Positions 1 to 64,000 of a DNA stretch of 64,000 nt are shown one piece after another. The stretch's first letter is position 1. Each line of letters starts with the position of its first letter. Origin of the DNA: Crossiella sp. CA-258035 (GTDB taxonomy: Bacteria; Actinomycetota; Actinomycetes; Mycobacteriales; Pseudonocardiaceae); NCBI RefSeq assembly GCF_030064675.1, contig NZ_CP116413.1:5240001-5304000 (forward strand). Direction: 5' to 3'. A program made the translations under genes and the position numbers. A model generated the notes under the pieces. It was not told where the DNA came from and made no database searches. It saw only the letters and a program-made list of their open reading frames with translations.

Positions 1-253
1 CCACGATGACGTACGCGCCCACCAGGTGGCCCCAGCCGCTCTCCGGGTAGAGGTCGCCGTAGCCGACGGTGGCGGCGGTGACCACGAAGTACCACCAGTA
101 GTTGGCCGGCTGGACGAGCGCGCTGCCCGCCGGTTCGGCCAGGGCCATCAGCGGCCAGCTGGTGGCGAAGACGAAGACGATCACCGCTGCCGGGGTCGAC
201 CAGTTGCTGAGGAAGGCCAGCCGGGTGAGCAGCCGGGACAGGAACAACGGCAT
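1..253 (-). CDS. Two-TM potassium channel, 3' part cut by window edge
   Basis: Reading leftward from an ATG at 253-251, preceded by GGGAGGAC, gives 84 codons before the window ends. A hydrophobic segment spans about residues 21-40, a pore helix about 50-61, and the potassium selectivity filter TVGYGD lies at residues 62-67. That filter is diagnostic for a K+ channel, and the order TM1-pore-filter-TM2 (TM2 starting at the edge) fits the simple KcsA/Ion_trans_2 family. A C-terminal RCK/TrkA regulatory domain could follow but is outside the window. The gene is transcribed away from the ankyrin gene to its right. Confidence 0.85.
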   Translation of the reverse strand, partial: MPLFLSRLLTRLAFLSNWSTPAAVIVFVFATSWPLMALAEPAGSALVQPANYWWYFVVTAATVGYGDLYPESGWGHLVGAYVIV

Positions 254-494
254 GGTCCTCCCATCGGGCCTGCTCGGGGGCGGGGTCGCAGCAGTCTAGG
301 CAGGTGAGCGCGCTCCACTTGGTGTTCGTGCGCACATCGTTGCCGGGGGTTGGTACCCTGTGCCCAGGCGAGTTGGGTCGCCTCCGGGTCCGCGGAAAAG
401 GCTGAGCCTGCCCTTCGAAGGCGGGTAGTGCCCTGGTCACACCACCTCCTTTCACCCCGTTTCGCGGACCACGGGGAGATGGAAGGAGGTCGCT

Positions 495-1877
495 TTGTCG
501 ACCATCCCGCTGCCCGAACGACCCGATCTGGGCCAGCTCCGCAAGCAGGCCAAACAGCTGCGCCGGGCGACCCCTGGCGCCACCCTCGCCGATGCGCAGC
601 GGATGCTGGCGCGCCGGTACGGACTGGCCAGCTGGGCGCGGCTGCGCCGGCACGTCGAGGCGCTCAACTCCCGCTCCTGGGTGTACACCGAGCCGGTGGC
701 CGGGGAGTCGCCGGCGGATCACTTCCTGCGCTTGGCCTGTCTGAACTTCGCCGAGGACGACCCCGAACGGTGGGAGCAGGCGGCGCGACTGTTGCAGCGG
801 CACCCGGAGCTGCCCGCGGCGAGCGTGGCGGTGGCCGCGGCGTGCGCCGATGTGCCCGCGCTGCAACGACATCTGGCGTCCGGGGCGTCGGCGGCGCAGC
901 CCACCGGCCCGTTTGGCTGGCCGCCGCTGATGTACCTCGCCTACGCCCGCCTGGAGGTGAGCCGCGAGGACACCCTCGCCGCGGCCCGGATGTTGCTGGA
1001 GGCCGGGGCGGATCCCAACGACGGCCGGTTCTTCCTCGGTCTGCCAACGCCTTTCACCGTGCTGACCGGGGCGCTGGGCGGCGGGGAGGACGACCAGCCG
1101 CCGCACCCGCACGGGATCGCGCTGGCCAGGCTGTTGCTGGAGGCGGGCGCTGATCCCAATGACGGGCAGAGCCTCTACAACCGCATGTTCGGCGAGCAGG
1201 ACGACTTCGCCGAACTGCTGCTGGAGTTCGGGCTCGGCCAGGGTGACGGCGGTCCGTGGCGGCGGCTGGTGCCCGATCTGCTCGGCTCCCCCGCGGAGAT
1301 GGTGCGCGGCTTGCTGGAGTGGGCGCTCACCCACGACCAGCGGCAGCGGGTGGCGCTGCTGGCCGCGCACGGGGTCGATGTGACCAGCCCGCTCGGTGAC
1401 GGGGCCACGCCGCTGGAAACCGCGCTGCGCAACGGCCACCGCGAACTGGCGGAGCTGTTGCGGCGGCTGGGCGCGCGGGAGCCCGAACTGGGTCCGGTGG
1501 ACGCCTTCCTCGCCGCGGCGCTGGCCGGGGACGCCGCCGCCGTCGCCGCCACCCCCGCGGCCGCCATCCAGGCCGCACGGGCGGCCCGGCCCGGCCTGGT
1601 GGTCTGGGCTGCCGGACTGCGCCGTCCGGAGTCGGTGAAGTTGTTGGTGGACAACGGGTTTGACGTCAACGCGCGCGGGCGCGGGGATGTGCCGCTGGAG
1701 CAGCCGTGGCAGACCGCGCTGCACACCGCGATCCAGGTCGGGGACATCGAGGTGGTCCGGCGGCTGTTGCGACTGGGCGCGGACCCCGGTATCCGGGACT
1801 GCCGCTTCGACGGGGACGCCCGGTCCTGGGCCGAGCACTTCGGCCGTGCGGAGGTGCTCGAGCTGCTCGGCCGGTAG
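495..1877 (+). CDS. Ankyrin-repeat protein
   Basis: 460 residues starting at TTG, chosen because AGGAGG sits at 484-489 just upstream and no better start lies nearby. The N-terminal 60 residues (LGQLRKQAKQLRR, then LASWARLRRHVE) are the helical leader common in actinobacterial ankyrin proteins. From about residue 150 there are repeated ankyrin signatures: LLEAGADPND occurs twice, followed by LLAAHGVDVTSP, LLVDNGFDVNARG and LLRLGADPGI. Ankyrin repeats are protein-binding scaffolds; no catalytic domain, signal peptide or membrane segment is visible, so a cytoplasmic partner-binding role is inferred and the partner is unknown. Confidence 0.8.
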   Translation: MSTIPLPERPDLGQLRKQAKQLRRATPGATLADAQRMLARRYGLASWARLRRHVEALNSRSWVYTEPVAGESPADHFLRLACLNFAEDDPERWEQAARLLQRHPELPAASVAVAAACADVPALQRHLASGASAAQPTGPFGWPPLMYLAYARLEVSREDTLAAARMLLEAGADPNDGRFFLGLPTPFTVLTGALGGGEDDQPPHPHGIALARLLLEAGADPNDGQSLYNRMFGEQDDFAELLLEFGLGQGDGGPWRRLVPDLLGSPAEMVRGLLEWALTHDQRQRVALLAAHGVDVTSPLGDGATPLETALRNGHRELAELLRRLGAREPELGPVDAFLAAALAGDAAAVAATPAAAIQAARAARPGLVVWAAGLRRPESVKLLVDNGFDVNARGRGDVPLEQPWQTALHTAIQVGDIEVVRRLLRLGADPGIRDCRFDGDARSWAEHFGRAEVLELLGR

Positions 1878-1895
1878 CCGTGGCGCTGGGGGCCG

Positions 1896-2267
1896 CTACC
1901 GCTCGCGGTCGGCGGTCCCCGCCTGGTCGCTGATGCCCAGGCGCAGGTGTTCGCTGTGGTAGATCGCCTCGTCCAGCAGCAGGGCCACGTGGTTGTCGTA
2001 GAGGCGGTAGATGATGCTGCGCCCGTCCCGCTCACCGGCGACCAGGCCGAGGGTGCGCAGCAGGCGCAGCTGGTGGGACACCGCGGAGGGCTCCATGCCG
2101 ACCGCCTCGGCCAGGTCGCTGACCGGGAGCGGGGCCTGCCGGAGCTCGGTGAGGATCAGCAGGCGGCTGGGCGTGGCCAGGGCCTGCAACGTCGCGGCCA
2201 CCCTGGCGGCGGTCCCGGCGTCCAGGCGCGCGGCCGGGTGCCCGCGCTCGCCCTTCCCGTGTCCCAT
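1896..2267 (-). CDS. ArsR/SmtB metal-sensing repressor, alpha5 zinc-site type
   Basis: 123 residues with a winged helix (LPVSDLAEAVGMEPSAVSHQ recognition region, about 47-66). The last helix carries D91, H93, H104 and H107, reproducing the D-x-H-x10-H-x2-H spacing of the alpha5 metal site in SmtB/CzrA-type zinc or cobalt sensors. No alpha3N cysteine motif is present. It is divergent from the metal-transporting ATPase at 2361, and a 12-2-12 inverted repeat lies in the gap, so it very probably represses that gene until Zn(II), Co(II) or a similar ion binds. The exact metal cannot be read from sequence. Confidence 0.88.
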   Translation of the reverse strand: MGHGKGERGHPAARLDAGTAARVAATLQALATPSRLLILTELRQAPLPVSDLAEAVGMEPSAVSHQLRLLRTLGLVAGERDGRSIIYRLYDNHVALLLDEAIYHSEHLRLGISDQAGTADRER

Positions 2268-2289
2268 GCGGAGATCCTACTCACCCGAG

Positions 2290-2315
2290 AACATATGAAG
2301 ACCTCTTCAGGTGTG
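2290..2315. promoter_or_regulatory. ArsR/SmtB-type 12-2-12 operator
   Basis: A perfect core TGAAGA-CC-TCTTCA at 2296-2309 extends outward with about 10 of 12 paired positions per arm. SmtB-family operators have this 12-2-12 layout and the TGAA half-site. It lies between the repressor start (2267) and the ATPase start (2361), in a locally AT-rich patch, so it can control both genes. Confidence 0.75.
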
Positions 2316-2360
2316 CTGCTATCGTCTGGCGCGTCCCGACCACGACTCCGGGAGGTTCCC

Positions 2361-4301
2361 GTGGCCTCGGCTCTCGCCGCGCCGCCCACCACCGCCACCG
2401 CGCCCCGCCCGGCGCGCGCGGCCTTGCTCGCTCTGCCGGAGGCCCGCTGGGCCGCCGCGGCCCTCGCGCTGTTCCTGACCGCGCTGGCCACCCAGCTGCT
2501 CGGCGGCCCGTCCTGGCTGTGGTGGTCGCTGTACCTGGCCTGTTACGCCGCGGGCGGCTGGGAGCCGGGACTGTCCGGGCTGCGCGCGCTGCGGGAGAAG
2601 ACCCTGGACGTGGACCTGCTGATGGTGGTGGCCGCGATCGGCGCGGCGGCCATCGGACAGGTCATGGACGGCGGCCTGCTGATCGTCATCTTCGCCACCT
2701 CCGGCGCGCTGGAGGCCTTCGCCACCGCCCGCACCGAGGCGTCTGTCCGGGATCTGCTCGACCTGGCCCCGGAAACGGCCAACCGGGTCACCGGCGACAG
2801 GGAGCAGACCGTGCCGGTGACCGAGCTGGCGGTGGGCGACACCGTGTTCGTGCGCCCGGGTGAGCGGGTGCCCGCCGACGGCGAGGTGGTCTCCGGCGCC
2901 AGCGAGGTCGACCAGGCCACCATCACCGGCGAGGGCACGCCCACGACCAAGCTGGTCGGCGACGAGGTGTTCGCCGGCACCCTCAACGGCACCGGCGCGC
3001 TCACCGTGCGGGTCGCCCGCCGCGCCGAGGACTCCGTGGTCGCCCGGATCGCCGGGCTGGTCGACCAGGCCAGCCGCACCAAGGCGGGGACCCAGCTGTT
3101 CATCGAACGCGTCGAACAGCGCTACTCCGTCGCGATGGTCGCCGCCACGCTCGCGCTGTTCGCCATCCCGCTGACCTGGGGCGCCGGGTTGCAGGAGTCC
3201 CTGCTGCGCGCCATGACGTTCATGATCGTGGCCTCACCCTGCGCGCTGGTGCTGGCCACCATGCCGCCGCTGCTGGCCGCCATCGCCAACGCCGGGCGGC
3301 ACGGTGTCCTGGTGAAGTCCGCGGTGGTGCTGGAGGGCCTGGGCGCGACCACCCTGGTCGCCTTCGACAAGACCGGCACCCTCACCACCGGCGCTCCCGG
3401 GCTGAGCACTGTCCGCCCGCTCACCGAGATCACGGAGAATGAGCTGCTGCGCCTGGCCGCCGCGGCGGAGGTGCCCAGCGAGCATCCGCTGGGCGCGGCC
3501 ATCGTGCAGGCGGCCCGCGCCCGCGGCCTGGAGCTGCCTGCCGCCACGGAGTTCGTCGCCGAGCCCGGCCGCGGCGTCCGGGCCACCGTCGCCGGTGCGC
3601 GCGTCACGGTCGGCGCGCCCGTCCCGGACCTGGCGGTCGAGCTGCGGCAGCGTGGGGAGACCGCCGTCGCGGTGCGCGTGGACGGCGAGCTGATCGGCGT
3701 GCTCGGCCTCACCGACCGCCCCCGCGCCGAAGCCGTCCACGCCGTGCTGGCCACCGCCCGGCTGACCGGCCACCCGCCCGTGCTGCTCACCGGCGACAAC
3801 GACCTCACCGCCGCCCAGCTCGCCCGGCGGGTGGGCATCGAGGACGTCCGCGCCGGGCTGCTCCCCCAGGACAAGGCCACCGAGGTGCAGGCCTTGATCG
3901 CTGCCGGTCACCGGGTGGCCATGGTCGGTGACGGCATCAACGACGCCCCCGCACTGGCCACCGCGCACACCGGGATCGCCATGGGCGGCGCGGGCGCCGA
4001 CCTGACCCTGCAGACCGCGGACGCCGTGGTGGTGCGCGACGACCTGACCGCGATCCCGGCCACCCTGGCCCTGGCCCGCAGGGCCCGCCGCGTGGTGCGC
4101 GCCAACCTGGCCATCGCCGGGGTGTGCATCGCGGGCCTGGTGATCTGGGACCTGGCCGGCACCCTGCCACTGCCGCTGGGCGTGGCCGGGCACGAGGGCT
4201 CCACCGTGCTGGTGGCGCTCAACGGCCTGCGGCTGCTCCGCCGTTCGGCCTGGCAGCGCGCCGCCAACGAGGCAGGCGGCCACCGGGGCGGTACGGTCTA
4301 G
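2361..4301 (+). CDS. P1B-4 type metal-exporting P-type ATPase
   Basis: 646 residues from GTG 2361, which has GGAGG at 2351-2355; an open frame continues upstream but overlaps the divergent regulator and is not believed. Visible parts: membrane helices in the first 120 residues, actuator motif TGE near residue 194, SPC metal-binding motif at 292-294, phosphorylation motif DKTGT at 336-340, TGDN and GDGINDAP in the nucleotide/hinge region, and HEGST at 611-615 in the last membrane helices followed by an Asn. SPC plus HEGST define subgroup P1B-4 (CtpD/CtpJ/CoaT-like), which exports Co(II), Fe(II) or Zn(II). There is no N-terminal CxxC metal domain. Regulation by the divergent alpha5-type sensor fits this. 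Confidence 0.92.
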   Translation: MASALAAPPTTATAPRPARAALLALPEARWAAAALALFLTALATQLLGGPSWLWWSLYLACYAAGGWEPGLSGLRALREKTLDVDLLMVVAAIGAAAIGQVMDGGLLIVIFATSGALEAFATARTEASVRDLLDLAPETANRVTGDREQTVPVTELAVGDTVFVRPGERVPADGEVVSGASEVDQATITGEGTPTTKLVGDEVFAGTLNGTGALTVRVARRAEDSVVARIAGLVDQASRTKAGTQLFIERVEQRYSVAMVAATLALFAIPLTWGAGLQESLLRAMTFMIVASPCALVLATMPPLLAAIANAGRHGVLVKSAVVLEGLGATTLVAFDKTGTLTTGAPGLSTVRPLTEITENELLRLAAAAEVPSEHPLGAAIVQAARARGLELPAATEFVAEPGRGVRATVAGARVTVGAPVPDLAVELRQRGETAVAVRVDGELIGVLGLTDRPRAEAVHAVLATARLTGHPPVLLTGDNDLTAAQLARRVGIEDVRAGLLPQDKATEVQALIAAGHRVAMVGDGINDAPALATAHTGIAMGGAGADLTLQTADAVVVRDDLTAIPATLALARRARRVVRANLAIAGVCIAGLVIWDLAGTLPLPLGVAGHEGSTVLVALNGLRLLRRSAWQRAANEAGGHRGGTV

Positions 4302-4304
4302 GGC

Positions 4305-4661
4305 ATGAGCAGCGACACCGCCTCCGACCTGCCCATCAAGGTCACCACCACCGAGTCCGAGCAGGGCGTCGTGGTGGCGGCCACCGGCGAGATCGACCTG
4401 CTCACCACCCCCGCCCTCCAGCAGGCCCTGGACCAGGCGGTGGCCGCGCACCCGCCGGTGCTCGTCGTGGACCTCACCGCGGTGAGCTTCCTCGGCTCGG
4501 TGGGCCTGGCCGCGCTCGTGCAGACCCTGCCCGCGGCCGAGCAGGGCACCAAGGTCCGGGTGGTGGCCACCAGCCTCGCGGTCGTCCGCCCACTGACCGT
4601 GACCGGGCTGACCGAGCTGCTGCCGGTTTTCGCCACCGTGGATCAGGCTTTCGCAAGCTGA
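4305..4661 (+). CDS. STAS-domain anti-anti-sigma factor
   Basis: 118 residues forming a single STAS domain. The segment VDLTAVSFLGSVGLAAL aligns with the SpoIIAA phosphorylation loop, placing the phosphoacceptor at S65. Such proteins bind a cognate anti-sigma kinase when unphosphorylated and thereby release a sigma factor. The gene starts 3 bases after the metal-ATPase stop, so co-transcription is possible, but no kinase of the RsbW type is adjacent. The SpoIIE-type phosphatase at 15431 is a possible but unproven partner. Confidence 0.85.
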   Translation: MSSDTASDLPIKVTTTESEQGVVVAATGEIDLLTTPALQQALDQAVAAHPPVLVVDLTAVSFLGSVGLAALVQTLPAAEQGTKVRVVATSLAVVRPLTVTGLTELLPVFATVDQAFAS

Positions 4662-4707
4662 GCCCGCCGGAGGCATCAGCGCGGCAGGGCCGGGTATCCC
4701 GACTCGC

Positions 4708-5103
4708 ATGCGGGAGGAGACCGAGCCGGACTGGGAGCTGTGCGATGTGTGCGCTCGCCTGCTGGATCCGCTGGCGGAGGCACGTTTCGCGGTGGTCCGG
4801 GACTCCTCGGCGGTCCGGGTGGTCAGCGCCTGCGCCGACGGCTGGCGGCTGGTGGTCGCCTGCGGTGACCAGCACCTGCGGGAGCTGGTCGCCGCCTACC
4901 GGGCTCGCCCGTGGATCCCGGCCGAGCTGTGGGCCGGGCGGGTCGAGCGCGCCTGGGTCACCGCGCCGCCCGCGGACCGGCTGACCGTGGAGGCGCTGGC
5001 CGCGCGGACCGGGCTGAGCCGGGTGCAGGTGCGCGCCGGAGTGTGGCTGCTGCGCCAGCGGCTCGCGGGCCGGTGGCCGCCACCGGGCCTGCTGCCCGCC
5101 TGA
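4708..5103 (+). CDS. Hypothetical protein with N-terminal CxxC and C-terminal HTH-like segment
   Basis: 131 residues, family not recognised. The N-terminus has a CDVCARLL segment that could bind a metal with other cysteines (ACADG, VACGDQH). The last third, LTVEALAARTGLSRVQVRAG, resembles a helix-turn-helix. Codon usage is fully GC3-biased, supporting a real gene, but no good ribosome-binding site precedes the ATG and the start may be wrong. It ends 12 bases before the convergent ABC permease. A small DNA-binding or zinc-binding regulator is a guess. Confidence 0.55.
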   Translation: MREETEPDWELCDVCARLLDPLAEARFAVVRDSSAVRVVSACADGWRLVVACGDQHLRELVAAYRARPWIPAELWAGRVERAWVTAPPADRLTVEALAARTGLSRVQVRAGVWLLRQRLAGRWPPPGLLPA

Positions 5104-5115
5104 TCGTGCGAGCTG

Positions 5116-5835
5116 TCAGCGGCGGGGTTCCCAGCGGAACAGCCGGAACGCCAGGGCCACGGCCACCACGACCCAGGCCAGCGTGGGCGCGAGCAGCAGC
5201 AGCGAGTCGCCGACCGGGACGCCGCCGTTCCAGGCGTTGATCACCAGCTCGGTGGCCGCGCCGCCGGGCAGCAGCCGCTTGAGCAGGGTGAGGTCCTCGG
5301 TGCCGGTGATGCCGATCCAGCTGGCCACCGCGATGACGCCGAGGCTGACCGGCAGGGTGGTGACCTGGGCGTGCTCCGGTGAGTTGGTCAGCCCGGCGGT
5401 GGCCAGGCCCAGCCCGACCATCATGGCCACCGTGGCCAGCACGGCCGCTACCAGCAGGGCGACGTTGTCCGGCCTGCCGGTGACCACGCCGAGCACGGTC
5501 AGGATCACCGTCACCTGGACCAGCGCCAGTGCGGTGACCGGCAGCACCAGCCCGGTCAGGATGCCCGCGTCGCCGGCCGCGGTGGAGCGCAGCCGCTTCA
5601 GGAACAGGTTCTGCCTGCGGGCGGCCAGGGTGGTCACCGCGCTGGCGTAGAGACCGAAGGCGCACACCGTGAACAGCACCACCGCCGCGATGTAGCCGAG
5701 GCTGGCGAGCTGGCCGAAGATGTCGTGCCGGTAGATGAAGAACGCGCTGACCACCACCGGCACCACAAAGCTGTTGATCAGCACCGAGCGGTTGCGGAAG
5801 ATCTGGATCAGCTCACCATGAGCGATCGGAAACAT
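5116..5835 (-). CDS. ABC-2 type transporter permease
   Basis: 239 residues with six predicted membrane spans: about 20-35, 48-72, 95-122, 125-150, 165-180 and 210-228. The layout and the N-terminal cytoplasmic segment (ELIQIFRNRSVLINSFVVP) match ABC-2 permeases of drug or lipid exporters. The ATG at 5835 has AGGAGA upstream. It follows the ATPase gene after 30 bases and so forms an operon with it. The divergent two-component pair is the likely regulator, as in DesKR/YdfHI-like arrangements. Substrate unknown. Confidence 0.88.
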   Translation of the reverse strand: MFPIAHGELIQIFRNRSVLINSFVVPVVVSAFFIYRHDIFGQLASLGYIAAVVLFTVCAFGLYASAVTTLAARRQNLFLKRLRSTAAGDAGILTGLVLPVTALALVQVTVILTVLGVVTGRPDNVALLVAAVLATVAMMVGLGLATAGLTNSPEHAQVTTLPVSLGVIAVASWIGITGTEDLTLLKRLLPGGAATELVINAWNGGVPVGDSLLLLAPTLAWVVVAVALAFRLFRWEPRR

Positions 5836-5865
5836 GGTTCTCCTTCTGGGGAAGTGCGTGCCCGG

Positions 5866-6747
5866 TCAGGCGTCGATGGCGCGGAAGACGTCGTCGAGCC
5901 CGGTCGGGCCCGCGTGCAGCTGGTGCAGCTCCAGCGCGTGGTCCTCCGGCCACCGCAGCAGGGTGAACAGGTCGCGCTGCAACTGGTGGGTCTCGGCCAG
6001 GAACGTCCCGTCGCTGCCCCGGTTGCCCGGCAGCGGCGGCGGGGGCGCCGTCGGCGGCAGGGCGAAGCGGATCACCGCGGGCAGGGTCCGGGTCAGCTCG
6101 GCCACGGTGCCCTCGCGGTGGAAGGTGCCCCGGTGCATCAGGCCGATGCGGTCGGCGCGCTGCTGCGCCTCCTCCAGGTAGTGCGTGGTGAGCACGATGG
6201 TCGAGCCCTCCTCGCGCAGCTTGTCCACCGCCTCCCACAGCGCGTCCCTGGACTGGATGTCCAGACCGGTGGTCGGCTCGTCCAGGAACACCAGCTCCGG
6301 GGTGCCGTACACGGCGGTGGCGAAGTCCAGCCGTCGCTTCTCACCGCCGGAGAGCTGGGAGACCTTGGTGTTGGCCTTGCGGGTGAGGTCGACGATGCCG
6401 AGCACCCGCTCGACCCGGTCAGTGCGCCGGGTGAGCTCGCCGATCAGCCGGACCGACTCGCGCACCGTCAGGTCCGGGGAGAACCCGCTCTCCTGCAACA
6501 TGATCCCCATCCGCGGCCGGACCGCGGCCCGGTCCGCCGGGCTCTGCCCGAGCACCCGCACGGTGCCCGAGGTGGGCGCGCGGTGGCCCTCGATGGTCTC
6601 CAGGGTCGAGGTCTTGCCCGCGCCGTTCGTGCCGAGCAGGGCGTAGAACTCGCCCTGCCGCACCTGAAAAGAAAGGTCCTTCACCGCGTGGAAGTCGCCG
6701 TACCTGACGTTCAACCGGTCCACGTCGATCACTGCTGCCGAAGTCAT
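5866..6747 (-). CDS. ABC transporter ATP-binding protein
   Basis: 293 residues from ATG 6747 (GAGG eight bases upstream; a GTG at 6768 is the alternative). Walker A GTNGAGKT, signature LSGGEKRRLDFA, Walker B LVFLDEPTTGLD and the switch-region TTHYLEEA are all intact. The C-terminal 70 residues are the variable tail typical of DrrA/NatA-like ATPases. It pairs with the membrane protein encoded downstream, and the two-component pair starting at 6835 reads away from it, so signal-controlled efflux or lipid export is the likely role. Confidence 0.9.
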   Translation of the reverse strand: MTSAAVIDVDRLNVRYGDFHAVKDLSFQVRQGEFYALLGTNGAGKTSTLETIEGHRAPTSGTVRVLGQSPADRAAVRPRMGIMLQESGFSPDLTVRESVRLIGELTRRTDRVERVLGIVDLTRKANTKVSQLSGGEKRRLDFATAVYGTPELVFLDEPTTGLDIQSRDALWEAVDKLREEGSTIVLTTHYLEEAQQRADRIGLMHRGTFHREGTVAELTRTLPAVIRFALPPTAPPPPLPGNRGSDGTFLAETHQLQRDLFTLLRWPEDHALELHQLHAGPTGLDDVFRAIDA

Positions 6748-6776
6748 GCCGATGACCTCACCAGCCACAGTGGACA

Positions 6777-6802
6777 GTCACCAGTGCGACCACGTCACCA
6801 GT
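6777..6802. promoter_or_regulatory. Direct repeat in divergent promoter, possible response-regulator site
   Basis: GTCACCAGT occurs twice, at 6777-6785 and 6794-6802, with a 17-base period, in the 87-base gap between the ABC ATPase and the histidine kinase. Tandem half-sites in such gaps are often NarL-family regulator sites. No footprint evidence; inference only. Confidence 0.35.
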
Positions 6803-6834
6803 TCGCCATGACATTCCTCGGGTGAGGATATGAC

Positions 6835-8004
6835 GTGGTGTCACTGGCGCTGGCCACGGAGTTGAACGATGCTGGGCCAGTGAGCCCGACACCCGCTGAG
6901 CCGGCCCAGGAACAGTTCCGCAGGCTCAACCTCACCCTGTTCCTGCCGCTGCTCACCGTGACCGGGGTGTTCACGGTGGCCGTCGACGCCCGGACCTGGT
7001 GGCACGCCCTCGTCCTGGGCGCGGGCGTGGCGGCGACCCTGATCGCGTTCACCCGGTGGGCGGCGGGCGAGGTGCTGCGGGTCGCGCTGCCCTGCCTGCT
7101 CGTCACCGCGGCGGTGTGGCCCTTCGGGGTGCTGGTGGTCGGCAGCTCGGCGGCGGTCTTCGGCATCTGCTGCGTCGGCACGCTCGTCATCCCCCAGCTG
7201 CCCCGCCACCGGGGCGCGGCGATCGCCGGGCTCGCCGGCTACGTCGCCGCGGTGGGCGCGACCCGGCTGCTGGTGTCCACTGAGGACGTTGCCGGGGTGC
7301 TGTTCCAGTACGCCCTGGTGCCCACCGGCATCACCGTGGCCGTGGCGGGTTTGATGTTTCCCAACAAGCGGTTCTACGACGTGGTCGACGAGCTGGAGCA
7401 GGGGCGGGAGCGGGAGGCGGAGCTGGCCGTCACCCGCGAGCGCGTCCGGTTCGCCAGCGACCTGCACGACATCCAGGGCCACACCCTGCACGTGGTGAAG
7501 CTGAAGACCGCGCTGGCCCAGAAGCTGGTGGACAGCGACACCGAACGGGCCAAGCAGGAGCTGCGCGAGATCCACGCCCTGGTCAGCGAAACCATCACCC
7601 AGACCAAGGAACTGGCCTACGCGCAACGGCGGCTCAACCTCTCCGCCGAGCTGGAGAACGCGCGCAACCTCTTCGAAGCCGCGGGCATCGACGTGCGCGT
7701 GGACCGCGAAGCCGAGGTCGACCAGAGCGCGAGCGAGCTGCTCGGCCAGGTCCTGCGCGAGACCACCACCAACATCCTGCGCCACGCCCAAGCGACCCGG
7801 GTGCGGATCACCTTGTCCGCGTTGAGCATCACCATCGTCAACGACGGCGCGCAGCGAGCACCGCTGCCCGGGCTGCGCGGCCTGGCCAGCCTCCGGCAAC
7901 GCCTCGCCGCCGACGGCGGTGCGCTGACCGTCGAACAGGAAAACGGGCAGTTCCTGACCGCCGCGGCCTTCCCGCACCGTCCGAAAGCACGGGAGAACCG
8001 ATGA
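6835..8004 (+). CDS. NarL-family sensor histidine kinase (HisKA_3)
   Basis: 389 residues, GTG start (a second GTG follows directly; GAGGAT about 8 bases upstream). Five or six membrane helices occupy roughly residues 25-170, then a linker coiled segment, then the dimerisation helix with the phosphoacceptor in DLHDIQGHTLH (H211), and a HATPase_c domain (N-box about LRETTTNILRHA, G-rich ends around 330-350). The membrane sensor without a large extracellular loop resembles DesK. It overlaps the response regulator by four bases, so both are made together. Confidence 0.9.
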   Translation: MVSLALATELNDAGPVSPTPAEPAQEQFRRLNLTLFLPLLTVTGVFTVAVDARTWWHALVLGAGVAATLIAFTRWAAGEVLRVALPCLLVTAAVWPFGVLVVGSSAAVFGICCVGTLVIPQLPRHRGAAIAGLAGYVAAVGATRLLVSTEDVAGVLFQYALVPTGITVAVAGLMFPNKRFYDVVDELEQGREREAELAVTRERVRFASDLHDIQGHTLHVVKLKTALAQKLVDSDTERAKQELREIHALVSETITQTKELAYAQRRLNLSAELENARNLFEAAGIDVRVDREAEVDQSASELLGQVLRETTTNILRHAQATRVRITLSALSITIVNDGAQRAPLPGLRGLASLRQRLAADGGALTVEQENGQFLTAAAFPHRPKARENR

Positions 8005-8603
8005 CCACCGTGGTGCTCGCCGACGACGAGGCCCTGCTGCGCAAGGCCATGGCCGCGCTGCTCCCGCTGGAGGGCCAGATCACCGTGCTGGCCGAGGCGG
8101 CGGACGGCGAGCAGGCCGTCCAGGCCACCCTGCGGCACCGGCCCGACGTGCTGGTCATCGACCTGGAGATGCCCGGTGTGGACGGTCTCGCCGCCGTCGC
8201 CCGGATCCGCGCCGCCCAGCCGGACCAGGTCATCCTGATGCTCACCCGGCACGCCAAGCCCGGGGTGCTGCGCAAGGCCCTCAAGCTCGGCGTCCAGGGC
8301 TTCGTCAGCAAGTCGGCCGAGCCAGCGCACATCGCCACGGTCATCGCCACCCTGCACGAGGGCAAGCGCTGGATCGACCCGGACGTCTCCGCGCTCGCCG
8401 TCGTCGACGACTGCCCGCTCACCGAACGCGAGCTCGACGTGCTGCGGGCCACCCGCGAGGGCTACTCCGTCGCCGACATCGCCACCCAGCTGCACCTGGC
8501 CCAGGGCACCGTGCGCAACTACCTGTCCAACGCGATGCAGAAGACCCAGACCCAGACCCGGCACGAAGCCGCCAGGTACGCCCGCGAGCACGACTGGCTG
8601 TGA
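8001..8603 (+). CDS. NarL/LuxR-type response regulator
   Basis: 200 residues. Receiver domain: acidic pair D8-D9, phosphoacceptor D54 in VIDLEMPG, conserved Thr in LMLTRH and Lys in FVSKSAE. C-terminal LuxR helix-turn-helix: LTERELDVLRATREGYSVAD through GTVRNYLSNAMQKT. Start overlaps the kinase stop (ATGA). Likely targets are its own promoter and the divergent ABC operon. Confidence 0.92.
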   Translation: MTTVVLADDEALLRKAMAALLPLEGQITVLAEAADGEQAVQATLRHRPDVLVIDLEMPGVDGLAAVARIRAAQPDQVILMLTRHAKPGVLRKALKLGVQGFVSKSAEPAHIATVIATLHEGKRWIDPDVSALAVVDDCPLTERELDVLRATREGYSVADIATQLHLAQGTVRNYLSNAMQKTQTQTRHEAARYAREHDWL

Positions 8604-8640
8604 CCAGGAGCTCGGTGGCCCGGTCACCGGCTGACCCCGG

Positions 8641-9369
8641 TCAGGCCGCGGGCAGCGCGGTGGTGATCACCGGTAGCGAGGTGGGCTGGGGCGAACCGCC
8701 CGCGGGTTCGACGGTCAGGCCGATCCGGTCCCCAGCGGCCACGCCGGGTGCTACCAGGGGTGCGGTGGCCGGGAGCAGCCCTGCCGAGCGCGCGCCGCGC
8801 GGGCCGATGACCCAGGCCTGGTAGACCTGCCCCGGTGGCGGGGCGGGCAGGCCGCTGGCGATGAGGACCGCGGCCGCGTGACCAGGGACGTGCACGACGG
8901 AGAGCGTGCCGCCGCCGGGACCGGGCGCGCTCAGCACCCGGGCGTCGGCGGCGGCCAGCAGCACCGCCGCGTCGGCGCGACCGGCCAACGCGCCGGCCTG
9001 GGCGTCGAGCTGGTCGCTGGGCGCGGTGCTGTGCAAGCCGAGCACCGCCATCCCGATGACGGCCGCCGCGGCGGCCAGGAGCACGGCGCGTCTTCGTCGC
9101 CGATTCCCTGCCACGCGCGGAGATCCGGTCAGCGGTGGGATCTGGGAGGTGAACTCGGCGACGGCCAGCACCCGCTCGCGCAGCGCAGGTGGCGGGGCTT
9201 CCGCCACCGCGTTGCCCAGCCAGGCGCTGGTCTCGGTGAACTCGGTGACCTCCAGCGCGCAGGTGGGGCAGAGGTGGAGGTGTCGCTCGAACTGTTCGCG
9301 TTCGGCCGGGGAGAGCGCGTTGAGCACGTAGGCGCCGGTGAGGGCGTGCACATCGGCTGGTGTGTTCAT
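8641..9369 (-). CDS. rskA: Anti-sigma factor RskA, zinc-binding membrane protein
   Basis: 242 residues. The N-terminus has the ZAS zinc motif H30-x3-C34-x2-C37 that grips a sigma factor; one membrane helix follows a basic stretch at about 94-113; the outer C-terminal domain (about 120-242) has the RskA fold ending. The start codon overlaps the sigK stop (ATGA), so the two are translationally coupled. In Mycobacterium tuberculosis RskA inhibits SigK and is cleaved by regulated intramembrane proteolysis; the same is inferred here. Confidence 0.88.
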   Translation of the reverse strand: MNTPADVHALTGAYVLNALSPAEREQFERHLHLCPTCALEVTEFTETSAWLGNAVAEAPPPALRERVLAVAEFTSQIPPLTGSPRVAGNRRRRRAVLLAAAAAVIGMAVLGLHSTAPSDQLDAQAGALAGRADAAVLLAAADARVLSAPGPGGGTLSVVHVPGHAAAVLIASGLPAPPPGQVYQAWVIGPRGARSAGLLPATAPLVAPGVAAGDRIGLTVEPAGGSPQPTSLPVITTALPAA

Positions 9370-9974
9370 CAGGTCACTCCCAGGCAGTCGCGGAGCCGGA
9401 TCATGGCGTCCCGCAGGCGCGTGCGAACCGTGGACGCGGGCAGGTCCAGCAGCGCCGCGATCTGACGGCAGTCCCGCCCTTGGTAGTAGGCCAGGACCAG
9501 GCAGTCGCGCTGTTCTTGGGTGAGGGCGGCCAGGTGACGGTGGAACTGGTGCCGGAGCAGGCTCGTGCCGACCGGCTCGGGCAGCTCCGGCTCCGGTACC
9601 GCGGCCGGACGAGGAGCAGGCGCCGCGACATCGGCCCGGACCCGCTCCACCGCGGCGCGGTGCGCCCTGGCCACCACCCAGGCCAGCGCGCTCCCCCGCC
9701 GAGGGTCGAACTCGGCGGCCGCGCGCCAGGCCGCGAGCAGCACCGACTCGGCGACCTCCGCCGCGCGGGCCTGGTCTCGCACGACCTGCCGGATGACGCC
9801 CCAGACCGGGCCGATCACCGTGTCGTAGAAGCGTGCGAACGCCTCCCGGTCCCCGCGAGCAGCCAGCACCAGCAACTCCTCCGGCTGCTCCGGAACCCGC
9901 GGTCGCGACACGGGAGTCCCGGGCTGGACACGGCGGAGTCGGGCGAAATCCGGCACGGCGACTGGCTCCCTCAT
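9369..9974 (-). CDS. sigK: ECF sigma factor SigK
   Basis: 201 residues. Region sigma2 about 28-100 (LAARGDREAFARFYDTVIGP) and region sigma4 about 145-195 (LTQEQRDCLVLAYYQGRDCR, then helix-turn-helix IAALLDLPASTVRTRLRDAM). Length and sequence match the SigK group. Its gene sits between a fasciclin lipoprotein upstream on the same strand and rskA downstream; with divergent dipZ it brings together genes that are the known SigK regulon in mycobacteria (mpt83/mpt70/dipZ). Confidence 0.88.
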   Translation of the reverse strand: MREPVAVPDFARLRRVQPGTPVSRPRVPEQPEELLVLAARGDREAFARFYDTVIGPVWGVIRQVVRDQARAAEVAESVLLAAWRAAAEFDPRRGSALAWVVARAHRAAVERVRADVAAPAPRPAAVPEPELPEPVGTSLLRHQFHRHLAALTQEQRDCLVLAYYQGRDCRQIAALLDLPASTVRTRLRDAMIRLRDCLGVT

Positions 9975-10027
9975 GAACCAACACGGTCATCCACTGTGGA
10001 CTGCAAGAACAGCCCGCAGGCCACCGG

Positions 10028-10044
10028 GAGTCCACTGTGGACTC
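10028..10044. repeat. Perfect palindrome upstream of sigK
   Basis: GAGTCCAC-T-GTGGACTC, 8-base arms, lies between the fasciclin stop and sigK; a near copy (TCCACTGTGGA) is at 9990-10000. It belongs to the GTCCANNNTGGAC family found repeatedly in this window. It could act as a processing hairpin or attenuator between the two genes, but its wide distribution argues for a general genomic word. Confidence 0.5.
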
Positions 10045-10060
10045 CGGCGGCCGGGCGGGG

Positions 10061-10714
10061 TCACTTGGGCATGAGCACCGAGTCGATCAGGTACACCGTG
10101 GCGTTGGCGGTGTGCACGCCACCACAGATCACGTTGGCGTCATTGACCTTCAGCGCATTCCCCGAGCCGGTCACCTTGACCATGCCCTTCTGCACAGTGG
10201 CCTGCTCACCGACGATCTTGTCCGGGGCGATCTGACCGGGCACCACGTGATAGGTCAAGATCTTGGACAGCAGCGCGTCATCGGTCTTGAGCTTCTCAAT
10301 GGTCGCCGCATCGATCTTGGCGAACGCGGAGTCCACCGGAGCGAAAACGGTGAACTCACTGCCGTTGAGCGTGGAGACCAGGTTCACCTTCGGGTTCAGC
10401 TTGCCGGAGACCGCGCTGACCAGGGTCTTGAGCAGCGGGTTGTTGCTCGCGGCCACCGCCACCGGGTCCGCCGACATGCCCGTCACCGAGCCCGGCCCAC
10501 TGGGCACCTGCTTGGCGTAGTCGGCACAACCCGAACCCACCAGGTCACGGGCCGGATCGGCCATCGCGCTGGAGGACGGGGCCGCCGAACTGCTCGGGGC
10601 GGCCGAGGGAGTGCTGGAGTTGGCGGGCGTGTCACCGGAACCACAGGCCCCGGCGAGCAGGGCCAGCGAGGCGACACCGGCGGCGGCGATGGTACGGCGA
10701 GTGGTGGTGTTCAT
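10061..10714 (-). CDS. Fasciclin (FAS1) domain lipoprotein, MPT83-like
   Basis: 217 residues. A signal peptide ends in the lipobox LAGAC with C24 as lipidated residue; a Ser/Ala/Pro linker (about 27-50) is followed by one FAS1 domain (about 85-217; motifs [14 protein letters not shown] and YHVVPGQI). FAS1 domains mediate cell-surface adhesion; MPT83 is the lipidated SigK-dependent homologue in M. tuberculosis. GGAAGAGAG precedes the ATG at 10714. The gene is immediately upstream of sigK on the same strand, probably the same transcript, which would give SigK autoregulation. Confidence 0.88.
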
Positions 10715-10903
10715 GTCTGGACTCTCTTCCGGTCTTGTCGGACAAACACTCCGCATTCGCCGCCCGAACCGGCCCGGATCGACCCATCACCCCGTCGTTA
10801 TCCACCCGTTACAACCGACAGGGTCGTGGAAGGAACACCGAACCATTTGCGCCCGGCGTGCGAACACCGGTCATCGCGTCCCCGTCAACTGTGTGAGGCC
10901 ACC

Positions 10904-12619
10904 GTGCTGACACTCGCCCTGATCGGCCTCATCGGAGGCCTGGTCACCGGCATCTCACCGTGCATCCTGCCGGTGCTGCCCGTCATCTTCTTCTCCGGCG
11001 GCGCCCAGAGCGCCCGGACCACCGAGACCAAGACCGCCGCCGCTTCCCGTTCCCGCCCCTACCTGGTGATCGCGGGCCTGGTGGTCAGCTTCACCCTGGT
11101 CACCCTGTTCGGCTCGCTGCTGCTCTCAGTGCTGGGCCTGCCGCAGGATGTGTTGCGCTGGGGCGGAATCGTGGTGCTGGTGCTGATCGGCGTCGGCCTG
11201 ATCGTGCCCGCCTTCGAGCACCTGCTGGAAAAGCCGTTCAGCTGGATCCCGCAACGCCGCCCCGACGCCAACAAGGGCGGCTTCGCCCTCGGCCTGGCCC
11301 TCGGCGCCATCTACGTGCCCTGCGCGGGCCCGGTGCTGGCCGCGATCACCGTGGCGGGCGCCACCGGCAAGGTCGGCGTGGACACCGTGGTGCTCACCGC
11401 GGCCTTCGCCATCGGCGCGGCCAGTCCCCTGCTCATCTTCGCCCTGGCCGGACGGCGGGTCGCCGAACGCGTGCAGGCCTTCCGCAAGCGCCAGCGCGGC
11501 ATCCGGATCACCGCGGGCGTGGTGATGATCGCGCTGTCCCTCGGCCTGGTGTTCAACCTGCCGCAGCTGCTCCAGCGGGTCATCCCGGACTACACCAGCG
11601 CCTTGCAGGACAAGGTGAACAACTCCGAGCAGGTGCGCAAGGCGCTCAACCTCGGCGGCCTGGTCAACGAGCAGAACAAGGACCTGGACAAGTGCTCCGA
11701 CGGGGCCAAGGAGCTGGAAAGCTGTGGCACCGCACCGGATGTCACCGGCATCCAGCAGTGGCTCAACACCCCCGACGGCAGCGGTGTCGACCTGAAGCAG
11801 TCGCGCGGCAAGGTGGTGCTGCTGGACTTCTGGGCCTACTCCTGCATCAACTGCCAGCGCTCCCTGCCCCACGTCACCGCCTGGGACAAGGCCTACCGCG
11901 ACGCCGGGCTCCAGGTCATCGGCGTGCACTCCCCCGAGTACGCCTTCGAGAAGGAACCGGCCAACGTCGCCGCCGCGGCGAAGAACTTCGGCATCACCTA
12001 CCCGGTCGCCCTGGACAACACCCTGTCCACCTGGACCAACTACCGCAACCGCTACTGGCCCGCGCACTACCTCATCGACGCCAAGGGCACCGTGCGGCAC
12101 ATCAAGTTCGGCGAAGGCGACTACCGGACCACCGAGAAACTGATCCGCCAACTGCTCACCGAAGCCGCTCCCGAGAAGCTCCTGCCCGCCGCGACCGAAA
12201 CCACCGACGAGACCCCGGACATCGGCAAGATCACCCGCGAGACCTTCCTCGGCTCCACCAAACGCGTGAACTTCGCCGGCACCGAGAACTACACCAGCGG
12301 CCAGAAGTCCTTCCAGTTCCCGGAGAACCAGGCCGCGGACACCTTCACCCTCGACGGTGAGTGGACCCTGGACAGCCAGCACATCACCCCCACCGGGACC
12401 AGCGGCCGGATCCGGCTGGACTACCGGGCCAAGGAGGTGCGGATAGTGCTCTCCGGCAAGGGAACCGTCAGCTACGACAGCAACGGGGAGACCAAGACCA
12501 TCCAGGTCGACGGCACCCCGAACTCCTACCAGCTGCTGTCCACTTCGGACATCCGCACCGGCAGGGTCGCCGTGACCGTCGGCGCGGGCGTGCAGGCCTA
12601 CTCGTTCACCTTCGGCTGA
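10904..12619 (+). CDS. dipZ: DipZ-like thiol-disulfide protein (CcdA membrane domain + thioredoxin domain)
   Basis: 571 residues from GTG 10904 (GAGG at 10894-10897); the longer upstream open frame is antisense to the fasciclin gene. Residues 1-240 form a CcdA/DsbD-type six-helix domain with paired-cysteine segments GISPCILPVLP and YVPCAGPVLA. Residues about 285-420 are a thioredoxin-like domain with CINC at 314-317. The last 150 residues form a beta-rich carbohydrate-binding-like domain as in mycobacterial DipZ. It should carry reducing power across the membrane to extracytoplasmic disulfides. Divergent from the fasciclin gene, again like the SigK regulon. Confidence 0.88.
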   Translation: MLTLALIGLIGGLVTGISPCILPVLPVIFFSGGAQSARTTETKTAAASRSRPYLVIAGLVVSFTLVTLFGSLLLSVLGLPQDVLRWGGIVVLVLIGVGLIVPAFEHLLEKPFSWIPQRRPDANKGGFALGLALGAIYVPCAGPVLAAITVAGATGKVGVDTVVLTAAFAIGAASPLLIFALAGRRVAERVQAFRKRQRGIRITAGVVMIALSLGLVFNLPQLLQRVIPDYTSALQDKVNNSEQVRKALNLGGLVNEQNKDLDKCSDGAKELESCGTAPDVTGIQQWLNTPDGSGVDLKQSRGKVVLLDFWAYSCINCQRSLPHVTAWDKAYRDAGLQVIGVHSPEYAFEKEPANVAAAAKNFGITYPVALDNTLSTWTNYRNRYWPAHYLIDAKGTVRHIKFGEGDYRTTEKLIRQLLTEAAPEKLLPAATETTDETPDIGKITRETFLGSTKRVNFAGTENYTSGQKSFQFPENQAADTFTLDGEWTLDSQHITPTGTSGRIRLDYRAKEVRIVLSGKGTVSYDSNGETKTIQVDGTPNSYQLLSTSDIRTGRVAVTVGAGVQAYSFTFG

Positions 12620-12662
12620 GACAGAACAGAACAGAACGATCCTTCGACACCTTGGAGTGGAA

Positions 12663-13523
12663 ATGCGCAGAACCACACGTCTGCTGGCGACCGGCGCGAC
12701 CGTGCTGGCAGCAGTCTCGGTCGGCGGCACGGGCACAGCCTCGGCGGCCCCGACCGCCGCCAGATCCGGTGACCTGCTCGTGCTCAGCGAGCACGGCGTG
12801 CTCAGCCGGCACGACGCCGGCCTTCCGCTGCTGGCCAAGCAGCGCAAGCGGATCACCGGCCTGGCCCGCGGCGAACGCCTCGTCGGCCTGGACACCCGGC
12901 CGGCCACCGGCGAGGTCTACACCCTCGCCAGCTCCGGCCAGCTCTACCGGATCAACCCCGTCACCGCAGCCGCCACCGCGATCGGCGCGCCCATCTCGTT
13001 GTCGGGCAAAGCGATCGGGTTCGACTTCAACCCCACCGTCGACCGCATCCGGGTGGTCACCGACCAGGGCCAGAACCTGCGCCTGCACCCCGACACCGGT
13101 GCCCTCGCCGCCACCGACACCCCGCTGAACTACCCCACCGGCGGGCCCGCGCCCAAGGTGGCCGCCGCCGGCTACACCAACGGTGTCGCCGGAGCCACCA
13201 CCACCGCCCTCTACGGCCTGGACTCCGCGCGGAACACGCTGGTCAAGCAGGGCAGCCTGCCGGGAGAGACGCCGGTGGTCTCGCCCAACACCGGTCAGCT
13301 GGCCGCGATCGGCAAGCTGGGCCTGGACATCAGCGCGGTCAACGGCTTCGACATCGCGGGCCGGGCCGGCGCGGGCGCCTACCGGCCGCAGGACTACCGG
13401 GCCGCGGCCATCGTGCGCGTGCACGGCCTGACCCTGCTGGTCCGGATCAACCTGGCCACCGGCCGCGCCCACACCGTCTCGCCACTGCTGAGCAGCGCGG
13501 TCGGCCTGACCTTCGCGCCCTGA
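12663..13523 (+). CDS. Secreted DUF4394 protein
   Basis: 286 residues from ATG 12663 (GGAG five bases upstream). Sec signal peptide with basic start, hydrophobic core LLATGATVLAAVSVGG and AxA-type cleavage near TASAAP. The mature part has the repeats of DUF4394 (GLDTRPATGEVYTLASSGQL; IGFDFNPTVDRIRVVTDQGQ), a predicted beta-propeller-like fold of unknown function. It follows dipZ by 43 bases, with a short tandem ACAGA repeat in between, and may be part of the same extracytoplasmic set. Confidence 0.85.
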   Translation: MRRTTRLLATGATVLAAVSVGGTGTASAAPTAARSGDLLVLSEHGVLSRHDAGLPLLAKQRKRITGLARGERLVGLDTRPATGEVYTLASSGQLYRINPVTAAATAIGAPISLSGKAIGFDFNPTVDRIRVVTDQGQNLRLHPDTGALAATDTPLNYPTGGPAPKVAAAGYTNGVAGATTTALYGLDSARNTLVKQGSLPGETPVVSPNTGQLAAIGKLGLDISAVNGFDIAGRAGAGAYRPQDYRAAAIVRVHGLTLLVRINLATGRAHTVSPLLSSAVGLTFAP

Positions 13524-13616
13524 CCCGCCATCACCCCATCGGGTCCAGAACCGAGGCGACCCGAGCCACGAACGTTCAGTTGCAGGGACTTTCCCACAAT
13601 TCTGGAGGTCGTTCCG

Positions 13617-14135
13617 ATGCGTCTGTCCATCCGCACCCTCACCCTTCCGGCGGTGGCCGCCTGCCTGGCACTGCTCGCCGCCGCACCCGGCGCCGCCGCC
13701 GCACCCCAGGACCGCGACCGCGGGCCGGACATCGGGATCGGCATTGGCATCGGCATCGATCTCGACCTGGGCAACCTGCTCGGCGGCTCGTACCGCTCGG
13801 CCCGGCTGACCGGTGCCGCCGAGGTTCCCGGCCCCGGTGATCCCGACGGCCGCGGCACCGCCCGGGTGGTGGTCGGCTACGACGAGGTCTGCGTTTCCCT
13901 TGCCGTGACCAGGATTGGCACCCCGACCGCCGCGCACGTGCACCGCGGCGCGGCCGGAACCGCCGGACCGGTGGCACTGGAGCTGCGCACACCGGGCAAC
14001 GGCCGCAGCCGCACCTGCACCGACGTCGACCCGGACCTGGCCCGTGAGCTGAGGCGCTCACCGAGCCAGTTCTACGTCAACGTGCACAACGCGGAATACC
14101 CGGCCGGCGCGGTACGGGGTCAGCTGCGACGCTGA
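13617..14135 (+). CDS. Secreted CHRD-domain protein
   Basis: 172 residues from ATG 13617, with GGAGG upstream. Signal peptide to about residue 30 (core LPAVAACLALLAAAPGAAAA), a short Gly/Ile/Asp-rich linker of GIGIGI repeats, then a CHRD domain (about 58-172) with the typical AARLTGAAEVPGPGDPDGRG-like opening, HVHRGAAGTAGP and the ending NVHNAEYPAGAVRGQL. CHRD domains are found in chordin and in bacterial secreted proteins; biochemical role unknown. A strong terminator follows. Confidence 0.85.
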   Translation: MRLSIRTLTLPAVAACLALLAAAPGAAAAPQDRDRGPDIGIGIGIGIDLDLGNLLGGSYRSARLTGAAEVPGPGDPDGRGTARVVVGYDEVCVSLAVTRIGTPTAAHVHRGAAGTAGPVALELRTPGNGRSRTCTDVDPDLARELRRSPSQFYVNVHNAEYPAGAVRGQLRR

Positions 14136-14145
14136 CCCGGCAAGG

Positions 14146-14183
14146 GGCCCGGTGTTTCCCCCCGGTCTGGGAAACACCGGGCC
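14146..14183 (+). terminator. Strong hairpin terminator after the CHRD gene
   Basis: A 15-base perfect stem (14146-14160 with 14169-14183) around an 8-base loop, eleven bases after the stop at 14135. No U-tract follows, as is usual for actinobacterial terminators. It ends the dipZ-DUF4394-CHRD transcript. Confidence 0.8.
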
Positions 14184-14288
14184 TCGCGGGCTGTCCAACC
14201 CTGCTCGTGCTCACGCAGGTGCGGCGGCACGAGGAACTTCGGCCGGTGAAAGGCCGCGACCACGCCCCGTGGCTGCCCACGACCTCGG

Positions 14289-14514
14289 TCAGTCCTCCGC
14301 CGGCACGAATGCCTGGCCGTGGCCGAGCGCGGCGAAGCAGGTCGCGATGATCAGCGGCCGCCAGCCGGGCGGTGTCGCCGTCGGTGGGGTCCAGGGCGAA
14401 GATCTCGAACACGCGCGCCTGGTCCTCCATGACGTCCCCGGTAACCCGGTCCGGATCGGGCCCGTTCGTCACGCGGAAGGCCAGGGACACCAGGCCGGGC
14501 CGGTCCAGCGTCAC
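14289..14514 (-). pseudogene. Possible frameshifted small gene downstream of trpF
   Basis: One reading frame gives a protein-like start from GTG 14514 (TLDRPGLVSLAFRVTNGPDP, then VFEIFALDPTDGDTAR) and a second frame, beginning near 14345, gives a plausible end (WRPLIIATCFAALGHGQAF, then a stop at 14289). The first frame otherwise runs on into low-quality sequence. A single frameshift near 14350 would join them. The first frame is open upstream to the trpF stop but has no earlier ATG or GTG. Family not recognised; weak call. Confidence 0.3.
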
Positions 14515-14589
14515 CTCGGTCAGCAGTTCCAGGCCACGCCGGTCCCGCCAACCGATCCGGTCGGTGAGATGTGTCGCACGCGCTGAGCG

Positions 14590-15252
14590 CTAGGCCGCGC
14601 TGCGGACGGCCTCGATGAAGTCGCGGATCTTGGCCACGTCCTTGACGCCCTTGGCGGCCTCGACCCCGGAGCTGACGTCGACCGACAACGTCCGGCACAG
14701 CGGCCGCAGCGCGGCGATGCCCTCGGCCACGTTGCCGGGGGTCAGCCCGCCGCTGAGCACCAGGTGCGTGCCCGGCGCGGCGGGCAGCAGGGACCAGTCG
14801 AAGGTGCGGCCACCGCCGCCGTAGCCGGGGACGTGCGCGTCGAGCAGGATCGCCCGCGCCCGGTCGAACCGCGCCGCGAAGCCGGTCAGGTCGAAAGGTG
14901 GTGTGCCGGGGTCGAGCGGGACGCGCGCGGCCCGCACGAAGGCGCGCTGACCCTGCTGCGAGGCGGCCCAGCAGTCCTCGGGCGTCTCGTCGCCGTGGAA
15001 CTGCAGCAGCGCGCCGGGCACGGCCGAGGCGGCGGCGACCACCTCATCAGCGGGGGTGTTCACGAACAGCAGCACCGGGGTCACGAACGCGGGCAGCCGC
15101 GCGGCCAGCTCGGCGGCGCGTTGCGGGGTGACGTGTCGCGGGCTTGGCGGGTAGAGCACGAAGCCGATGGCGTCGGCACCGGCCTCGACCGCGGCGTCCA
15201 CGTCCTCCGGCCTGGTCAGCCCGCAGATCTTCACGGCCGTTCGGGTGCCCAT
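14590..15252 (-). CDS. trpF: Phosphoribosylanthranilate isomerase TrpF
   Basis: 220 residues from ATG 15252. Family landmarks: VKICGLTRPEDVDAAVEAGA at the start (catalytic Cys), GFVLYPPSPRHV, LQFHGDETPE, the Asp in ILLDAHVPGYGGGG, LVLSGGLTPGNVAE and VDVSSGVEAAKGVKD. TrpF converts N-(5-phosphoribosyl)anthranilate to CdRP in tryptophan synthesis. It stands alone, without other trp genes nearby, as in many actinobacteria. Confidence 0.93.
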   Translation of the reverse strand: MGTRTAVKICGLTRPEDVDAAVEAGADAIGFVLYPPSPRHVTPQRAAELAARLPAFVTPVLLFVNTPADEVVAAASAVPGALLQFHGDETPEDCWAASQQGQRAFVRAARVPLDPGTPPFDLTGFAARFDRARAILLDAHVPGYGGGGRTFDWSLLPAAPGTHLVLSGGLTPGNVAEGIAALRPLCRTLSVDVSSGVEAAKGVKDVAKIRDFIEAVRSAA

Positions 15253-15356
15253 GCGGCCACACCGTACACGCCGGCCAGGGCGCGCAGGCGGCGCTGGCTG
15301 CCCTCGACCAGGTCCTTCTTGTGCGCCGGGAACTCCGCTGTCACCTGCCTGGGCAT
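15231..15356 (-). CDS. Small ORF overlapping the trpF start
   Basis: 41 residues from ATG 15356 (MPRQVTAEFPAHKKDLVEGS onward), ending at 15231 after overlapping the first 22 bases of trpF in another frame. The composition (charged, amphipathic) looks protein-like, and the overlap would couple its translation to trpF. No clear ribosome-binding site and no recognised family; it may be spurious. Confidence 0.3.
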   Translation of the reverse strand: MPRQVTAEFPAHKKDLVEGSQRRLRALAGVYGVAAWAPERP

Positions 15357-15430
15357 CTCGGCCACCCGCCACTAGGCCGTTTGACCCCACCGGTCACCGG
15401 GTAGGCCAGCCACTGCCTGGGAGGTGTGTG

Positions 15431-16618
15431 GTGGACGGCTTCAGGATGCTGGCGGGTCTCCTCGAAGCGAGCCATCTCGCCGGTTTCGAGCAGCTGACCG
15501 GGTTGGTCGAGGAGCACGGCGGCACCGCGGGGTTCACCGGGATCACGATCCTGCTGGCCGATCTGCGGCAGGAGGCGCTGGTCTCGACCACCGGACAGGG
15601 CCGCTTCTCGGTAGACGGCAGCCTCGCGGGCCGGGCGTTCCGGCACATCGAGCTGGTGGTCACCGACGACGGTCCTGGCGGGCACCACTTCTGGCTGCCG
15701 CTGCTGGACGGCACCGAACGCGTCGGGGTGCTGGGCGCATGGGCTCCGCTGAAGGACCGGGTGACGCTGGACCGGTTGCAGGCCCTGGCCGCGCTGGTCG
15801 CGCTGCTGCTGGTCAGCAAGCGGCCGCACAGCGACACCCACGCCAGGCTGGTCCGCTCCCGGCCGATGGCGCTGGCCGCCGAGGTGGTGCGGCCGCTGAT
15901 GCCGCCGCTGTGCTTCGCCAACGAGGACATCGTGGTCGCCGGCGTGCTGGAACCCGCCTACGAGGTCGGCGGCGACGCCGTGGACTACGCGCTGACCGGG
16001 GACACCCTGCACGTGTCGGTCTTCGACGCCATGGGCCACGACCAGTCGGCCGGGCTGACCGTGGCACTGGCCACCGGAACCTGCCGCAACTCCCGCCGCC
16101 GGGGCATCGGCCTGGTCGAGACCAGCGTCAACATCGACTCGGTGGTGCACACCCAGTTCGGCGGCAGCCGGTTCACCACCGGCGTGCTGGCCGACCTGGA
16201 CATCCGGAGCGGGTTGCTCACCTGGGTCAACCGCGGCCATCCGCCGCCGCTGCTGATCCGGCGGGGCCGCTGGCTCTCCGAGCTCCAGTGCAAACCCACG
16301 CCGCCCATGGGTTTCGGGTTCCCCATCCAGCCCCGACTGTGCCGCCAGCAGCTGGAACCCGGCGACCGGCTGCTGTTCTACACCGACGGCATCGTCGAGG
16401 CCAGGGACGGCACGGGGGTGGAGTTCGGCCTGCGCCGCTTCACCGACTTCATCATCCGCCGCGAGGCCGACGGGTACTCCGCGCCGGAGACGCTGCGCAG
16501 GCTCATGCGCACCGTGCTCGCCCACCAGGACGACCGCCTGCAGGACGACGCCAGCGTGCTGCTCCTGGAATGGCGCAGCGACCGGGAGAAACGCCTGGTC
16601 GTCAGCCGCGGGGTTTGA
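15431..16618 (+). CDS. SpoIIE/RsbU-type PP2C serine phosphatase
   Basis: 395 residues from GTG 15431 with GGGAGG at 15419-15424 (a GTG at 15428 is the alternative). Residues about 1-130 form a nonenzymatic sensor-like domain; the PP2C domain runs about 155-390 with metal-ligand motifs EVGGDAVDY, VFDAMGHDQSAG and YTDGIVEARD, and a final DDASVLLLEW. Such phosphatases dephosphorylate STAS anti-anti-sigma factors to activate a sigma factor. The STAS protein at 4305 is the only candidate substrate in the window. It is followed by a DUF3072 gene. Confidence 0.88.
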   Translation: MDGFRMLAGLLEASHLAGFEQLTGLVEEHGGTAGFTGITILLADLRQEALVSTTGQGRFSVDGSLAGRAFRHIELVVTDDGPGGHHFWLPLLDGTERVGVLGAWAPLKDRVTLDRLQALAALVALLLVSKRPHSDTHARLVRSRPMALAAEVVRPLMPPLCFANEDIVVAGVLEPAYEVGGDAVDYALTGDTLHVSVFDAMGHDQSAGLTVALATGTCRNSRRRGIGLVETSVNIDSVVHTQFGGSRFTTGVLADLDIRSGLLTWVNRGHPPPLLIRRGRWLSELQCKPTPPMGFGFPIQPRLCRQQLEPGDRLLFYTDGIVEARDGTGVEFGLRRFTDFIIRREADGYSAPETLRRLMRTVLAHQDDRLQDDASVLLLEWRSDREKRLVVSRGV

Positions 16619-16672
16619 CTCCGCGCGAGCGCGGGCATGTCGAACACACGTTCGACGAGGAAGGGAACTGCC

Positions 16673-16861
16673 GTGAGCCGCACACCGGAGAAGGACCCCG
16701 GCGACTGGACGACCGGCGACGAGGAGATGACCGGGCCCCAGGAGTCCTACCTGCACACCCTGGCCCAGGAGGCCGGGAAGGAAGTGCCGGATGAGCTGAC
16801 CAAGGCCGAGGCCTCGCAGTTGATCGACCAGTTGCAGGAGGAGACCGGGCGGGGCCGCTGA
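16673..16861 (+). CDS. DUF3072 small protein
   Basis: 62 residues from GTG 16673, with GAGGAAGGGAA upstream. The sequence carries the DUF3072 core: MTGPQESYLHTLAQEAG followed by LTKAEASQLIDQLQ, a short helical hairpin. The family is widespread in actinobacteria, function unknown, often next to signalling genes. It follows the PP2C phosphatase by 54 bases. Confidence 0.8.
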   Translation: MSRTPEKDPGDWTTGDEEMTGPQESYLHTLAQEAGKEVPDELTKAEASQLIDQLQEETGRGR

Positions 16862-16934
16862 GGGAGCCGGCTCGCCCGCCCCTGCTTCTTTGGGGTTCGT
16901 GGTCATCAGGGCGTGACTTCAGTCGACACTGAAG

Positions 16935-17700
16935 TCATTGTGTCAAGCAAGAGAACTCGCCAGGTGGGGCCAGGTGGGGGCGGAGGCGGCTGACGATCTT
17001 GGCCGCCTCCTCGCGGGTGATCACGTCCGGGCGGTGGTCCACGCGGAGGGCGAGTTCCGGGCCTTCCTGGCGCGCCACCAGGGACAACGGGTAGTGGGTG
17101 CCGTCGTTGACCCGCACCTCGCGCACCACGACCTCGCCGAGGTGGCTGAGCGCGGCGGGGTCCAGGGGGGTAGTTGTGGAAGACCAGGTGGGCCGCGAAC
17201 AGGTGCCGGTGGCCCAGGTCCCTGGCCGCGGCCGCCATGTCCGGGACCTCTGGGGAGCGGCCGGAGACGGTGGCGCCCAGGAGCAGGTCCTCCGACGCCG
17301 GTGAGTTCGTGCAGGGTCAGGGCCCACGCGGTGCGGACAGGCGCAGGGTGTGCTGGTGCGGCAGCAGGGCCGGGTCCTCGGCCAGGGGTGGGGCGAACAG
17401 GGTGGGTTTGGCGTCGTCCAGGAGCTCGGCCCAGGTGCGGGTGGCGGCGGCGCGGTCCTGGCGGGCGAGCCAGTTCAGGTGGGCGGCGAAACTTGGGGCA
17501 GGCGCCAGCGGCTGGCCCGCGCAGTGGCGAAACAACTCGCCGAAGAGCACCGACAGGGACCAGCCGTCGACCACCGCGTGGTGCAGGCTCAGCAGCAGCA
17601 CGTGCCGTCGCGGGGCCAGGCGCATCAGGTGCGCGCGCAGCAGCGGTGGGCAGGCCGGTGCAAGGCGATCTTGTTTAGGGTGCCGAAGCCGGGCCGTTCG
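16935..17700 (-). pseudogene. Degraded NRPS condensation domain
   Basis: Condensation-domain motifs appear in order but in different frames. First frame: HHAVVDG (the HHxxxDG catalytic motif, near 17600) and FAAHLNWLARQDRAAATRTW. Second frame: LLLGATVSGRSPEVPDM near 17270 and VFHNYP near 17180. Third frame: NDGTHYPLSLVARQ near 17100, then a stop at 16935. HHxxxDG and TVSGR are only about 113 codons apart, against roughly 160-175 in intact domains, so a deletion accompanies at least two frameshifts. It cannot make a working enzyme. It lies about 10 kb from the NRPS-like cluster. Confidence 0.75.
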
Positions 17701-17858
17701 ATCGCCGAGCGCTTGCCCTCGGGCCGCGGCGGCTCGAAGCGCACCGCCCCGCCGGTTGCCCGCGCCGTAGAGGTCGAGGTTGTCGAAACCCCCGGTGTAA
17801 GCGCTGTCCCCGCCGATGTAGTTGAACGGGATGCCCAGCTCCTCTCCGGGTAAGGGCA
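17701..17858 (-). other. Unassigned coding-like stretch upstream of the condensation pseudogene
   Basis: An ATG at 17858 opens a protein-like frame (LPGEELGIPFNYIGGDSAYT, then FDNLDLYGAGNRRGG) that continues sensibly only in a second frame (AVRFEPPRPEGKRSAIERPG, then FGTLNK). This again points to a frameshift near 17750. I do not recognise the family. It may be the 5' remnant of the same broken gene or a separate fragment. Confidence 0.35.
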
Positions 17859-17910
17859 TGCTCGGACCATCAAGGCGTGGCAACCGCTTCGGCAGTCCCG
17901 GAACGAGTGC

Positions 17911-19311
17911 TTGGCGCATTCACAGTGCGGCTGCGACCATCCACTGACACCACATTGCCGCCGAAGGGAAAATCCGGTTCTCGTTCCGCGCCGGAACACC
18001 TGGCTTCCGTCGCTGGTCGCGACGGTGTTCACCACCGCGTACACCCTGTTCGCACTCGGCAGGCACGCCATGCTGCGGACCTACGGTTTTGACCTCGGCA
18101 TCTTCATGCAGGCCGTGCGCAGCTACGCGGAGGGCCGGCTCCCGGTCTCCGACATCCGCGATCCCGGCCTCATCCTCTTCGGCGACCACTTCAGCCCCAT
18201 CATCGCGCTGGTCGCGCCGCTGTTCCGCCTCTTCCCCACCGCGGAGACCCTGCTCGTGGTCCAGGCCGCGCTGTTCGGTCTTTCCGTGTTCACCGTCACC
18301 CGGGTCGCCGAGCGGCTGCTGAGCCCGGTCGCCGGAGTGGTCATCGGAACCAGCTACGGGCTGTCCTGGGGCTTGCAGACGGCATTGGCCTTCGACTTCC
18401 ACGAGATCGCCTTCGCCGTGCCCCTGATCGCCCTGGCCCTGGCCGCCTACCTGTCCGGCCGCTACCGGGGAGCCGTCGCCTGGGCCGCCCCGCTGGTGCT
18501 GGTCAAGGAGGACCTCGGCCTCACCGTCGCCGTGCTCGGCCTGCTCATCGCCACCCGGCCGGGCCACCGCGGGCTCGGCCTGGTCACCGCGGTGGCCGGG
18601 CTGGCGGCCGCGCTGCTCACCGTGTTCGTGCTGATCCCCCAGTTCAGCGTGGACGGCGCCTACCGCTACCTCGGCGCCGGCGGCCTGGCGCCGACCATGG
18701 AGGTCCACCGCGGCGAGCTGTTCGACCCGCGCAAGCTGGAACTGGTGGGCCTGCTGCTCGCGCCCACCCTGTTCCTCGCGCTGCGCTCACCCCTGGTCCT
18801 GCTCGCCCTGCCCACGCTGGCCTGGCGGCTGGTCGGCAGGAACGAGTCGTACTGGCTGCCGGACTTCCACTACGACGCGGTCCTGATGCCCATCCTGTTC
18901 CTCGCCCTCCTCGACGCGGTGGTCCGCCTGCGACCGGCCGTGCACCGGTGGCCTCAGCGGCGCTGGCTCAGCACCGCGGCCTCGGCCGTGCTGCTGGCCA
19001 CCGCGCTCGTGCTGGCCTCGCGGTTCCCGCTGCGCGAGCTGCTGACACCCGGGTTCGGCGCGCAGACCGCGGAGACCGCCGCGGCCCACCGGTTGCTGGA
19101 CCTCATCCCGGACGGGGTGTCGGTCGCGACGGAGAACAACCTCATGCCGCAGCTGGCCGGGCGGACCCGGGTGTGCCCGATCGAGCCCGAGCACCGTCCA
19201 GAGTGGACACTCGCGGAGGTGGGCAGGCAGGACGAGCTGGCGGCGGACATCGCCAATGCGCGATCGGTGCGCTACGACGGCAGGTTCATGCTGATCCAGC
19301 ACCGGCTCTGA
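17911..19311 (+). CDS. DUF2079 multi-pass membrane protein
   Basis: Up to 466 residues. Ten or more hydrophobic segments, with the DUF2079 opening motif TYGFDLGIFMQAVRSYAEG followed by DHFSPIIALVAPLFRLFPTA, and a C-terminal cytoplasmic or outer segment (DLIPDGVSVATENNLMPQLA). The family is related to GT-C glycosyltransferases and PMT/ArnT-like enzymes. The start is uncertain: TTG 17911 is the farthest, while the recognisable protein begins near codon 38 (GTG 18025). No convincing ribosome-binding site is seen. No partner genes. Confidence 0.8.
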   Translation: MAHSQCGCDHPLTPHCRRRENPVLVPRRNTWLPSLVATVFTTAYTLFALGRHAMLRTYGFDLGIFMQAVRSYAEGRLPVSDIRDPGLILFGDHFSPIIALVAPLFRLFPTAETLLVVQAALFGLSVFTVTRVAERLLSPVAGVVIGTSYGLSWGLQTALAFDFHEIAFAVPLIALALAAYLSGRYRGAVAWAAPLVLVKEDLGLTVAVLGLLIATRPGHRGLGLVTAVAGLAAALLTVFVLIPQFSVDGAYRYLGAGGLAPTMEVHRGELFDPRKLELVGLLLAPTLFLALRSPLVLLALPTLAWRLVGRNESYWLPDFHYDAVLMPILFLALLDAVVRLRPAVHRWPQRRWLSTAASAVLLATALVLASRFPLRELLTPGFGAQTAETAAAHRLLDLIPDGVSVATENNLMPQLAGRTRVCPIEPEHRPEWTLAEVGRQDELAADIANARSVRYDGRFMLIQHRL

Positions 19312-19325
19312 CGACACGACCTAGG

Positions 19326-20360
19326 TCAGAGCGAGTTGGTGCGCACGCCCCAGAAACCGGTGTGGGACCGGCCCGGTTCGAGCACGATCAGCCCGTCGCC
19401 GCTGTTGAACGCGTTCGGCGCGGAGGTGACCGGTTCGATGGCGATGCCGCCGCGCGCGGGACGGCCCTGGGCGTAGTCGTCGGAGTAGACCAGCAGGTAC
19501 CGGTGCGAGTCGTCCACCCACAGCTCCACCTCGTGCCCGTCCGGCGCTCGCAGCCGCGCCACCGCGCTGTCCGCGGTGGGCCGCAGCAGGCCGGTGTAGC
19601 AGGCGTCGAGCTTGGCGGGGCCGATCACCTTGGGCGTGCGGAAGTCGAACGGCGTGCCGGCCACCGGCGCGCGGCCGGTGGGGATCATCCGGTCGTTCAT
19701 GACCAGCCTGGTCTCCGCGGCCAGGGTCAGTGTGGCCGGGTCGATGGTGGGGTCGACGCGGAAGTACGGGTGGTAGCCGCTGCTCAACGGCGCGGGCTTG
19801 GCCCCGGCGTTGACCGCGGTGAGGGTGACCCGCAGGCCGGTGCGGCTGAGCAGGTACTCGACCTGGAAGCGCAGCGTGAACGGGTAGCCGTACTGCGGGT
19901 AGAGCACACAGCCCAGCACCAGCCGGTCGCGCTCGCAGCGGAGCGGGCTCCACGGCGAGAAGCTGAGCAGACCGTGGATCGCGCAGTTGTTCCAGTGCTC
20001 GCTGATCGGCGTCTCGTAGGCGGTGCCGCCGAAGGTGTACTTGCCACCGTCGATCCGGTCCACCCAGGGCAGCAGGATCTTGCCGAGGTGGCTGTCCCCC
20101 ATGGAGTCCGGCGGATGGGTCACCAGCACCTCGCGGCCGTCCACCACCCACGACCGCAGCTCCGCGCCCACCTCCGCCACGACCAGGCTCTGCTTGCCCG
20201 AGGAGATCCGGTGCTGCCGGCCGGTGGGCAGCAAGGGTTCCGTCATGGGCTGGAGCCCTCCGGTTGACGCGGAGGCGGCGCTGGCCGGGGCGACCGCGGC
20301 CGTGGCCGCCACCGCGGCTGCGGCGGTGAGTGCGGTGCGGCGGGAGAAAACTCGGGTCAT
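19326..20360 (-). CDS. Tat-exported aldose 1-epimerase family protein
   Basis: 344 residues. The N-terminus MTRVFSRRTALTAAAAVAAT has a twin-arginine motif, hydrophobic core and Ala-rich cleavage region, so it should be exported folded. The epimerase fold shows the conserved His residues in CAIHGLLSFSPW and GYHPYFRVDP and the catalytic Glu in AIEPVTSAPNAFNSGDG. Family members interconvert sugar anomers. Its gene is divergent from another Tat-exported enzyme, the flavin oxidase at 20507, which often oxidises sugars, so the two may work on the same extracellular saccharide (inference). Confidence 0.85.
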   Translation of the reverse strand: MTRVFSRRTALTAAAAVAATAAVAPASAASASTGGLQPMTEPLLPTGRQHRISSGKQSLVVAEVGAELRSWVVDGREVLVTHPPDSMGDSHLGKILLPWVDRIDGGKYTFGGTAYETPISEHWNNCAIHGLLSFSPWSPLRCERDRLVLGCVLYPQYGYPFTLRFQVEYLLSRTGLRVTLTAVNAGAKPAPLSSGYHPYFRVDPTIDPATLTLAAETRLVMNDRMIPTGRAPVAGTPFDFRTPKVIGPAKLDACYTGLLRPTADSAVARLRAPDGHEVELWVDDSHRYLLVYSDDYAQGRPARGGIAIEPVTSAPNAFNSGDGLIVLEPGRSHTGFWGVRTNSL

Positions 20361-20506
20361 GGCAGCTCAATCTCCAGCAATACCGGCGATCCGTCCACTG
20401 TGGTCATCCACCGTGGCCATCCGCGCGAATTCCAGTCACCATGCTCTTGTCCAACGGCAAGCGCTTGCCCCAGGTTCCGGAAACACCGCGGGAAAGGACG
20501 TTCACA

Positions 20507-21910
20507 TTGCGCCGCAGGTCATTTCTCACCGCAGCAGGCCTGGCCACGCTGTCCACCCTCACCGGTATGTCCACAATGGACATTCAGTGGATCAGGCCGG
20601 GCGACGCGGGCTACGCCGAGGCGAAGCTCGGCTACTTCCCGATCTACGACCACCAGCGCCCCAGCGCGATCGCCAAGGTCACCTCGGTGGCCGACGTGCA
20701 GCGGTGCGTCGAGACGGCGCGGCAGACCGGCAGCCGCATCGCCGCCAGGTGCGGCGGGCACAGCTATCCCGGCTACTCCACCGCCGACGGCGCGATCGTC
20801 GTGGACGTCCGCGGCCTCAACCGGATCCAGCTGCACCCCGACGGCACCGTCGACGTGGACGCCGGGGTGCTCCTGATGGACCTCTACCTGGCGCTGGCCG
20901 CGGCCGGGCGGATGCTGCCGGCCGGCACCTGCCCGACGGTGGGCATCGCCGGGCTGACCCTCGGCGGCGGCATCGGCATGACCGGGCGGCAGTTCGGCCT
21001 CACCTGCGACCGGCTGACCAAGCTGGAGATCGTGACCCCGGACGGCGTGCACCGCACCGTGAGCCCGGCCCAGCACCCCGACCTGTTCTGGGCGCTGCGC
21101 GGCGGGGGCGGCGGCAACTTCGGCATCGTCACCCGGTTCACCTTCCGCACCGAGCCCGCACGTGAGCTGACCACCTTCAGCCTCAAGTTCGCCCCCGCGG
21201 CGCTGCCCGCGCTGCTGCACGCCTGGCCGCAGTGGCAGGCGAGCGCGCCGTGGGCGATGACCACCAGCTTCGGCGTCAGCGGCGGCCCGGCCTCCTCGCC
21301 CAGCCTCAACGGGTGTTTCGTGGGCTCCCCGCAGGAGTGCAAGCCGCTGGTCGACGACCTGATCCGCCGGATCGGCTCCCCGCCGACGAGCAGGCGGGAG
21401 ACACCGAAGACCTACCTGGCCGCGATGGAGGAGTACGCCTGGTGCTCCACCGCGGACAACTCCTGCAAGCCGGGCTGGGGCGGCGGCACCGGCGGGCAGA
21501 AGCGCGGTGAGTACGTGGCGACCTCCCGCATGCTGTTCCGCCCGGTCGCCGATCCGGAGGCGCTGGCCGCGGTCTTCCGGAACACCCCGAACTCCTACAA
21601 CATGATCGACTCAGTCGGCGGCGCCATCGCCAAGGGCCCCGCCTCGGCCTACCCGCACCGCCAGGCGATCGCCAGCATCCAGGTCGAGTGCTTCCTCACC
21701 GACGGCGAAGCGGCCGCGCGCCGGGCGATGGGCGCCGCGCGCGACGAGCTGGGCCGGATGTACGGCGAGCACGGCTACGTCAACTACCTCGACCCGCGGA
21801 TGCCGAACTGGCAGCGCGCCTACTACGGCGGCAACCTGTCCCGGCTCCAGTCGGTGGCGCGCCGGTACGACCCGGACCGGGTGTTCGCCTTCCCCCAGGG
21901 GCTGGCCTGA
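20507..21910 (+). CDS. Tat-exported FAD-linked (BBE-type) oxidase
   Basis: 467 residues from TTG 20507, chosen because AAAGGA is at 20493-20498 and the protein then begins with a Tat signal (RRRSFLTAAG). FAD_binding_4 domain: CGGHSYPGYS with H85, expected to carry 8-alpha-histidyl FAD, and GTCPTVGIAGLTLGGG with C142 at the position of the second, 6-S-cysteinyl link of bicovalent oxidases. The C-terminal BBE motif YYGGNLSRLQSVARRYDPDR is intact. Such enzymes oxidise sugars or alkaloids with O2. An ATG at 20441 is an alternative start that would bury the Tat motif. Confidence 0.87.
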   Translation: MRRRSFLTAAGLATLSTLTGMSTMDIQWIRPGDAGYAEAKLGYFPIYDHQRPSAIAKVTSVADVQRCVETARQTGSRIAARCGGHSYPGYSTADGAIVVDVRGLNRIQLHPDGTVDVDAGVLLMDLYLALAAAGRMLPAGTCPTVGIAGLTLGGGIGMTGRQFGLTCDRLTKLEIVTPDGVHRTVSPAQHPDLFWALRGGGGGNFGIVTRFTFRTEPARELTTFSLKFAPAALPALLHAWPQWQASAPWAMTTSFGVSGGPASSPSLNGCFVGSPQECKPLVDDLIRRIGSPPTSRRETPKTYLAAMEEYAWCSTADNSCKPGWGGGTGGQKRGEYVATSRMLFRPVADPEALAAVFRNTPNSYNMIDSVGGAIAKGPASAYPHRQAIASIQVECFLTDGEAAARRAMGAARDELGRMYGEHGYVNYLDPRMPNWQRAYYGGNLSRLQSVARRYDPDRVFAFPQGLA

Positions 21911-21915
21911 GGCGG

Positions 21916-22659
21916 TCACATGGTGATGATGGTGAACACCGCGCCGTGCGGGTCGGTGAGCACCGCGGAGCGCCCGAGCACGGTGTCCGTCGGCGGCCCG
22001 GTGACCCGGCCGCCGAGCTGCTCGGCGCGGTCGGCGGACTCGTCGCAGTCGCGCACGGCGAAGTAGGCCATCCAGTGCGGCGTGGTGACCTCGGGGTGGC
22101 CGGGCCGCATACCGGCCACCGTGCGGCCCTCGAACCGCCACTGCGAGTACTCGACGTCCCCGAGCCGCCGGTCCCTGGCCTCCCAGCCGAACACCTCGCC
22201 GTAGAAGGCCTTGGAACCGTCCGAGTCGCCGGTGGTCAGCTCGTTCCAGCAGAGCGTGCCGGACTCGTTGAACAGCTCGCAGCCGGGCATCTCCCCCGGT
22301 TCCCACACCCCGACCTCGGCCCCGGCCCGGTCGGTGAACACGCCGATCCGCCCGGTGTCAGCCAGGTCACCGGCCGGGAAGAGCACCTGTCCCCCGGCGG
22401 GCTCGACCCTGGCAGTGGTGGCCTCGGCGTCGGCGACCAGCACGAAGGTGCGCCAGGCCGTGCGCTGGCCGGGAGCCAGCAGCTGACCGGCCCCGGCGAC
22501 CGCCTTGCCGCCCTTGGTGAACACGGTGTAGCCGCCGGACTCCTCGGACGCCACCCTGGCGGACCAGTCGAACAGGCCCATGTAGAAGGACCGGGTCCGG
22601 GCGAGGTCCGGGGACCGCACGTCGATCCAGCCCGGGGTGCCCGGTGCCACTGCGCCCAT
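21916..22659 (-). CDS. Two-domain VOC (glyoxalase-like) protein
   Basis: 247 residues from ATG 22659 (CCAGGAGCACAG upstream). Two VOC modules: about 10-125 (GWIDVRSPDLARTRSFYMGL) and about 135-247 (CWNELTTGDSDGSKAFYGEV). This tandem form is frequent in actinobacteria and is usually annotated as glyoxalase/bleomycin-resistance-like; substrate unknown. It ends five bases from the convergent oxidase. Confidence 0.85.
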   Translation of the reverse strand: MGAVAPGTPGWIDVRSPDLARTRSFYMGLFDWSARVASEESGGYTVFTKGGKAVAGAGQLLAPGQRTAWRTFVLVADAEATTARVEPAGGQVLFPAGDLADTGRIGVFTDRAGAEVGVWEPGEMPGCELFNESGTLCWNELTTGDSDGSKAFYGEVFGWEARDRRLGDVEYSQWRFEGRTVAGMRPGHPEVTTPHWMAYFAVRDCDESADRAEQLGGRVTGPPTDTVLGRSAVLTDPHGAVFTIITM

Positions 22660-22768
22660 CTGTGCTCCTGGTGCTCGTGCGTGCTCGTGCTCGGCACATC
22701 TTCTCAGTACGGACCGAGGTCGGTTCGTGACGGGGCGTGAGAAGCGCCCCGGCGCGATCAAGCGTGCC

Positions 22769-23803
22769 TCATCCAGCATGGCCCGGTAGTCGCGGCCGTC
22801 CCCGAACCGCGTCCGCTGTTTGCTGGGTGAGCGTGGCGGCGGTCGCGGCGCGTTTCAGGGTGCTGATCACCGGGGCGGTCTCCAGGTGTTCGATCGCCTC
22901 GATCGTGCCGACTCGTTCGGTCAGGTAGGTGTAGAGCGCGTCGACGTCCCGGCACACGGCCTTGGCGAGCAGGTTGGCCGGTCCGGTGGTGATCGCCACC
23001 AGCGCGACCTCCGGGTGCCGCGCCAGGGCCTGCGCGACGCCCACCAGCCGCGCGGGGCGCACGGACAGCCACAGGACCGCCTCGGCGTGGTACCCGAGCG
23101 CGGTGGCGTCCAGGTCGATGTCCAGGTAGAGGGTGCCGCTGCCGCGCAGCTGGCCGACCCGGCGGCGCACGGTCGGCTCGGACAGGCCGGTGGTCGCGGC
23201 CAGCTCGGCGAAGGTGGCGCGGCCGTCCTGTTGCAGCGCGGTCAGCAGGCCCTCGTCGCCGTGTGTGTCCACTTCGGACGGAGCGGGATCGAGGACCGGG
23301 GTCAGCTGGTCGATCTGCGCCTTGGTGAGCACGTTCGCGCGGCCGTGCCAGCCCACCGGCCCGCCGACGAAGGAGCGCAGCAGGCAGTGCGCGGACACCG
23401 ACACGATCCTGGGTGTCCGCGGAAGCTGTTGCAGCAGCAGGGCTTCCGGCGCCTGCTGGCCCGGCGCGCGGATCACGCAGGCGATCTCGGTGCCGCCCGA
23501 GGTGAGCTGCACCCACGAGGTGTCCGGCCGCCGCGCCAGCGCCCGCGCCACCGCCAGCGCCGCGTCCGGGGTGCAACGCAGCCGCAGGAACCACTCCACC
23601 TGACCGAGGCGGCGGGCGTCGGTCATGCCGACCACCCGGAGCACCCCGCCCGCGCGCAGCTTGCGGTACCGCCTGGCCACGGTCTGCGCGGAGGTGCCCA
23701 GCACCGCCGCGACCTGGTTGAACGGGACCCGGCCGTCGATGTGCAGCGCGTGGACCAGTGCGCGGTCCAGGTCGTCGAGTGTCACATTTCCGATAGTAGA
23801 CAC
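22769..23803 (-). CDS. Lrp/AsnC regulator with duplicated DNA-binding and RAM domains
   Basis: 344 residues made of two homologous halves. First half: helix-turn-helix FNQVAAVLGTSAQTVARRYR followed by a RAM ligand domain; second half: helix-turn-helix FAELAATTGLSEPTVRRRVG followed by a second RAM domain ending near residue 325. Typical Lrp proteins are about 150 residues, so this is an internal duplication seen in actinobacterial Lrp regulators. It is divergent from the MFS transporter at 23878, the likely target. Confidence 0.88.
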   Translation of the reverse strand: MSTIGNVTLDDLDRALVHALHIDGRVPFNQVAAVLGTSAQTVARRYRKLRAGGVLRVVGMTDARRLGQVEWFLRLRCTPDAALAVARALARRPDTSWVQLTSGGTEIACVIRAPGQQAPEALLLQQLPRTPRIVSVSAHCLLRSFVGGPVGWHGRANVLTKAQIDQLTPVLDPAPSEVDTHGDEGLLTALQQDGRATFAELAATTGLSEPTVRRRVGQLRGSGTLYLDIDLDATALGYHAEAVLWLSVRPARLVGVAQALARHPEVALVAITTGPANLLAKAVCRDVDALYTYLTERVGTIEAIEHLETAPVISTLKRAATAATLTQQTADAVRGRPRLPGHAG

Positions 23804-23864
23804 GCGTTGGTGGAGTTAACCGTCAGGTGCGGCCGGATATGCGGTCAGATGAGTCGCAGAAACC

Positions 23865-23878
23865 TAGCTTCGCGTACA
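23865..23878 (+). promoter_or_regulatory. -10 element giving a probable leaderless mRNA for the MFS gene
   Basis: TAGCTT (TANNNT type) at 23865-23870 ends 7 bases before ATG 23878, and no Shine-Dalgarno sequence precedes the start. In actinobacteria this geometry gives transcripts that begin at the start codon. The MFS gene at 58159 has the same layout. Confidence 0.4.
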
Positions 23879-25233
23879 TGGACAGTCAGAACTACCGCTG
23901 GCGGTGGCCCGCGCTGGCCGCGCTGCTGCTCGCCGAGGCGATGAACCTGCTCGACAGCACGGTGATCCCGGTCGCCGCGCCCGCGATCCGCGCGGACCTC
24001 GCGGTGAGCGAGACCGGGTTGCAGTGGCTCACCGCCGGTTACACGCTCCCGTTCGCCCTGCTGCTGATCACCGGTGGCCGGCTCGGCGACATCTTCGGCC
24101 GCAGGCGGGTCTTCGCCGCGGGCGTGCTGGTCTTCGTGCTCAGCTCCGCGCTGTGCGCGGTCGCGCCGAATGTCGCGGTGCTGCTCGCGGCCAGGGCGGT
24201 GCAGGGCGCGAGCGCCGCGGTGATCATCCCGCAGACCTTCGGCCTGATCCGGGCGATGTTCACCGGCGCCGAGGTGGCCAAGGCACTGGGCACGATCGGC
24301 CCGGTGATGGCCCTGTCCGCGCTGTGCGGACCGGTGGCCGGCGGCCTGCTCACCGAGGCGGACCTGTTCGGCCTCGGCTGGCGGCCGGTGTTCCTGGTCA
24401 ACGTTCCGCTCGGCCTGGCCGTGCTGGCCGCCGCACCGCTGATCCGGGAGGACCGCTCCCCCGCCCGGCCGCGGCTGGACGTGAGCGGGACCCTGTTGGC
24501 CTCGCTCGGGATCGGACTGCTGGTGTATCCGCTGGTGGCGGGCGACGGCACCGGGTGGACCTGGCTGAGCCTGGCGCTCGGACTGGCCACGCTGGCCGGG
24601 TTCGGGTGGCACCAGCGCGGCCGGACCGACTCGCTGGTCGAGCCAGGATTGTTCCGCGGCAAGGTGTTCCCCGCCTCGCTGGCCGGTTCGCTGTTGTTCT
24701 TCGCGGTGTTCAACGGCCTGTTGTTCGTGCTCGTGCTGCACCTCCAGCTGCGCATGGGCCAGACCCCCTCCAGCGCGGCGCTGACCCTGTTGCCGTGGTC
24801 GGCCGGGCTCGCGGCCGGCTCGTGGGTCGCGGGCGCGGTGCTGGTGCCGCGGTTCGGGCCGAAGGTGATGCGCGCCGGGCTCGGCCTGGTGCTGGTCGGC
24901 CTTGCCGGGATCGCGGTGTCGGTCACCGTGCTGCCGCTGCTGGTCACCGGGCTCGGCCTTGGCCTGTTCACGGTGCCGTTCTTCGGCAACGCGCTGGCCG
25001 GGGTCGCCCCGCACGAGACCGGCTCGGCCGCCGGGCTGCTGAACGCGGTGCAGCAGCTCGGCGCGACCGTCGGGGTCGCCCTGCTGGGCACGGTGTCCTT
25101 CCGGTTCGGCGCCTTCGGGGCCGTGCTGGTCGCGATCGCGCTGATCGCCGCCGTGCTGGCCCTCACCGTCGCGATGATCCCGGCACGCGACTACCAGGGA
25201 CGCCAGCAGGGCACGCCGCTCACCCGGTCGTAG
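23878..25233 (+). CDS. MFS drug exporter, DHA2 (14-TM) type
   Basis: 451 residues from ATG 23878. About 14 membrane helices; motif A GGRLGDIFGRRR between TM2 and TM3, motif C-like GPVAGGLL in TM5, and LDSTVIPVAAPAI in TM1, all typical of EmrB/QacA drug:proton antiporters. Divergent from the duplicated Lrp regulator, which probably controls it. Its 3' end overlaps the convergent hypothetical gene by 43 bases. Confidence 0.88.
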   Translation: MDSQNYRWRWPALAALLLAEAMNLLDSTVIPVAAPAIRADLAVSETGLQWLTAGYTLPFALLLITGGRLGDIFGRRRVFAAGVLVFVLSSALCAVAPNVAVLLAARAVQGASAAVIIPQTFGLIRAMFTGAEVAKALGTIGPVMALSALCGPVAGGLLTEADLFGLGWRPVFLVNVPLGLAVLAAAPLIREDRSPARPRLDVSGTLLASLGIGLLVYPLVAGDGTGWTWLSLALGLATLAGFGWHQRGRTDSLVEPGLFRGKVFPASLAGSLLFFAVFNGLLFVLVLHLQLRMGQTPSSAALTLLPWSAGLAAGSWVAGAVLVPRFGPKVMRAGLGLVLVGLAGIAVSVTVLPLLVTGLGLGLFTVPFFGNALAGVAPHETGSAAGLLNAVQQLGATVGVALLGTVSFRFGAFGAVLVAIALIAAVLALTVAMIPARDYQGRQQGTPLTRS

Positions 25234-26231
25234 ATCGCGCGCAGCCAGGGTTCGCGCACAGCGGGCAGCCGGGCCAGCGTGCGCAGGAACACGCGCGTGT
25301 CCGGTAGGAAGAACGAGTACGGCAGTCGCGGTGGCTCCGCCTCGGGGAGGTCCCCCTTGATCGTGGGCACCAGCGGCCGGTTCTGCTGGAACGCCAGGTG
25401 GATCCACACATCGGCGGCCAGTGGCACGAGGGTGGCCTCGCCGGGCGGCGACCAGGTTTCACCGGTCTGGGGATGGCGCGGGACCAGGACGAGGTCGGCG
25501 TCCGGGGCGGGCAGGCCCGGTCCGGCCAGCGCCAGCGTCTTCTCCGGTGAGCCCGGCAGCAACACGGTGAGCACCCGGCCGAGGGTGTCCGCGAGCAGGC
25601 CCTCCGGCACGCCCACCGGGGCACCGGCGCAGGCGGCCAGCAGGTGGGCCAGTGTCACGCCCAGCTCCGCCTCCCAGCGCCGGTCCCACATCCCGGACGG
25701 CTCGACCGGCGGAATGCCTTCGCGCTCGCGGAGCAGGGTCGGCCAGTCCGCGGGCGGCTCGGCGGGGCCGGGCGCGGGCAGGCGGCGCACCGCGTCCGGG
25801 ACCAGCCAGACCACCTGCCAGTACGAGCAGTCGTCGATGCGGGTCGCCACCGGCCGGTGGCATCCGGCGCAGAACAGGTTCGGGCCGTCGCGGCCGTCCT
25901 GGCCGCAGCAGGCGTCACCGGAAGGTTCGGGGACCAGCACGGTGTTCCGGGTGTCGCCCGGGGCCAGGCCGATCGTGCCCGGCACGCCGAAGGACAGGCT
26001 GTACACGGGCGCGAACACACCGCGGGCAGCGGCTTCGGCCGCGCCGACCTCGGCCCAGCGACGCCACGGTGGGCCGCTGGGTTCTGGGTCGACGACGTAG
26101 GTTCCGGCTTCCAGCAGGGCCGGCAGGGGCACACCGTTTCCCCACACCTGATGGGTGTGGCCGGGCAGCGCCACCTGGGTCACCTCAGTGGTGAGCGGGG
26201 TGTCGCAGCCTGCGCAGGCGAACAGCTCCAC
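25191..26231 (-). CDS. Hypothetical protein with two zinc-ribbon-like CxxC pairs
   Basis: 346 residues, GTG start at 26231. The N-terminus begins VELFACAGCDTPLT, and a second cysteine cluster (DACCGQDG, then LFCAGCHRPVATRID) lies about 100 residues later, resembling split zinc ribbons. The rest is Pro/Leu-rich without a recognised domain. It is a known but uncharacterised type of actinobacterial protein to my recollection; function unknown. Confidence 0.65.
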   Translation of the reverse strand: MELFACAGCDTPLTTEVTQVALPGHTHQVWGNGVPLPALLEAGTYVVDPEPSGPPWRRWAEVGAAEAAARGVFAPVYSLSFGVPGTIGLAPGDTRNTVLVPEPSGDACCGQDGRDGPNLFCAGCHRPVATRIDDCSYWQVVWLVPDAVRRLPAPGPAEPPADWPTLLREREGIPPVEPSGMWDRRWEAELGVTLAHLLAACAGAPVGVPEGLLADTLGRVLTVLLPGSPEKTLALAGPGLPAPDADLVLVPRHPQTGETWSPPGEATLVPLAADVWIHLAFQQNRPLVPTIKGDLPEAEPPRLPYSFFLPDTRVFLRTLARLPAVREPWLRAIYDRVSGVPCWRPW

Positions 26232-26326
26232 GGTGCGGAGTCTGGCATGGGGCGGCCGGGCGTGGGTGCACAATGGACGATGCCCGAGCAGCACCCGTCA
26301 GCCCGCGCACGGAAGAATGCGTCTCC

Positions 26327-27562
26327 ATGTCCTTCGTTGATGAGGTTTCCTCGGCCGCCGCGCGACTGGCGAACGTCGCGCGCAGCACGCCGCTGGAGGT
26401 CAACCAGCGGCTGTCCGAGCGGACCGGCGCGCGGGTGTGGTTCAAGCGGGAGGACTTGCAGGTCGGCCGCTCCTACAAGCTGCGCGGGGCGTACAACCTG
26501 TTGGCCCAGACCGAGCTCACCGCGGCGGGGGCGGTGTGCGCCTCGGCAGGCAACCACGGGCAGGGCGTGGCGTACGCCTGCCGGCGGCTGGGCATCGAGG
26601 GGCAGGTGCACGTGCCGCGGACCACACCGCGGCAGAAGCGGGACCGCATCGCCGCGCTCGGGCAGGGCCGGGTGCGGCTGGTCGTGGACGGGGACACCTA
26701 CGACGACGCGGCCGCGCTGGCCCAGGAACACGCGGCGGCCACCGGCGCGGTGCTGGTGCCTGCTTTCGACGACCGGCGGACCATCGCGGGGCAGGGCACC
26801 GTGGGCATGGAGATCGTGCGGCAGCTGGGTGGCGCGCCGGATGTGGTGGTGGTGCCGGTCGGTGGCGGCGGGCTGCTCGCGGGAGTGGGGGCCTGGCTGC
26901 GGGCGCACTGCCCGGAGACCAGGGTGGTCGGGGTCGAGCCCTTGGGTGCGGCCAGCATGACGGCGGCGCTGGCCAGTGGCGGGCCGGTGACGCTGCCGGA
27001 GGTGGACTCCTTCGTCGACGGCGCGGCGGTGCGCCGGGTGGGCGAGGTGAGCTTCCCGATGGTCCGGGACTGCGGCGCGGAGCTGGTGACGGTGGCCGAG
27101 GGCGCGGTGTGCACCGAGATGCTGGACCTCTACCAGGTGGACGGCATCATCGCCGAGCCCGCCGGGGCGCTGGCCTCCGCCGCGTTGTGCAGCGAGGTGG
27201 CGATCGGCCCCGACGAGACGGTGGTGTGCCTGCTCTCCGGTGGCAACAACGATGTCAGCCGCTACGCCGAGGTGGTGGAGCGCTCGCTGGTGCACCGCGG
27301 CCTCAAGCACTACTTCCTGGTGGAGTTCCCGCAGGAACCCGGTGCGCTGCGCCGTTTCCTGGACGGCGTGCTGGGGCCCGACGACGACATCGTGCTCTTC
27401 GAGTACCAGAAGCGGGACAACCGGGAGACCGGGGCCGCGCTGGTCGGCATCGAGATCAGCCGCGCCGAGGACTACGACCGGCTGTGGGGCCGGATGAAGG
27501 AGTCCCCGCTGCGGATCCAGCACGTCGCGCCGGGCAGCACGGCCTACCGGTTCCTGGTCTAG
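26327..27562 (+). CDS. ilvA: Threonine dehydratase, biosynthetic short form
   Basis: 411 residues from ATG 26327 (GGAAG at 26311-26315). PLP-lysine K51 in the motif SYKLRGAYN, phosphate loop in PVGGGGLLAG, and SAGNHGQGVAYAC for the substrate. The C-terminal part (about 325-411; FLVEFPQEPGALRRFLDGVL) is an ACT-like domain, as in the short isoleucine-sensitive enzymes of Bacillus and Corynebacterium. It converts threonine to 2-oxobutanoate for isoleucine synthesis. Its last four bases overlap the convergent condensation protein at the edge of the biosynthetic cluster; 2-oxobutanoate supply to the ThDP enzyme there is conceivable but unproven. Confidence 0.92.
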   Translation: MSFVDEVSSAAARLANVARSTPLEVNQRLSERTGARVWFKREDLQVGRSYKLRGAYNLLAQTELTAAGAVCASAGNHGQGVAYACRRLGIEGQVHVPRTTPRQKRDRIAALGQGRVRLVVDGDTYDDAAALAQEHAAATGAVLVPAFDDRRTIAGQGTVGMEIVRQLGGAPDVVVVPVGGGGLLAGVGAWLRAHCPETRVVGVEPLGAASMTAALASGGPVTLPEVDSFVDGAAVRRVGEVSFPMVRDCGAELVTVAEGAVCTEMLDLYQVDGIIAEPAGALASAALCSEVAIGPDETVVCLLSGGNNDVSRYAEVVERSLVHRGLKHYFLVEFPQEPGALRRFLDGVLGPDDDIVLFEYQKRDNRETGAALVGIEISRAEDYDRLWGRMKESPLRIQHVAPGSTAYRFLV

Positions 27563-29385
27563 CCCGGTCCGATCGCGTTCAGCGGTAGCGGCAGCAGGAA
27601 CTGGGCGGTGGAGACCTCAAGTCCGGCCGCGCGCAGCTGTTCGGCCAGGGCGGGCGCGTCGGCCAGGTTGCCGCCGTTGCCGGCGAAGCAGTTCGCCAGG
27701 TCGAAGGTACGGTCCGGGTACCGAGCCTCCAGGACCTTGGTCAGGATGGCCTCCTCCGGGGTCAGCTCGCGACCGGCGGGGCTGCGGCGGCCGTCGCCGT
27801 CCTTGGTCACCGGCAGCTCGCGCCAGCCGGGGGTGTGTTCCCCGGCCAGCCGCAGCCGGTAGCGGCGCGGGGCCGCGGCCAGCGGGTTGACCAGGAGCTC
27901 GGCCATCAGGTGGCCGTGCAGGTCGGCCGGGTCCAGCTCGGGGTCGGTGGTCAGCACCTCCGCGACGAGCTGCTCCCCCGCCACGTGCGCCTCGGCGGCC
28001 AGCACGCCGGGCACGGCCAGCAGGGCCTCCGCGGTGGCCTCGGTGTTGACCCAGTCCCGGCCCGCCCTGGTCCAGCCGGGCTGGACGGGCGGCGCGGGTT
28101 CGGGCGCGCGCGGCGGGGTCAGGCCGGCGGCGGCGCGGACGTCCTCGGCCAGCGCGTGCAGCAGCTGGCTGGACTCGGCCAGGGTGAGCAGGTGGTCGGC
28201 CGCGCGCAGCGAGATCTCCACGACCTGCTTGCCGGGGTGGATGTTCAGGTAGAGCTGTTCGGCCGGCTCGGGCACCGTCTGCTCGGTCAGCTCGTCCGCC
28301 GCGGGCACCTCGGCCTCGTCGTCCTCGTGGTACGGGTGGTAGTTGACCTCCAGCGGCGCGCGCGCCGAGACGCCCCGGTCGAAGGTCGCGCGGGCTTCCG
28401 CGGCCAGCAGCGCGATCGAGTCGTAGTTGCCGTGCTTGTAGGCGCGCAGGCTGGCCGAGTAGGCGGGCCGGAACAGCGCGGGCAGGTCCTGCGCCGGGTC
28501 GGCCTCCAGCACCACCTGGCCGAGCAGGGCGTAGCAGCCGACGCTGTGCTCGGTCGCCTGGTCGAACCGGTTGGCCACCACGGTGTCCATGGTCACCCGG
28601 TGCTCGCCGGTGCGGGCCGCGACCAGGCGGGCCAGTGCCGCGGTCAGCACGGTCGCCGGGCTCACCCGGTGCTGCTCGGCGAGCGTGCGCAGCGCGGTGG
28701 CCAGCGAGGCCGAGCGCAGGGTGACCAGGTGGCTGTGGCCGGCCGGAATCCCGCCGCAGAACGGGGCGAGGGTGTTGGCCGGGATCGAGGCGATCAGCTC
28801 CAGCCAGTGCTCATGCACCCGCTGTGCGCTCTTCTGATTGCCGGTCCTCTCGCGTTCGGCCTGGTCCAGCGGGTGCCAGCGCGGTTCGGCCAGCTCGGCC
28901 GGGCGGCCCGCCGCGGCGGCGGCCAGCAGCTCGGCCAGCTCGGTGGCGGCCAGCTGCGCCCCCCAGCCGTCCACCGCGATGTGGTGCAGGGCCAGCACCA
29001 CACCACTCGGGTGCGCCGCCGGGCCGAACAGCACGGCCTGGCACGGCCAGGAGGTGTCCAGGTCGAACTCATCACCGGTCAGCTCGGCCGCGATGGCCGT
29101 CCTGTCACCGTCCACAGTGGACTCCAGCACGGGCGGCACGTCCGGCGCGCACACCCGCTGCACCGGCTCGGCGCTGGGGAACAGGCTGCGCAGCACCTCG
29201 TGCCTGGTGACCAGTTCACGCAATGCCGCCAGCACCGCCGCCCGGTCCAGCCCCTCGGGCACCGGAACGTGCTGGTACAACGAAAGGGACAATGACAGGA
29301 ACCGCTCACTCGGATCGAGTTGCTGCTCAAGCCAGTGGTACTGCTGGGCCCAGCTCAGCGGCCCCGACCGGAATTCGGCACTCAA
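27559..29385 (-). CDS. Stand-alone NRPS condensation protein with inactive carrier domain
   Basis: 608 residues. Condensation domain about 8-425, with an intact catalytic motif HHIAVDG (H134, H135, D139, G140) and an opening SGPLSWAQQYHWLEQQ of C1 type. Then about 440-535 resembles only the small C-terminal subdomain of an adenylation domain (GVLAAEAHVAGEQLVAEVLT), its usual GKxxR ending replaced by KDGDGRR. Residues about 540-600 align with a carrier protein, but the GGxS Ser is absent: the loop reads GGNLADA (571-577), so no phosphopantetheine arm can be attached. It should join substrates held on separate carrier proteins. A paralogue is encoded at 43758-45668. Confidence 0.88.
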   Translation of the reverse strand: MSAEFRSGPLSWAQQYHWLEQQLDPSERFLSLSLSLYQHVPVPEGLDRAAVLAALRELVTRHEVLRSLFPSAEPVQRVCAPDVPPVLESTVDGDRTAIAAELTGDEFDLDTSWPCQAVLFGPAAHPSGVVLALHHIAVDGWGAQLAATELAELLAAAAAGRPAELAEPRWHPLDQAERERTGNQKSAQRVHEHWLELIASIPANTLAPFCGGIPAGHSHLVTLRSASLATALRTLAEQHRVSPATVLTAALARLVAARTGEHRVTMDTVVANRFDQATEHSVGCYALLGQVVLEADPAQDLPALFRPAYSASLRAYKHGNYDSIALLAAEARATFDRGVSARAPLEVNYHPYHEDDEAEVPAADELTEQTVPEPAEQLYLNIHPGKQVVEISLRAADHLLTLAESSQLLHALAEDVRAAAGLTPPRAPEPAPPVQPGWTRAGRDWVNTEATAEALLAVPGVLAAEAHVAGEQLVAEVLTTDPELDPADLHGHLMAELLVNPLAAAPRRYRLRLAGEHTPGWRELPVTKDGDGRRSPAGRELTPEEAILTKVLEARYPDRTFDLANCFAGNGGNLADAPALAEQLRAAGLEVSTAQFLLPLPLNAIGPG

Positions 29386-30056
29386 CGGAAATCTCCTCGC
29401 TCAGCCGTGCACTGGTCATCATCCGGCGGACCCGGATTCACCGCGAATACATTTTCTCGATAGCGCCGCGAAATGCGCGACATACCTCCGAGCCGGCAAG
29501 ACGTCAGCTCGTCAATACCGGGGCCATCGTCCGCGGGCAGGCCGAATCAGCGCCCGTCTCTCGGGCGCTCCGGCAAGCCGTTGCAGATTCAACTACCCCA
29601 GGTCTGCGCCACGCGGATGCGAGCGCTGCTCTAGCCAAACCCCAGTGTGACCAGCAGAAACCCCCAGTGGTCCGTACCCGTCGGATCAGAGGATACCTGC
29701 CCCAAAGGGCTGTTGCCACTGTCTTGCAGGAGGCCGCAGCGCCGCTCGCGCGCCGCGCGACTACTACACATCGACCACCACTGGCAATGCAGAACTAGCC
29801 AGAACTTCATTTTTCTGCTGGCCGATCCTGGTCACGATCCGTGCAAGACCGCGCTACGGAAGGAAGTACGGGCAGGTATCCCCCTTCAACAACGCTGTGA
29901 ATTAACCGCCTTTCCACGCGGTTTGTGTCCGGAATCGCACCCGTACTGGGTAAAGCTCAGCCTGAAAGGGGTGACGCGGGTCCGATCGGGAACTGGACAA
30001 CCCGCCGAGGTCGAGTAAGAGTGAATGGCAATCGTGTCCTCTGGGGGGATCACTGA
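29386..30056. other. Long divergent intergenic region of the biosynthetic cluster
   Basis: 671 bases without a convincing gene between the condensation protein (leftward) and the LmbE gene (rightward). It is clearly less GC-rich than its surroundings, with AT patches near 29445, 29805 and 29900-29965. It probably holds both promoters and a regulator site; I could not fix a promoter with good -35/-10 spacing. Short open frames here lack GC3 bias and are not believed. Confidence 0.6.
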
Positions 30057-30806
30057 GTGCTACCAAGACATCGTTTGCTGCTTGCGTTCTCACCACATCT
30101 GGATGACGCCGTTCTCTCCGTCGGCGCGGCAATTGCCGCCCGGATCGAGCAGGGCTGGCAGGTCGTGGTCTGCACGCTGTTCGCCGGTGACCCGGACCTC
30201 CCGGTGCCACCGGGGGCGGCGGCCTTCCACCGGCACTGCGGCCTCGGCCAGGACGCCGTTGCCCAGCGCAGGCTGGAAGATCTCGCCGCGCTGGCCGAGC
30301 TCGGCGCGGTGCCCCGGCACCTCGGTTTCCCGGACGCGGTCTACCGGTGGGTCGACGGCCGGCCGCTGCACGACCGGCCGGGCGCGGTGCTCGATCCCGG
30401 CCTGCCGGCCGAGGAGGCACTGCGGGCCGAGCTGGGTGCGGCCATCGCCGGACTGCTCGAGGAGCTGGCCCCGGCGGAGGTCTGGACCTGCGCGGGCATC
30501 GGCGGGCACGTCGACCACCGGCACACCACCACGGTGGTACGCCAGGAATGCGCCCGCGCGGACCTGCCACTGACGCTGTGGGCCGACCTGCCCTACGCGC
30601 TCACCGGACAGGACCCGCACCCGGTCGCGTGCACCACGCCGGAACCGGCGCACCTGGCCCGCAAGCTCGCCGCCGCCGCGCACTACCGGTCCCAGCTGCC
30701 CGTGCTGTTCCCGCAGGGCACGGACTGGCAGGCGGCACTGGGCGCCGCCGAGGCCTGGTGGCCCGCCGCCGTGCCGAGGGCACGCGCGGGCGCATCCGGC
30801 ACCTGA
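30057..30806 (+). CDS. LmbE/PIG-L family deacetylase
   Basis: 249 residues, GTG start with a G-rich ribosome-binding stretch (CTGGGGGGAT) upstream. Zinc ligands fit the family: SPHLDDAVLSVG (H14, D17) and GGHVDHRHTT (H154). Members remove N-acetyl groups from GlcNAc-containing compounds (GlcNAc-PI, MshB, BtrD, teicoplanin deacetylase). First gene of the rightward sugar/polar operon; with the GT4 glycosyltransferase at 35752 it suggests GlcNAc transfer followed by deacetylation. Confidence 0.88.
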   Translation: MLPRHRLLLAFSPHLDDAVLSVGAAIAARIEQGWQVVVCTLFAGDPDLPVPPGAAAFHRHCGLGQDAVAQRRLEDLAALAELGAVPRHLGFPDAVYRWVDGRPLHDRPGAVLDPGLPAEEALRAELGAAIAGLLEELAPAEVWTCAGIGGHVDHRHTTTVVRQECARADLPLTLWADLPYALTGQDPHPVACTTPEPAHLARKLAAAAHYRSQLPVLFPQGTDWQAALGAAEAWWPAAVPRARAGASGT

Positions 30807-30832
30807 ACCATCGACGCTGAGGGGTTCCACCG

Positions 30833-31960
30833 ATGACCAGCACCGACCAGCAGCTGCCCGCACCGGGCTCGACCGCCATGCTCGAACGCTGCACGCTGCC
30901 GCCGTTCACCCCCGGCAGCCAGACCTTCGACCTGCCCGGTGTGATCCGCCTGGCGCAGAACGAGAGCATCCACGGTCCCTCCCCCGCCGCGGTGGCCGCG
31001 ATCGCCGCCGAGGCGGGCCGGGCGCACCGCTACCCCGACGCCACCGCGGCCACGCTGGCCGGCCGGGTGGCCGAGACCTACGGGCTGCGGCCCGAGCAGG
31101 TGGTGGTGGGCAACGGGGTCGACGAGCTGCTGCTGTTCTGCGCGGTCACCTTCCTCACCGGCGACGCGATCGGCATGGTCACCGGCAACACCTACCCCGG
31201 GCACTGGTCCGCGGTGGACTCCGTCGGCGCCCGGCGGCTGACCGTTCCGTTGCGCGGCAACCGGATCGACGTGCCCGCGGTGGCCGCCGCGCTGCGCGGC
31301 CGGCCGATCACCGCGTTCCTGTGCAACCCGCACAACCCGACCGGCACCGTGCTCACCGCCGAGGAGGTGGCCGTGCTGGTGGAGGCCGCCGAACGCGGCG
31401 GCTCGCTGCTGGTGCTGGACGAGGCATACATGGACTTCGCCGAACCGGACCAGGCCCGCAGCGCCGCCGAGCACGTGCGCAAGGGCGCGCCGGTGATCGT
31501 GCTGCGCACCTTCTCCAAGCTGCACGGCCTGGCCGGGCTGCGCTGCGGCTACGCGCTGGCCTCGCCGGGGCTGGCAGACCGGCTGCGCAGGGTCAAGCAC
31601 GTCACCGTCTACAACGTCAACCGCTACGCCCTGGCCGCGGCCGAAGCCAGCCTGGGCGACACCGCCTTCGCCGACACCGTGCGGGCGCGCACCAGGGCCG
31701 CGATGGCGCACTTCCTGACCGCCATCGAGGACCTGCCGTGGATCCGGGCGCAGGCAACCGTGACCAACTTCCTGCACTGCGAGCTGGACTGGGACGCGCT
31801 GCTGGTCAGCCAGGAGCTGCAACAGCGCAGCGTGCTGGTGCGGCCCTGCGCGGACATGGGTTTCCCGCGCCACATCAGGGTTTCCGTCGGCACCGAGGAG
31901 GAGCTGGACCAGCTGGTGGCGGCGCTGACCGAGATCGCGACCGAACTGGGCCAGCCGTGA
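30833..31960 (+). CDS. HisC-like PLP aminotransferase
   Basis: 375 residues; GAGGGG precedes the ATG. Fold type I aminotransferase close to histidinol-phosphate aminotransferase: NPHNPTGTVLT (165-175), LDEAYMDF, and Schiff-base lysine K229 in RTFSKLHGLAG with the phosphate-binding Arg in GLRCGYAL. No other his genes are present, so it is more likely a cluster-specific transaminase acting on a small keto or aldehyde intermediate. It overlaps the next gene by four bases (GTGA). Confidence 0.88.
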   Translation: MTSTDQQLPAPGSTAMLERCTLPPFTPGSQTFDLPGVIRLAQNESIHGPSPAAVAAIAAEAGRAHRYPDATAATLAGRVAETYGLRPEQVVVGNGVDELLLFCAVTFLTGDAIGMVTGNTYPGHWSAVDSVGARRLTVPLRGNRIDVPAVAAALRGRPITAFLCNPHNPTGTVLTAEEVAVLVEAAERGGSLLVLDEAYMDFAEPDQARSAAEHVRKGAPVIVLRTFSKLHGLAGLRCGYALASPGLADRLRRVKHVTVYNVNRYALAAAEASLGDTAFADTVRARTRAAMAHFLTAIEDLPWIRAQATVTNFLHCELDWDALLVSQELQQRSVLVRPCADMGFPRHIRVSVGTEEELDQLVAALTEIATELGQP

Positions 31961-32979
31961 GCGCCCGCCCCGCCTGCTCGGTGATCGTGCCGGTCTACGC
32001 CCGCCGGCACGACCTGGCCAGGCTGCTCGGCAAGCTGGGCGAGCAGACCGGCGCGCCGGAGTTCGAGGTCCTGGTGGTGGAGAACGGCCGCAGGCTCAAC
32101 TACCGGTGGCTGCGCCAGCGGGAGTGGCCGTTCCCGGTGCGCTACGAGTACGTCGCCGACGGCGCGCAGGCCAAGGCGCGCAACGTCGGCGCCGCGCTGG
32201 CCGCCGCGCCCCGGCTGCTGTTCCTGGACTCCGACATCGATCCCGGGCCGAACACCGTGGCCGCGCTGGGCAACGGCGAGCGGCCGGGCGTGGTGATGGC
32301 CGACGTGGTCTTCCCGGCCCGCACCAAGGTCAGCCTGGCCACCCACCTCTACGACGTGCCCGCCTACTTCCGCACCACCTACCGGGCCAGGGCGCGCACC
32401 GGACTCTCCTTCCGGGACTTCGTCTCCTGCTCCTTCACCATGTCCCGCGAGGAGTTCCTGGCGCTGGGCGGCTTCGACGAGGGCTTCACCCACTACGGCT
32501 ACGAGGACGTGGAGTTCGCCTGGCGCGCGGAGAAGGCGGGCATCCCGTTCCACCTGGGCGGGGCCAAGGTGGCCCACCACAAGCAGCTCGGGCCCACCGC
32601 GGTGCACGCCCGCGCGCAGCAGCTGGGCCGCTCCGCCGTGCACTTCGTCCGGCGGCACCCCGACCTGGAGGACACCCTGCCGCTGGGCGTGCGGGACACC
32701 CTGGACGGGGTGCTGGCCTTCCCGCCGGTCTTCGACATCGACCGGCTGCTGCGCGAGGCGGCCTGGATCGAACGCCAACTGACCATGCTGCGCCGCGGCC
32801 CGAGCCTGGGCCGGGCGCGCGGGCTCATCGCCCGTGGCCGGGAGGTCTACCACGAGATCACCCGGTTCGGCCGCTACCAGGGCATCAGCACCGAGCTGGC
32901 CCGGCTGGACACGCGCACCACCACACAGGAAAGGGGTGGCCATGGAACTCAACTCCTACCTCTACCGGCGGCTCGCTGA
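31957..32979 (+). CDS. Family 2 glycosyltransferase
   Basis: 340 residues from GTG 31957. GT-A fold: SVIVPVYARRHDLARLLGKL at the start, the DxD metal motif in FLDSDIDPG (D91, D93), and the acceptor-side motif HYGYEDVEFAWR. The C-terminal 80 residues are helical and family-variable. Similar enzymes add sugars to polyols, lipids or natural products; substrates unknown. Its end overlaps the ThDP enzyme start by 38 bases. Confidence 0.85.
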   Translation: MSARPACSVIVPVYARRHDLARLLGKLGEQTGAPEFEVLVVENGRRLNYRWLRQREWPFPVRYEYVADGAQAKARNVGAALAAAPRLLFLDSDIDPGPNTVAALGNGERPGVVMADVVFPARTKVSLATHLYDVPAYFRTTYRARARTGLSFRDFVSCSFTMSREEFLALGGFDEGFTHYGYEDVEFAWRAEKAGIPFHLGGAKVAHHKQLGPTAVHARAQQLGRSAVHFVRRHPDLEDTLPLGVRDTLDGVLAFPPVFDIDRLLREAAWIERQLTMLRRGPSLGRARGLIARGREVYHEITRFGRYQGISTELARLDTRTTTQERGGHGTQLLPLPAAR

Positions 32980-34630
32980 GGCCGGCGTCGCGCGTGCCTT
33001 CGGCGTGCCCGGTTCGTTCGTGATGCCGATCTGGCAGACCTTCAAGGGCAAGCCGGACATCATCCTGTCCCGGCACGAGACCGGCGCGGCGTTCATGGCC
33101 GACGGCTGGAGCCGCGCCACCGGCAACCTGGGCGTGGTGCTGGCCACCATCGGACCCGGCCTGGTGAACTGCGTGCCGGGAGTGGCCAGCGCCTACCGCG
33201 ACTCCATCCCGCTGCTGGTGGTCACCGGCCAGGCGCCCACCGCCAGCCTGGGCCGGGGCGCGTTCCTGGAGTCCTACTCGCTGGACCGCAGCGTCGCGCC
33301 GACCGAGCTGTTCCGCCCGATCACCAAGGCGTCACTGGAGATCGTGGACGCGGCCAACGCGGACTTCCTGATCGACACCGCGATCTCGCTGGCCCTCTCC
33401 GGCCGCCGCGGTCCGGTGCACCTGAGCATCCCGATCGACCTGCAGGCCGCCGCGCTGCCGGAGCGGGCCGCGAGCGCGCCGCCGCTGGCGGTGACCAGCG
33501 CCTTCCGCGGGCAGGCCCAGGACGGGGTGGCCCGGCTGGCCGAGGAGCTGGCCGCGGCGGCCCGCCCGCTGGTGCTGCTGGGCTGGGGCGCGGAGCTGGC
33601 CGGGGTGGGGCCCGAGGTCGAGCTGCTGGCCCGGCGGCTGGACGCGCCGGTGCTCTCCTCCACCAAGGCGGTGGCCGCGGTGTCCCCGGCCAGCGCGCAC
33701 GCCCTCGGCCACCTCGGCCCAGGGCAGCGTTCGGACCTGCTGCCCTTCGTCACCGGCTACGACCCGGACCTGGTGCTGATCCTGGGCGCCAGCCTGTCCG
33801 CCTTCTACGCCGCCCCGCTGGCCGGGCTGCTGGCCAAGGCCCGCACGGTGCGGGTGGACGTGGATCCCGACCAGCTCTTCCTGCGGCACCAGCCCGATGT
33901 CGCGGTGCAGGCCGACCTGCGCACCCTGCTGCCGGAGCTGCGCGCGGCACTGGACGCCGTTCCCGTCACGCGGGAACCCGTTGTGCCGCAACGGCTCGCC
34001 GAGTTCCGGGCGCGCTGGGCGCGGGCCGCGGCGGCGCAGGAGCTGCCGTATGCCGACACCGTGTCCATGTCCGGGGTGCTCAGCCGGATCGGCGAGTACC
34101 TGCCCCCGGAGGCGGTGGTGGTGCCGGATGCCGGGAACCACTGGCTGGACACGCTGTCCCTGCACCGGCCGCCGGTGGCGGGCGGGCTGCGGCTCAACGT
34201 CGGGCTGGGCGCGATGGGCTGGGCCATCGGCGCCTCGGTCGGCCTCGCGCTCTCCGGCCAGGTCGGGCGCACCGTGCTGGTCACCGGGGACGGCTCGATG
34301 CTGATGCACGGCACCGAGCTGTCCGTGGCCGCCGAGCACGGGGCGAACCTGGTCGCGCTGGTGTTCAACAACCGCTCGCACGGCCGGGTCCGGCTGGGGC
34401 AGAAGCTGGACTTCGACGGCGACCTGATCGGCACCGGCCTGCCCAAGATCGACTTCACCCAGTGGATGTCCGCGATGGGCGTGCGCTCCTTCCGGATCAG
34501 CCGCCCCGAGGACGTGGACCCGGTGCTGCGCGAGGCTTTCGCCACCCCGGGCACGGTCGGGGTGGAGATCGAGTGCCACCCGGACGAGGTGCCCGCCTGC
34601 CTGCGGAACTGGATCGAGGACGTGGCATGA
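32942..34630 (+). CDS. ThDP-dependent acetolactate-synthase-like enzyme
   Basis: 562 residues from ATG 32942 (GGAAAGGGG upstream). N-terminal Pyr domain with the cofactor-activating E46 in SRHETGAAFMADG, a central domain about 190-330, and a C-terminal PP domain with the Mg-ThDP motif GDGSMLMHGTELS ending in VALVFNN. Family members include acetolactate synthase, carboxyethylarginine synthase and decarboxylases. No small regulatory ALS subunit is encoded nearby and an SDR follows directly, so a cluster-specific C-C or C-N bond-forming or decarboxylating step is inferred. Confidence 0.88.
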   Translation: MELNSYLYRRLAEAGVARAFGVPGSFVMPIWQTFKGKPDIILSRHETGAAFMADGWSRATGNLGVVLATIGPGLVNCVPGVASAYRDSIPLLVVTGQAPTASLGRGAFLESYSLDRSVAPTELFRPITKASLEIVDAANADFLIDTAISLALSGRRGPVHLSIPIDLQAAALPERAASAPPLAVTSAFRGQAQDGVARLAEELAAAARPLVLLGWGAELAGVGPEVELLARRLDAPVLSSTKAVAAVSPASAHALGHLGPGQRSDLLPFVTGYDPDLVLILGASLSAFYAAPLAGLLAKARTVRVDVDPDQLFLRHQPDVAVQADLRTLLPELRAALDAVPVTREPVVPQRLAEFRARWARAAAAQELPYADTVSMSGVLSRIGEYLPPEAVVVPDAGNHWLDTLSLHRPPVAGGLRLNVGLGAMGWAIGASVGLALSGQVGRTVLVTGDGSMLMHGTELSVAAEHGANLVALVFNNRSHGRVRLGQKLDFDGDLIGTGLPKIDFTQWMSAMGVRSFRISRPEDVDPVLREAFATPGTVGVEIECHPDEVPACLRNWIEDVA

Positions 34631-35376
34631 GCCCGGTCACCATCCTCACCGGCGGCTCCACCGGCATCGGCGCGGCCGTGCTCACCCGGCTGCTCGCCGC
34701 CGGGCGGCGGGTGCTGGTGCTGGGCCGCTCCGCGCCGCAGGCCAAGCAGGAAGTGGACTTCCTGCCCTGCGATCTGTCCACAGAGGACGGTGTCGCGGAT
34801 GCTCAGGCAGCGGTGCTGGCCTACCTCGGCGAGCGGGAGACGCACGCCGAGGTGCTGATCAACAACGCCGGTGGCGGGCTGCCCTGCCCAGCCGAGGAGC
34901 TGAGCGCCGAGACGCTGCGGGCCGACCTCACGCTCAACCTGCTCGCGCCGATGCTGTTGTGCGCCACCGTGTTGCCCGGCATGCGGGCGGCCGGGCGGGG
35001 TGTGGTGGTCAACGTCGCCTCCACCGCGGGGCGGCGGGGCGTGGCCTACCTGCACGGCTACGGCTCGGCCAAGGCCGGGCTGCTCAACTTCACCCAGAGC
35101 CTGGCCGCCGAGGTGGTCGCCGACGGCATCCGGGTCAACGCGGTGTGCCCCGGCGCGGCGCACACCGAGCTGGCCGAGACCGGCCGCGCCCAGCTCTCCC
35201 GGCTGCACGGCCTGGAGCTCGCCGACTACCAGCAGCGGATGGCCAAGGCCACCGGCCTGTCCCGGCTGCTCAGCGCGGACGAGGTGGCCGAGGTCGTGTG
35301 CTGGCTGGCCGAGGGGCACGACCGCCCGCTGACCGGCCAGGCCCTCAACGTGTGCGGAACTTTGGAGATGGGATAA
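34627..35376 (+). CDS. Short-chain dehydrogenase/reductase
   Basis: 249 residues from ATG 34627, overlapping the ThDP gene stop (ATGA). Cofactor motif TGGSTGIG (8-15), NNAG at 79-82, and catalytic S132, Y145, K149 (YGSAK). The fold is classical SDR, probably NAD(P)-dependent. Tight coupling to the ThDP enzyme suggests it reduces that enzyme's product, but the substrate is unknown. Confidence 0.9.
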   Translation: MSPVTILTGGSTGIGAAVLTRLLAAGRRVLVLGRSAPQAKQEVDFLPCDLSTEDGVADAQAAVLAYLGERETHAEVLINNAGGGLPCPAEELSAETLRADLTLNLLAPMLLCATVLPGMRAAGRGVVVNVASTAGRRGVAYLHGYGSAKAGLLNFTQSLAAEVVADGIRVNAVCPGAAHTELAETGRAQLSRLHGLELADYQQRMAKATGLSRLLSADEVAEVVCWLAEGHDRPLTGQALNVCGTLEMG

Positions 35377-35381
35377 GCCTT

Positions 35382-35759
35382 ATGTACCAGGTGGTTTCGA
35401 TCGAAGAGCCGATGTGGCCCTCGCTGCGCGAGATGTTCGACGAGCTGGGCGAGCCGCCCCAGGTGCTCACCAGGGACAGCCCGCACCCGCTGGTGGTGCA
35501 CGAGGTGATGGGGCAGCTGACCTTCGTGCAGGAGGGCAGCGGGTTCATCTCGCTGGACGGCGACGAGCGCCCGGTCAAAGCGGGCGACCTGCTGATCCTC
35601 AGCTCCCGGTGCGAGCACGCCTTCCTCTCCGCGGTGGACGGCGAACTGGTGCTGCGGCACTGGCACTGGCCCGCCGCGCTGCTGGAGACCGACCGGAAGA
35701 TCCTCACCTGGGACTACCGGTTCAGCCTGCCCGGGGCCGCGGTGTCCGCCGGTGACTGA
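35382..35759 (+). CDS. Small cupin protein
   Basis: 125 residues, single cupin beta-barrel. The second cupin motif is visible (GDLLILSSRCEHAFLS) and the first (around residues 38-60) has one His (LVVHEVMGQ). ATG 35382 follows the SDR stop by five bases. Such proteins may be isomerases, dioxygenases or sensors; metal ligands are not complete enough to decide. It overlaps the GT4 gene by 8 bases. Confidence 0.8.
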   Translation: MYQVVSIEEPMWPSLREMFDELGEPPQVLTRDSPHPLVVHEVMGQLTFVQEGSGFISLDGDERPVKAGDLLILSSRCEHAFLSAVDGELVLRHWHWPAALLETDRKILTWDYRFSLPGAAVSAGD

Positions 35760-37017
35760 GGCGCCGCGCGTCCCCGACGGGCCGTCCAGGGTGTTGCTGG
35801 TCAACGGCAACTACCAGGACGGCACCGTCGGCGGCACGCAGTCCTTCACCGAACGGCTGGCCCGGCAGCTGCACGCCGACGGGCGCACCGTGGGCGTGCT
35901 CTGCCTCGGCGAGTCCGACGCGGTGGAACGGCACGAGGGCGTCACCGTCTTCCGCCTCCGCCCGCCGCGACTGCCCGGACCGGCAGGCAGCGCGCCGGTG
36001 CGCACGCTGAACCAGTTGCTGGCCATGCAGAACCCGTGGGTCGCCCGCCGGGTGGCCGCGGTGCTGGCCCGGTTCCGGCCGCAGCTGTGCCACGTGCAGA
36101 TGCTGCGCACGCTCACCCCAAGCGCGCTGCGGGTGCTCACCGCGCGGCCCGGCCTGGCGGTGGTGCAGACCACGCACGAGCTGTTCTCGCTGTGGGACTT
36201 CGACCCGTTCCTGCCCGACCTGCCGCACAAGATCTACTCCCGGCCGCCCCGGGCGATCGCGCCGATCACCCAGCGGCACAAGCGGATCAGCGCCGGGGTG
36301 GACCACGTGTGCGCGCCCTCGGCCTTCGCACTCAACGCCTACACCTCCCGCGGCTACTTCGCCGGGGTGCCCGCCACGGTGCTGCCCAACTCGGCGCCGC
36401 ACGAGTGGGGACCGCCGAGGGAGCTGGCCGCCCGCAGGCTGGCCGCACCGCCCGCCCGGCCGCGGTTCCTGTTCGTGGCCAGGCTGGACCACTACAAGGG
36501 CGTCGAGGTGCTGCTGGACGCGCTGGCCCGGGTGCCGGAGCTGGACATCGCGGTGGACATCGCCGGCGAGGGCGTCAAGGCGGACCTGGTGCGCGAGCGG
36601 GCCGCCCTGGACCAGCGGATCACCTACCACGGGCCGGTGCGCGGCCAGGGCAGGCTGGCGCTGTTCCGGCGGGCCGACGTGATGGTCTGCCCCAGCACCT
36701 GGACCGAGACCTACTGCCTGGCCGCGGCCGAGGCCTTCGCCGCGGCCATGCCGGTCATCGGCACCAGCGTCGGCGCGCTGCCGGAGACCGTGCGGCACGG
36801 CCGGACCGGCCTGGTCGTCGAGCCCGGCGACCCGGCCGGCCTGGCCGAGGCCATCCGGCGGCTGGCCGACCCGGCCAACCGGATCCCCCTGATCACCCCG
36901 AGCGCGGAGCAAGCCCATGCCAACGCCCCGTCGGAGTTCCTCGCCCGCCAGCTGGCGGTCTACCGGGAAGCGCTGCGCCCGCGCGGGCTCAGCCTCGTTT
37001 CCGCCCCACCACGGTGA
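35752..37017 (+). CDS. Family 4 glycosyltransferase
   Basis: 421 residues, GTG start. GT-B fold: N-terminal VNGNYQDGTVGGTQSFTERL, C-terminal nucleotide-sugar domain opening FLFVARLDHYKGVEVLLDAL, and the donor-site region STWTETYCLAAAEAFA ending GLVVEPGDPAGLAEA. GT4 enzymes in natural-product clusters often use UDP-GlcNAc. With the LmbE-type deacetylase this predicts a GlcN-type sugar in the product. Its 3' end overlaps the convergent rRNA methyltransferase gene by 29 bases. Confidence 0.88.
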   Translation: MTEAPRVPDGPSRVLLVNGNYQDGTVGGTQSFTERLARQLHADGRTVGVLCLGESDAVERHEGVTVFRLRPPRLPGPAGSAPVRTLNQLLAMQNPWVARRVAAVLARFRPQLCHVQMLRTLTPSALRVLTARPGLAVVQTTHELFSLWDFDPFLPDLPHKIYSRPPRAIAPITQRHKRISAGVDHVCAPSAFALNAYTSRGYFAGVPATVLPNSAPHEWGPPRELAARRLAAPPARPRFLFVARLDHYKGVEVLLDALARVPELDIAVDIAGEGVKADLVRERAALDQRITYHGPVRGQGRLALFRRADVMVCPSTWTETYCLAAAEAFAAAMPVIGTSVGALPETVRHGRTGLVVEPGDPAGLAEAIRRLADPANRIPLITPSAEQAHANAPSEFLARQLAVYREALRPRGLSLVSAPPR

Positions 37018-38038
37018 TCTCGTGCCGGTTGTGCTGGAGTTGACGCGCTTCCACGATCTCGTACCGGCGGCGCAGCCGGTCGAGCACCACGCGCACGGTG
37101 TCGTAGGGCTTGTAGGTGCCCACCTTGAAGGTGACCACGCACAGCGCGCCGGGCAGCAGGTGCTCGGCCGCGTCCAGCATGACCTCGGCGGAGAGCACCG
37201 CGTCCATCCGCATGTCGTTGACCGCCAGGGCGAACCGGGTGCGGGTGCGCTCGAAGAACCGGCCGGCCGTGGTCCGCTCGTGGTGCACCAGCGGATCGGC
37301 CAGCAGGCTCGGGTCCAGGTCGCCAGGATCGACCGCCCAGACCTCGAGCCCGCGCTCGCGCAGGATCCGGGTCCAGCCACCGGGGCTGGCGCCCAGGTCC
37401 ACCGCCGCGCCGCCCTTGGGCAGCGGCAGGTCGACCAGCTTGAACAACTCCTCCAGCTTGAACTCCGCCCGGGAGATCTGGCCCTTCGGCTTGGCCAGCC
37501 GCACCCGGCCGCCCGCCCAGTCGCTGAGCGCGTGCTCGGGGGCGGCCAGGCCGAGGGAGACGTCCGCGTCGGAGATCACCGCGGAGAGCACCAGCGGCGC
37601 GCCCGAACGGCACACCTGGTGGCCCAGCCCGGTCAGCTCCTCGGCCAGCGCGGCGTAGAGCTCCTGCGAGCCGTAGGCCACCGGCCGCTGCCCGCTGGCC
37701 CAGGCCTGCACCGCGATCTCCGCGCCCGGCGCCAGCCGGTCGGCCAGCAGCTCGCGGGCGGCCGCGGCCACCGTGTCCAGCCCGGCCCCAGCGGCGGGCA
37801 GGCGGCGCAGCTCCTCGGTGAGGTGCCGCACGAACACCACCGGCTTGTCCCTGGCCGCCTGCGCGATCTCGGCCAGCGAAGCCGTGGTGCTCAGGCAGCC
37901 GAGGTCGGGGCCGAGCCGCTCGACCTTGCCCTCCGGCGCCAGCTCGCGCAGGCCGCGCGAGGCGGGCATGAAGTATTCCTGCGACGCCGAGAACAAAATC
38001 CGCGTCAACTCCGGCTGCACCCCATCCTGATCGGTCAC
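36989..38038 (-). CDS. FtsJ/RlmM-type 2'-O-ribose RNA methyltransferase
   Basis: 349 residues. The N-terminal half (about 10-185) resembles the THUMP-containing part of RlmM-like enzymes; the C-terminal half is an RrmJ/FtsJ domain with SAM motif DLGASPGGWT (214-223) and the catalytic tetrad K194, D275, K305, E340. That tetrad marks ribose 2'-O-methylation of RNA. It is the only minus-strand gene inside the rightward operon region and its 3' end overlaps the GT4 gene. It may be housekeeping, or methylate 23S rRNA for self-resistance; context alone cannot decide. Confidence 0.85.
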   Translation of the reverse strand: MTDQDGVQPELTRILFSASQEYFMPASRGLRELAPEGKVERLGPDLGCLSTTASLAEIAQAARDKPVVFVRHLTEELRRLPAAGAGLDTVAAAARELLADRLAPGAEIAVQAWASGQRPVAYGSQELYAALAEELTGLGHQVCRSGAPLVLSAVISDADVSLGLAAPEHALSDWAGGRVRLAKPKGQISRAEFKLEELFKLVDLPLPKGGAAVDLGASPGGWTRILRERGLEVWAVDPGDLDPSLLADPLVHHERTTAGRFFERTRTRFALAVNDMRMDAVLSAEVMLDAAEHLLPGALCVVTFKVGTYKPYDTVRVVLDRLRRRYEIVEARQLQHNRHEITVVGRKRG

Positions 38039-38115
38039 GGGCGCAGTCTATCCGGCCGGTTCCGCACAGAACCGGCCGGGACAGCCAGCCCTGAGTCATG
38101 AATTCGAGGAGAACA

Positions 38116-39231
38116 ATGTCTGACACCACCGTCGTGGACTACCTGGCGCTGAAGAAGGAGAACGCGGCGCTCAACCTGGAGGAGATCCGGCTGGGCAGCG
38201 CCGAGCTCCACAGCATGCCCCGGTACGTGATGGTCGAGCTCACCCAGGGCTGCAACCTGAAATGCTCCATGTGCCGTTCCCGGTCGATTCGCTATGCCGA
38301 GAAGGAGATGGACCGGGAAATCTTCCGGCGCACCGCGGACCTGTTGTTCCCGGCGGCCGAGATGGTCGACGTCCGGGGCTGGGGGGAAAGCCTGCTCGCG
38401 CCGGACTTCGAGGAAATCCTGGAATCGGTCATCCGTTACCAGGCGCGCTGCCGCATCGTCACCAACCTCTCGCTGAACCGGCCCCGCCTGTTCGACCTGC
38501 TGGTGGAGAACAACGCGATGATCGACATCTCGCTGGACGCGGTCCGCCAGGAGGTCGTCGACCAGGCCCGTTCCGGGGCGAACATGAAGGTCATTGACAA
38601 GAACCTGCGCCGCCTGGTGGCCGGGATGATCGAGCGGCACGGCTCGGCCGAGGCGTTGCGCCTGGTGGCCACCGTGCAGCGGGTCACCCTGGACAGCCTG
38701 GTGGAGCTGGTCGAGTACGCCGCCGAGGTGGGCGTGCCGCAGATCGTGCTCAACGAGGTCACCCTCGGCCCCGGCGACCCCAAGGCGCTGGTCGGCATGG
38801 AGGACGAGGTGGACCTCTGGGTCGGCCGGGCCAGCAGGCGGGCCGGTGAGCTGGGCGTGCGGTTGTACGCGGGCACCACCTTCGGCCGCTCGGTCGGGCT
38901 GAAGAAGGAGGTGCCGTTCTGCATCCACCCGTGGTCCTACGCCGCGGTCGGCTACGACGGCAGTGTCGGCTACTGCGACCACCTGATCGGCCCGATGATG
39001 AAGTTCTCCTGCATGGGCGACATCACCAAGGACGAGTTCCACCGCATCTGGAACGGCGACCCGTGGCGCAGCCTGCGCGAATGGCACGCCTCCGGGCACA
39101 AGACCGAGGACCCCAGGTACAGCGCCTGCTTCCAGTGCTACAAGCACCGCAACGTCGACTTCGAGGACGTCTTCGAGCCGAGGCTGGAGCGGCTGCGCCT
39201 GGACCTCACCCCGGTGCGGGCCTCCTCGTGA
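38116..39231 (+). CDS. Radical SAM / SPASM enzyme
   Basis: 371 residues from ATG 38116 (GAGGAGAA at 38106-38113). The [4Fe-4S]-SAM motif CNLKCSMC is at C46, C50, C53. The C-terminal region has further cysteines (FCIHPWSYAAVGYDGSVGYC, then FSCMGD and CFQCYKH) typical of a SPASM auxiliary cluster. Relatives include dehydrogenases such as BtrN-type enzymes, heme and peptide maturases. No precursor peptide is adjacent, so a small-molecule or sugar substrate is more likely. Stop overlaps the next gene by four bases. Confidence 0.88.
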   Translation: MSDTTVVDYLALKKENAALNLEEIRLGSAELHSMPRYVMVELTQGCNLKCSMCRSRSIRYAEKEMDREIFRRTADLLFPAAEMVDVRGWGESLLAPDFEEILESVIRYQARCRIVTNLSLNRPRLFDLLVENNAMIDISLDAVRQEVVDQARSGANMKVIDKNLRRLVAGMIERHGSAEALRLVATVQRVTLDSLVELVEYAAEVGVPQIVLNEVTLGPGDPKALVGMEDEVDLWVGRASRRAGELGVRLYAGTTFGRSVGLKKEVPFCIHPWSYAAVGYDGSVGYCDHLIGPMMKFSCMGDITKDEFHRIWNGDPWRSLREWHASGHKTEDPRYSACFQCYKHRNVDFEDVFEPRLERLRLDLTPVRASS

Positions 39232-39944
39232 TCCTGCACCTGGTCAACGATCTGCCGCTGTTCGGCCACCTCAGCGCCGAGGTGGCCGCGGACGAGCACG
39301 TGCGGGCGGCGGTGGCGCGGCTGGCCCTGACCAACCCCGCCCGCACCGGCTTCGTCTCCTTCACCGACTTCCGCGACTGGTGGGAGCGGCAGCGCGAGGT
39401 GCCCGAGGGCCAGGCCTGCGTGCTGGTCGGCGCGCGGCCCGCGCTGCTGCACGAGCTGGCCCCGCTGCGGGCCGAACCCGGCCAGGTGGTCGCGGTCCGG
39501 CCGCGGCGGGTGCTCAACGAGCGCGGCCAGACCACCCAGGCGGTGGTGCCCGAGGCCGAGCTGCTGACAGGTCTGCGCGCGGAGCGGGTCCGGGTGCTCG
39601 ACGACGTGCTCATGTCCGGGCACACGCTGGCCGCGGTGCTGGGTGTGCTCGCCGAGCGGGACCAGCCAGCCGAGCTGGCCGCCGAACTGCTCATCGCCAA
39701 CGCCCGGACCAGCGCCCAGCTGCGCGAACGGACCGGGATCGGGCTGGGCGCCTGGCTGAGCCTGGACTACGAGCCGATCCTGGAGGGCACCGTCATCTTC
39801 CTCACCGACCTGCTCTTCGGGCAGCTGCGCGGCAAGCCGTTCCTCTCTCAGCACGCGCTGCTCGCCCCGTTCTTCGGCACCGACCCGGCCCCGCTGGCGG
39901 AGCTGTCCGAGCAGGTCACCGGCTATGCGCGGGCGGGTGCCTGA
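39228..39944 (+). CDS. Phosphoribosyltransferase-like protein
   Basis: 238 residues from GTG 39228. A type I phosphoribosyltransferase PRPP loop is readable: VRVLDDVLMSGHTLAA (D125, D126, S130, G131, T133). The rest of the sequence is divergent, with no purine- or pyrimidine-salvage signature, so a specialised acceptor is likely. It is followed with one-base overlap by a HAD phosphatase; in butirosin/ribostamycin synthesis a phosphoribosyltransferase and a phosphatase act in just this order to add a ribose. That parallel is inference. Confidence 0.75.
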   Translation: MILHLVNDLPLFGHLSAEVAADEHVRAAVARLALTNPARTGFVSFTDFRDWWERQREVPEGQACVLVGARPALLHELAPLRAEPGQVVAVRPRRVLNERGQTTQAVVPEAELLTGLRAERVRVLDDVLMSGHTLAAVLGVLAERDQPAELAAELLIANARTSAQLRERTGIGLGAWLSLDYEPILEGTVIFLTDLLFGQLRGKPFLSQHALLAPFFGTDPAPLAELSEQVTGYARAGA

Positions 39945-40615
39945 TGCTGCCGAAAGTGATCATCCTGGACTTCGACGGGCTGATCCTGGACACCGAGAGC
40001 AGCCTGCGCGAGGCCTGGCGGGCCGAGTACGCCCGGCACGGGCTGAGCCTGGACGAGCACGCCTACCGGGAGCTGGTCGGTCAGGTCGGCGCGCGCGAGG
40101 CGCTGCTGGCCGGCCTGCCCGGCGGGGCGGCGGATCCGGCCGCGGTGCTGGCCAGGGTGCATCCACGGCACCGGGACACGGTGCAGCGGATGCCCGCGAT
40201 GCCGGGGGTGGCCGCGATTCTGGCCCGCCGCGGCCAGGTGCGGCTGGCGGTGGCCTCCAGCTCGCCGTCCTCCTGGGTGGAGCCGCAGCTGCGCAGGCTG
40301 GGGCTGTGGGATGCGCTGGAGGTGGTGGTCTGCCGGGACATGGTGACCCGGCCGAAACCCAGCCCGGAGGTGTACCTGGAGGCGCTGGCCCGGCTGGGGG
40401 TGGCGCCCTCGGAGGCGGTGGCGTTGGAGGACTCGCTGGTCGGCGTGCTGGCCGCGGTGGCGGCGGGCATCCGCTGCCTGGCCGTGCCGGGGCCGGTGAC
40501 CAGGGGGTCGGCCTTCCCCGGCGCGGAGGCGGTGCTCGGCTCGCTGGCGGAGGCGGACCAGCTGCTGTGCGGATCCGCGCTGGCCGCCACCGCGGGTGGA
40601 CTCAGTGACCAGTAG
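39944..40615 (+). CDS. HAD-family phosphatase
   Basis: 223 residues from ATG 39944, whose A is the last base of the previous stop (TGATG). HAD motif I DFDGLILDTES (nucleophile D9, acid D11), motif II in AVASSSPSSW, motif III Lys in TRPKPSPEVY and motif IV EDS in VALEDSLVGV; a helical cap lies between (beta-phosphoglucomutase/phosphatase subfamily). Probably removes the phosphate introduced by the preceding phosphoribosyltransferase-like protein. Last gene of this rightward operon, followed at once by a terminator hairpin. Confidence 0.88.
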   Translation: MLPKVIILDFDGLILDTESSLREAWRAEYARHGLSLDEHAYRELVGQVGAREALLAGLPGGAADPAAVLARVHPRHRDTVQRMPAMPGVAAILARRGQVRLAVASSSPSSWVEPQLRRLGLWDALEVVVCRDMVTRPKPSPEVYLEALARLGVAPSEAVALEDSLVGVLAAVAAGIRCLAVPGPVTRGSAFPGAEAVLGSLAEADQLLCGSALAATAGGLSDQ

Positions 40616-40862
40616 TGCTCACCAGCCCGGACAGCGCGTGCCACAGGCTGTCCGGGCTGGTGAACATGTCCGCGTCCAGCTCCTCGACGTCGAACTCCAC
40701 GTCGTACTCGCGTTCCAGCGCGACCAGCAGGGCCATCGCCCTGATCGAGCTCAGGCCCAGCGCGGCCAGCTCGGCCTGCCCGGTCAGCGGCGCGTCCTCG
40801 GGCAGGCCGTCCAGCGCGTCACGCAGCAGGGCCTCGAACCGGGCGTCCCACTCCATCTCCAT
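40602..40862 (-). CDS. Acyl carrier protein
   Basis: 86 residues from ATG 40862 (AGGAAGGG upstream). Four-helix carrier fold with phosphopantetheine Ser S39 in LAALGLSSIRAM, then ALEREYDVEFDVEELD, the acidic helix II/III region. The motif is LSSI instead of the usual LDSL. It follows the SDR gene after nine bases and probably carries the SDR's substrate. Its last 14 bases overlap the convergent HAD gene, and its 3' coding part contains a long hairpin. Confidence 0.88.
   Translation of the reverse strand: MEMEWDARFEALLRDALDGLPEDAPLTGQAELAALGLSSIRAMALLVALEREYDVEFDVEELDADMFTSPDSLWHALSGLVSTTGH
40620..40662 (+). terminator. 16-base-stem terminator inside the ACP coding sequence
   Basis: Perfect 16-base arms (40620-40635 and 40647-40662) around an 11-base loop, starting five bases after the HAD stop. 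On the plus strand this is an ideal place to end the 30-40.6 kb operon; on the minus strand it encodes the last ACP helix, so it is both coding and structural. Confidence 0.75.
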
Positions 40863-40871
40863 CACCCTTCC

Positions 40872-41633
40872 TCACACCAACAGCTTGGCCAGCACCCGCG
40901 CCAGCGGGCGCGGCAGCAACCGGAACACCACGTCGACCACCCGGTAGAAGGCGCCGGGCACCACCATGGACCGGCCCGCGCCCAGCGCCTTGAGCGCGTC
41001 GCCGACGATCTTCTCCTTGGGGATCCAGAGGAAGTTCGGCACGTCCTCGGTGTCCTCGGTCATCTCGGTGCGCACGTAGCCGGGCAGCACCGCGGTCACC
41101 CGCACCCCGTGCGGCTTGACCTGCATCGCGACCGCCTCGCTGAGCGAGAGCAGGTATGCCTTGCTGGCGCCGTAGCTGGCGCTGGTGAGGAAGTACGGCA
41201 GCAGCGCCGCGCTGGAGACCACGTTCACGATCCCCCCGTGCCCGCGGGCCACCATGCCCGGCAGCACCGCGTGCATCAGCCGCAGCGGAGCCACCGAGTT
41301 GACCACCGTGGTCAGCTCCTCGTCCTCGGCCTCGCACTCGTGCAGGGGCGCGCTGGCCCCTGGCGCGCCGGCGTTGTTGACCACCAGGTCCACCGGGTTC
41401 GCCGGATCGGCCAGCCGGGCGCACACCTTGGCTATTCCCTCGGGCCGCCCGAGATCGGCGGTGAGCACCTCGACCCGGACATTGAATTCGTGGGTCAGCT
41501 CACTCGCCAGCACGGCCAGCCGATCGGTCCTGCGGGCCACCACGACAAGGTCAGAGCCGCGTGCCGCGAGTATTCGGGCGAAGCTTTCGCCAATACCGCT
41601 GGACGCACCGGTGACCAGGGCAGTCTGATACAT
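40872..41633 (-). CDS. Short-chain dehydrogenase (ketoreductase-like)
   Basis: 253 residues from ATG 41633 (GGAGTGG upstream); a longer frame exists upstream but has no ribosome-binding site. Cofactor motif TGASSGIG (8-15), NNAG 86-89, catalytic S140/S141, Y154, K158 (YGASK). The C-terminal hydrophobic tail (VVFRLLPRPLARVLAKLL) suggests membrane association, as in fatty-acyl SDRs. Operon with the ACP, so reduction of an acyl-ACP or lipid-like substrate is plausible. Divergent from the ABC exporter. Confidence 0.87.
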   Translation of the reverse strand: MYQTALVTGASSGIGESFARILAARGSDLVVVARRTDRLAVLASELTHEFNVRVEVLTADLGRPEGIAKVCARLADPANPVDLVVNNAGAPGASAPLHECEAEDEELTTVVNSVAPLRLMHAVLPGMVARGHGGIVNVVSSAALLPYFLTSASYGASKAYLLSLSEAVAMQVKPHGVRVTAVLPGYVRTEMTEDTEDVPNFLWIPKEKIVGDALKALGAGRSMVVPGAFYRVVDVVFRLLPRPLARVLAKLLV

Positions 41634-41738
41634 GCAGATGCCACTCCAGTCAAAGTTCTGCGGGTGCCGGACAGCCACGAGCGGAGTGTCGTCAGCCCAA
41701 TGCCCCCAGGAATCGTTCTCGCCCATCCAGGCTTGCAC

Positions 41739-41764
41739 AACCGGCCTCGATGTCAAGGCCGGTT
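41739..41764. promoter_or_regulatory. Inverted repeat in the SDR/ABC-exporter divergent region
   Basis: AACCGGCCT and AGGCCGGTT, perfect 9-base arms around an 8-base spacer, in the 269-base gap between the SDR-ACP operon and the ABC exporter. Either an operator or a hairpin in the leader of one transcript. No regulator gene is adjacent. Confidence 0.5.
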
Positions 41765-41902
41765 CATTGATTTCCAAGTTTCCCCGATTGGCACTCCGCC
41801 GGTTTTCGAATTGAGCCGACATCGGTTCGCGGTGCCGGTAGTGTCCGCGGGGGGCCGCTCGCCACTCCCCACTTCATCCTGATCGTCCGGAGAGGAACTC
41901 AC

Positions 41903-43696
41903 GTGCATTCAGCCCCAGCCGCGGCAGGGCCGGAGAAACCGCTGTCCGCCCTGCGCACCCTTTTCGGCTATGTCCGGCCGTACCGCGGGACGCTCATCGC
42001 GGGCGGCGTGGTCAGCTTCCTCGGCGGCATCCTCGGCCTGGCCGCCCCACTGGCGACCAAGGAGGTGCTGGACACCCTCAGCGCCGGTGGCGACCTGACC
42101 GGGCCGGTGCTGCTGATGGCCGTGCTGTTCGTGCTCGCCGCCGCGCTGCACGCGGGCGGCACCTACCTGCTGGAGCGCACCGGGGAGAACGTGGTGCGCG
42201 GGGTCCGGGTGTCCCTGGTCGGCCGGATCATGCGGCTGCGGGTGCCCGAGCTGGACCAGAACCGGCCGGGCGACCTGATGGCCAGGGTCACCTCCGACAC
42301 CACCCTGCTGCGCCAGGTCTCCGCGGAGTCACTGGCGAACACGGTCAACGGTGTGCTGCTGCTGATCGGCGCGCTGGTGGTGATGGTCTTCATGGACCTG
42401 GTGCTGCTGCTGGTCACCGCGGGCGTGGTGGTGCTGATGATGGTGTGCGAGGCGCTGGTGCTGCCGCGCATCGGCAAGGCCACCGGGCAGGCGCAGGCCG
42501 CGCTCGGCGAGATCGGCTCCGACCTGGAGCGCACCCTCGGCGCCTTCCGCACGGTCAAGGCCAGCGGCGCGGAGGCGCGGGAGACCGACCTGATCGCCGG
42601 GCACGTGGACGTCGCCCGGCGGGCCGGGTACACCGTGGCCGCCTGGCACGCGGTGGCCACCATGACCGCGGGCCTGGCCATCCAGCTGGCCTTCCTGGCC
42701 GTGCTCGGCGTCGGCGGCGCGCGGGTGCTCTCCGGCGACCTGCCGATCAGCTCGCTGGTGGCCTTCCTGCTCTACCTGTACTACCTGAACCGGCCGATCG
42801 ACTGGCTGACCGTGGGCGCCACCCAGCTGCAGGTGGGCCTGGCCGCGGTGCGCCGGGTCCGCGACGTCGAGCAGCTGAAGGTGGAGGAACCCGCGCCGGT
42901 CACCGTGACCGCGCCGCAGGGCGAGCCGGGCGCGGCGACGGTGGAGTTCGCCGGGGTGAGCTTCCGCTACCGGGAGGACACCGAGCTGGTGCACAACGAC
43001 CTGAGCTTCCTGGCGCCGGCGGGCAGCATGACCGCGCTGGTCGGGTCCTCCGGCGCGGGCAAGTCCACGGTGTTCGCGCTGCTGGAACGGTTCTACGAGG
43101 CCGACCGCGGCTCGGTGACCATCGACGGCAGGGATGTCCGGGACTGGCCGCTGCACGAGCTGCGCCGCACCATCGGCTACGTGGAGCAGGACGCCCCGGT
43201 GCTGCACGGCACGCTGCGGGACAACCTGCGCTTCGCCGCGCCGGAGGCCACCGACGAGCAGATCCGCCAGGTGCTGGAGCGCACCCGGCTGGACAGCCTG
43301 CTGCGGCGGCTGCCGGAGGGCCTGGACACCGCGGTCGGCCACCGGGGCACCACGCTCTCCGGCGGCGAGCGGCAGCGGATCGCGATCGCGCGGGCGCTGC
43401 TGCGCTACCCCAGGCTGCTGCTGCTGGACGAGGCGACCTCGCAGCTGGACTCGGTGAACGAGGCCGCGCTGCGCGAGGTGGTCGCCGACATCGCGGGCAC
43501 CACCACGGTGCTGGTGATCGCGCACCGTCTGTCCACTGTGGCCAGTGCGAGCCAGATCCTGGTGCTGGACGGCGGAAAGGTGCGGGCCAGCGGCACGCAC
43601 CGCGAGCTGATCAGCGACGACGACCTGTACCGCCAGCTGGCGGCCACCCAGTTCGCCGCGGCCTCGGTGCTGGAGCCCACCGGGCCGGAGGCCTGA
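41903..43696 (+). CDS. ABC exporter, fused membrane and ATPase domains
   Basis: 597 residues, GTG start with GAGAGGAA upstream. Transmembrane domain about 25-330 with six helices (YVRPYRGTLIAGGVVSFLGG opening; DQNRPGDLMARVTSDTTLL intracellular loop), then ATPase domain with Walker A GSSGAGKST, signature LSGGERQRIA, Walker B LLLLDEATSQLD and H-loop IAHRLST. A half-transporter expected to homodimerise like Sav1866/LmrA. In this context it probably exports the cluster product. Confidence 0.92.
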   Translation: MHSAPAAAGPEKPLSALRTLFGYVRPYRGTLIAGGVVSFLGGILGLAAPLATKEVLDTLSAGGDLTGPVLLMAVLFVLAAALHAGGTYLLERTGENVVRGVRVSLVGRIMRLRVPELDQNRPGDLMARVTSDTTLLRQVSAESLANTVNGVLLLIGALVVMVFMDLVLLLVTAGVVVLMMVCEALVLPRIGKATGQAQAALGEIGSDLERTLGAFRTVKASGAEARETDLIAGHVDVARRAGYTVAAWHAVATMTAGLAIQLAFLAVLGVGGARVLSGDLPISSLVAFLLYLYYLNRPIDWLTVGATQLQVGLAAVRRVRDVEQLKVEEPAPVTVTAPQGEPGAATVEFAGVSFRYREDTELVHNDLSFLAPAGSMTALVGSSGAGKSTVFALLERFYEADRGSVTIDGRDVRDWPLHELRRTIGYVEQDAPVLHGTLRDNLRFAAPEATDEQIRQVLERTRLDSLLRRLPEGLDTAVGHRGTTLSGGERQRIAIARALLRYPRLLLLDEATSQLDSVNEAALREVVADIAGTTTVLVIAHRLSTVASASQILVLDGGKVRASGTHRELISDDDLYRQLAATQFAAASVLEPTGPEA

Positions 43697-43714
43697 TCCG
43701 GTGTTGAACGCACT

Positions 43715-43748
43715 GCGGCCGGACCGGTCGGCCGACCGGTCCGGCCGC
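43715..43748. terminator. Bidirectional terminator between convergent genes
   Basis: Perfect palindrome with 15-base arms (43715-43729, 43734-43748) and a GGCC centre, starting 19 bases after the ABC exporter stop and 9 bases from the end of the convergent condensation gene. It serves transcripts from both sides. Confidence 0.85.
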
Positions 43749-43757
43749 GGTGTGCCG

Positions 43758-45668
43758 TCAGTCCACCGGCTCCAGCCGGGCGGCCAGGCTGGCCAGGGAC
43801 TCGGTGCCGAGCAGCTCGTCGGCCAGCAGCCCGGTGTACCCGCGCCGGGCCAGCTCGGCCAGCACCAGCGGCGCGGCCAGCATCGGCGCGCCCAGCTCGG
43901 CCAGGCTGCGGCCCAGGTCCGGGTTGACCTCCGGCAGCACCGCGGTCACCGCGCCGGCCAGCGCCAGCTCGGCCGGATCCGCCGGTGGCCGGGGCGGTTG
44001 GTCCTGCCCGTCGCCCTCGGCCAGCACCGGGCCACCCGCTTCGGCGCGCAGGGTGAACCAGTGCGGGGCGAGCAGGCCGGGCAGCTCGCTGAGCTGGTCC
44101 AGCACGAACCGGCGCAGCGTGGCCGGGGTGTGCTCCGCCGCGGCAACCACTTCGGCGCGCACCTTGTCGTCCACAATGGACAGCTCGGCCGACTCTACCC
44201 CCGGGCAGGCGGCCAGCACCTCGGTGGTCAGGCCCAGGTCTGCCCAGCCCTCCGGCAGGAACACCCAGCCTTCCTTGGGCACCCCGGTCCGCTCGGCAGG
44301 CACCGCGAGGTCCTCCCCCGCGGCGGCCGCGCGCAGCAGCTCGCGCATGCGCCGCAACAGGTCCCGCGCGTCGTCCAGGGTGAGCAGGTGGTCGCCGGTG
44401 TTGAGGTCCACCCGCAGCATGCCGTCATCGGGCTCGATGTCCAGGAACACCGAGCCGCAGGCGCCGGGGGTGGTGTGGCCGCTGAGCTCGTCCTCGCCGG
44501 TGGCGACCTCGGTGTCCGGGAAGTAGGACAGGTAGTTGAAGTCCAGCAGCGAGAACGGCTGCACCCCAGTGCGCGCGGCGTGCCGCTGCACGGCCATGTG
44601 CAGCGCGCCGGGGTCGTAGCGGCTGAACCGGTAGCCGCGCAGGGTCTCCTCGGAGACCTGGCGGACCAGCTCGTCGAAGGCCAGCCCGGCCTCGGCGCGC
44701 ACCGGCACCATCACCGGGGCCGAGTACGGGCCGATGCTGCCGCGGGTGCGCGCGGTGGTCCGGTTGGAGACGATCACGTCCAGGCAGAACCGGTCCGCCC
44801 CGGTGCGTTCGGCGATCAGGAAGGCCCAGGCGGCCAGCACCACCACCGGCAGGCTCACCCCGTGCCGGGTGGCCACCACCTGGCAGTCGGCCAGCAGTCC
44901 GGCCGAGCGCAGCCGCGCCGCGTGCCTGGCCTCGCCGCCCTGCTCGGCGCAGAAGGCGGCCAGCAGGTGCTGCGGGTGCGCGCGCACCACCTCCAGCCAG
45001 TGCTCGTGCGAGCGCTGCGCCTCGGCCAGCGCGCGCGGCGTGGCCTCCGCGGCGACCTGGTCCAGCGGGTGGTGCCGGGCGGGCGGCAGCTCCTTGCCGC
45101 GCAACAGGTCCACGAGTTCGTCCAGCAGCACCGCCATGGCCCAGCCGTCGGCGGCGAGGTGGCTCATGAACAGCGCCAGCACCACCGGCGAGCCGTCCCG
45201 CAGCAGCACCATGGCCCGCCACGGCCACTCGGTGGTGACCTCGAACCCGGTGCCGATGAACGCCGAGAGCGCCTGGTGCACGGCGGTCTCCGCGGGCGTG
45301 CCGGTGAAGGCGGGGACCTCCTCGCCCGGCACCGTGCAGCGCACCAACTGGACCACCCGGTGCAGGGCGGCCTCGTCGAGTCCGTCCGCGGCGACCTCGG
45401 TCAGCTCGATCGGGTGCTCATCCGGATCGCCGACGAACTGCTCCGGCCGGTCCAGGGAGACGGTGGTCCGCAACGCCTCGTGCCTGCGCACCAGCGTGCG
45501 CAGCGCGGTCCGGACCTCCGCCGTGGACACCCCGGCCGGCAGGCGGCAGGAGTCCAGCAGCGGCAGCGAGAAGGAGTGGCGCTCGTGCGGCAGGTGCCGT
45601 TCCAGCCAGTGCCACTGCTGTCCGTGGCTCAACGGCCCGGACCTGCCTGCGGGGGTGCTCTCGTTCAC
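43758..45668 (-). CDS. Second stand-alone condensation protein, altered motif and inactive carrier
   Basis: 636 residues, paralogue of the protein at 27559. Condensation domain about 10-430; the catalytic motif reads SHLAADG (S169, H170, D174), so the first His is replaced but the catalytic second His and the DG are kept. About 455-555 resembles an adenylation C-terminal subdomain without its core. The carrier-like end (about 565-630) reads LAELGAPMLAAPLVLAEL: the phosphopantetheine Ser position is M596, so it cannot be loaded. Either an amide-forming enzyme using separate carriers or a non-catalytic partner. Divergent from the carrier-protein operon at 46016. Confidence 0.87.
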   Translation of the reverse strand: MNESTPAGRSGPLSHGQQWHWLERHLPHERHSFSLPLLDSCRLPAGVSTAEVRTALRTLVRRHEALRTTVSLDRPEQFVGDPDEHPIELTEVAADGLDEAALHRVVQLVRCTVPGEEVPAFTGTPAETAVHQALSAFIGTGFEVTTEWPWRAMVLLRDGSPVVLALFMSHLAADGWAMAVLLDELVDLLRGKELPPARHHPLDQVAAEATPRALAEAQRSHEHWLEVVRAHPQHLLAAFCAEQGGEARHAARLRSAGLLADCQVVATRHGVSLPVVVLAAWAFLIAERTGADRFCLDVIVSNRTTARTRGSIGPYSAPVMVPVRAEAGLAFDELVRQVSEETLRGYRFSRYDPGALHMAVQRHAARTGVQPFSLLDFNYLSYFPDTEVATGEDELSGHTTPGACGSVFLDIEPDDGMLRVDLNTGDHLLTLDDARDLLRRMRELLRAAAAGEDLAVPAERTGVPKEGWVFLPEGWADLGLTTEVLAACPGVESAELSIVDDKVRAEVVAAAEHTPATLRRFVLDQLSELPGLLAPHWFTLRAEAGGPVLAEGDGQDQPPRPPADPAELALAGAVTAVLPEVNPDLGRSLAELGAPMLAAPLVLAELARRGYTGLLADELLGTESLASLAARLEPVD

Positions 45669-45824
45669 GTGTCTCCGTTCCGGATCCCGGCTGCCTGCCG
45701 CGGTGCGGGCCGTTGTGCCGGACTTCCACGATCCAAATGTTGCCGTAGCGGACGGCTGTGGCCGAACCGGCCCGGCGAATTATCCTTCACCTGCCCGTGC
45801 GGCAAGTGTACAAAAACATCTGGT

Positions 45825-45853
45825 TTGACCAAGGACGGGGCCGGTGGTACGAA
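45825..45853 (+). promoter_or_regulatory. Promoter of the 11-gene NRPS-like operon
   Basis: TTGACC (-35, 45825-45830), a 17-base spacer and TACGAA (-10, 45848-45853) match the major-sigma consensus well. The site lies in an AT-richer gap 163 bases upstream of the carrier-protein start at 46016, leaving a leader of about 155 bases. Confidence 0.6.
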
Positions 45854-46015
45854 TGACGTAGGGGGTGTCGTTACCGGAACGACCCGCGCAGCTGAGCCGT
45901 CTGGGTGGCGAATCAACCGCCAGGTGCGCGAATTCCGGCAACACCCGACAAGTGCTGGCGACCACCCGTCCAGCCTGCCATCTTCCCAGCTAGTCGCACT
46001 GCGGAGGGGACTGTC

Positions 46016-46297
46016 TTGTCGACCGTCGACACGTTGGACAGCTATCGCCAGGAACTTCTCGACACCGTCGGGGAGATCCTGGGTGACAAAGTCCAGCCGG
46101 ATGACCACTTTCTCGATGTGCGTGGCGATTCACTCACCGCGGCCATCATCAACGACCGGCTGATCGCCACTCGTGGGCGCGGCGTGGAGCTGTCGCTGTT
46201 TTTTGAATCGGAAACCCTCGGTGAACTCGCCGACCACTGGGCGTCATTGCTCACCGAGGCTCAAGCAGCGGAAAGCGAAGCTGTCAATCATGGCTGA
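46016..46297 (+). CDS. Stand-alone peptidyl carrier protein
   Basis: 93 residues from TTG 46016 (GGAGGGGA at 46002-46009). Carrier motif DVRGDSLTAAIINDRLI with phosphopantetheine S39 and the GxDSL form of NRPS carriers. First gene of the operon; overlaps the adenylating enzyme at 46290 by eight bases, so that enzyme is the natural loading partner. Confidence 0.9.
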   Translation: MSTVDTLDSYRQELLDTVGEILGDKVQPDDHFLDVRGDSLTAAIINDRLIATRGRGVELSLFFESETLGELADHWASLLTEAQAAESEAVNHG

Positions 46298-47750
46298 GCA
46301 ACCGGCAGGCTTGCCGAAACTTCTTCTTGACATCGCGGCCGCCTTCCCGGACCGGACCCTGCTGGTGCAGCCGGGCTGGCCGGATGTCTCGGCGCGGGCG
46401 CTGCTGGCCGCGGTCCAGCAGGCCGCGCTGCGGCTGCGCGAGCACGGCATCCGCCGCGACGACCGGGTGACCATCGAGACCAAGGAGCTGGGCTGGGCGG
46501 AGTTCCTGCACGCCTACCTGGCCGTGGTCTGGCTGGGCGCGGTGCCGGTGCTGGCCCCGGAGCCGGAGTTCGCCCCGGCCGCCGAGCTGGGCGCCCGGCA
46601 CGTGCTCGCGCCGCAGGCCCGCGCGGGCGTGCTGGGCGTGGCCGAGCTGCTGGCCGAGGCGAGCGGACCCGCGGTGGAGCTGGCGCCGGTGCCCGCGGCC
46701 AACGGCGAGCTGGACGTGGTGTTCACCTCCGGCACCACCGGGGCCTGGAAGCCGGTGGCCTCCACCCACCAGCAGTGGCTGGAGACGCTGCCGATGAGCA
46801 CCTCCCGCGAGGTGCGCCAGACCAAGGTGGTCGCGCACGGCGGGGTGCCTGCCGCCGCCTCCGCCGGGGTGCACGGGGTGGCCCTGCACCACCTGGCGCG
46901 TGGGGTCACCAGCGTGTGGGCGGCCAGCCCGCCCGAGCTGATCGAGGCCTGTGCGCGCACCGGCGCGGTGGAGCTGCACATGACCCCGCACTCGCTGCGC
47001 GCGCTGCTGCTGCACGCCGAGCTGATCGGCCCGGAGTGGGCGGCCCAGGTCCGGGTGATCAAGACCGTCGGCGGGGTGGTGCCCAAGCAGGTCGGCTGCC
47101 TGGCCATGGAGACCTTCCCCAAGGCCAGGGTGGTCTGCCTGTACGGGCTCACCGAGGCCGGTTCCGCGCTGGGGCTCAAGGTGTTCGACCCGGAGCGCCC
47201 GGACTCCATCGGCCGCCCGCTGCCCGGCACCGAGATCCGCGTGGTGGACAACGGGAAGTCGCTGCCCGCCGGTGAGGTCGGCGAGATCGCGGTGCGCCGC
47301 CAGGGCGTGCCGCCGCTGCGCTACCTGCGCGAGGGCGAGGGCCTGGACGACATCCACCCGGACGGCTGGGTGTTCACCGGCGACCTGGGCTACGTGGCCC
47401 CGGACGGGGAGATCCACCTGGTGGGCCGGTTGAAGGAGCTGCTGTTCCTGGAGACCGGGCGCACCGCGCCGCACGTGATCGAGGACGAGCTGGCCCCGCT
47501 GCTGCCGCGGGAGGCCGACTTCGCTGTGGTCGGGGTGCCCAGCGCCGGTTCCTGGGACCAGATCGTGGTCTTCGTCGCCGGAGCCGAGGACGACCGCACA
47601 CTGTCCATTGTGGACACACTGCGTGCGGTGGACGGGAAGTTCGCGCCCGCGCACGTGGAGGTGCTGCCGGAGATCCCGCGCACGGCCACCGGAAAGGCCA
47701 AGCGGGGCAAGCTGACCGCGCTGTTCCAGCAGAGCAGGCAGCCGGTATGA
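46290..47750 (+). CDS. Adenylate-forming ligase loading the adjacent carrier
   Basis: 486 residues from ATG 46290. Adenylation core motifs: A3 VFTSGTTGAWKP, A5 YGLTEAG, A7 GWVFTGDLGYV, A8 GRLKELLFLETGR, A10 ending TATGKAKRGK with the catalytic Lys. The A4 region (VVAHGGVPAAAS) lacks the conserved Asp for an alpha-amino group, so the substrate may be an aryl, fatty or beta-amino acid. Overlaps the carrier gene, with which it probably forms an A/PCP loading pair. Substrate not predictable from sequence. Confidence 0.88.
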   Translation: MAEQPAGLPKLLLDIAAAFPDRTLLVQPGWPDVSARALLAAVQQAALRLREHGIRRDDRVTIETKELGWAEFLHAYLAVVWLGAVPVLAPEPEFAPAAELGARHVLAPQARAGVLGVAELLAEASGPAVELAPVPAANGELDVVFTSGTTGAWKPVASTHQQWLETLPMSTSREVRQTKVVAHGGVPAAASAGVHGVALHHLARGVTSVWAASPPELIEACARTGAVELHMTPHSLRALLLHAELIGPEWAAQVRVIKTVGGVVPKQVGCLAMETFPKARVVCLYGLTEAGSALGLKVFDPERPDSIGRPLPGTEIRVVDNGKSLPAGEVGEIAVRRQGVPPLRYLREGEGLDDIHPDGWVFTGDLGYVAPDGEIHLVGRLKELLFLETGRTAPHVIEDELAPLLPREADFAVVGVPSAGSWDQIVVFVAGAEDDRTLSIVDTLRAVDGKFAPAHVEVLPEIPRTATGKAKRGKLTALFQQSRQPV

Positions 47751-48577
47751 CCGTCGACCTGGCGCACGAGCGGGACGTGCAGCGGGTGACCTTCCTCGGC
47801 CCGGCGCGGGACCGGGTGTTCACCGTCCTGCACCTGCCGCGCGGCAGCAGGCCGCGCGGCGGGGTGGTGCTGTGCCCGCCGCTGCTCACCGACGCGCTGG
47901 CCATCGCCCGCACCGAGCTGGCGCTGGCGCGCGAGCTGGCCGCCCGCGGCATCGTGACCGCCCGCTTCCACTACCGCGGCACCGGGCACAGCGACGGGGC
48001 CGACGGCGAGCTGGACCTGGCCACGATGATCGCCGACACCGAACGGGTGGCCGCGGCGGTGTCCGTGCACACCGGCTCCGCGCCCTTCGCCCTCGCCGGC
48101 AGCCGCCTCGGCTGCTACCCGGCGGCCGCGGTGGCCGCGCGCACCGGCGCGGCGGTGCTGGGCCTGGCGCCCTTCGCCGAACCGGACCACTACTTCAAGC
48201 AGGCATTCCGCACCCGGTTCATGCGGGAGCTGGTGCTCAAGGACCGGGATCGCCGCAGCAGCAAGGAACTCTTCGCCGCGCTGGCCGAGGGTGAGACGGT
48301 GGACGTGCTCGGCTACCCGGTCACCGCCCGCTGCCACGCCAGCCTGCGCGAGCGGCGGCTCGGGCAAGAACTCGCCGGTGTGCGCGCGCTGCTGGTCACC
48401 GTGGGCGGCGCGGCCGGGCAGAACGCCCCGGTGCACGAGCTGGCCGCTGATGGCGTCGAGATCGAGGACCTGTCCGCCCCGGTGGACTGGTGGCTGGTCG
48501 GCGAGCAGTCCGAGCCCAGTCCCGCGCTGGTGGCGCGCTGCGCCGACTGGCTGAGCGAGAGGTGCGCCGATGCCTGA
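47747..48577 (+). CDS. Alpha/beta-hydrolase-like protein, nucleophile unclear
   Basis: 276 residues; start overlaps the ligase stop (ATGA). Alpha/beta-hydrolase fold: oxyanion region VVLCPPLLTDALAIARTELA, strand-turn FHYRGTGHSDG, and an elbow reading LAGSRLGCYPA (S119) that is not a clean G-x-S-x-G. This form, with xRLG at the elbow, resembles the exosortase-associated hydrolase group. Could be a transacylase, an editing thioesterase or catalytically dead. Adjacent to a second hydrolase with a different nucleophile. Confidence 0.75.
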   Translation: MTVDLAHERDVQRVTFLGPARDRVFTVLHLPRGSRPRGGVVLCPPLLTDALAIARTELALARELAARGIVTARFHYRGTGHSDGADGELDLATMIADTERVAAAVSVHTGSAPFALAGSRLGCYPAAAVAARTGAAVLGLAPFAEPDHYFKQAFRTRFMRELVLKDRDRRSSKELFAALAEGETVDVLGYPVTARCHASLRERRLGQELAGVRALLVTVGGAAGQNAPVHELAADGVEIEDLSAPVDWWLVGEQSEPSPALVARCADWLSERCADA

Positions 48578-49298
48578 GGCGAGCACCGACCACGAGCGTC
48601 CGCTGTTCCTGGAGGCGGGCCAGGACCGGCTCTTCGCCGTGCTCACCGAACCGGTGGCCGAACCCCACGGCACCGGGGTGGTCTTCTTGCAGGGCGCGGG
48701 AATCGCCGCCTTCGGCAACGCCAGGCTGAGCACCGCGCTGGCCCGCGAGCTGGCCGCCACCGGGCACCACGCGCTGCGGATCGACCAGCAGGGCAGCGGG
48801 GAGAGCACCGTCTCGGCCGCCTTCGACTTCGGCTCCCCGCAGGCTCTGGCCGCCGAGACCGCCGCGGCCTGCCTCCGCGAGCGGGGCGCGTCCCGGATCG
48901 TGCTGGTGGCCGAGTGCTTCGGCGCGCGCGGCGCGCTGGCCGCGGTGAACCGAGGACTTCAGGTCGACGGGCTGGTGCTGCTGTTCCCGCCGCTGACCAC
49001 GGCCATGGAGGCCGAGACCGACCGCGAGGCAAGGGAAACCGCCGCGTTCCTGGCCGAGCTGGCCCCGGCGGTCGAGGCCGGCGTGCCGATGTTCGTGGTC
49101 TACGGCGAGCAGGACCTGGACTGGCCCCGCTTCGACACCGCCATGACCGGCCGCTTCGGGCCCGGCTACCGCAGCGAGCTGCCCGCGCTGTCGGTGCGGG
49201 TGGAGCCGGGCAAGCTGCACGGCATCGCCAGCGCTGCCGCCCGCGCCGCGGTGCGCGAGCAGGTGCTGGCCGCCATCACCGAGTTCCGGAAGGGGTGA
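48570..49298 (+). CDS. Alpha/beta-hydrolase with cysteine in the nucleophile position
   Basis: 242 residues, overlapping the previous gene by eight bases. The fold is clear: VVFLQGAGIAAFGN, IDQQGSGEST, an elbow VAECFGARGAL placing C116 where Ser usually sits, acidic residue in YGEQDLDW and a His in GKLHGIAS. Cys-type alpha/beta hydrolases include some acyltransferases and cyclases. In the clorobiocin pathway an alpha/beta-hydrolase (CloN7) helps transfer the pyrrole acyl group; a similar job is possible because the pyrrole cassette follows. Confidence 0.78.
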   Translation: MPEASTDHERPLFLEAGQDRLFAVLTEPVAEPHGTGVVFLQGAGIAAFGNARLSTALARELAATGHHALRIDQQGSGESTVSAAFDFGSPQALAAETAAACLRERGASRIVLVAECFGARGALAAVNRGLQVDGLVLLFPPLTTAMEAETDREARETAAFLAELAPAVEAGVPMFVVYGEQDLDWPRFDTAMTGRFGPGYRSELPALSVRVEPGKLHGIASAAARAAVREQVLAAITEFRKG

Positions 49299-49303
49299 GC
49301 GGC

Positions 49304-50446
49304 ATGGACTTCGCGCCCACCGCGGACCAGCGGGAGTACTGCGCGGTGATCAGCGACCTGGCCGCCGCCCTGCCGCCGCCGCGCGCCGGGGAAGACGGCG
49401 TGGTCCGGTTCGACCAGGAGGCCTGGCGGCGCTGCGCCGAGGCGGGCCTGCTCGGCCTGACCGTGCCTGCCGAGTACGGCGGCGGCGGGGCGGACGCGCT
49501 CACTGCCGCACTGGCCATGGAGGCCCTCGGCCAGGGTTGCCGGGACAGCGGGCTGATGTTCTCGCTGAACGCCCAGATGTGGGCCGCCCAGCACCCGATC
49601 GCCCGCTTCGGCTCGCCAGAACAGAAACAGCGCTATCTGCCCGCGCTGTGCGGGGGCGAGCTGATCGCCGCGCACGGCATGACCGAACCCGGCTCCGGCT
49701 CCGACGCCTTCGCCCTGCGCACCAGCGCGGTCCGGGACGGGGACAAGTGGCGGCTGACCGGCTCGAAGCTGTTCGTCACCAACGCGCCGGTGGCCGGGTT
49801 GTTCGTGGTCTTCGCCAGCACCGACCGCAACCGCGGCTTCGCCGGGCTCACCGCGTTCCTGGTGCCCCGGGACACCCCTGGCCTCAGCGTCGGCCCCGAC
49901 GAGCGCAAGCTCGGGCTGCACGGCTCGCCGATGGCCCAGGTGTTCCTGGACGACTGCGTGCTGGAGGCGGACGCGTTGCTGGGCAAGCCCGGCGGCGGCG
50001 CGGCGGTGTTCCTGTCCTCAATGGACTGGGAGCGCACCCTGATCCTGGCCTGCGTGGTCGGCGCGATGGCCCGGCAGCTGGCCGAGACGGTGGCCTTCGC
50101 CAAGGAGCGCGAGCAGTTCGGCCACCCGATCGGGGAGTTCCAGGCGGTCTCGCACAAGGTCGCCGCCATGCGGCTGCGGCTGGAGTCCGCGCGGCTGCTG
50201 GTGCGCAGGGCCGCCTGGGCGCTGGACCACCGGGACGACCCGCGGCTGCACGGCGCGCTGGCCAAGCTCGCGGTCAGCGAGTCCTACGTGGCCTCCAGCC
50301 TGGACGCGCTGCAGATCCGGGGCGGCTCGGGTTTCCTGGCCGAGTCCGGCCTGGGCCAGGAGTTGCTGGACGCGGTGGGCAGCCGGTTGTACTCGGGCAC
50401 CTCGGAGACGCTGATGAACCTGGTAGCCAAGAAGGTGGGACTGTGA
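49304..50446 (+). CDS. Acyl-CoA dehydrogenase-like prolyl-carrier oxidase
   Basis: 380 residues from ATG 49304 (AAGGGGTGAG upstream). Acyl-CoA dehydrogenase fold: FAD-side motif HGMTEPGSGSDAFAL, central GFAGLTAFLVPRDTPG, C-terminal LQIRGGSGFLAESGLGQE and RLYSGTSETL. It is followed by a carrier protein and a prolyl adenylation enzyme; in prodigiosin, pyoluteorin and aminocoumarin clusters this trio oxidises prolyl-S-carrier to pyrrole-2-carboxyl-S-carrier by four electrons. Context makes that assignment strong. Confidence 0.88.
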   Translation: MDFAPTADQREYCAVISDLAAALPPPRAGEDGVVRFDQEAWRRCAEAGLLGLTVPAEYGGGGADALTAALAMEALGQGCRDSGLMFSLNAQMWAAQHPIARFGSPEQKQRYLPALCGGELIAAHGMTEPGSGSDAFALRTSAVRDGDKWRLTGSKLFVTNAPVAGLFVVFASTDRNRGFAGLTAFLVPRDTPGLSVGPDERKLGLHGSPMAQVFLDDCVLEADALLGKPGGGAAVFLSSMDWERTLILACVVGAMARQLAETVAFAKEREQFGHPIGEFQAVSHKVAAMRLRLESARLLVRRAAWALDHRDDPRLHGALAKLAVSESYVASSLDALQIRGGSGFLAESGLGQELLDAVGSRLYSGTSETLMNLVAKKVGL

Positions 50447-50703
50447 CCGCGCAGACGGTGATCGAGACCTCGGTCCGGGAGTTCGTGCTCAAGAGCCGCC
50501 GCTGGCCCGGCCCGGACGTGCCGCTGACCGAGAGCTATCCGTTGCTGGACAACGGGGTGCTGGACTCCATGACGCTGATGGAGCTGGTCGCGCACCTGGA
50601 GCGCCAGTTCGCCATCGTGGTGGAGGACGAGGACATCCTGCCGGAGAACTTCGAGGACCTGGCCGCGATCGTCCGCTACGTCCGGGAGAAGGAGGGCAGC
50701 TGA
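50443..50703 (+). CDS. Carrier protein for prolyl/pyrrolyl
   Basis: 86 residues from GTG 50443, overlapping the oxidase stop (GTGA). Carrier motif LLDNGVLDSMTLMELVAHLE with phosphopantetheine S42 and the LDS form. Length and position match the discrete prolyl carriers of pyrrole pathways (PltL, RedO, CloN5). The adenylation gene follows after one base. Confidence 0.9.
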   Translation: MTAQTVIETSVREFVLKSRRWPGPDVPLTESYPLLDNGVLDSMTLMELVAHLERQFAIVVEDEDILPENFEDLAAIVRYVREKEGS

Positions 50704-50704
50704 G

Positions 50705-52213
50705 GTGGACTACCTGCTGCACCACTACCTGGACGCCTCGGCCGCGGCCACCCCGCACGCGGTCGCGGTGGTCGACGGCGGCGGCGAGCACAGCTATGCG
50801 GCGCTGAGCGAGCGCGCCGACCGGATCAGGGGCGCGCTGCACGCCGCCGGGGTGCGGCCGGGCGACCGGGTGGGCATCCACGCGGAGAAGTCCGTGGACA
50901 CCGTCGCCGCGATCTACGCGGTGCTGCGGGCCGGTGCGACCTACGTCTGCCTCGACCCGCAGGCGCCCCCGGCCCGGCTGGTCACCGTGGTCGCCGACGG
51001 CGGGCTCACCGCGGTGCTGGCCGACGAGCCCCGCCTCGGCACGATTCCCGGGGCCAGGGTGCTCGCGCTGGCCGAAGCGGTCACCGCAGAGCCGCACAGC
51101 GAACCAGCGCCCGCCACCGAGGGCGACCTGGCCTACCTGATCTACACCTCCGGCTCCACCGGCGCGCCCAAGGGCGTGATGCTCAGCCACCGCAACGCGA
51201 TGGCCTTCGTGGACTGGGCGGTGGCGGAGTTCGCCATCACCGCGGCCGACCGGCTCTCCAGCCACGCCCCGCTCCACTTCGACCTGTCCATCCTGGACCT
51301 CTTCGCCGCGGCCAAGGCCGGGGCGGCGGTGGTGCTGGTGCCGCCTCGGCTGTCCCTGTTCCCGGTGCGGCTGGCCCAGTTCATCGCCGAACAGCGCATC
51401 TCGGTCTGGTACTCGGTGCCCGCCGTGCTCAGCGCGCTGGCCACCCGCGCCGGCCTGTCCCCCGGCGCGCTGCCCGCGCTGCGCCTGGTCCTCTTCGCCG
51501 GCGAGGTGTTCCCGGTGGACCGGCTGCGCGCGCTGATGGAACTGTTGCCCGGCAAGCGGTTCGCCAACCTGTACGGGCCGACCGAGACCAACGTGTGCAC
51601 CTGGCACGAGCTGGACAGCCCGCCGCCACCGGGGGCCACCGAGATCCCGATCGGCCGCGCCATCGCCAACACCCGCGCCTGGGCCGCCGGACCCGACGGG
51701 CAACCGGTTCCGCCCGGCGAGGTCGGCGAGCTGTACGTGCGCGGGGCCACCGTGATGCGCGGCTACTGGGGCGATCCGGCCCGCAGCGCGGAGAAGCTGG
51801 TGCCCAACCCGCTCACCGGCGCCGACGGCGACCTGGTCTTCCGCACCGGCGACCTGGTCCGGGCCGATGCCACCGGCAGCTTCACCTTCATCGGCCGCCG
51901 CGACGGCCAGATCAAGAAGAACGGCTACCGGGTCGAGCTGGGCGAGATCGAGTCAGTCCTCAATAGACAGTCCTTTGTGGACGAGTGCGCGGTGGTCGCG
52001 GTGCCGGACGCGGCGGGCAGCACCCGGATCGAGGCGTTCCTGGTGCTGCTGGGCGAGGCGGGCGCGGAGCAGGTCTACGCCGCCTGCCGGGAACGGCTGC
52101 CCGGCTACATGGTGCCGGACGCGGTGCACGTGATCCAGGCCATCCCGCGCACCTCCACCGGCAAGGTGGACCGGCAGCGGCTGGCGCACAGTGGTGGCAG
52201 GCTGACCGGATGA
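50705..52213 (+). CDS. L-prolyl-AMP ligase (stand-alone adenylation enzyme)
   Basis: 502 residues, GTG start. Core motifs: A3 YTSGSTGAPKGVM, A4 HFDLSILDLF, A5 NLYGPTETNVCTW, A7 FRTGDLV, A8 GRRDGQIKKNGYRVELGEIE, A10 TSTGKVDRQ. Reading the ten-residue pocket by alignment to PheA gives D-L-L-Y-L-A-L-V-C plus the Lys, which is the code of prolyl-AMP ligases such as PltF and CloN4. It should charge the carrier encoded just upstream with proline. Confidence 0.9.
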   Translation: MDYLLHHYLDASAAATPHAVAVVDGGGEHSYAALSERADRIRGALHAAGVRPGDRVGIHAEKSVDTVAAIYAVLRAGATYVCLDPQAPPARLVTVVADGGLTAVLADEPRLGTIPGARVLALAEAVTAEPHSEPAPATEGDLAYLIYTSGSTGAPKGVMLSHRNAMAFVDWAVAEFAITAADRLSSHAPLHFDLSILDLFAAAKAGAAVVLVPPRLSLFPVRLAQFIAEQRISVWYSVPAVLSALATRAGLSPGALPALRLVLFAGEVFPVDRLRALMELLPGKRFANLYGPTETNVCTWHELDSPPPPGATEIPIGRAIANTRAWAAGPDGQPVPPGEVGELYVRGATVMRGYWGDPARSAEKLVPNPLTGADGDLVFRTGDLVRADATGSFTFIGRRDGQIKKNGYRVELGEIESVLNRQSFVDECAVVAVPDAAGSTRIEAFLVLLGEAGAEQVYAACRERLPGYMVPDAVHVIQAIPRTSTGKVDRQRLAHSGGRLTG

Positions 52214-53208
52214 TCCGCAGCACCACACCGGCCGTGCTGGTCGAGGGCCTGGTCAAACGCTATCCCCGGCGGGAGGTCCCGGCGGTGGCCGGACTGAGCT
52301 TCCGCATCGCCGAGGGCGAGGTGTTCGGACTGCTCGGCCCCAACGGGGCGGGCAAGAGCACCACGATCGGCGCGATCACCACCAGGGTGGTGCCCACCTC
52401 AGGTGAGATCCGCATCGCCGGGGTGGACGTGCGCGCCCGGCCGGTGGAGGCCCGGCGGGTGCTCGGTGTGGTGCCGCAGCACAACAACCTGGACCGGGCC
52501 ATCTCCATCGAGCAGAACCTGCTCTTCCACGCCCGCTACCACCGGCTGCCCGCCGCCCGCCGCGGCGAGCTGGCCCGTCAGCTGCTCACCGAGTTCGGCC
52601 TGGCCGGGCACGCCGGGGAACGGCCGCAACGGCTTTCCGGCGGCCAGGCGCAGCGGGTGAAGATCGCCCGCGCGCTGATGCACGACCCGGCCGTGCTGGT
52701 GCTGGACGAGCCGAGCACCGGCCTGGACCCGGCGGCCCGGCAGTTCATCTGGCAGCGCGTGCGCGAGCTGCGCGCCAGGGGCGTCACCGTGCTGCTCACC
52801 ACGCACGACATGGTGGAGGCGGCCGAGCTGGCCGACCGGGTCGGCATCATCGACCACGGCAGGCTGATCGCCATGGACACCCCGGCCGCGCTGACCAGCA
52901 CGGTCACCGACGACACCGTGCTGGAGGTGGCGGGCACCCCGGGACCCGGCTTCGGCCAGGCCGAGCTGGCCGAGCTGCGGCAGGCCGCCGCCGGACTCGG
53001 TGGCGTGCGCGAGGTCGAACAGGCCGAGCTGCGCCCCGAGCACCAGCGGCTGCGGCTGCGCCTGATCGCCGACACCGGCACCCCGGGACTTCTGTCCACA
53101 GTGGACACGCTGCTGGCCGCGCGCGGGGTGGCGCTGGCCGATGTGCACGTGGGCAAACCCACCCTGGAGGACGTGTTCCTGCGCCTGACCGGGCGGTCCC
53201 TGCGATGA
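52210..53208 (+). CDS. DrrA-like ABC transporter ATPase
   Basis: 332 residues; ATG overlaps the previous stop. Walker A LLGPNGAGKSTT, signature LSGGQAQRVKIARAL, Walker B LVLDEPSTGLDP, switch TTHDMVEAAELADRVG. The long C-terminal extension (about 235-332) is as in DrrA-type drug-resistance ATPases. It forms a pair with the permease that overlaps it. Being inside the biosynthetic operon, it is probably for product export or self-resistance, additional to the exporter at 41903. Confidence 0.92.
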   Translation: MIRSTTPAVLVEGLVKRYPRREVPAVAGLSFRIAEGEVFGLLGPNGAGKSTTIGAITTRVVPTSGEIRIAGVDVRARPVEARRVLGVVPQHNNLDRAISIEQNLLFHARYHRLPAARRGELARQLLTEFGLAGHAGERPQRLSGGQAQRVKIARALMHDPAVLVLDEPSTGLDPAARQFIWQRVRELRARGVTVLLTTHDMVEAAELADRVGIIDHGRLIAMDTPAALTSTVTDDTVLEVAGTPGPGFGQAELAELRQAAAGLGGVREVEQAELRPEHQRLRLRLIADTGTPGLLSTVDTLLAARGVALADVHVGKPTLEDVFLRLTGRSLR

Positions 53209-53987
53209 GCCGGGCCCTGGACTACACCCGCACCTTCGGCGCGGTGCTGCTGCGCGACCTCTACGTCACCGGCCGCGACCTGTGGAGCTTCCTGGCCCAG
53301 GTGCTGCTGCAACCGCTGTTCATGCTGCTGGTCTTCGGTCACGTCATCACCGCGGTCGGCTTCGCCTCGCCCGGCTACGCCAACCTGCTCTTCCCCGGCA
53401 TGGTCGCCTTCACCGCGGTGCTCACCGGCGTGCAGGGCACCGGTCTGCCGCTGGCCATCGACTTCGCCGCGTTCAAGGAGATCGAGGACCGGCTGCTGGC
53501 CCCCTTCCCGCTCGGCCTGGTCGCGCTGGAGAAGGTGGTCTTCGGCATGCTGCGCGGGGTGCTGGCCGCCGCCGCGGTGTACCCGGTGGGCTGGCTGGTG
53601 CTGGACTCGGTGCCGGTGCGCCCGGAGGGCTTGCCGCTGCTGGTGCTGGTGATCGCGCTGGGCGCGCTGACCGGGTCCACGCTCGGCCTGGTGCTGGGCA
53701 CCTGGGTGCCGCCGGAGAAGATCAACCTGCTGTTCGCGGTGCTGCTGCCGCCGCTGCTGTTCACCGGGGCCAGCCAGTACCCGTGGCCTGCCCTGTCCGC
53801 GCTGCCCTGGTTGCAGACGGTATCCCTGTTCAACCCGCTCACCTATGTCAGCGAGGCCGCGCGGGCCGCCTCGCTGGAGAGCGTGGAGCACCTGCCGGTG
53901 TGGCTGTGCCTGACCGTGCTGACGCTCTTCCTCTGTGTGCTCGCTCCGGTCGGACTGGCCGGTTTCCGCCGCCGGGTGCTGGACTGA
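53205..53987 (+). CDS. DrrB-like ABC-2 permease
   Basis: 260 residues, start overlapping the ATPase stop. Six membrane segments (about 25-45, 55-80, 105-130, 140-165, 172-190 and 228-250) with the ABC-2 family segment FPGMVAFTAVLTGVQGTGLP and a cytoplasmic N-terminus (LLRDLYVTGRDLWSFLAQVL). Partner of the preceding ATPase. Confidence 0.9.
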   Translation: MSRALDYTRTFGAVLLRDLYVTGRDLWSFLAQVLLQPLFMLLVFGHVITAVGFASPGYANLLFPGMVAFTAVLTGVQGTGLPLAIDFAAFKEIEDRLLAPFPLGLVALEKVVFGMLRGVLAAAAVYPVGWLVLDSVPVRPEGLPLLVLVIALGALTGSTLGLVLGTWVPPEKINLLFAVLLPPLLFTGASQYPWPALSALPWLQTVSLFNPLTYVSEAARAASLESVEHLPVWLCLTVLTLFLCVLAPVGLAGFRRRVLD

Positions 53988-54002
53988 CCACGAAGGACAC
54001 CG

Positions 54003-55448
54003 ATGACACCGACACTCGCCGCCGCGCTGCACCCCGAGGGCGTGCTGCGCTCACCGGGCCGGGACGCACTGTCCACAATGGAGCTTATCGGGCTGGCCGA
54101 CCGGCTGGCCGCCGCGGTCCGGATCCCCGGTTCGGCCGCGCCGCAACGGATCTGGCTGGCCACCGACGACCCGGCCCTGCTGCTGCCCGCCGCGCTCACC
54201 CTGGCCGACGGGCACTCCTGCCTGCTGGTCAGCGCCGCGCTCAAGCCACCGGAGTACGACCGCCTCGCCGAGACCACCTGGCCCGACCTGGTGCTCACCG
54301 ACCCGGGCGCGGCCGACCTGTGGCAGTGGGCGAAACAGCGCCAGGCCCCGTGCGCGGAGATCGGCGCGCTGCTCGCGGGCGAGACGGTCACCGTCGAACC
54401 CGGTGCGGGCGAGGCGGCTGCGCCGGGCATCGGCTTCTTCACCTCCGGCACCACCGGCCGCCCCAAGCACATCGGCTTCACCCCGGCCCAGATCGTCACC
54501 GCCGCCGGTGGCGTGGCCGACCGGCTCCGCCTCTCCCCCGCCGACACCGGCCTGGCGCTGAGCCCGCTCAACCACACCCTGGGTTTTGTCACCACGGTGC
54601 TCGCCCCGCTGCTGCGCGGCGGCCGGGTCACCGTCGGCGGGGTCCGGGACGTGGCCGCGCTGGCCGAGGTCACCGAACGGGACCGCCCGACCTGGTGCGC
54701 CAGCGTGCCCGCGGTGCTCAGCCAGCTCCAGCGGCTGAGCGAGTCGGGCCGGATCAGCCTGCCCGAGCTGCGCCTGCTGCGGGGCAGCGCGGCCGCGCTC
54801 GGCGCGCGGCGGCAGGTCGCGCTGGCCGAGCACTTCGGCGTGCCGGTGGTCAGCGCCTACGTGATGACCGAGGCGCCCGGTGAGCTGGCCTCCCAGGGCC
54901 TGCCGCCGGAGGTGGCCACCCCCGGCACGGTCGGCCACCCCACGCTGTGCGAGATCGAGGTCCGCGACGAGCAGGGCCGGGTGGTCACCGGCGAGCCCGG
55001 CGAGATCTGGGCCAGGGGCGCGATCATCTCCGCCGGGGCGCGCACGGTCGGGGGCTGGCTGCCCACCGCCGACCTGGGCGTGCGCGCCGCCAACGGCGAA
55101 CTCACCGTGCTGGGCCGGCTGGACGACGTGATCAACTGCGGCGGGGAGAACGTGCTCGCCCACGAGGTGGAGACCGCCGCCCAGTCCTGCCCAGGGGTGA
55201 GCGAGGCAGTCGCCTACCCGGTGCCGGACGAGCTGCTCGGCGCCACCGTCGGCCTGGTGCTCACGGCCAGCCCCGGGGTCACCAGGTCCCAGCTGCGCAA
55301 GCACCTGGTGGGCCTGCTGTCTGCCCAGAAGCTGCCCAGGACCTTCCTCACCGTCGAGGACATCCCGCGCACCCCCCGCGGCAAGATCAGCCGCCGCCAA
55401 CTGCACACCCAACTGGCCGCGCTCGCCTCGGTCACCGAACTGCCCTGA
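54003..55448 (+). CDS. Adenylate-forming ligase, third of the cluster
   Basis: 481 residues. Motifs: A3 FFTSGTTGRPKHIGF, A5 SAYVMTEAPGE, A7 GWLPTADLGV, A8 GRLDDVINCGGENVLAHEVE, A10 TPRGKISRRQ with the catalytic Lys. The A8 form with CGGENV and the ALSPLNHTLGF segment place it nearer to acyl-CoA/aryl ligases than to amino-acid adenylation domains. It could activate an aryl or acyl acid onto one of the free carrier proteins; substrate unknown. Followed by the transglutaminase-like gene. Confidence 0.87.
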   Translation: MTPTLAAALHPEGVLRSPGRDALSTMELIGLADRLAAAVRIPGSAAPQRIWLATDDPALLLPAALTLADGHSCLLVSAALKPPEYDRLAETTWPDLVLTDPGAADLWQWAKQRQAPCAEIGALLAGETVTVEPGAGEAAAPGIGFFTSGTTGRPKHIGFTPAQIVTAAGGVADRLRLSPADTGLALSPLNHTLGFVTTVLAPLLRGGRVTVGGVRDVAALAEVTERDRPTWCASVPAVLSQLQRLSESGRISLPELRLLRGSAAALGARRQVALAEHFGVPVVSAYVMTEAPGELASQGLPPEVATPGTVGHPTLCEIEVRDEQGRVVTGEPGEIWARGAIISAGARTVGGWLPTADLGVRAANGELTVLGRLDDVINCGGENVLAHEVETAAQSCPGVSEAVAYPVPDELLGATVGLVLTASPGVTRSQLRKHLVGLLSAQKLPRTFLTVEDIPRTPRGKISRRQLHTQLAALASVTELP

Positions 55449-55465
55449 CCGGAAAGGAGACCGCG

Positions 55466-56374
55466 GTGAGCACTCCCGTGCGCGAGATCGTGGCCCGCGC
55501 CCGCCGCATCCCCGAGCACCACCGCAGCTTCACCGAGACCGCGGAGACCGCCACCAAGGTCCACCAGATCCCGCCGGACCTGCTGGCCGAGCTGACCGCC
55601 GAGGGACTCCCCCGCGCCGACACCCCGGACGGCCCGCGCTACGACAACCACGACCTGGCCAGCATCGCGGTCACCCTGCGCCTGCCCTCACCGCGGTTCA
55701 TGGGCATGCGCGGCTGGGTCGCGGCCCTGCGGCACGGCACCGCGGGCGTCCCGGTCGACTACGCGGTCCGCCTCATCCCCACCTGCGTCGGCGGCTGCCC
55801 CGACCCCGGCGCGCCCTACCGGATCCACCCCGGCCTGGCCCCGCTGATCACCGAGCACCCCGCCGACCCGGCCAGGCCGGTGTTCACCGTCCGGCACCGC
55901 GCCCAGGGCACCAGCCTCGACCTCACCGGCGCGCCCCGGGAGCTGATCGAGCTGCTCAGCGAGGTCGAGCACTACCTGGTCCCCTCCCTCGACCTGCGTG
56001 AGGACCTGGACTTCGTCCGCCGCACCCGCCTGGCCGACTGCGACCTGGCCGCCCGCTACCTCGCCGCCGAGGCCGTCCGCATGGGCGTCGAAGCGCGCAC
56101 TTCTTTTGGCCTCCTGCTGGCCAAGCCCTACTCCACCGGCCACAGCTGGCTGGACATCAAGGTGGGCGACACCTGGCACCCCTTCGACCCGCTGATCGGC
56201 AAGATGCTGGCCAACGCCGGCCTCACCCCGCCCGGCGAATGGCCCGCGCACCGCTCCCTCGGCGCCTCGTTCCTGCGCTTCGCCGACGAACCGGTGGAGC
56301 TCCTCGAGCACTGCGGCGTCCCGGTCCGCCTCGGCTTCCCCACCAAGCGGACCCCGGTACCGGAAAGTCCGTGA
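55466..56374 (+). CDS. Transglutaminase-like protein, possible amide synthase
   Basis: 302 residues from GTG 55466 (GGAAAGGAGA upstream). The C-terminal half shows the transglutaminase/papain-like triad in correct order: C192 (ADCDLAARYLAAEA), H226 (GHSWLDIKVG) and D241 (TWHPFDPLIG). The N-terminal 120 residues are unassigned. In andrimid synthesis AdmF, a transglutaminase homologue, makes an amide bond between two carrier-bound substrates; a similar role is attractive here because free carriers abound and no modular NRPS exists. Last gene of the operon. Confidence 0.8.
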   Translation: MSTPVREIVARARRIPEHHRSFTETAETATKVHQIPPDLLAELTAEGLPRADTPDGPRYDNHDLASIAVTLRLPSPRFMGMRGWVAALRHGTAGVPVDYAVRLIPTCVGGCPDPGAPYRIHPGLAPLITEHPADPARPVFTVRHRAQGTSLDLTGAPRELIELLSEVEHYLVPSLDLREDLDFVRRTRLADCDLAARYLAAEAVRMGVEARTSFGLLLAKPYSTGHSWLDIKVGDTWHPFDPLIGKMLANAGLTPPGEWPAHRSLGASFLRFADEPVELLEHCGVPVRLGFPTKRTPVPESP

Positions 56375-56406
56375 CCTGCGCGTAACCCGCCGTCCGGGGA
56401 AGTACG

Positions 56407-56448
56407 GGAGTTGTTTGTACGGCAGCCGCCCCGACACCAGACAACTCC
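56407..56448. promoter_or_regulatory. Inverted repeat after the biosynthetic operon
   Basis: GGAGTTGTTTG (56407-56417) pairs with CAGACAACTCC (56438-56448), all 11 positions including one G-U wobble, around a 20-base loop, 33 bases after the operon stop. It could end the transcript or be an operator for what follows. Confidence 0.45.
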
Positions 56449-56509
56449 AGCGGAGGTAGACCTGAGCCGCCCAGGTCCATCCGGGAGACCAGGGCGTGAG
56501 GGGTTGAAT

Positions 56510-56686
56510 GTGAACACGACAAGGGTCAGCACGATCGCGACACCGGCAGGACGAGCCTGCCGGGCCTGGGACACCGCGGCCGTGGTCAGCGGCGGCGCCC
56601 CGGCCAACGGGCACCGGCTGCGGGCGGACACGCAGCAGGTGCTGGCGCACTCCACCGGCGAGCTGTCGCCCCGCGGCCGGTGGTGA
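56510..56686 (+). CDS. Small ORF after the cluster, unrecognised
   Basis: 58 residues from GTG 56510 with GAGGGG upstream (VNTTRVSTIATPAGRACRAW onward, ending LSPRGRW). Hydrophilic, one Cys, no signal peptide or known motif. Codon bias is moderate. A good ribosome-binding site is the main reason to list it; it could be a small regulatory protein or spurious. Confidence 0.35.
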   Translation: MNTTRVSTIATPAGRACRAWDTAAVVSGGAPANGHRLRADTQQVLAHSTGELSPRGRW

Positions 56687-56733
56687 TCGGCTAGTCGCAC
56701 TCCGGGCTGGGCGGGCGGCAGGAGGAAGCCGGG

Positions 56734-57903
56734 TCAGCCGCCCAGCCCGGAGCGCGCCTGCCACCAGGCGAGCGGAAGAGCGATCAGCACCACCGCCTGG
56801 ATCCCGAGCAACGCCACGACGATGCCCCAACGGTCGGCCAGCAGCCCGGCCCCCAGGGCGACGAGCGCGTAGAGCACGCTGCCGAGCAGCGACGCCAGCG
56901 AACCCATGGTCGCGCGTTCCCGGTCGGTGAACTCGCGTTGCAGCAACGTCTGCTGGGCGGTTGCCGACATGCCGTAGAGCGGTGACCCGAGCAACACGGG
57001 CGAGAACACCGTCGGCTTGATCAGCGCCACGAAGTTCGCCACGTGGTCGAACAGCTCAGCGAACAGCAGAGTGCGGGCCGCGCCTACCCTGCCGATCACC
57101 CAGCCACTGACGCGGAAGCCGGCGAAGGCCACGCCGTGGCCGAAGGTGCGCCACAGGCCCAGCGCCCAGAGCGGCCACAGGCCCGCCACAAAAGCAGGCG
57201 ACAGCTGGGCCGCGCTTTCGCCGCTGTACCGAAGCGCCGACACCAGGGTCATCCGGCGGAGCACCGGATTGCCGCGGATGCCGCGCAGGGCCGATCCGAG
57301 GTGCGCCAGCGCGTTCGGGGCCAGCGGGCCGCGCACCCGCGGTTCCCGCACCCGCAAGGCGACGAGCAGGCACAGCACCTGCGGCAGGACCGACAGCACG
57401 ACCACCGCACGCAGCGACCACAGGCCCGCGATCACGCCACCGAGGGGCGCCGCCAGTGCGAGCGCGAGCTGGAACATCGAGTTCACCCGGCCCGAGTGCC
57501 GGGGGAACTCCTCCTCCCGACCGGCTTCGAGCAACGTGTCGTAAAGCAGGGACTCGTTGTTGCCGCTCCACAGCGCGGTCGCCAGTCCCTCCAGCACAAC
57601 GGCGGCCAGCAGGAGGCCGTAGCCCGGAGCGCCGGCGTACCCGAGATGGGCGGCCACCATGACGACGGCGCCGGCGATCATCGTGCCGCGCCGGCCGAGG
57701 CGGTCGGAGAGCACCCCGGCCGGGACCTCGAACGCGGCCGAGGACAGCATCTTCACCGCCAGGAGGCTGGCGGCGGCGGTGTACGAGCCGGTGACCTGCG
57801 CGAAGTAGATGACCATGATCGGCCCGTACAGGCGGAAGTCACCGAAGAAGTTGAACCAGCTCAGCAGCCGGACGTTGTGGTTGACGGTGTGATCGGCGGA
57901 CAC
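56734..57903 (-). CDS. MFS transporter
   Basis: 389 residues from GTG 57903, with GGGAG upstream (a farther start at 57948 has none). About 12 membrane helices; motif A-like AGVLSDRLGRRGTM between TM2 and TM3. The first helix region is NFFGDFRLYGPIMVIYFAQV. Such sequences fall among drug or metabolite exporters of the MFS, specificity unknown. Divergent from another MFS gene with a perfect inverted repeat in the gap; it may be an extra exporter for the cluster or unrelated. Confidence 0.85.
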   Translation of the reverse strand: MSADHTVNHNVRLLSWFNFFGDFRLYGPIMVIYFAQVTGSYTAAASLLAVKMLSSAAFEVPAGVLSDRLGRRGTMIAGAVVMVAAHLGYAGAPGYGLLLAAVVLEGLATALWSGNNESLLYDTLLEAGREEEFPRHSGRVNSMFQLALALAAPLGGVIAGLWSLRAVVVLSVLPQVLCLLVALRVREPRVRGPLAPNALAHLGSALRGIRGNPVLRRMTLVSALRYSGESAAQLSPAFVAGLWPLWALGLWRTFGHGVAFAGFRVSGWVIGRVGAARTLLFAELFDHVANFVALIKPTVFSPVLLGSPLYGMSATAQQTLLQREFTDRERATMGSLASLLGSVLYALVALGAGLLADRWGIVVALLGIQAVVLIALPLAWWQARSGLGG

Positions 57904-57953
57904 AGCGGAACTCCCGGGAAGGCGAACGGAGACGCCAGAGGGCGCCAAGGGCC

Positions 57954-57969
57954 GGTGACAGGTGTCACC
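57954..57969. promoter_or_regulatory. Perfect inverted repeat between two divergent MFS genes
   Basis: GGTGACA-GG-TGTCACC, 7-base arms, 51 bases upstream of the leftward MFS start. A second palindrome GCTGCTAGCAGC is at 58002-58013. Both look like repressor operators; no regulator gene lies next to them. Confidence 0.5.
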
Positions 57970-58145
57970 TCGCCCCGGCGACCGGGATGTGCGCTGATTT
58001 TGCTGCTAGCAGCCCGCGACCGCGGTCACCAAGGGGCGAACGGAAGCTCCGGTCATCGTGATGGCCATCAGCGCTCCTCGATTCCCCAGGCGGACGGGAT
58101 TCCGCAACAGCGTCAAGCTAGCCACCGGCGGACCGGCCCGTCCAC

Positions 58146-58159
58146 TAGGTTCCCGCTCG
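58146..58159 (+). promoter_or_regulatory. -10 element for a probable leaderless MFS mRNA
   Basis: TAGGTT at 58146-58151 ends 7 bases before the GTG start and there is no Shine-Dalgarno sequence, the same layout as at 23865. Confidence 0.4.
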
Positions 58160-59322
58160 TGCCGAACTCCGACCGGGCCATGTGGCCGTTGTACGCCGCC
58201 GGGTTCACCACCGCCTTCGGCGCGCACGGCATCGCGGCCAACCTGGGCGGCTCAGCCGAGGACGCGGTCACCTCCCTGCTGGTGCTGGGCGGTCTGCTCG
58301 CCCTCTACGACGGCGCGGAGGTGGTGCTCAAGCCGGTGTTCGGCTCGCTGGCCGACCGGGTCGGCGGCAAGCCGGTGCTGCTCGGCGGCCTGGTCGCCTT
58401 CGCCGTGGCCTCCGGCCTGTACGCGGTCGCGGACAGCCCCGGCTGGCTGTGGGCCGCCCGCCTCGGCCAGGGCGCGGCGGCCTCGGCCTTCTCCCCCGCC
58501 GCCTCGGCGATGGTCGCCCGGCTGAACCCGGCGGCCCGGCGCGGGCGCGCTTTCGGCGGCTACGGCTTCTGGAAGTCCATCGGCTACACCCTCGGTCCCC
58601 TGCTCGGTGGTGTGCTGGCCTGGGCCGGGGGCCTGTGGCTGCTGTTCACGGTGATGGCGGCCTGCGCCGCGGCCGTCGCGGTCTGGGCCGCCGTCGCGGT
58701 GCCTGCCGTGCCCCCACTCCCCCGCCAACGCCAGACCGTGGCCGATCTCGCCCGCCGCCTGACCGACCGCTCCTTCCTCGCCCCGGTTGCCGCACTCGCC
58801 GCCGCCACCGCCGCGCTCTCCGTGGGCGTCGGCTTCCTGCCGGTCTCCGGCGCGGCGGCCGGTCTCGGCGCCATCGCCACCGGGGCCGCGGTCTCCGTGC
58901 TGGCCGCCACCGCGGCGATCGTCCAGCCCGCCGCGGGCCGCGCCCTGGACGCCGGTCGCCTGAGCACCCGCACCGGACTGCGCGCCGGACTGCTCCTCAC
59001 CGCGGCTGGCTTGGCCGCCGCGATCCTGCCCGGTCTGCTCGGGGTACTGCTGGCCGCCGCGCTGATTGGCGCCGGCACCGGCCTGATCACCCCGCTCGGC
59101 TTCGCCGCCCTGGCCGCGGCCACGCCCGAGGAACGCATGGGGCAGACCATGGGCGCGGCGGAGGTGGGGCGGGAGCTGGGCGATGCCGGGGGTCCGTTGC
59201 TGGTGGCGGGGGTGGCCACGGTCTCCACGCTGGCCTTCGGGTACGCGGCGCTGGCGGTCCTGGTGGCGGTGGTTCCGCTCCGGCGTCGCCGAGGAGCTGC
59301 ACCCTCTACAAAGGAAGGGTGA
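58159..59322 (+). CDS. MFS transporter, 12 TM
   Basis: 387 residues from GTG 58159. Motif A between TM2 and TM3 reads GSLADRVGGKPVLLGG; GYGFWKSIGYTLGPLLGG lies in TM5, and the second half mirrors it. Twelve hydrophobic helices, typical sugar/drug efflux MFS size. Its stop overlaps the start of the patatin-like gene, so the two are co-translated. Confidence 0.87.
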   Translation: MPNSDRAMWPLYAAGFTTAFGAHGIAANLGGSAEDAVTSLLVLGGLLALYDGAEVVLKPVFGSLADRVGGKPVLLGGLVAFAVASGLYAVADSPGWLWAARLGQGAAASAFSPAASAMVARLNPAARRGRAFGGYGFWKSIGYTLGPLLGGVLAWAGGLWLLFTVMAACAAAVAVWAAVAVPAVPPLPRQRQTVADLARRLTDRSFLAPVAALAAATAALSVGVGFLPVSGAAAGLGAIATGAAVSVLAATAAIVQPAAGRALDAGRLSTRTGLRAGLLLTAAGLAAAILPGLLGVLLAAALIGAGTGLITPLGFAALAAATPEERMGQTMGAAEVGRELGDAGGPLLVAGVATVSTLAFGYAALAVLVAVVPLRRRRGAAPSTKEG

Positions 59323-60269
59323 CCCACACCGTTCTGCAGCTGCTCCGTGACCGCAAGCGCCAGGGCAGCACCCCCGGCCACCGCGAGGACGACGCGCGCC
59401 TGGTGCTCCTGATCGAGGGCGGCAGCTCGCGCGGCGCCTACTCCAGCGGCATGACCGTGCCCATCGAGCGACTGGGCCTGCTGCCGATGTTCGACGCCGT
59501 CTACGGCAGCTCCGCCGGTGCGCTGAACGCGGCCTGGCTGCTGTGCGGGCGCGCGGAGAGCACCATGCACGCCTGGTGGGACCCGGTGGTCATGGGCACC
59601 ACCATCAGTCTCCGGCGGGCGCTGCGCCTGCGGCCCGTGGTGGACACCAAGTTCCTGGTGCACACCGTGTACACCGAGATCATGCCGATGGGGTTCCAGC
59701 AGATCCTGGACAACCCGGTGGAGTTCCACCCGATCGCCACCGACGCGCGCACCGGCCAGGCCGTCGACCTGCACCCGCGGCTGCGCGACCAGGCCGATAT
59801 CCAGGCCGCGCTGCGCGCCTCCACCGCGATGCCCATCCTCGCGGGCGAGCCGGTCGAGTTCGACGGGCGGTCGCTGGTCGACGCCGGGCTGAGCGAGGCC
59901 ATCCCGGTGCGCACCGCGCTCGCGCAGGGCGCCACGCACATCCTCGCGCTGCGCACCCGGCGCGCGAACGAGACCTCCACGCCGCCCTCCCTCGGTGAGC
60001 GCCTGCTGGCCTCGCGCTGGTTCGCCCGGAACGCACCCGGCGCACTCCAACCCTGGCTGCGCGGCGATCTCATCAGGGCGGAGGAGGAACGCCTGCTGGC
60101 CTCGCACCCGGCCACCCTGCAGATCCGCCCGCCGCTGGGCAGTGCGCGCATCGGCCGCACCGAGCGCCGCCCGCACCTGCTGCGCGCCGCGGTCGAGGCG
60201 GGCAGGCAGGCGGCCATGGCCGAACTCGCGGGCTGCGTCGAGGAACCCCTGCCCGGTTCGCCAAGATGA
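59319..60269 (+). CDS. Patatin-like phospholipase
   Basis: 316 residues from GTG 59319 overlapping the MFS stop (AGGAAGG upstream). Patatin catalytic pieces are present: glycine-rich oxyanion EGGSSRGAYSSG (33-44), nucleophile S65 in YGSSAGALNA and the dyad Asp in SLVDAGLSEA. These enzymes hydrolyse acyl esters of phospholipids. No signal peptide, so probably cytoplasmic or membrane-peripheral. Coupled with the MFS gene; functional link unknown. Confidence 0.88.
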   Translation: MTHTVLQLLRDRKRQGSTPGHREDDARLVLLIEGGSSRGAYSSGMTVPIERLGLLPMFDAVYGSSAGALNAAWLLCGRAESTMHAWWDPVVMGTTISLRRALRLRPVVDTKFLVHTVYTEIMPMGFQQILDNPVEFHPIATDARTGQAVDLHPRLRDQADIQAALRASTAMPILAGEPVEFDGRSLVDAGLSEAIPVRTALAQGATHILALRTRRANETSTPPSLGERLLASRWFARNAPGALQPWLRGDLIRAEEERLLASHPATLQIRPPLGSARIGRTERRPHLLRAAVEAGRQAAMAELAGCVEEPLPGSPR

Positions 60270-60292
60270 CATCGACACTTGAGGAGGTCGCC

Positions 60293-61144
60293 ATGCCCGA
60301 TCCCGCTCTTGGCACCAGCAAGACCGTCACCCTGCCCAGCGGCCAGCTCGCCTACACCGAGCGCGGCACCGGCAGGCCCGTGCTGTTCGTGCACGGCCTG
60401 CTGGTCAACGCGAACCTGTGGCGCAAGGTCGTGCCTGCCGTGGCGGAGGCGGGTTTCCGTTGCCTGGCACCGGATCTGCCGCTGGGCGCGCACCGGGTGC
60501 CGATGGCCGAGGCGGCCGACCTGACGCCGCCCGGCGTGGCCAGGCTGATCGCGGAGTTCCTGGACGCGCTCGACCTGACCGAGGTCACCATCGTGGCCAA
60601 CGACACCGGTGGCGCGCTCACCCAGATCCTGATGGCCAACCACCCCGAGCGGATCGGCCGGGTGGTGCTCACCCCGTGCGACGCGTTCGAGGTCTTCCTG
60701 CCCCAGCCCTTCACCCGGCTGCCCACCCTGGCCCGGCTGCCCGGCGCGATCTGGCTGGCCAGCCGATGCCTCCAGCTGCCGTTCGTGCGGCGGCGGCCGT
60801 CCGCGTTCGGCTGGCTGGCCAAGCGCGGCATCCCGGCCGAGGTCTTCGACTCCTACCTGCGGCCGATCCGCGACAGCGCCGCGATCCGCCGTGACGCCAA
60901 GCGGTTCATCACCGGCATCCACCACCGGCACACCCTGGCCGCGGCCAAGGCACTGCCCCGGTTCGACAAGCCGGTGCTGCTGGTCCGCGCGGCCGACGAC
61001 CGGATCTTCCAGCCCCCGCTCTTCGACCGGCTCGCCGCGATCCTGCCGGACGCGCGGATCGTCACCGTCGCCGACTCCTGGACCTTCATCCCGGAGGACC
61101 AGCCCGCGGAGCTGGCCCGGCTGATCGTGGAGTGGCAGCGGTGA
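60293..61144 (+). CDS. Alpha/beta-hydrolase with Asp nucleophile, no obvious catalytic His
   Basis: 283 residues from ATG 60293 (GAGGAGG upstream; ATG 60266 is a worse alternative). Fold landmarks: LFVHGLLVNANLWRKV, elbow IVANDTGGALTQ with D104 in place of Ser, and RAADDRIFQP for the acid. At the usual His position the sequence reads SWTFIPEDQP, without His. Asp nucleophiles occur in haloalkane dehalogenases and epoxide hydrolases, but those keep the His, so activity is uncertain. Convergent with the ars operon. Confidence 0.85.
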   Translation: MPDPALGTSKTVTLPSGQLAYTERGTGRPVLFVHGLLVNANLWRKVVPAVAEAGFRCLAPDLPLGAHRVPMAEAADLTPPGVARLIAEFLDALDLTEVTIVANDTGGALTQILMANHPERIGRVVLTPCDAFEVFLPQPFTRLPTLARLPGAIWLASRCLQLPFVRRRPSAFGWLAKRGIPAEVFDSYLRPIRDSAAIRRDAKRFITGIHHRHTLAAAKALPRFDKPVLLVRAADDRIFQPPLFDRLAAILPDARIVTVADSWTFIPEDQPAELARLIVEWQR

Positions 61145-61150
61145 TCCTGC

Positions 61151-61561
61151 TCAGGCGGCAGGCGCGGTCAGCTCGGCCAGCAGCGCGGTGACCCGGCGGT
61201 CGATCTCGTCGCGGATCGGCCGGACGTGCTCGACGCCCTTGCCCGCCGGGTCGGTCAGCGCCCAGTCCAGGTAGCGCTTGCCGGGGAAGACCGGGCAGGC
61301 GTCGCCGCAGCCCATGGTGATCACCACGTCGGCGGCCCGGACGGCCTGCTCGGTCAGCGGCTTGGGGAACTCGCCGGCGAGGTCCAGGCCCAGCTCGGCC
61401 ATCGCCTCGACCACCGCCGGGTTGATCGAGTCGGCCGGGGCCGAGCCCGCGGAGCGGACCGTGACCCGGCCCTGGGCGTGGTGGTGCAGCAGGGCGGCCG
61501 CCATCTGGGAGCGGCCCGCGTTGTGCACGCAGACGAAGAGCACCTCGGGCAGGTCGGACAC
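61151..61561 (-). CDS. arsC: Arsenate reductase, LMW-phosphatase fold
   Basis: 136 residues from GTG 61561 (GGAGCC upstream). P-loop C11-x5-R17 in CVHNAGRSQM, and the redox pair C85, C89 in TMGCGDACPVF. Three cysteines in this order mark the thioredoxin- or mycothiol-coupled ArsC of the LMW-PTP type, which reduces arsenate to arsenite. It follows acr3 after eight bases. Confidence 0.93.
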   Translation of the reverse strand: MSDLPEVLFVCVHNAGRSQMAAALLHHHAQGRVTVRSAGSAPADSINPAVVEAMAELGLDLAGEFPKPLTEQAVRAADVVITMGCGDACPVFPGKRYLDWALTDPAGKGVEHVRPIRDEIDRRVTALLAELTAPAA

Positions 61562-61569
61562 GGTGGCTC

Positions 61570-62652
61570 CTAGTTCTTGACGGTGGTGCGCGGGTCTTCG
61601 GCGGTGAAGCGGCGGCGGGCGCGCAGGGCGGCGTAGACCAGCGCGACCAGCACCGGCACCTCGATCAGCGGGCCGACCACCCCGGCCAGGGCCTGGCCGC
61701 TGGTGATGCCGAAGGTGGCGATCGCCACCGCGATGGCCAGCTCGAAGTTGTTGCCAGCGGCGGTGAACGCCAGTGTCGTGGTGCGTTCGTAGGACAGTCC
61801 GGCCGCCTTGCCGATGGCGAACGAGCCGAACCACATGAGCAGGAAGTAGGCCAGCAGCGGCAGCGCGATCCGGGCCACGTCCCACGGGCGGCTGGTGATC
61901 TGCCCGCCCTGCAAGGCGAAGAGCACCACGATGGTGAACAGCAGCCCGTACAGCGCGAGCGGGCCGATGCGCGGCAGGAACCGGTTCTCGTACCAGTCCC
62001 GGCCCTTGGCGCGCTCGCCGAGGCGGCGGGTCAGGTACCCGGCCAGCAGCGGGATGCCGAGGAAGATCAGCACCGACCGGGCGATGGCCCAGCCGGAGAC
62101 CGCCAGATCCGCTTGCGGCAGGCCGAGCCAGCCGGGCAGCACGGTGAGGTAGAACCAGCCGAGCACGCCGAAGGCGATGACCTGGAACACCGAGTTCAGC
62201 GCGACCAGCACCGCGGCGGCCTCGCGGTCCCCGCAGGCCAGGTCGTTCCAGATGATGACCATCGCGATGCACCTGGCCAGGCCCACGATGATCAGTCCGG
62301 TGCGGTACTCGGGCAGGTCCGGCAGCAGCAGCCAGGCCAGCGCGAACATCAGCGCCGGGCCGAGGATCCAGTTGAGCAGCAAGGAGAGCAACAGCAGCCG
62401 CCGGTCACCGGTGACGGTGTCCAGCCGGTCGTAGCGGACCTTGGCCAGCACCGGGTACATCATCACCAGCAGCCCGAGCGCGATGGGCAGGGAGATGCCG
62501 TCGACCTGCACGGCGTCGATCGCCGCGTTCAGTCCGGGCAGCGCGCGCCCCGCGCCGAGGCCGAGCAGCATCGCGGCCAGGATCCAGACCGGCAGGAACC
62601 GGTCCACAGTGGACAGTTTGCCCGGCACGCCGGGCTCGGTGACGGCGCTCAC
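61570..62652 (-). CDS. acr3: Arsenite efflux transporter Acr3
   Basis: 360 residues from GTG 62652, overlapping the arsR stop (GTGA). Ten membrane helices of the BART/Acr3 family; the key TM4 Cys is in LARCIAMVIIWNDLACGDRE, and GNNFELAIAVAIATFG is conserved near the end. Exports arsenite produced by ArsC. Confidence 0.93.
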   Translation of the reverse strand: MSAVTEPGVPGKLSTVDRFLPVWILAAMLLGLGAGRALPGLNAAIDAVQVDGISLPIALGLLVMMYPVLAKVRYDRLDTVTGDRRLLLLSLLLNWILGPALMFALAWLLLPDLPEYRTGLIIVGLARCIAMVIIWNDLACGDREAAAVLVALNSVFQVIAFGVLGWFYLTVLPGWLGLPQADLAVSGWAIARSVLIFLGIPLLAGYLTRRLGERAKGRDWYENRFLPRIGPLALYGLLFTIVVLFALQGGQITSRPWDVARIALPLLAYFLLMWFGSFAIGKAAGLSYERTTTLAFTAAGNNFELAIAVAIATFGITSGQALAGVVGPLIEVPVLVALVYAALRARRRFTAEDPRTTVKN

Positions 62653-63014
62653 GCGGTCGTGGCCTGGGCCGGGGTCATCAGGACCGCGGACAGGGTCTGC
62701 AACATGCTCGGCAGCACCCGGTAGTAGATCCAGGTCCCGCGCCGCTCGCCGTCGATGATCCCGGCCTCCCGCAACACCTTCAGGTGGTGGGAGATGGTCG
62801 GCCCGGTCAGCTCGAAGGCGTCGGTCAGGTCGCAGACGCACGCCTCGCCGCCGGCGTGCGAGGCGATCAGCGAGAGCAGCCGCAGCCGCACCGGGTCGCC
62901 GAGGGCCTTGAACACCCTGGCCAGCTCCGCCGACCGGGTCTCGGTCAGCGGCTCGCGCGTCAGCGGCGAGCAGCACAGCGTCTCCTGCGCGACCACCGGC
63001 AGCTGTTTCGACAT
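62649..63014 (-). CDS. arsR: ArsR-family arsenite-responsive repressor
   Basis: 121 residues from ATG 63014. Winged helix with recognition segment ELTGPTISHHLKVLREAG. Cysteines C14-C15 near the N-terminus and C59, C61 in EACVCDLTD give candidate As(III) ligands, the ACVCDL form being common in ArsR repressors. First gene of arsR-acr3-arsC; an inverted repeat in the divergent gap is its likely operator. Confidence 0.9.
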   Translation of the reverse strand: MSKQLPVVAQETLCCSPLTREPLTETRSAELARVFKALGDPVRLRLLSLIASHAGGEACVCDLTDAFELTGPTISHHLKVLREAGIIDGERRGTWIYYRVLPSMLQTLSAVLMTPAQATTA

Positions 63015-63065
63015 ATCTCTATCTTGACAGCTCTCTAACCAGACGGCAATGTGGGCCTCGTTGAT

Positions 63066-63079
63066 TAGATGAACATCTA
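63066..63079. promoter_or_regulatory. ArsR operator
   Basis: TAGATG-AA-CATCTA, a perfect 6-2-6 inverted repeat in the 79-base gap between arsR and the ArsI/CadI-like gene, just upstream of the latter's ribosome-binding site (AAGGAGA). An AT-rich half-site (AGATAGAGATAT) also lies next to the arsR start. Confidence 0.7.
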
Positions 63080-63093
63080 TCCAAGGAGACGTC

Positions 63094-63528
63094 ATGTCCC
63101 GTGTCCAGCTGGCCCTGCGAGTGTCCGACCTGGACGCCTCGATCGCCTTCTACACCAAGCTCTTCGGCGTCGAACCGGCCAAGCTCCGCCCCGGCTACGC
63201 CAACTTCGCCATCGCCGAGCCGCCGCTGAAGCTGGTGCTGCTGGCAGGCGAGCCGGACCAGGAGACCGCGCTGGACCACCTCGGCGTGGAGGTCGAGACC
63301 AGCGAGCAGGTCGACCAGGCCACCGAACGGCTGGCCTCGCTGGGGCTGTTCACCGCGGTGGAGAACGACACCACCTGTTGCTACGCGGTGCAGGACAAGG
63401 TGTGGGTGCACGGACCGGGCCGGGAGCCGTGGGAGGTCTACGTGGTCAAGGAGGACTCGGCCGCCTTCGGCGAGGACGTCCCGCCCACGGTCCAGCCCGA
63501 GGCCCAGGCGGCGGCCTGCTGCAAGTGA
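63094..63528 (+). CDS. ArsI/CadI-like VOC protein
   Basis: 144 residues, single VOC domain. Metal ligands of ArsI C-As lyases are matched by Q5, H62 and E114, and the As-binding Cys pair by C95-C96 (NDTTCCYAVQ); an extra CC ends the protein. ArsI cleaves methylarsenite; CadI is the cadmium-induced mycobacterial homologue. Divergent from arsR with a shared operator. Confidence 0.88.
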   Translation: MSRVQLALRVSDLDASIAFYTKLFGVEPAKLRPGYANFAIAEPPLKLVLLAGEPDQETALDHLGVEVETSEQVDQATERLASLGLFTAVENDTTCCYAVQDKVWVHGPGREPWEVYVVKEDSAAFGEDVPPTVQPEAQAAACCK

Positions 63529-63546
63529 CCCACAGCCGGGCTGAGC

Positions 63547-64000
63547 TCAGCTGGCCGCCGGTAGCGCGGACAGCGCGCGGTTCACCTCCGCCGCCTCCGG
63601 TGAGCCCAGCTCGGTGAGCAGGGCCACGGCCTGGCGGAGGTGGTCCGCGCCGCGCTCGGGGTCGCCGAGGTGGACCAGGCAGCGGCCCATGCCGGTCAGG
63701 GCGGCCGCGATCGCGGCGCGGGCGCCCAGGCGGCGGCCGAGGCCGAGGGCCTGGCGGAACTCGCGCAGGGCCTCGGTGTGCCCTCCGGTGGCCAGGTGCA
63801 GGGTGGCCAGGCGGTGCCGGGCGGTGGCGTGGCCCAGCGGCTCGTCGGCCCCGGCGAAGGAGGTCAGCGCCTGGTCGAGGTGGCGTTGTGCGGCAACGGG
63901 ATCACCGGCCTGGCGGTGGCAGTCGCCGAGGTGGCTCAGCGTGGTGGCCTGGCCGAGCTGGTCGCCGAGCGCGCGGTAGCCGGCCAGCGCCTCGGTCAGC
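63547..64000 (-). CDS. C-terminal TPR repeats of a large protein, 5' end beyond the window
   Basis: 151 codons are visible. They form about four tetratricopeptide repeats of 40 residues (ALGDQLGQATTLSHLGDCHR; ADEPLGHATARHRLATLHLA; LGARAAIAAALTGMGRCLVH). This TPR_12 style is typical of the C-terminus of AfsR/SARP or LuxR-type regulators with NB-ARC ATPase domains. The identity of the N-terminal part cannot be seen. Confidence 0.75.
   Translation of the reverse strand, partial: LTEALAGYRALGDQLGQATTLSHLGDCHRQAGDPVAAQRHLDQALTSFAGADEPLGHATARHRLATLHLATGGHTEALREFRQALGLGRRLGARAAIAAALTGMGRCLVHLGDPERGADHLRQAVALLTELGSPEAAEVNRALSALPAAS

Follow-up and report, generated by a model that had tools for sequence, protein, structure and literature searches.

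Gene content and limits of the locus

The window analyzed here is the whole 64,000-nucleotide stretch of Crossiella sp. CA-258035 DNA, and positions 27559-56374 of it hold a block of 27 genes, all of which were scanned with Pfam (Table 1). Gene calls and Pfam confirmed the parts list of the original prediction: two condensation proteins (C1 and C2), three carriers, three AMP-ligases, one oxidase, one transglutaminase-like protein, two glycosyltransferases (GT2 and GT4), and two ABC systems (the gene at 41903, and that at 52210 together with 53205). As predicted, Pfam showed the carriers and condensation proteins to be discrete. The claim that modular NRPS or PKS genes are missing also held, as Pfam detected no ketosynthase, no multi-module NRPS, and no C-A-T or KS-AT-ACP multi-domain module among the 27 genes. 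Halogenase families were likewise not found among them, the block contains no NDP-sugar synthase, and no regulator gene was recognized in it.

The starts at 27559, 30057, 40872, and 46290 were set by hand over the automatic gene calls, that of the short-chain dehydrogenase (SDR) at 40872 being picked by eye in a frame open to 41822. The carrier gene at 46013 was absent from the gene calls and was taken from the small ORFs. An MFS protein at the right edge may also belong to the block; of the Crossiella stretches compared, only that of G188 gave a match above 50%. The RlmM-type methyltransferase and the C-terminal parts of the condensation proteins were not mentioned in the original prediction.

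Table 1. Genes of the block and its right edge, with supporting matches
Feature	Position	Strand	Evidence
C1, stand-alone condensation protein	27559-29385	-	PF00668, 89.5 bits; HHIAVDG
PIG-L type deacetylase	30057-30806	+	PF02585, 28.7 bits (cut-off 28.2; scored from a shorter start); HLDD, HVDH
HisC-like class I/II aminotransferase	30833-31960	+	PF00155, 166 bits
Glycosyltransferase family 2	31981-32979	+	PF02709, 32.2 bits; PF00535, 27.8 bits
ThDP-dependent acetolactate-synthase-like enzyme	32936-34630	+	PF02776, PF00205, PF02775
Short-chain dehydrogenase	34627-35376	+	PF00106
Cupin	35382-35759	+	PF07883, 30.3 bits (cut-off 27.2)
Glycosyltransferase family 4, weakly EpsE/MshA-like	35791-37017	+	PF13692
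RlmM/FtsJ-type rRNA 2'-O-methyltransferase	36989-38020	-	PF01728, 42.8 bits
Radical SAM protein with SPASM domain	38116-39231	+	PF04055, PF13186; CNLKCSMC
Phosphoribosyltransferase (PRTase)-like protein	39228-39944	+	PF00156, 17.9 bits (below cut-off 26.3); DDVLMSG
HAD-type phosphatase	39944-40615	+	PF13419, 93 bits
Carrier protein	40602-40865	-	PF00550, 32.7 bits; LGLSS
Short-chain dehydrogenase	40872-41633	-	PF00106, 152.7 bits
ABC exporter, fused membrane and ATPase parts	41903-43696	+	PF00664, PF00005
C2, stand-alone condensation protein	43758-45668	-	PF00668, 95.3 bits; SHLAADG
Carrier protein, RGDSL motif	46013-46297	+	PF00550, 37 bits
AMP-ligase, overlaps carrier gene 46013	46290-47750	+	PF00501, 116.9 bits
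Alpha/beta hydrolase, hydr2_PEP-like	47747-48577	+	PF12146, 28.1 bits (cut-off 27)
Alpha/beta hydrolase, hydr1_PEP-like	48570-49298	+	PF12146, 25.5 bits (just below cut-off 27)
Prolyl-carrier-protein dehydrogenase-like oxidase, putatively pyrrole-forming	49304-50446	+	RedW and PigA models; solved matches
Predicted carrier for proline/pyrrole	50443-50703	+	PF00550, 28.2 bits; LDS motif
Predicted L-prolyl adenylating enzyme	50705-52213	+	TIGR01733, 390 bits; 6o6e
ABC exporter ATPase	52210-53208	+	PF00005
ABC-2 membrane protein	53205-53987	+	PF01061
Acyl-CoA-ligase-like AMP-ligase	54003-55448	+	PF00501, 115.6 bits
Transglutaminase-like protein, Cys-His-Asp	55466-56374	+	PF01841, 24.1 bits (cut-off 23)
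MFS protein	56734-57903	-	PF07690

The block is conserved in two strains

The block is collinear in its species twin G188, taken as Crossiella sp. SN42, and the aligned genes contain no internal stop codons, so the block is not an accidental run of genes. Between the two strains, dN/dS was 0.026-0.426 in 25 of the 27 genes and undefined (dS = 0) for two carriers. One of these, carrier 50443, showed no change whatever; carrier 40602, with a dN of 0.026, gives no support for purifying selection. Most block genes are thus under purifying selection. Since flank genes with true orthologues gave a similar range in the same two strains (0.060-0.553), constraint on the block is ordinary and no stricter than that on its surroundings.

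The conserved ilvA-like flank is present in three other Crossiella species, and the block was not found beside it there. In the flank-adjacent stretches of G185, G186, and G187, no block gene had a match above 50% identity, and all three genomes lack the genes for C2, the radical SAM protein, and the PRTase-like protein. Consistent with the prediction that no known product is obvious, no sibling cluster with the same gene set was found among the data searched.

Three adjacent genes point to a proline-derived pyrrole

The adjacent genes for oxidase 49304, carrier 50443, and ligase 50705 form a well-supported candidate proline-to-pyrrole trio. The top solved match of the adenylation-domain core of 50705 was the L-proline ligase 6o6e (339 bits), with which it shares the pocket segments FDLS-LD, WYSVP, LFAGE, and L-GPTETNVCT. 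Scored from end to end, the two-domain gramicidin synthase LgrA has a higher total than 6o6e, but its better domain reached 258 bits, against 339 for 6o6e. The discrete carrier adjoining the ligase has its pantetheine Ser. For the oxidase, RedW (434 bits; cut-off 650) and PigA (406 bits; cut-off 500) were the two top-scoring models, both below their cut-offs. Its top three solved matches were, in order, the prolyl-ACP dehydrogenase 4irn, 6cxt, which is titled butyryl-CoA dehydrogenase and presumably has a prolyl role, and the L-prolyl-carrier dehydrogenase 5zw0. The ligase, carrier, and oxidase matches therefore support the predicted pyrrole-2-carboxyl unit, as a thioester derived from proline. 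L-Proline would be adenylated by 50705 and loaded on carrier 50443, and the carrier-bound proline would be oxidized by 49304 to a pyrrole-2-carboxyl thioester.

A trio of this kind is found in prodiginine-, pyoluteorin-, and aminocoumarin-type pathways. That the block belongs to such a known pyrrole family is nevertheless very improbable, since its 27 genes include no ketosynthase or halogenase family and no aminocoumarin ring or dTDP-sugar genes. All three assignments were rejected on the Pfam result, which showed no matching families in the block.

The condensation proteins carry unusual C-terminal parts

The HHxxxDG motif is intact in C1; in C2, the first His is missing and the second is kept. 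In each protein the C domain is followed by an A_C-like part and a carrier-like tail without the carrier Ser. In profile comparison, the A_C-like part scored 95.3% (E 2e-8) and an unrelated segment 4.1%. The tail failed against a profile of six carriers (0.4%) and reached 48% (E 1.8e-4) against 11 carriers, where two control segments gave 0.2-0.5% and the positive control 88.8%; Pfam detected no carrier domain in the tails. These values suggest, without proving, that the tail is a degenerate carrier, and the A_C-like part is the better supported of the two. Predicted structures of C2 (from three sequences; mean pLDDT, 44.5) and of its tail (51.7) were not used.

The third condensation protein of the genome shows 44% identity to C1, the SDR gene overlapping it 51% to SDR 40872, and a nearby carrier 40% to carrier 40602. 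This suggests that C1, SDR 40872, and carrier 40602 are a set, the last two being probable partners of C1. Distant C matches occurred in 93 plasmid records, in none of which one place covered 80% of C2.

Two further acids may be activated, one by ligase 46290 (on carrier 46013) and one by ligase 54003, and C1 and C2 would link pieces on their carriers through amide (or ester) bonds. The adjacent hydrolases 47747 and 48570 scored below cut-off with TIGR03101 (64.7 bits) and TIGR03100 (46 bits), respectively. Condensation proteins with such degenerate tails would make up an actinomycete family of stand-alone amide synthases that is amenable to testing.

The left half may build an amino sugar

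The GT4, GT2, PIG-L, HisC-like, PRTase-like, HAD, SPASM radical SAM, and ThDP proteins would together fit the making of an amino-sugar core. The HisC-like aminotransferase gave 250 bits with TIGR01141 (cut-off 276.6; top solved match, 3hdo), GT4 gave 73.7 bits with TIGR03449, far below the cut-off of 462.5, and the PRTase-like protein, with DDVLMSG as its candidate PRPP motif, matched PyrR weakly (E 0.14) and had no match among plasmid records. The radical SAM protein had no solved-structure match at 0.001; its matches in 19 plasmid records were all below 60% identity. In other species, all five neighborhoods of its relatives, read by eye, contained sugar-type genes. The top solved matches of the ThDP enzyme were, in order, BbmA, acetolactate synthase isozyme 1, and CsmA, and no other genome among the 366 had it at the strict limit of 1e-90.

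We infer the following order of steps. The left half would build an amine-bearing sugar part. To this end, GT4 would add an N-acetylamino sugar that PIG-L deacetylates, and GT2 would contribute a further sugar. Ribose may come from the action of the PRTase-like protein with the HAD phosphatase, and tailoring of the sugar part may fall to the HisC-like aminotransferase, the ThDP enzyme, the SDRs, the cupin, and the SPASM radical SAM protein.

It is rather unlikely that these enzymes instead make a non-sugar amine or cyclitol-like core and that the pyrrole amide lacks glycosylation of the usual kind. An amino alcohol could indeed be built by the HisC-like aminotransferase together with the ThDP enzyme and the HAD phosphatase, and the solved matches BbmA and CsmA bear on this: PMC12395478 describes CsmA and "BpmA," which we read as BbmA, as homologues of CybE, an enzyme making alpha-hydroxy-beta-keto acids. 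However, two glycosyltransferases and a deacetylase would be left unexplained.

Relatives of the transglutaminase-like protein lie near amino-sugar genes

The transglutaminase-like protein occurs in 3 of the 366 genomes, this one included, and its Cys-His-Asp residues are conserved in all three aligned sequences. The relatives, in G656 and G582, score 22.0 and 18.8 bits with PF01841, both below the cut-off of 23. Both relatives lie near amino-sugar genes: a DegT-type aminotransferase gene and one for a GT2-like protein occur in both stretches. PIG-L, HAD, carrier, and ligase genes occur in that of G656 as well, while neither a carrier nor PIG-L was seen in that of G582. Solved structures (at 1) and plasmid records gave no match. 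The protein may make a further amide, most likely on an amino sugar, and the ABC systems would export the product.

A methyltransferase may protect the ribosome

The methyltransferase 36989 has an FtsJ domain and motifs with the K-D-K-E residues, the tetrad of RlmM-type methyltransferases. Since it scored 80 bits with the RlmM model, below the cut-off of 176, we named it RlmM-type and not RlmM. Its top solved match, 4atn, reached only 42 bits (residues 171-340). The gene is present in 5 of 60 relatives and is single copy in this genome at E 1e-5. Because this sole copy lies inside the cluster, and two sister species, G185 and G187, carry the gene elsewhere without the cluster, ribosome self-protection is suggested, and the enzyme probably protects the producer's ribosome. 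Either the gene may have moved into the cluster or the other species may have kept it after cluster loss. At the old site, as judged from the gene order of G187, five neighboring genes are also without a match in this genome, so that the absence of the methyltransferase there may be plain regional change. If this is a self-protection gene, it would indicate, ahead of any knowledge of the product, that the ribosome is the target; self-resistance by RlmM-type 2'-O-methylation would, in our judgment, be unusual.

Interpretation and comparison with known systems

We somewhat favor the view that the block is an orphan cluster for a secreted small molecule in which a proline-derived pyrrole is joined to amino-sugar parts; the product is plausibly glycosylated, and its bonds are plausibly amides. 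Because no sibling cluster was found, the link between the two halves depends on their contiguity. Other points also speak against this view: the PRTase-like and PIG-L scores, below and barely above the Pfam cut-offs, respectively; the below-cut-off scores with RedW and PigA and of the two transglutaminase-like relatives; the incomplete C2 motif; the dN without dS in carrier 40602; the lack of an NDP-sugar synthase and of a recognized regulator; and the occurrence of the methyltransferase in G185 and G187 without the cluster. Two separate neighboring clusters, one for a sugar/polysaccharide or thiol-like product (30-40 kb) and a small pyrrole-acyl one (46-56 kb), seem unlikely. Outside the species, none of the loci compared has both halves, and the MshA-like GT4 and PIG-L recall, with weak scores, mycothiol or bacillithiol making. 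However, NRPS-type parts occur in both halves, with C1 far left and its probable partners at 40.6-41.6 kb, and the tested genes of the two halves co-occur in two strains and are jointly absent from three Crossiella species.

The favored single cluster can be specified further, at the cost of becoming quite doubtful: a pyrrole-acylated amino-sugar antibiotic would act at the peptidyl transferase center, with RlmM-type self-protection recruited from the producer's own genome and amides made by a distinct C-A_C-degenerate-carrier family and a transglutaminase-like sugar N-acyltransferase. A well-understood pyrrole starter and a sugar half for which no described counterpart was found, kept in two strains, make the locus a promising place to look for a new metabolite.

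Starter systems that convert prolyl-PCP to pyrrole-2-carboxyl-PCP, such as PltF/PltE, RedM/RedW, PigA, and AnaB, likewise have a prolyl ligase next to a discrete carrier and an oxidase of the acyl-CoA dehydrogenase type. In contrast to these starters, the pyrrole here would not be passed to a ketosynthase, and the neighbors are condensation proteins, ligases, and sugar enzymes. The predicted closeness to congocidine-type pyrrolamides was not supported: congocidine and distamycin derive their pyrrole units from carbohydrate and couple aminopyrroles iteratively, whereas the single pyrrole set here follows the proline route. Stand-alone condensation and carrier proteins are common to both. Aminocoumarin pathways are marked by ring genes, noviose (dTDP-sugar) genes, and a resistant gyrB, none of which Pfam revealed among the 27 block genes.

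AdmF of andrimid biosynthesis, which is transglutaminase-like and forms an amide from acyl groups bound to carriers, is by description a model for the transglutaminase-like protein, the relatives of which lie near amino-sugar genes. With RlmM, the 23S rRNA C2498 2'-O-methyltransferase, 36989 shares the FtsJ domain while scoring below the model cut-off. Crossiella cryophila makes dopsisamine, according to PMC9415966; neither its structure nor its genes were found in the literature searched, and we claim no link to the block. OaaC is described in PMC13142362 as a stand-alone C protein that couples an amine with an acyl group carried on an ACP, giving fatty acid amides; compared with that description, C1 and C2 have two additions, the A_C-like part and the carrier-like tail, and they share a cluster with sugar genes. 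In summary, the enzymes of the locus are of known kinds, and what seems new is their combination, not the kind of system.

Gene content of the block

The source genome is a single contig of 9.17 Mb, of which the window covers bases 5240001-5304000; PMC9415966 treats Crossiella as a member of the Pseudonocardiaceae. Gene calling and Pfam/NCBIfam scans identified 27 genes in the block, encoding three carriers and three AMP-ligases, two each of condensation (C) proteins, glycosyltransferases and ABC systems, and a single oxidase and a single transglutaminase-like protein. The tally of parts in the original prediction was correct for every item. No ketosynthase or multi-module NRPS was detected among the 27 genes, and no regulator was recognized among the scanned block genes, which are free of TTA codons. 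The observation of a discrete-enzyme cluster is confirmed.

Carrier gene 46013 was absent from the caller output and was recovered among small ORFs. Its third-position GC is 0.68, versus 0.87 to 0.98 in the other 26 block genes. The twin strain nevertheless retains this gene, which is possibly a recent import. Two alpha/beta hydrolases, encoded next to a ligase and a carrier, resemble the paired hydr1 and hydr2 proteins from exosortase gene sets, with scores below the cut-off.

Table. Coordinates of the described features (window positions unless marked as contig positions)
Feature	Position	Strand
Two short ORFs	16935-17601	-
ilvA-like gene (left flank)	26327-27562	
Block	27559-56374	
C protein C1	27559-29385	-
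FtsJ/RlmM-type methyltransferase	36989-38020	
Carrier 40602	40602-40865	
SDR	40872-41633	-
C protein C2	43758-45668	-
Carrier 46013	46013-46297 (also given as 46028-46297)	
Hydrolase pair	47747-49298	
Oxidase	49304-50446	
Carrier 50443	50443 (start)	
Ligase	50705-52213	
Arsenic-resistance set	61151-63528	
Additional cluster (L050/L051)	contig 5415000-5450000	
Third C protein	contig 5431563-5433140	
LuxR-type gene locus	contig 6.976 Mb	

Conservation and distribution

The ilvA-like gene is present at 90% or above in 5/5 Crossiella genomes. In the species twin, taken as Crossiella sp. SN42, the whole block lies beside it and is collinear. In three other Crossiella species (G185, G186 and G187), different genes follow it, and no block gene had a match in the fetched stretches above 50% identity, the limit for listing. 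A genome-contig scan with C2, which reaches close relatives only, revealed a single relative, Crossiella sp. SN42 (97% identity). Among 390 family genomes, the PRTase-like gene was found in 2 (at 1e-5), the radical SAM gene in 7 (1e-30) and C2 in 28 (1e-20); all three were absent from G185, G186 and G187.

Between the two strains, dN/dS was 0.026 to 0.426 for 25 of the 27 block genes and 0.060 to 0.553 for the flanking genes, a range omitting one row (5866, a paralogue match). Carrier 50443 was unchanged. Carrier 40602 (94% amino-acid identity; dN 0.026, dS 0) is an exception to purifying selection.

Elsewhere in the window, a pair of small ORFs of 63 and 94 aa is 75 to 83% identical to parts of an 1884-aa NRPS that G185 and G187 encode near their ilvA-like gene. 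The pair had no match in the twin's stretch and is probably what is left, after decay, of an NRPS that has disappeared from the region. Also read by eye was a gene set for arsenic resistance, comprising arsenate-reductase-like, ACR3-like, ArsR-like and glyoxalase-like proteins; for the first two of these, G185 has 73 to 80% matches close to this flank.

A predicted proline-to-pyrrole trio

Among solved structures, the ligase core best matched the L-proline ligase 6o6e, with which it shares the pocket segments FDLS(I/V)LD, WYSVP, LFAGE and L(Y/F)GPTETNVCT. Over the full length, two-domain LgrA chains sum to 478 bits, the better single LgrA domain scoring 258 bits versus 339 for 6o6e. The top three solved matches of the oxidase were the prolyl-ACP dehydrogenase 4irn, then 6cxt, which bears the title butyryl-CoA dehydrogenase, and the L-prolyl-carrier dehydrogenase 5zw0; its two best models, RedW (434 bits; curated cut-off, 650) and PigA (406; 500), both scored below cut-off. 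Carrier 50443 sits between the oxidase and the ligase. Such a trio yields pyrrole-2-carboxyl-S-carrier. The pyrrole part of the original prediction appears strong.

Condensation proteins

C1 and C2 belong to a family present in other genomes of the Pseudonocardiaceae. In nine aligned members, the region after the C domain matches the C-terminal subdomain of AMP-ligases (A_C; hhalign, 95.3%, E 2e-8; unrelated segment, 4.1%). The tail aligned over its whole length with carrier domains (48%, E 1.8e-4; two control segments, 0.2 to 0.5%; positive control, 88.8%), reached only 0.4% against a smaller carrier set and had no Pfam carrier match. The carrier serine is missing in 9/9 proteins. All nine retain the Asp and second His of HHxxxDG; five, among them C1 but not C2, have the complete motif.

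A third C-A_C-tail protein is encoded about 148 kb from C2 in the same genome. Its gene overlaps that of an SDR with 51% identity to the window SDR, and a few kilobases away lies a carrier that is 40% identical to carrier 40602. This arrangement suggests a joint function for C1, the SDR and carrier 40602. By eye, the C proteins of G219 and G092 are accompanied by KS-like, ThDP-type and oxoamine-synthase-like proteins as well as an SDR and a carrier.

By eye, L050/L051 in the source genome is a further cluster with C-A_C-tail protein, SDR, AMP-ligase, carrier, PLP decarboxylase-like and acyl-CoA-dehydrogenase-like genes. It adjoins asparagine-synthase-like, HprK-like and ABC genes, which recall a lasso peptide cluster.

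RlmM-type methyltransferase

The methyltransferase scored below the RlmM equivalog cut-off. It was found in 5 of 60 genomes searched (its own, G185, G187, G201 and, weakly, G406) and was absent from G186. No other window gene matched above 50 bits in the surrounding stretches of G185, G187 and G201. In G185 and G187, it adjoins a LuxR-type gene, which together with most of its neighbors is present at 6.976 Mb in the source genome. At that site, no match was found for the methyltransferase or the four genes preceding it in G187, and ABC-transporter-type genes replace the missing stretch. The cluster gene is 79 to 81% identical to the G185/G187 copies, which is similar to the 77 to 89% of genes retained at the old site and is as expected for a vertically inherited gene that changed location. 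Because the sole copy lies in the cluster under a dN/dS of 0.083 (two strains), ribosome self-protection fits; loss of the whole old-site stretch and presence of the gene in cluster-free species also allow a different role.

Sugar half and proposed amide formation

GT4 and PIG-L proteins are the usual pair adding N-acetylglucosamine and then deacetylating it, with mycothiol and some aminoglycosides as examples; those of the block gave low scores to the MshA and BshB1 models. The PRTase-like and HAD proteins would add ribose and then dephosphorylate the product, as such a pair does in butirosin. The PRTase-like match is below cut-off, and its assignment depends on a DDVLMSG motif. Sugar-type genes accompany the radical SAM relatives in 5/5 neighborhoods (by eye). 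The best solved match of the ThDP protein was BbmA, followed by acetolactate synthase isozyme 1 and CsmA. According to PMC12395478, CsmA and "BpmA," which we read as BbmA, are CybE homologues, of the type forming alpha-hydroxy-beta-keto acids.

The transglutaminase-like protein has relatives in two other genomes among 366 drawn from the phylum. Both score below the Pfam core cut-off (22.0 and 18.8 versus 23), and Cys, His and Asp are kept in all three aligned proteins. In G582, the gene adjoins a cupin gene, and genes for a GT2-like protein and a DegT aminotransferase lie nearby; no carrier or PIG-L was seen in this neighborhood. The 40-kb stretch in G656 encodes DegT-like (by eye), PIG-L, GT2 and HAD proteins, carriers and an AMP-ligase. 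From these neighbor genes, we infer that the protein couples an acyl group to an amino sugar. In andrimid, an amide is made by a transglutaminase-like enzyme.

The G656 locus (contig 25, L118/L119) also contains several phosphodiesterase-like proteins, two near-identical carriers, and luciferase-like oxidoreductases and radical SAM-like proteins beside PIG-L, GT2 and the transglutaminase-like protein (partly by eye), and looks like another orphan sugar-containing cluster.

Comparison with known systems

The likeness to congocidine, originally proposed among the nearest relatives, is unsupported. No matching cluster was found when C2 was used in one close-relative contig scan and against 72,556 plasmid records, when 390 family genomes were searched with C2, the PRTase-like protein and the radical SAM protein, or when 366 genomes from the phylum were searched with the ThDP protein and the transglutaminase-like protein, and a word search of the literature found no matching paper. 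The block is an orphan cluster of discrete enzymes, for which a glycosylated amide is the best guess as product.
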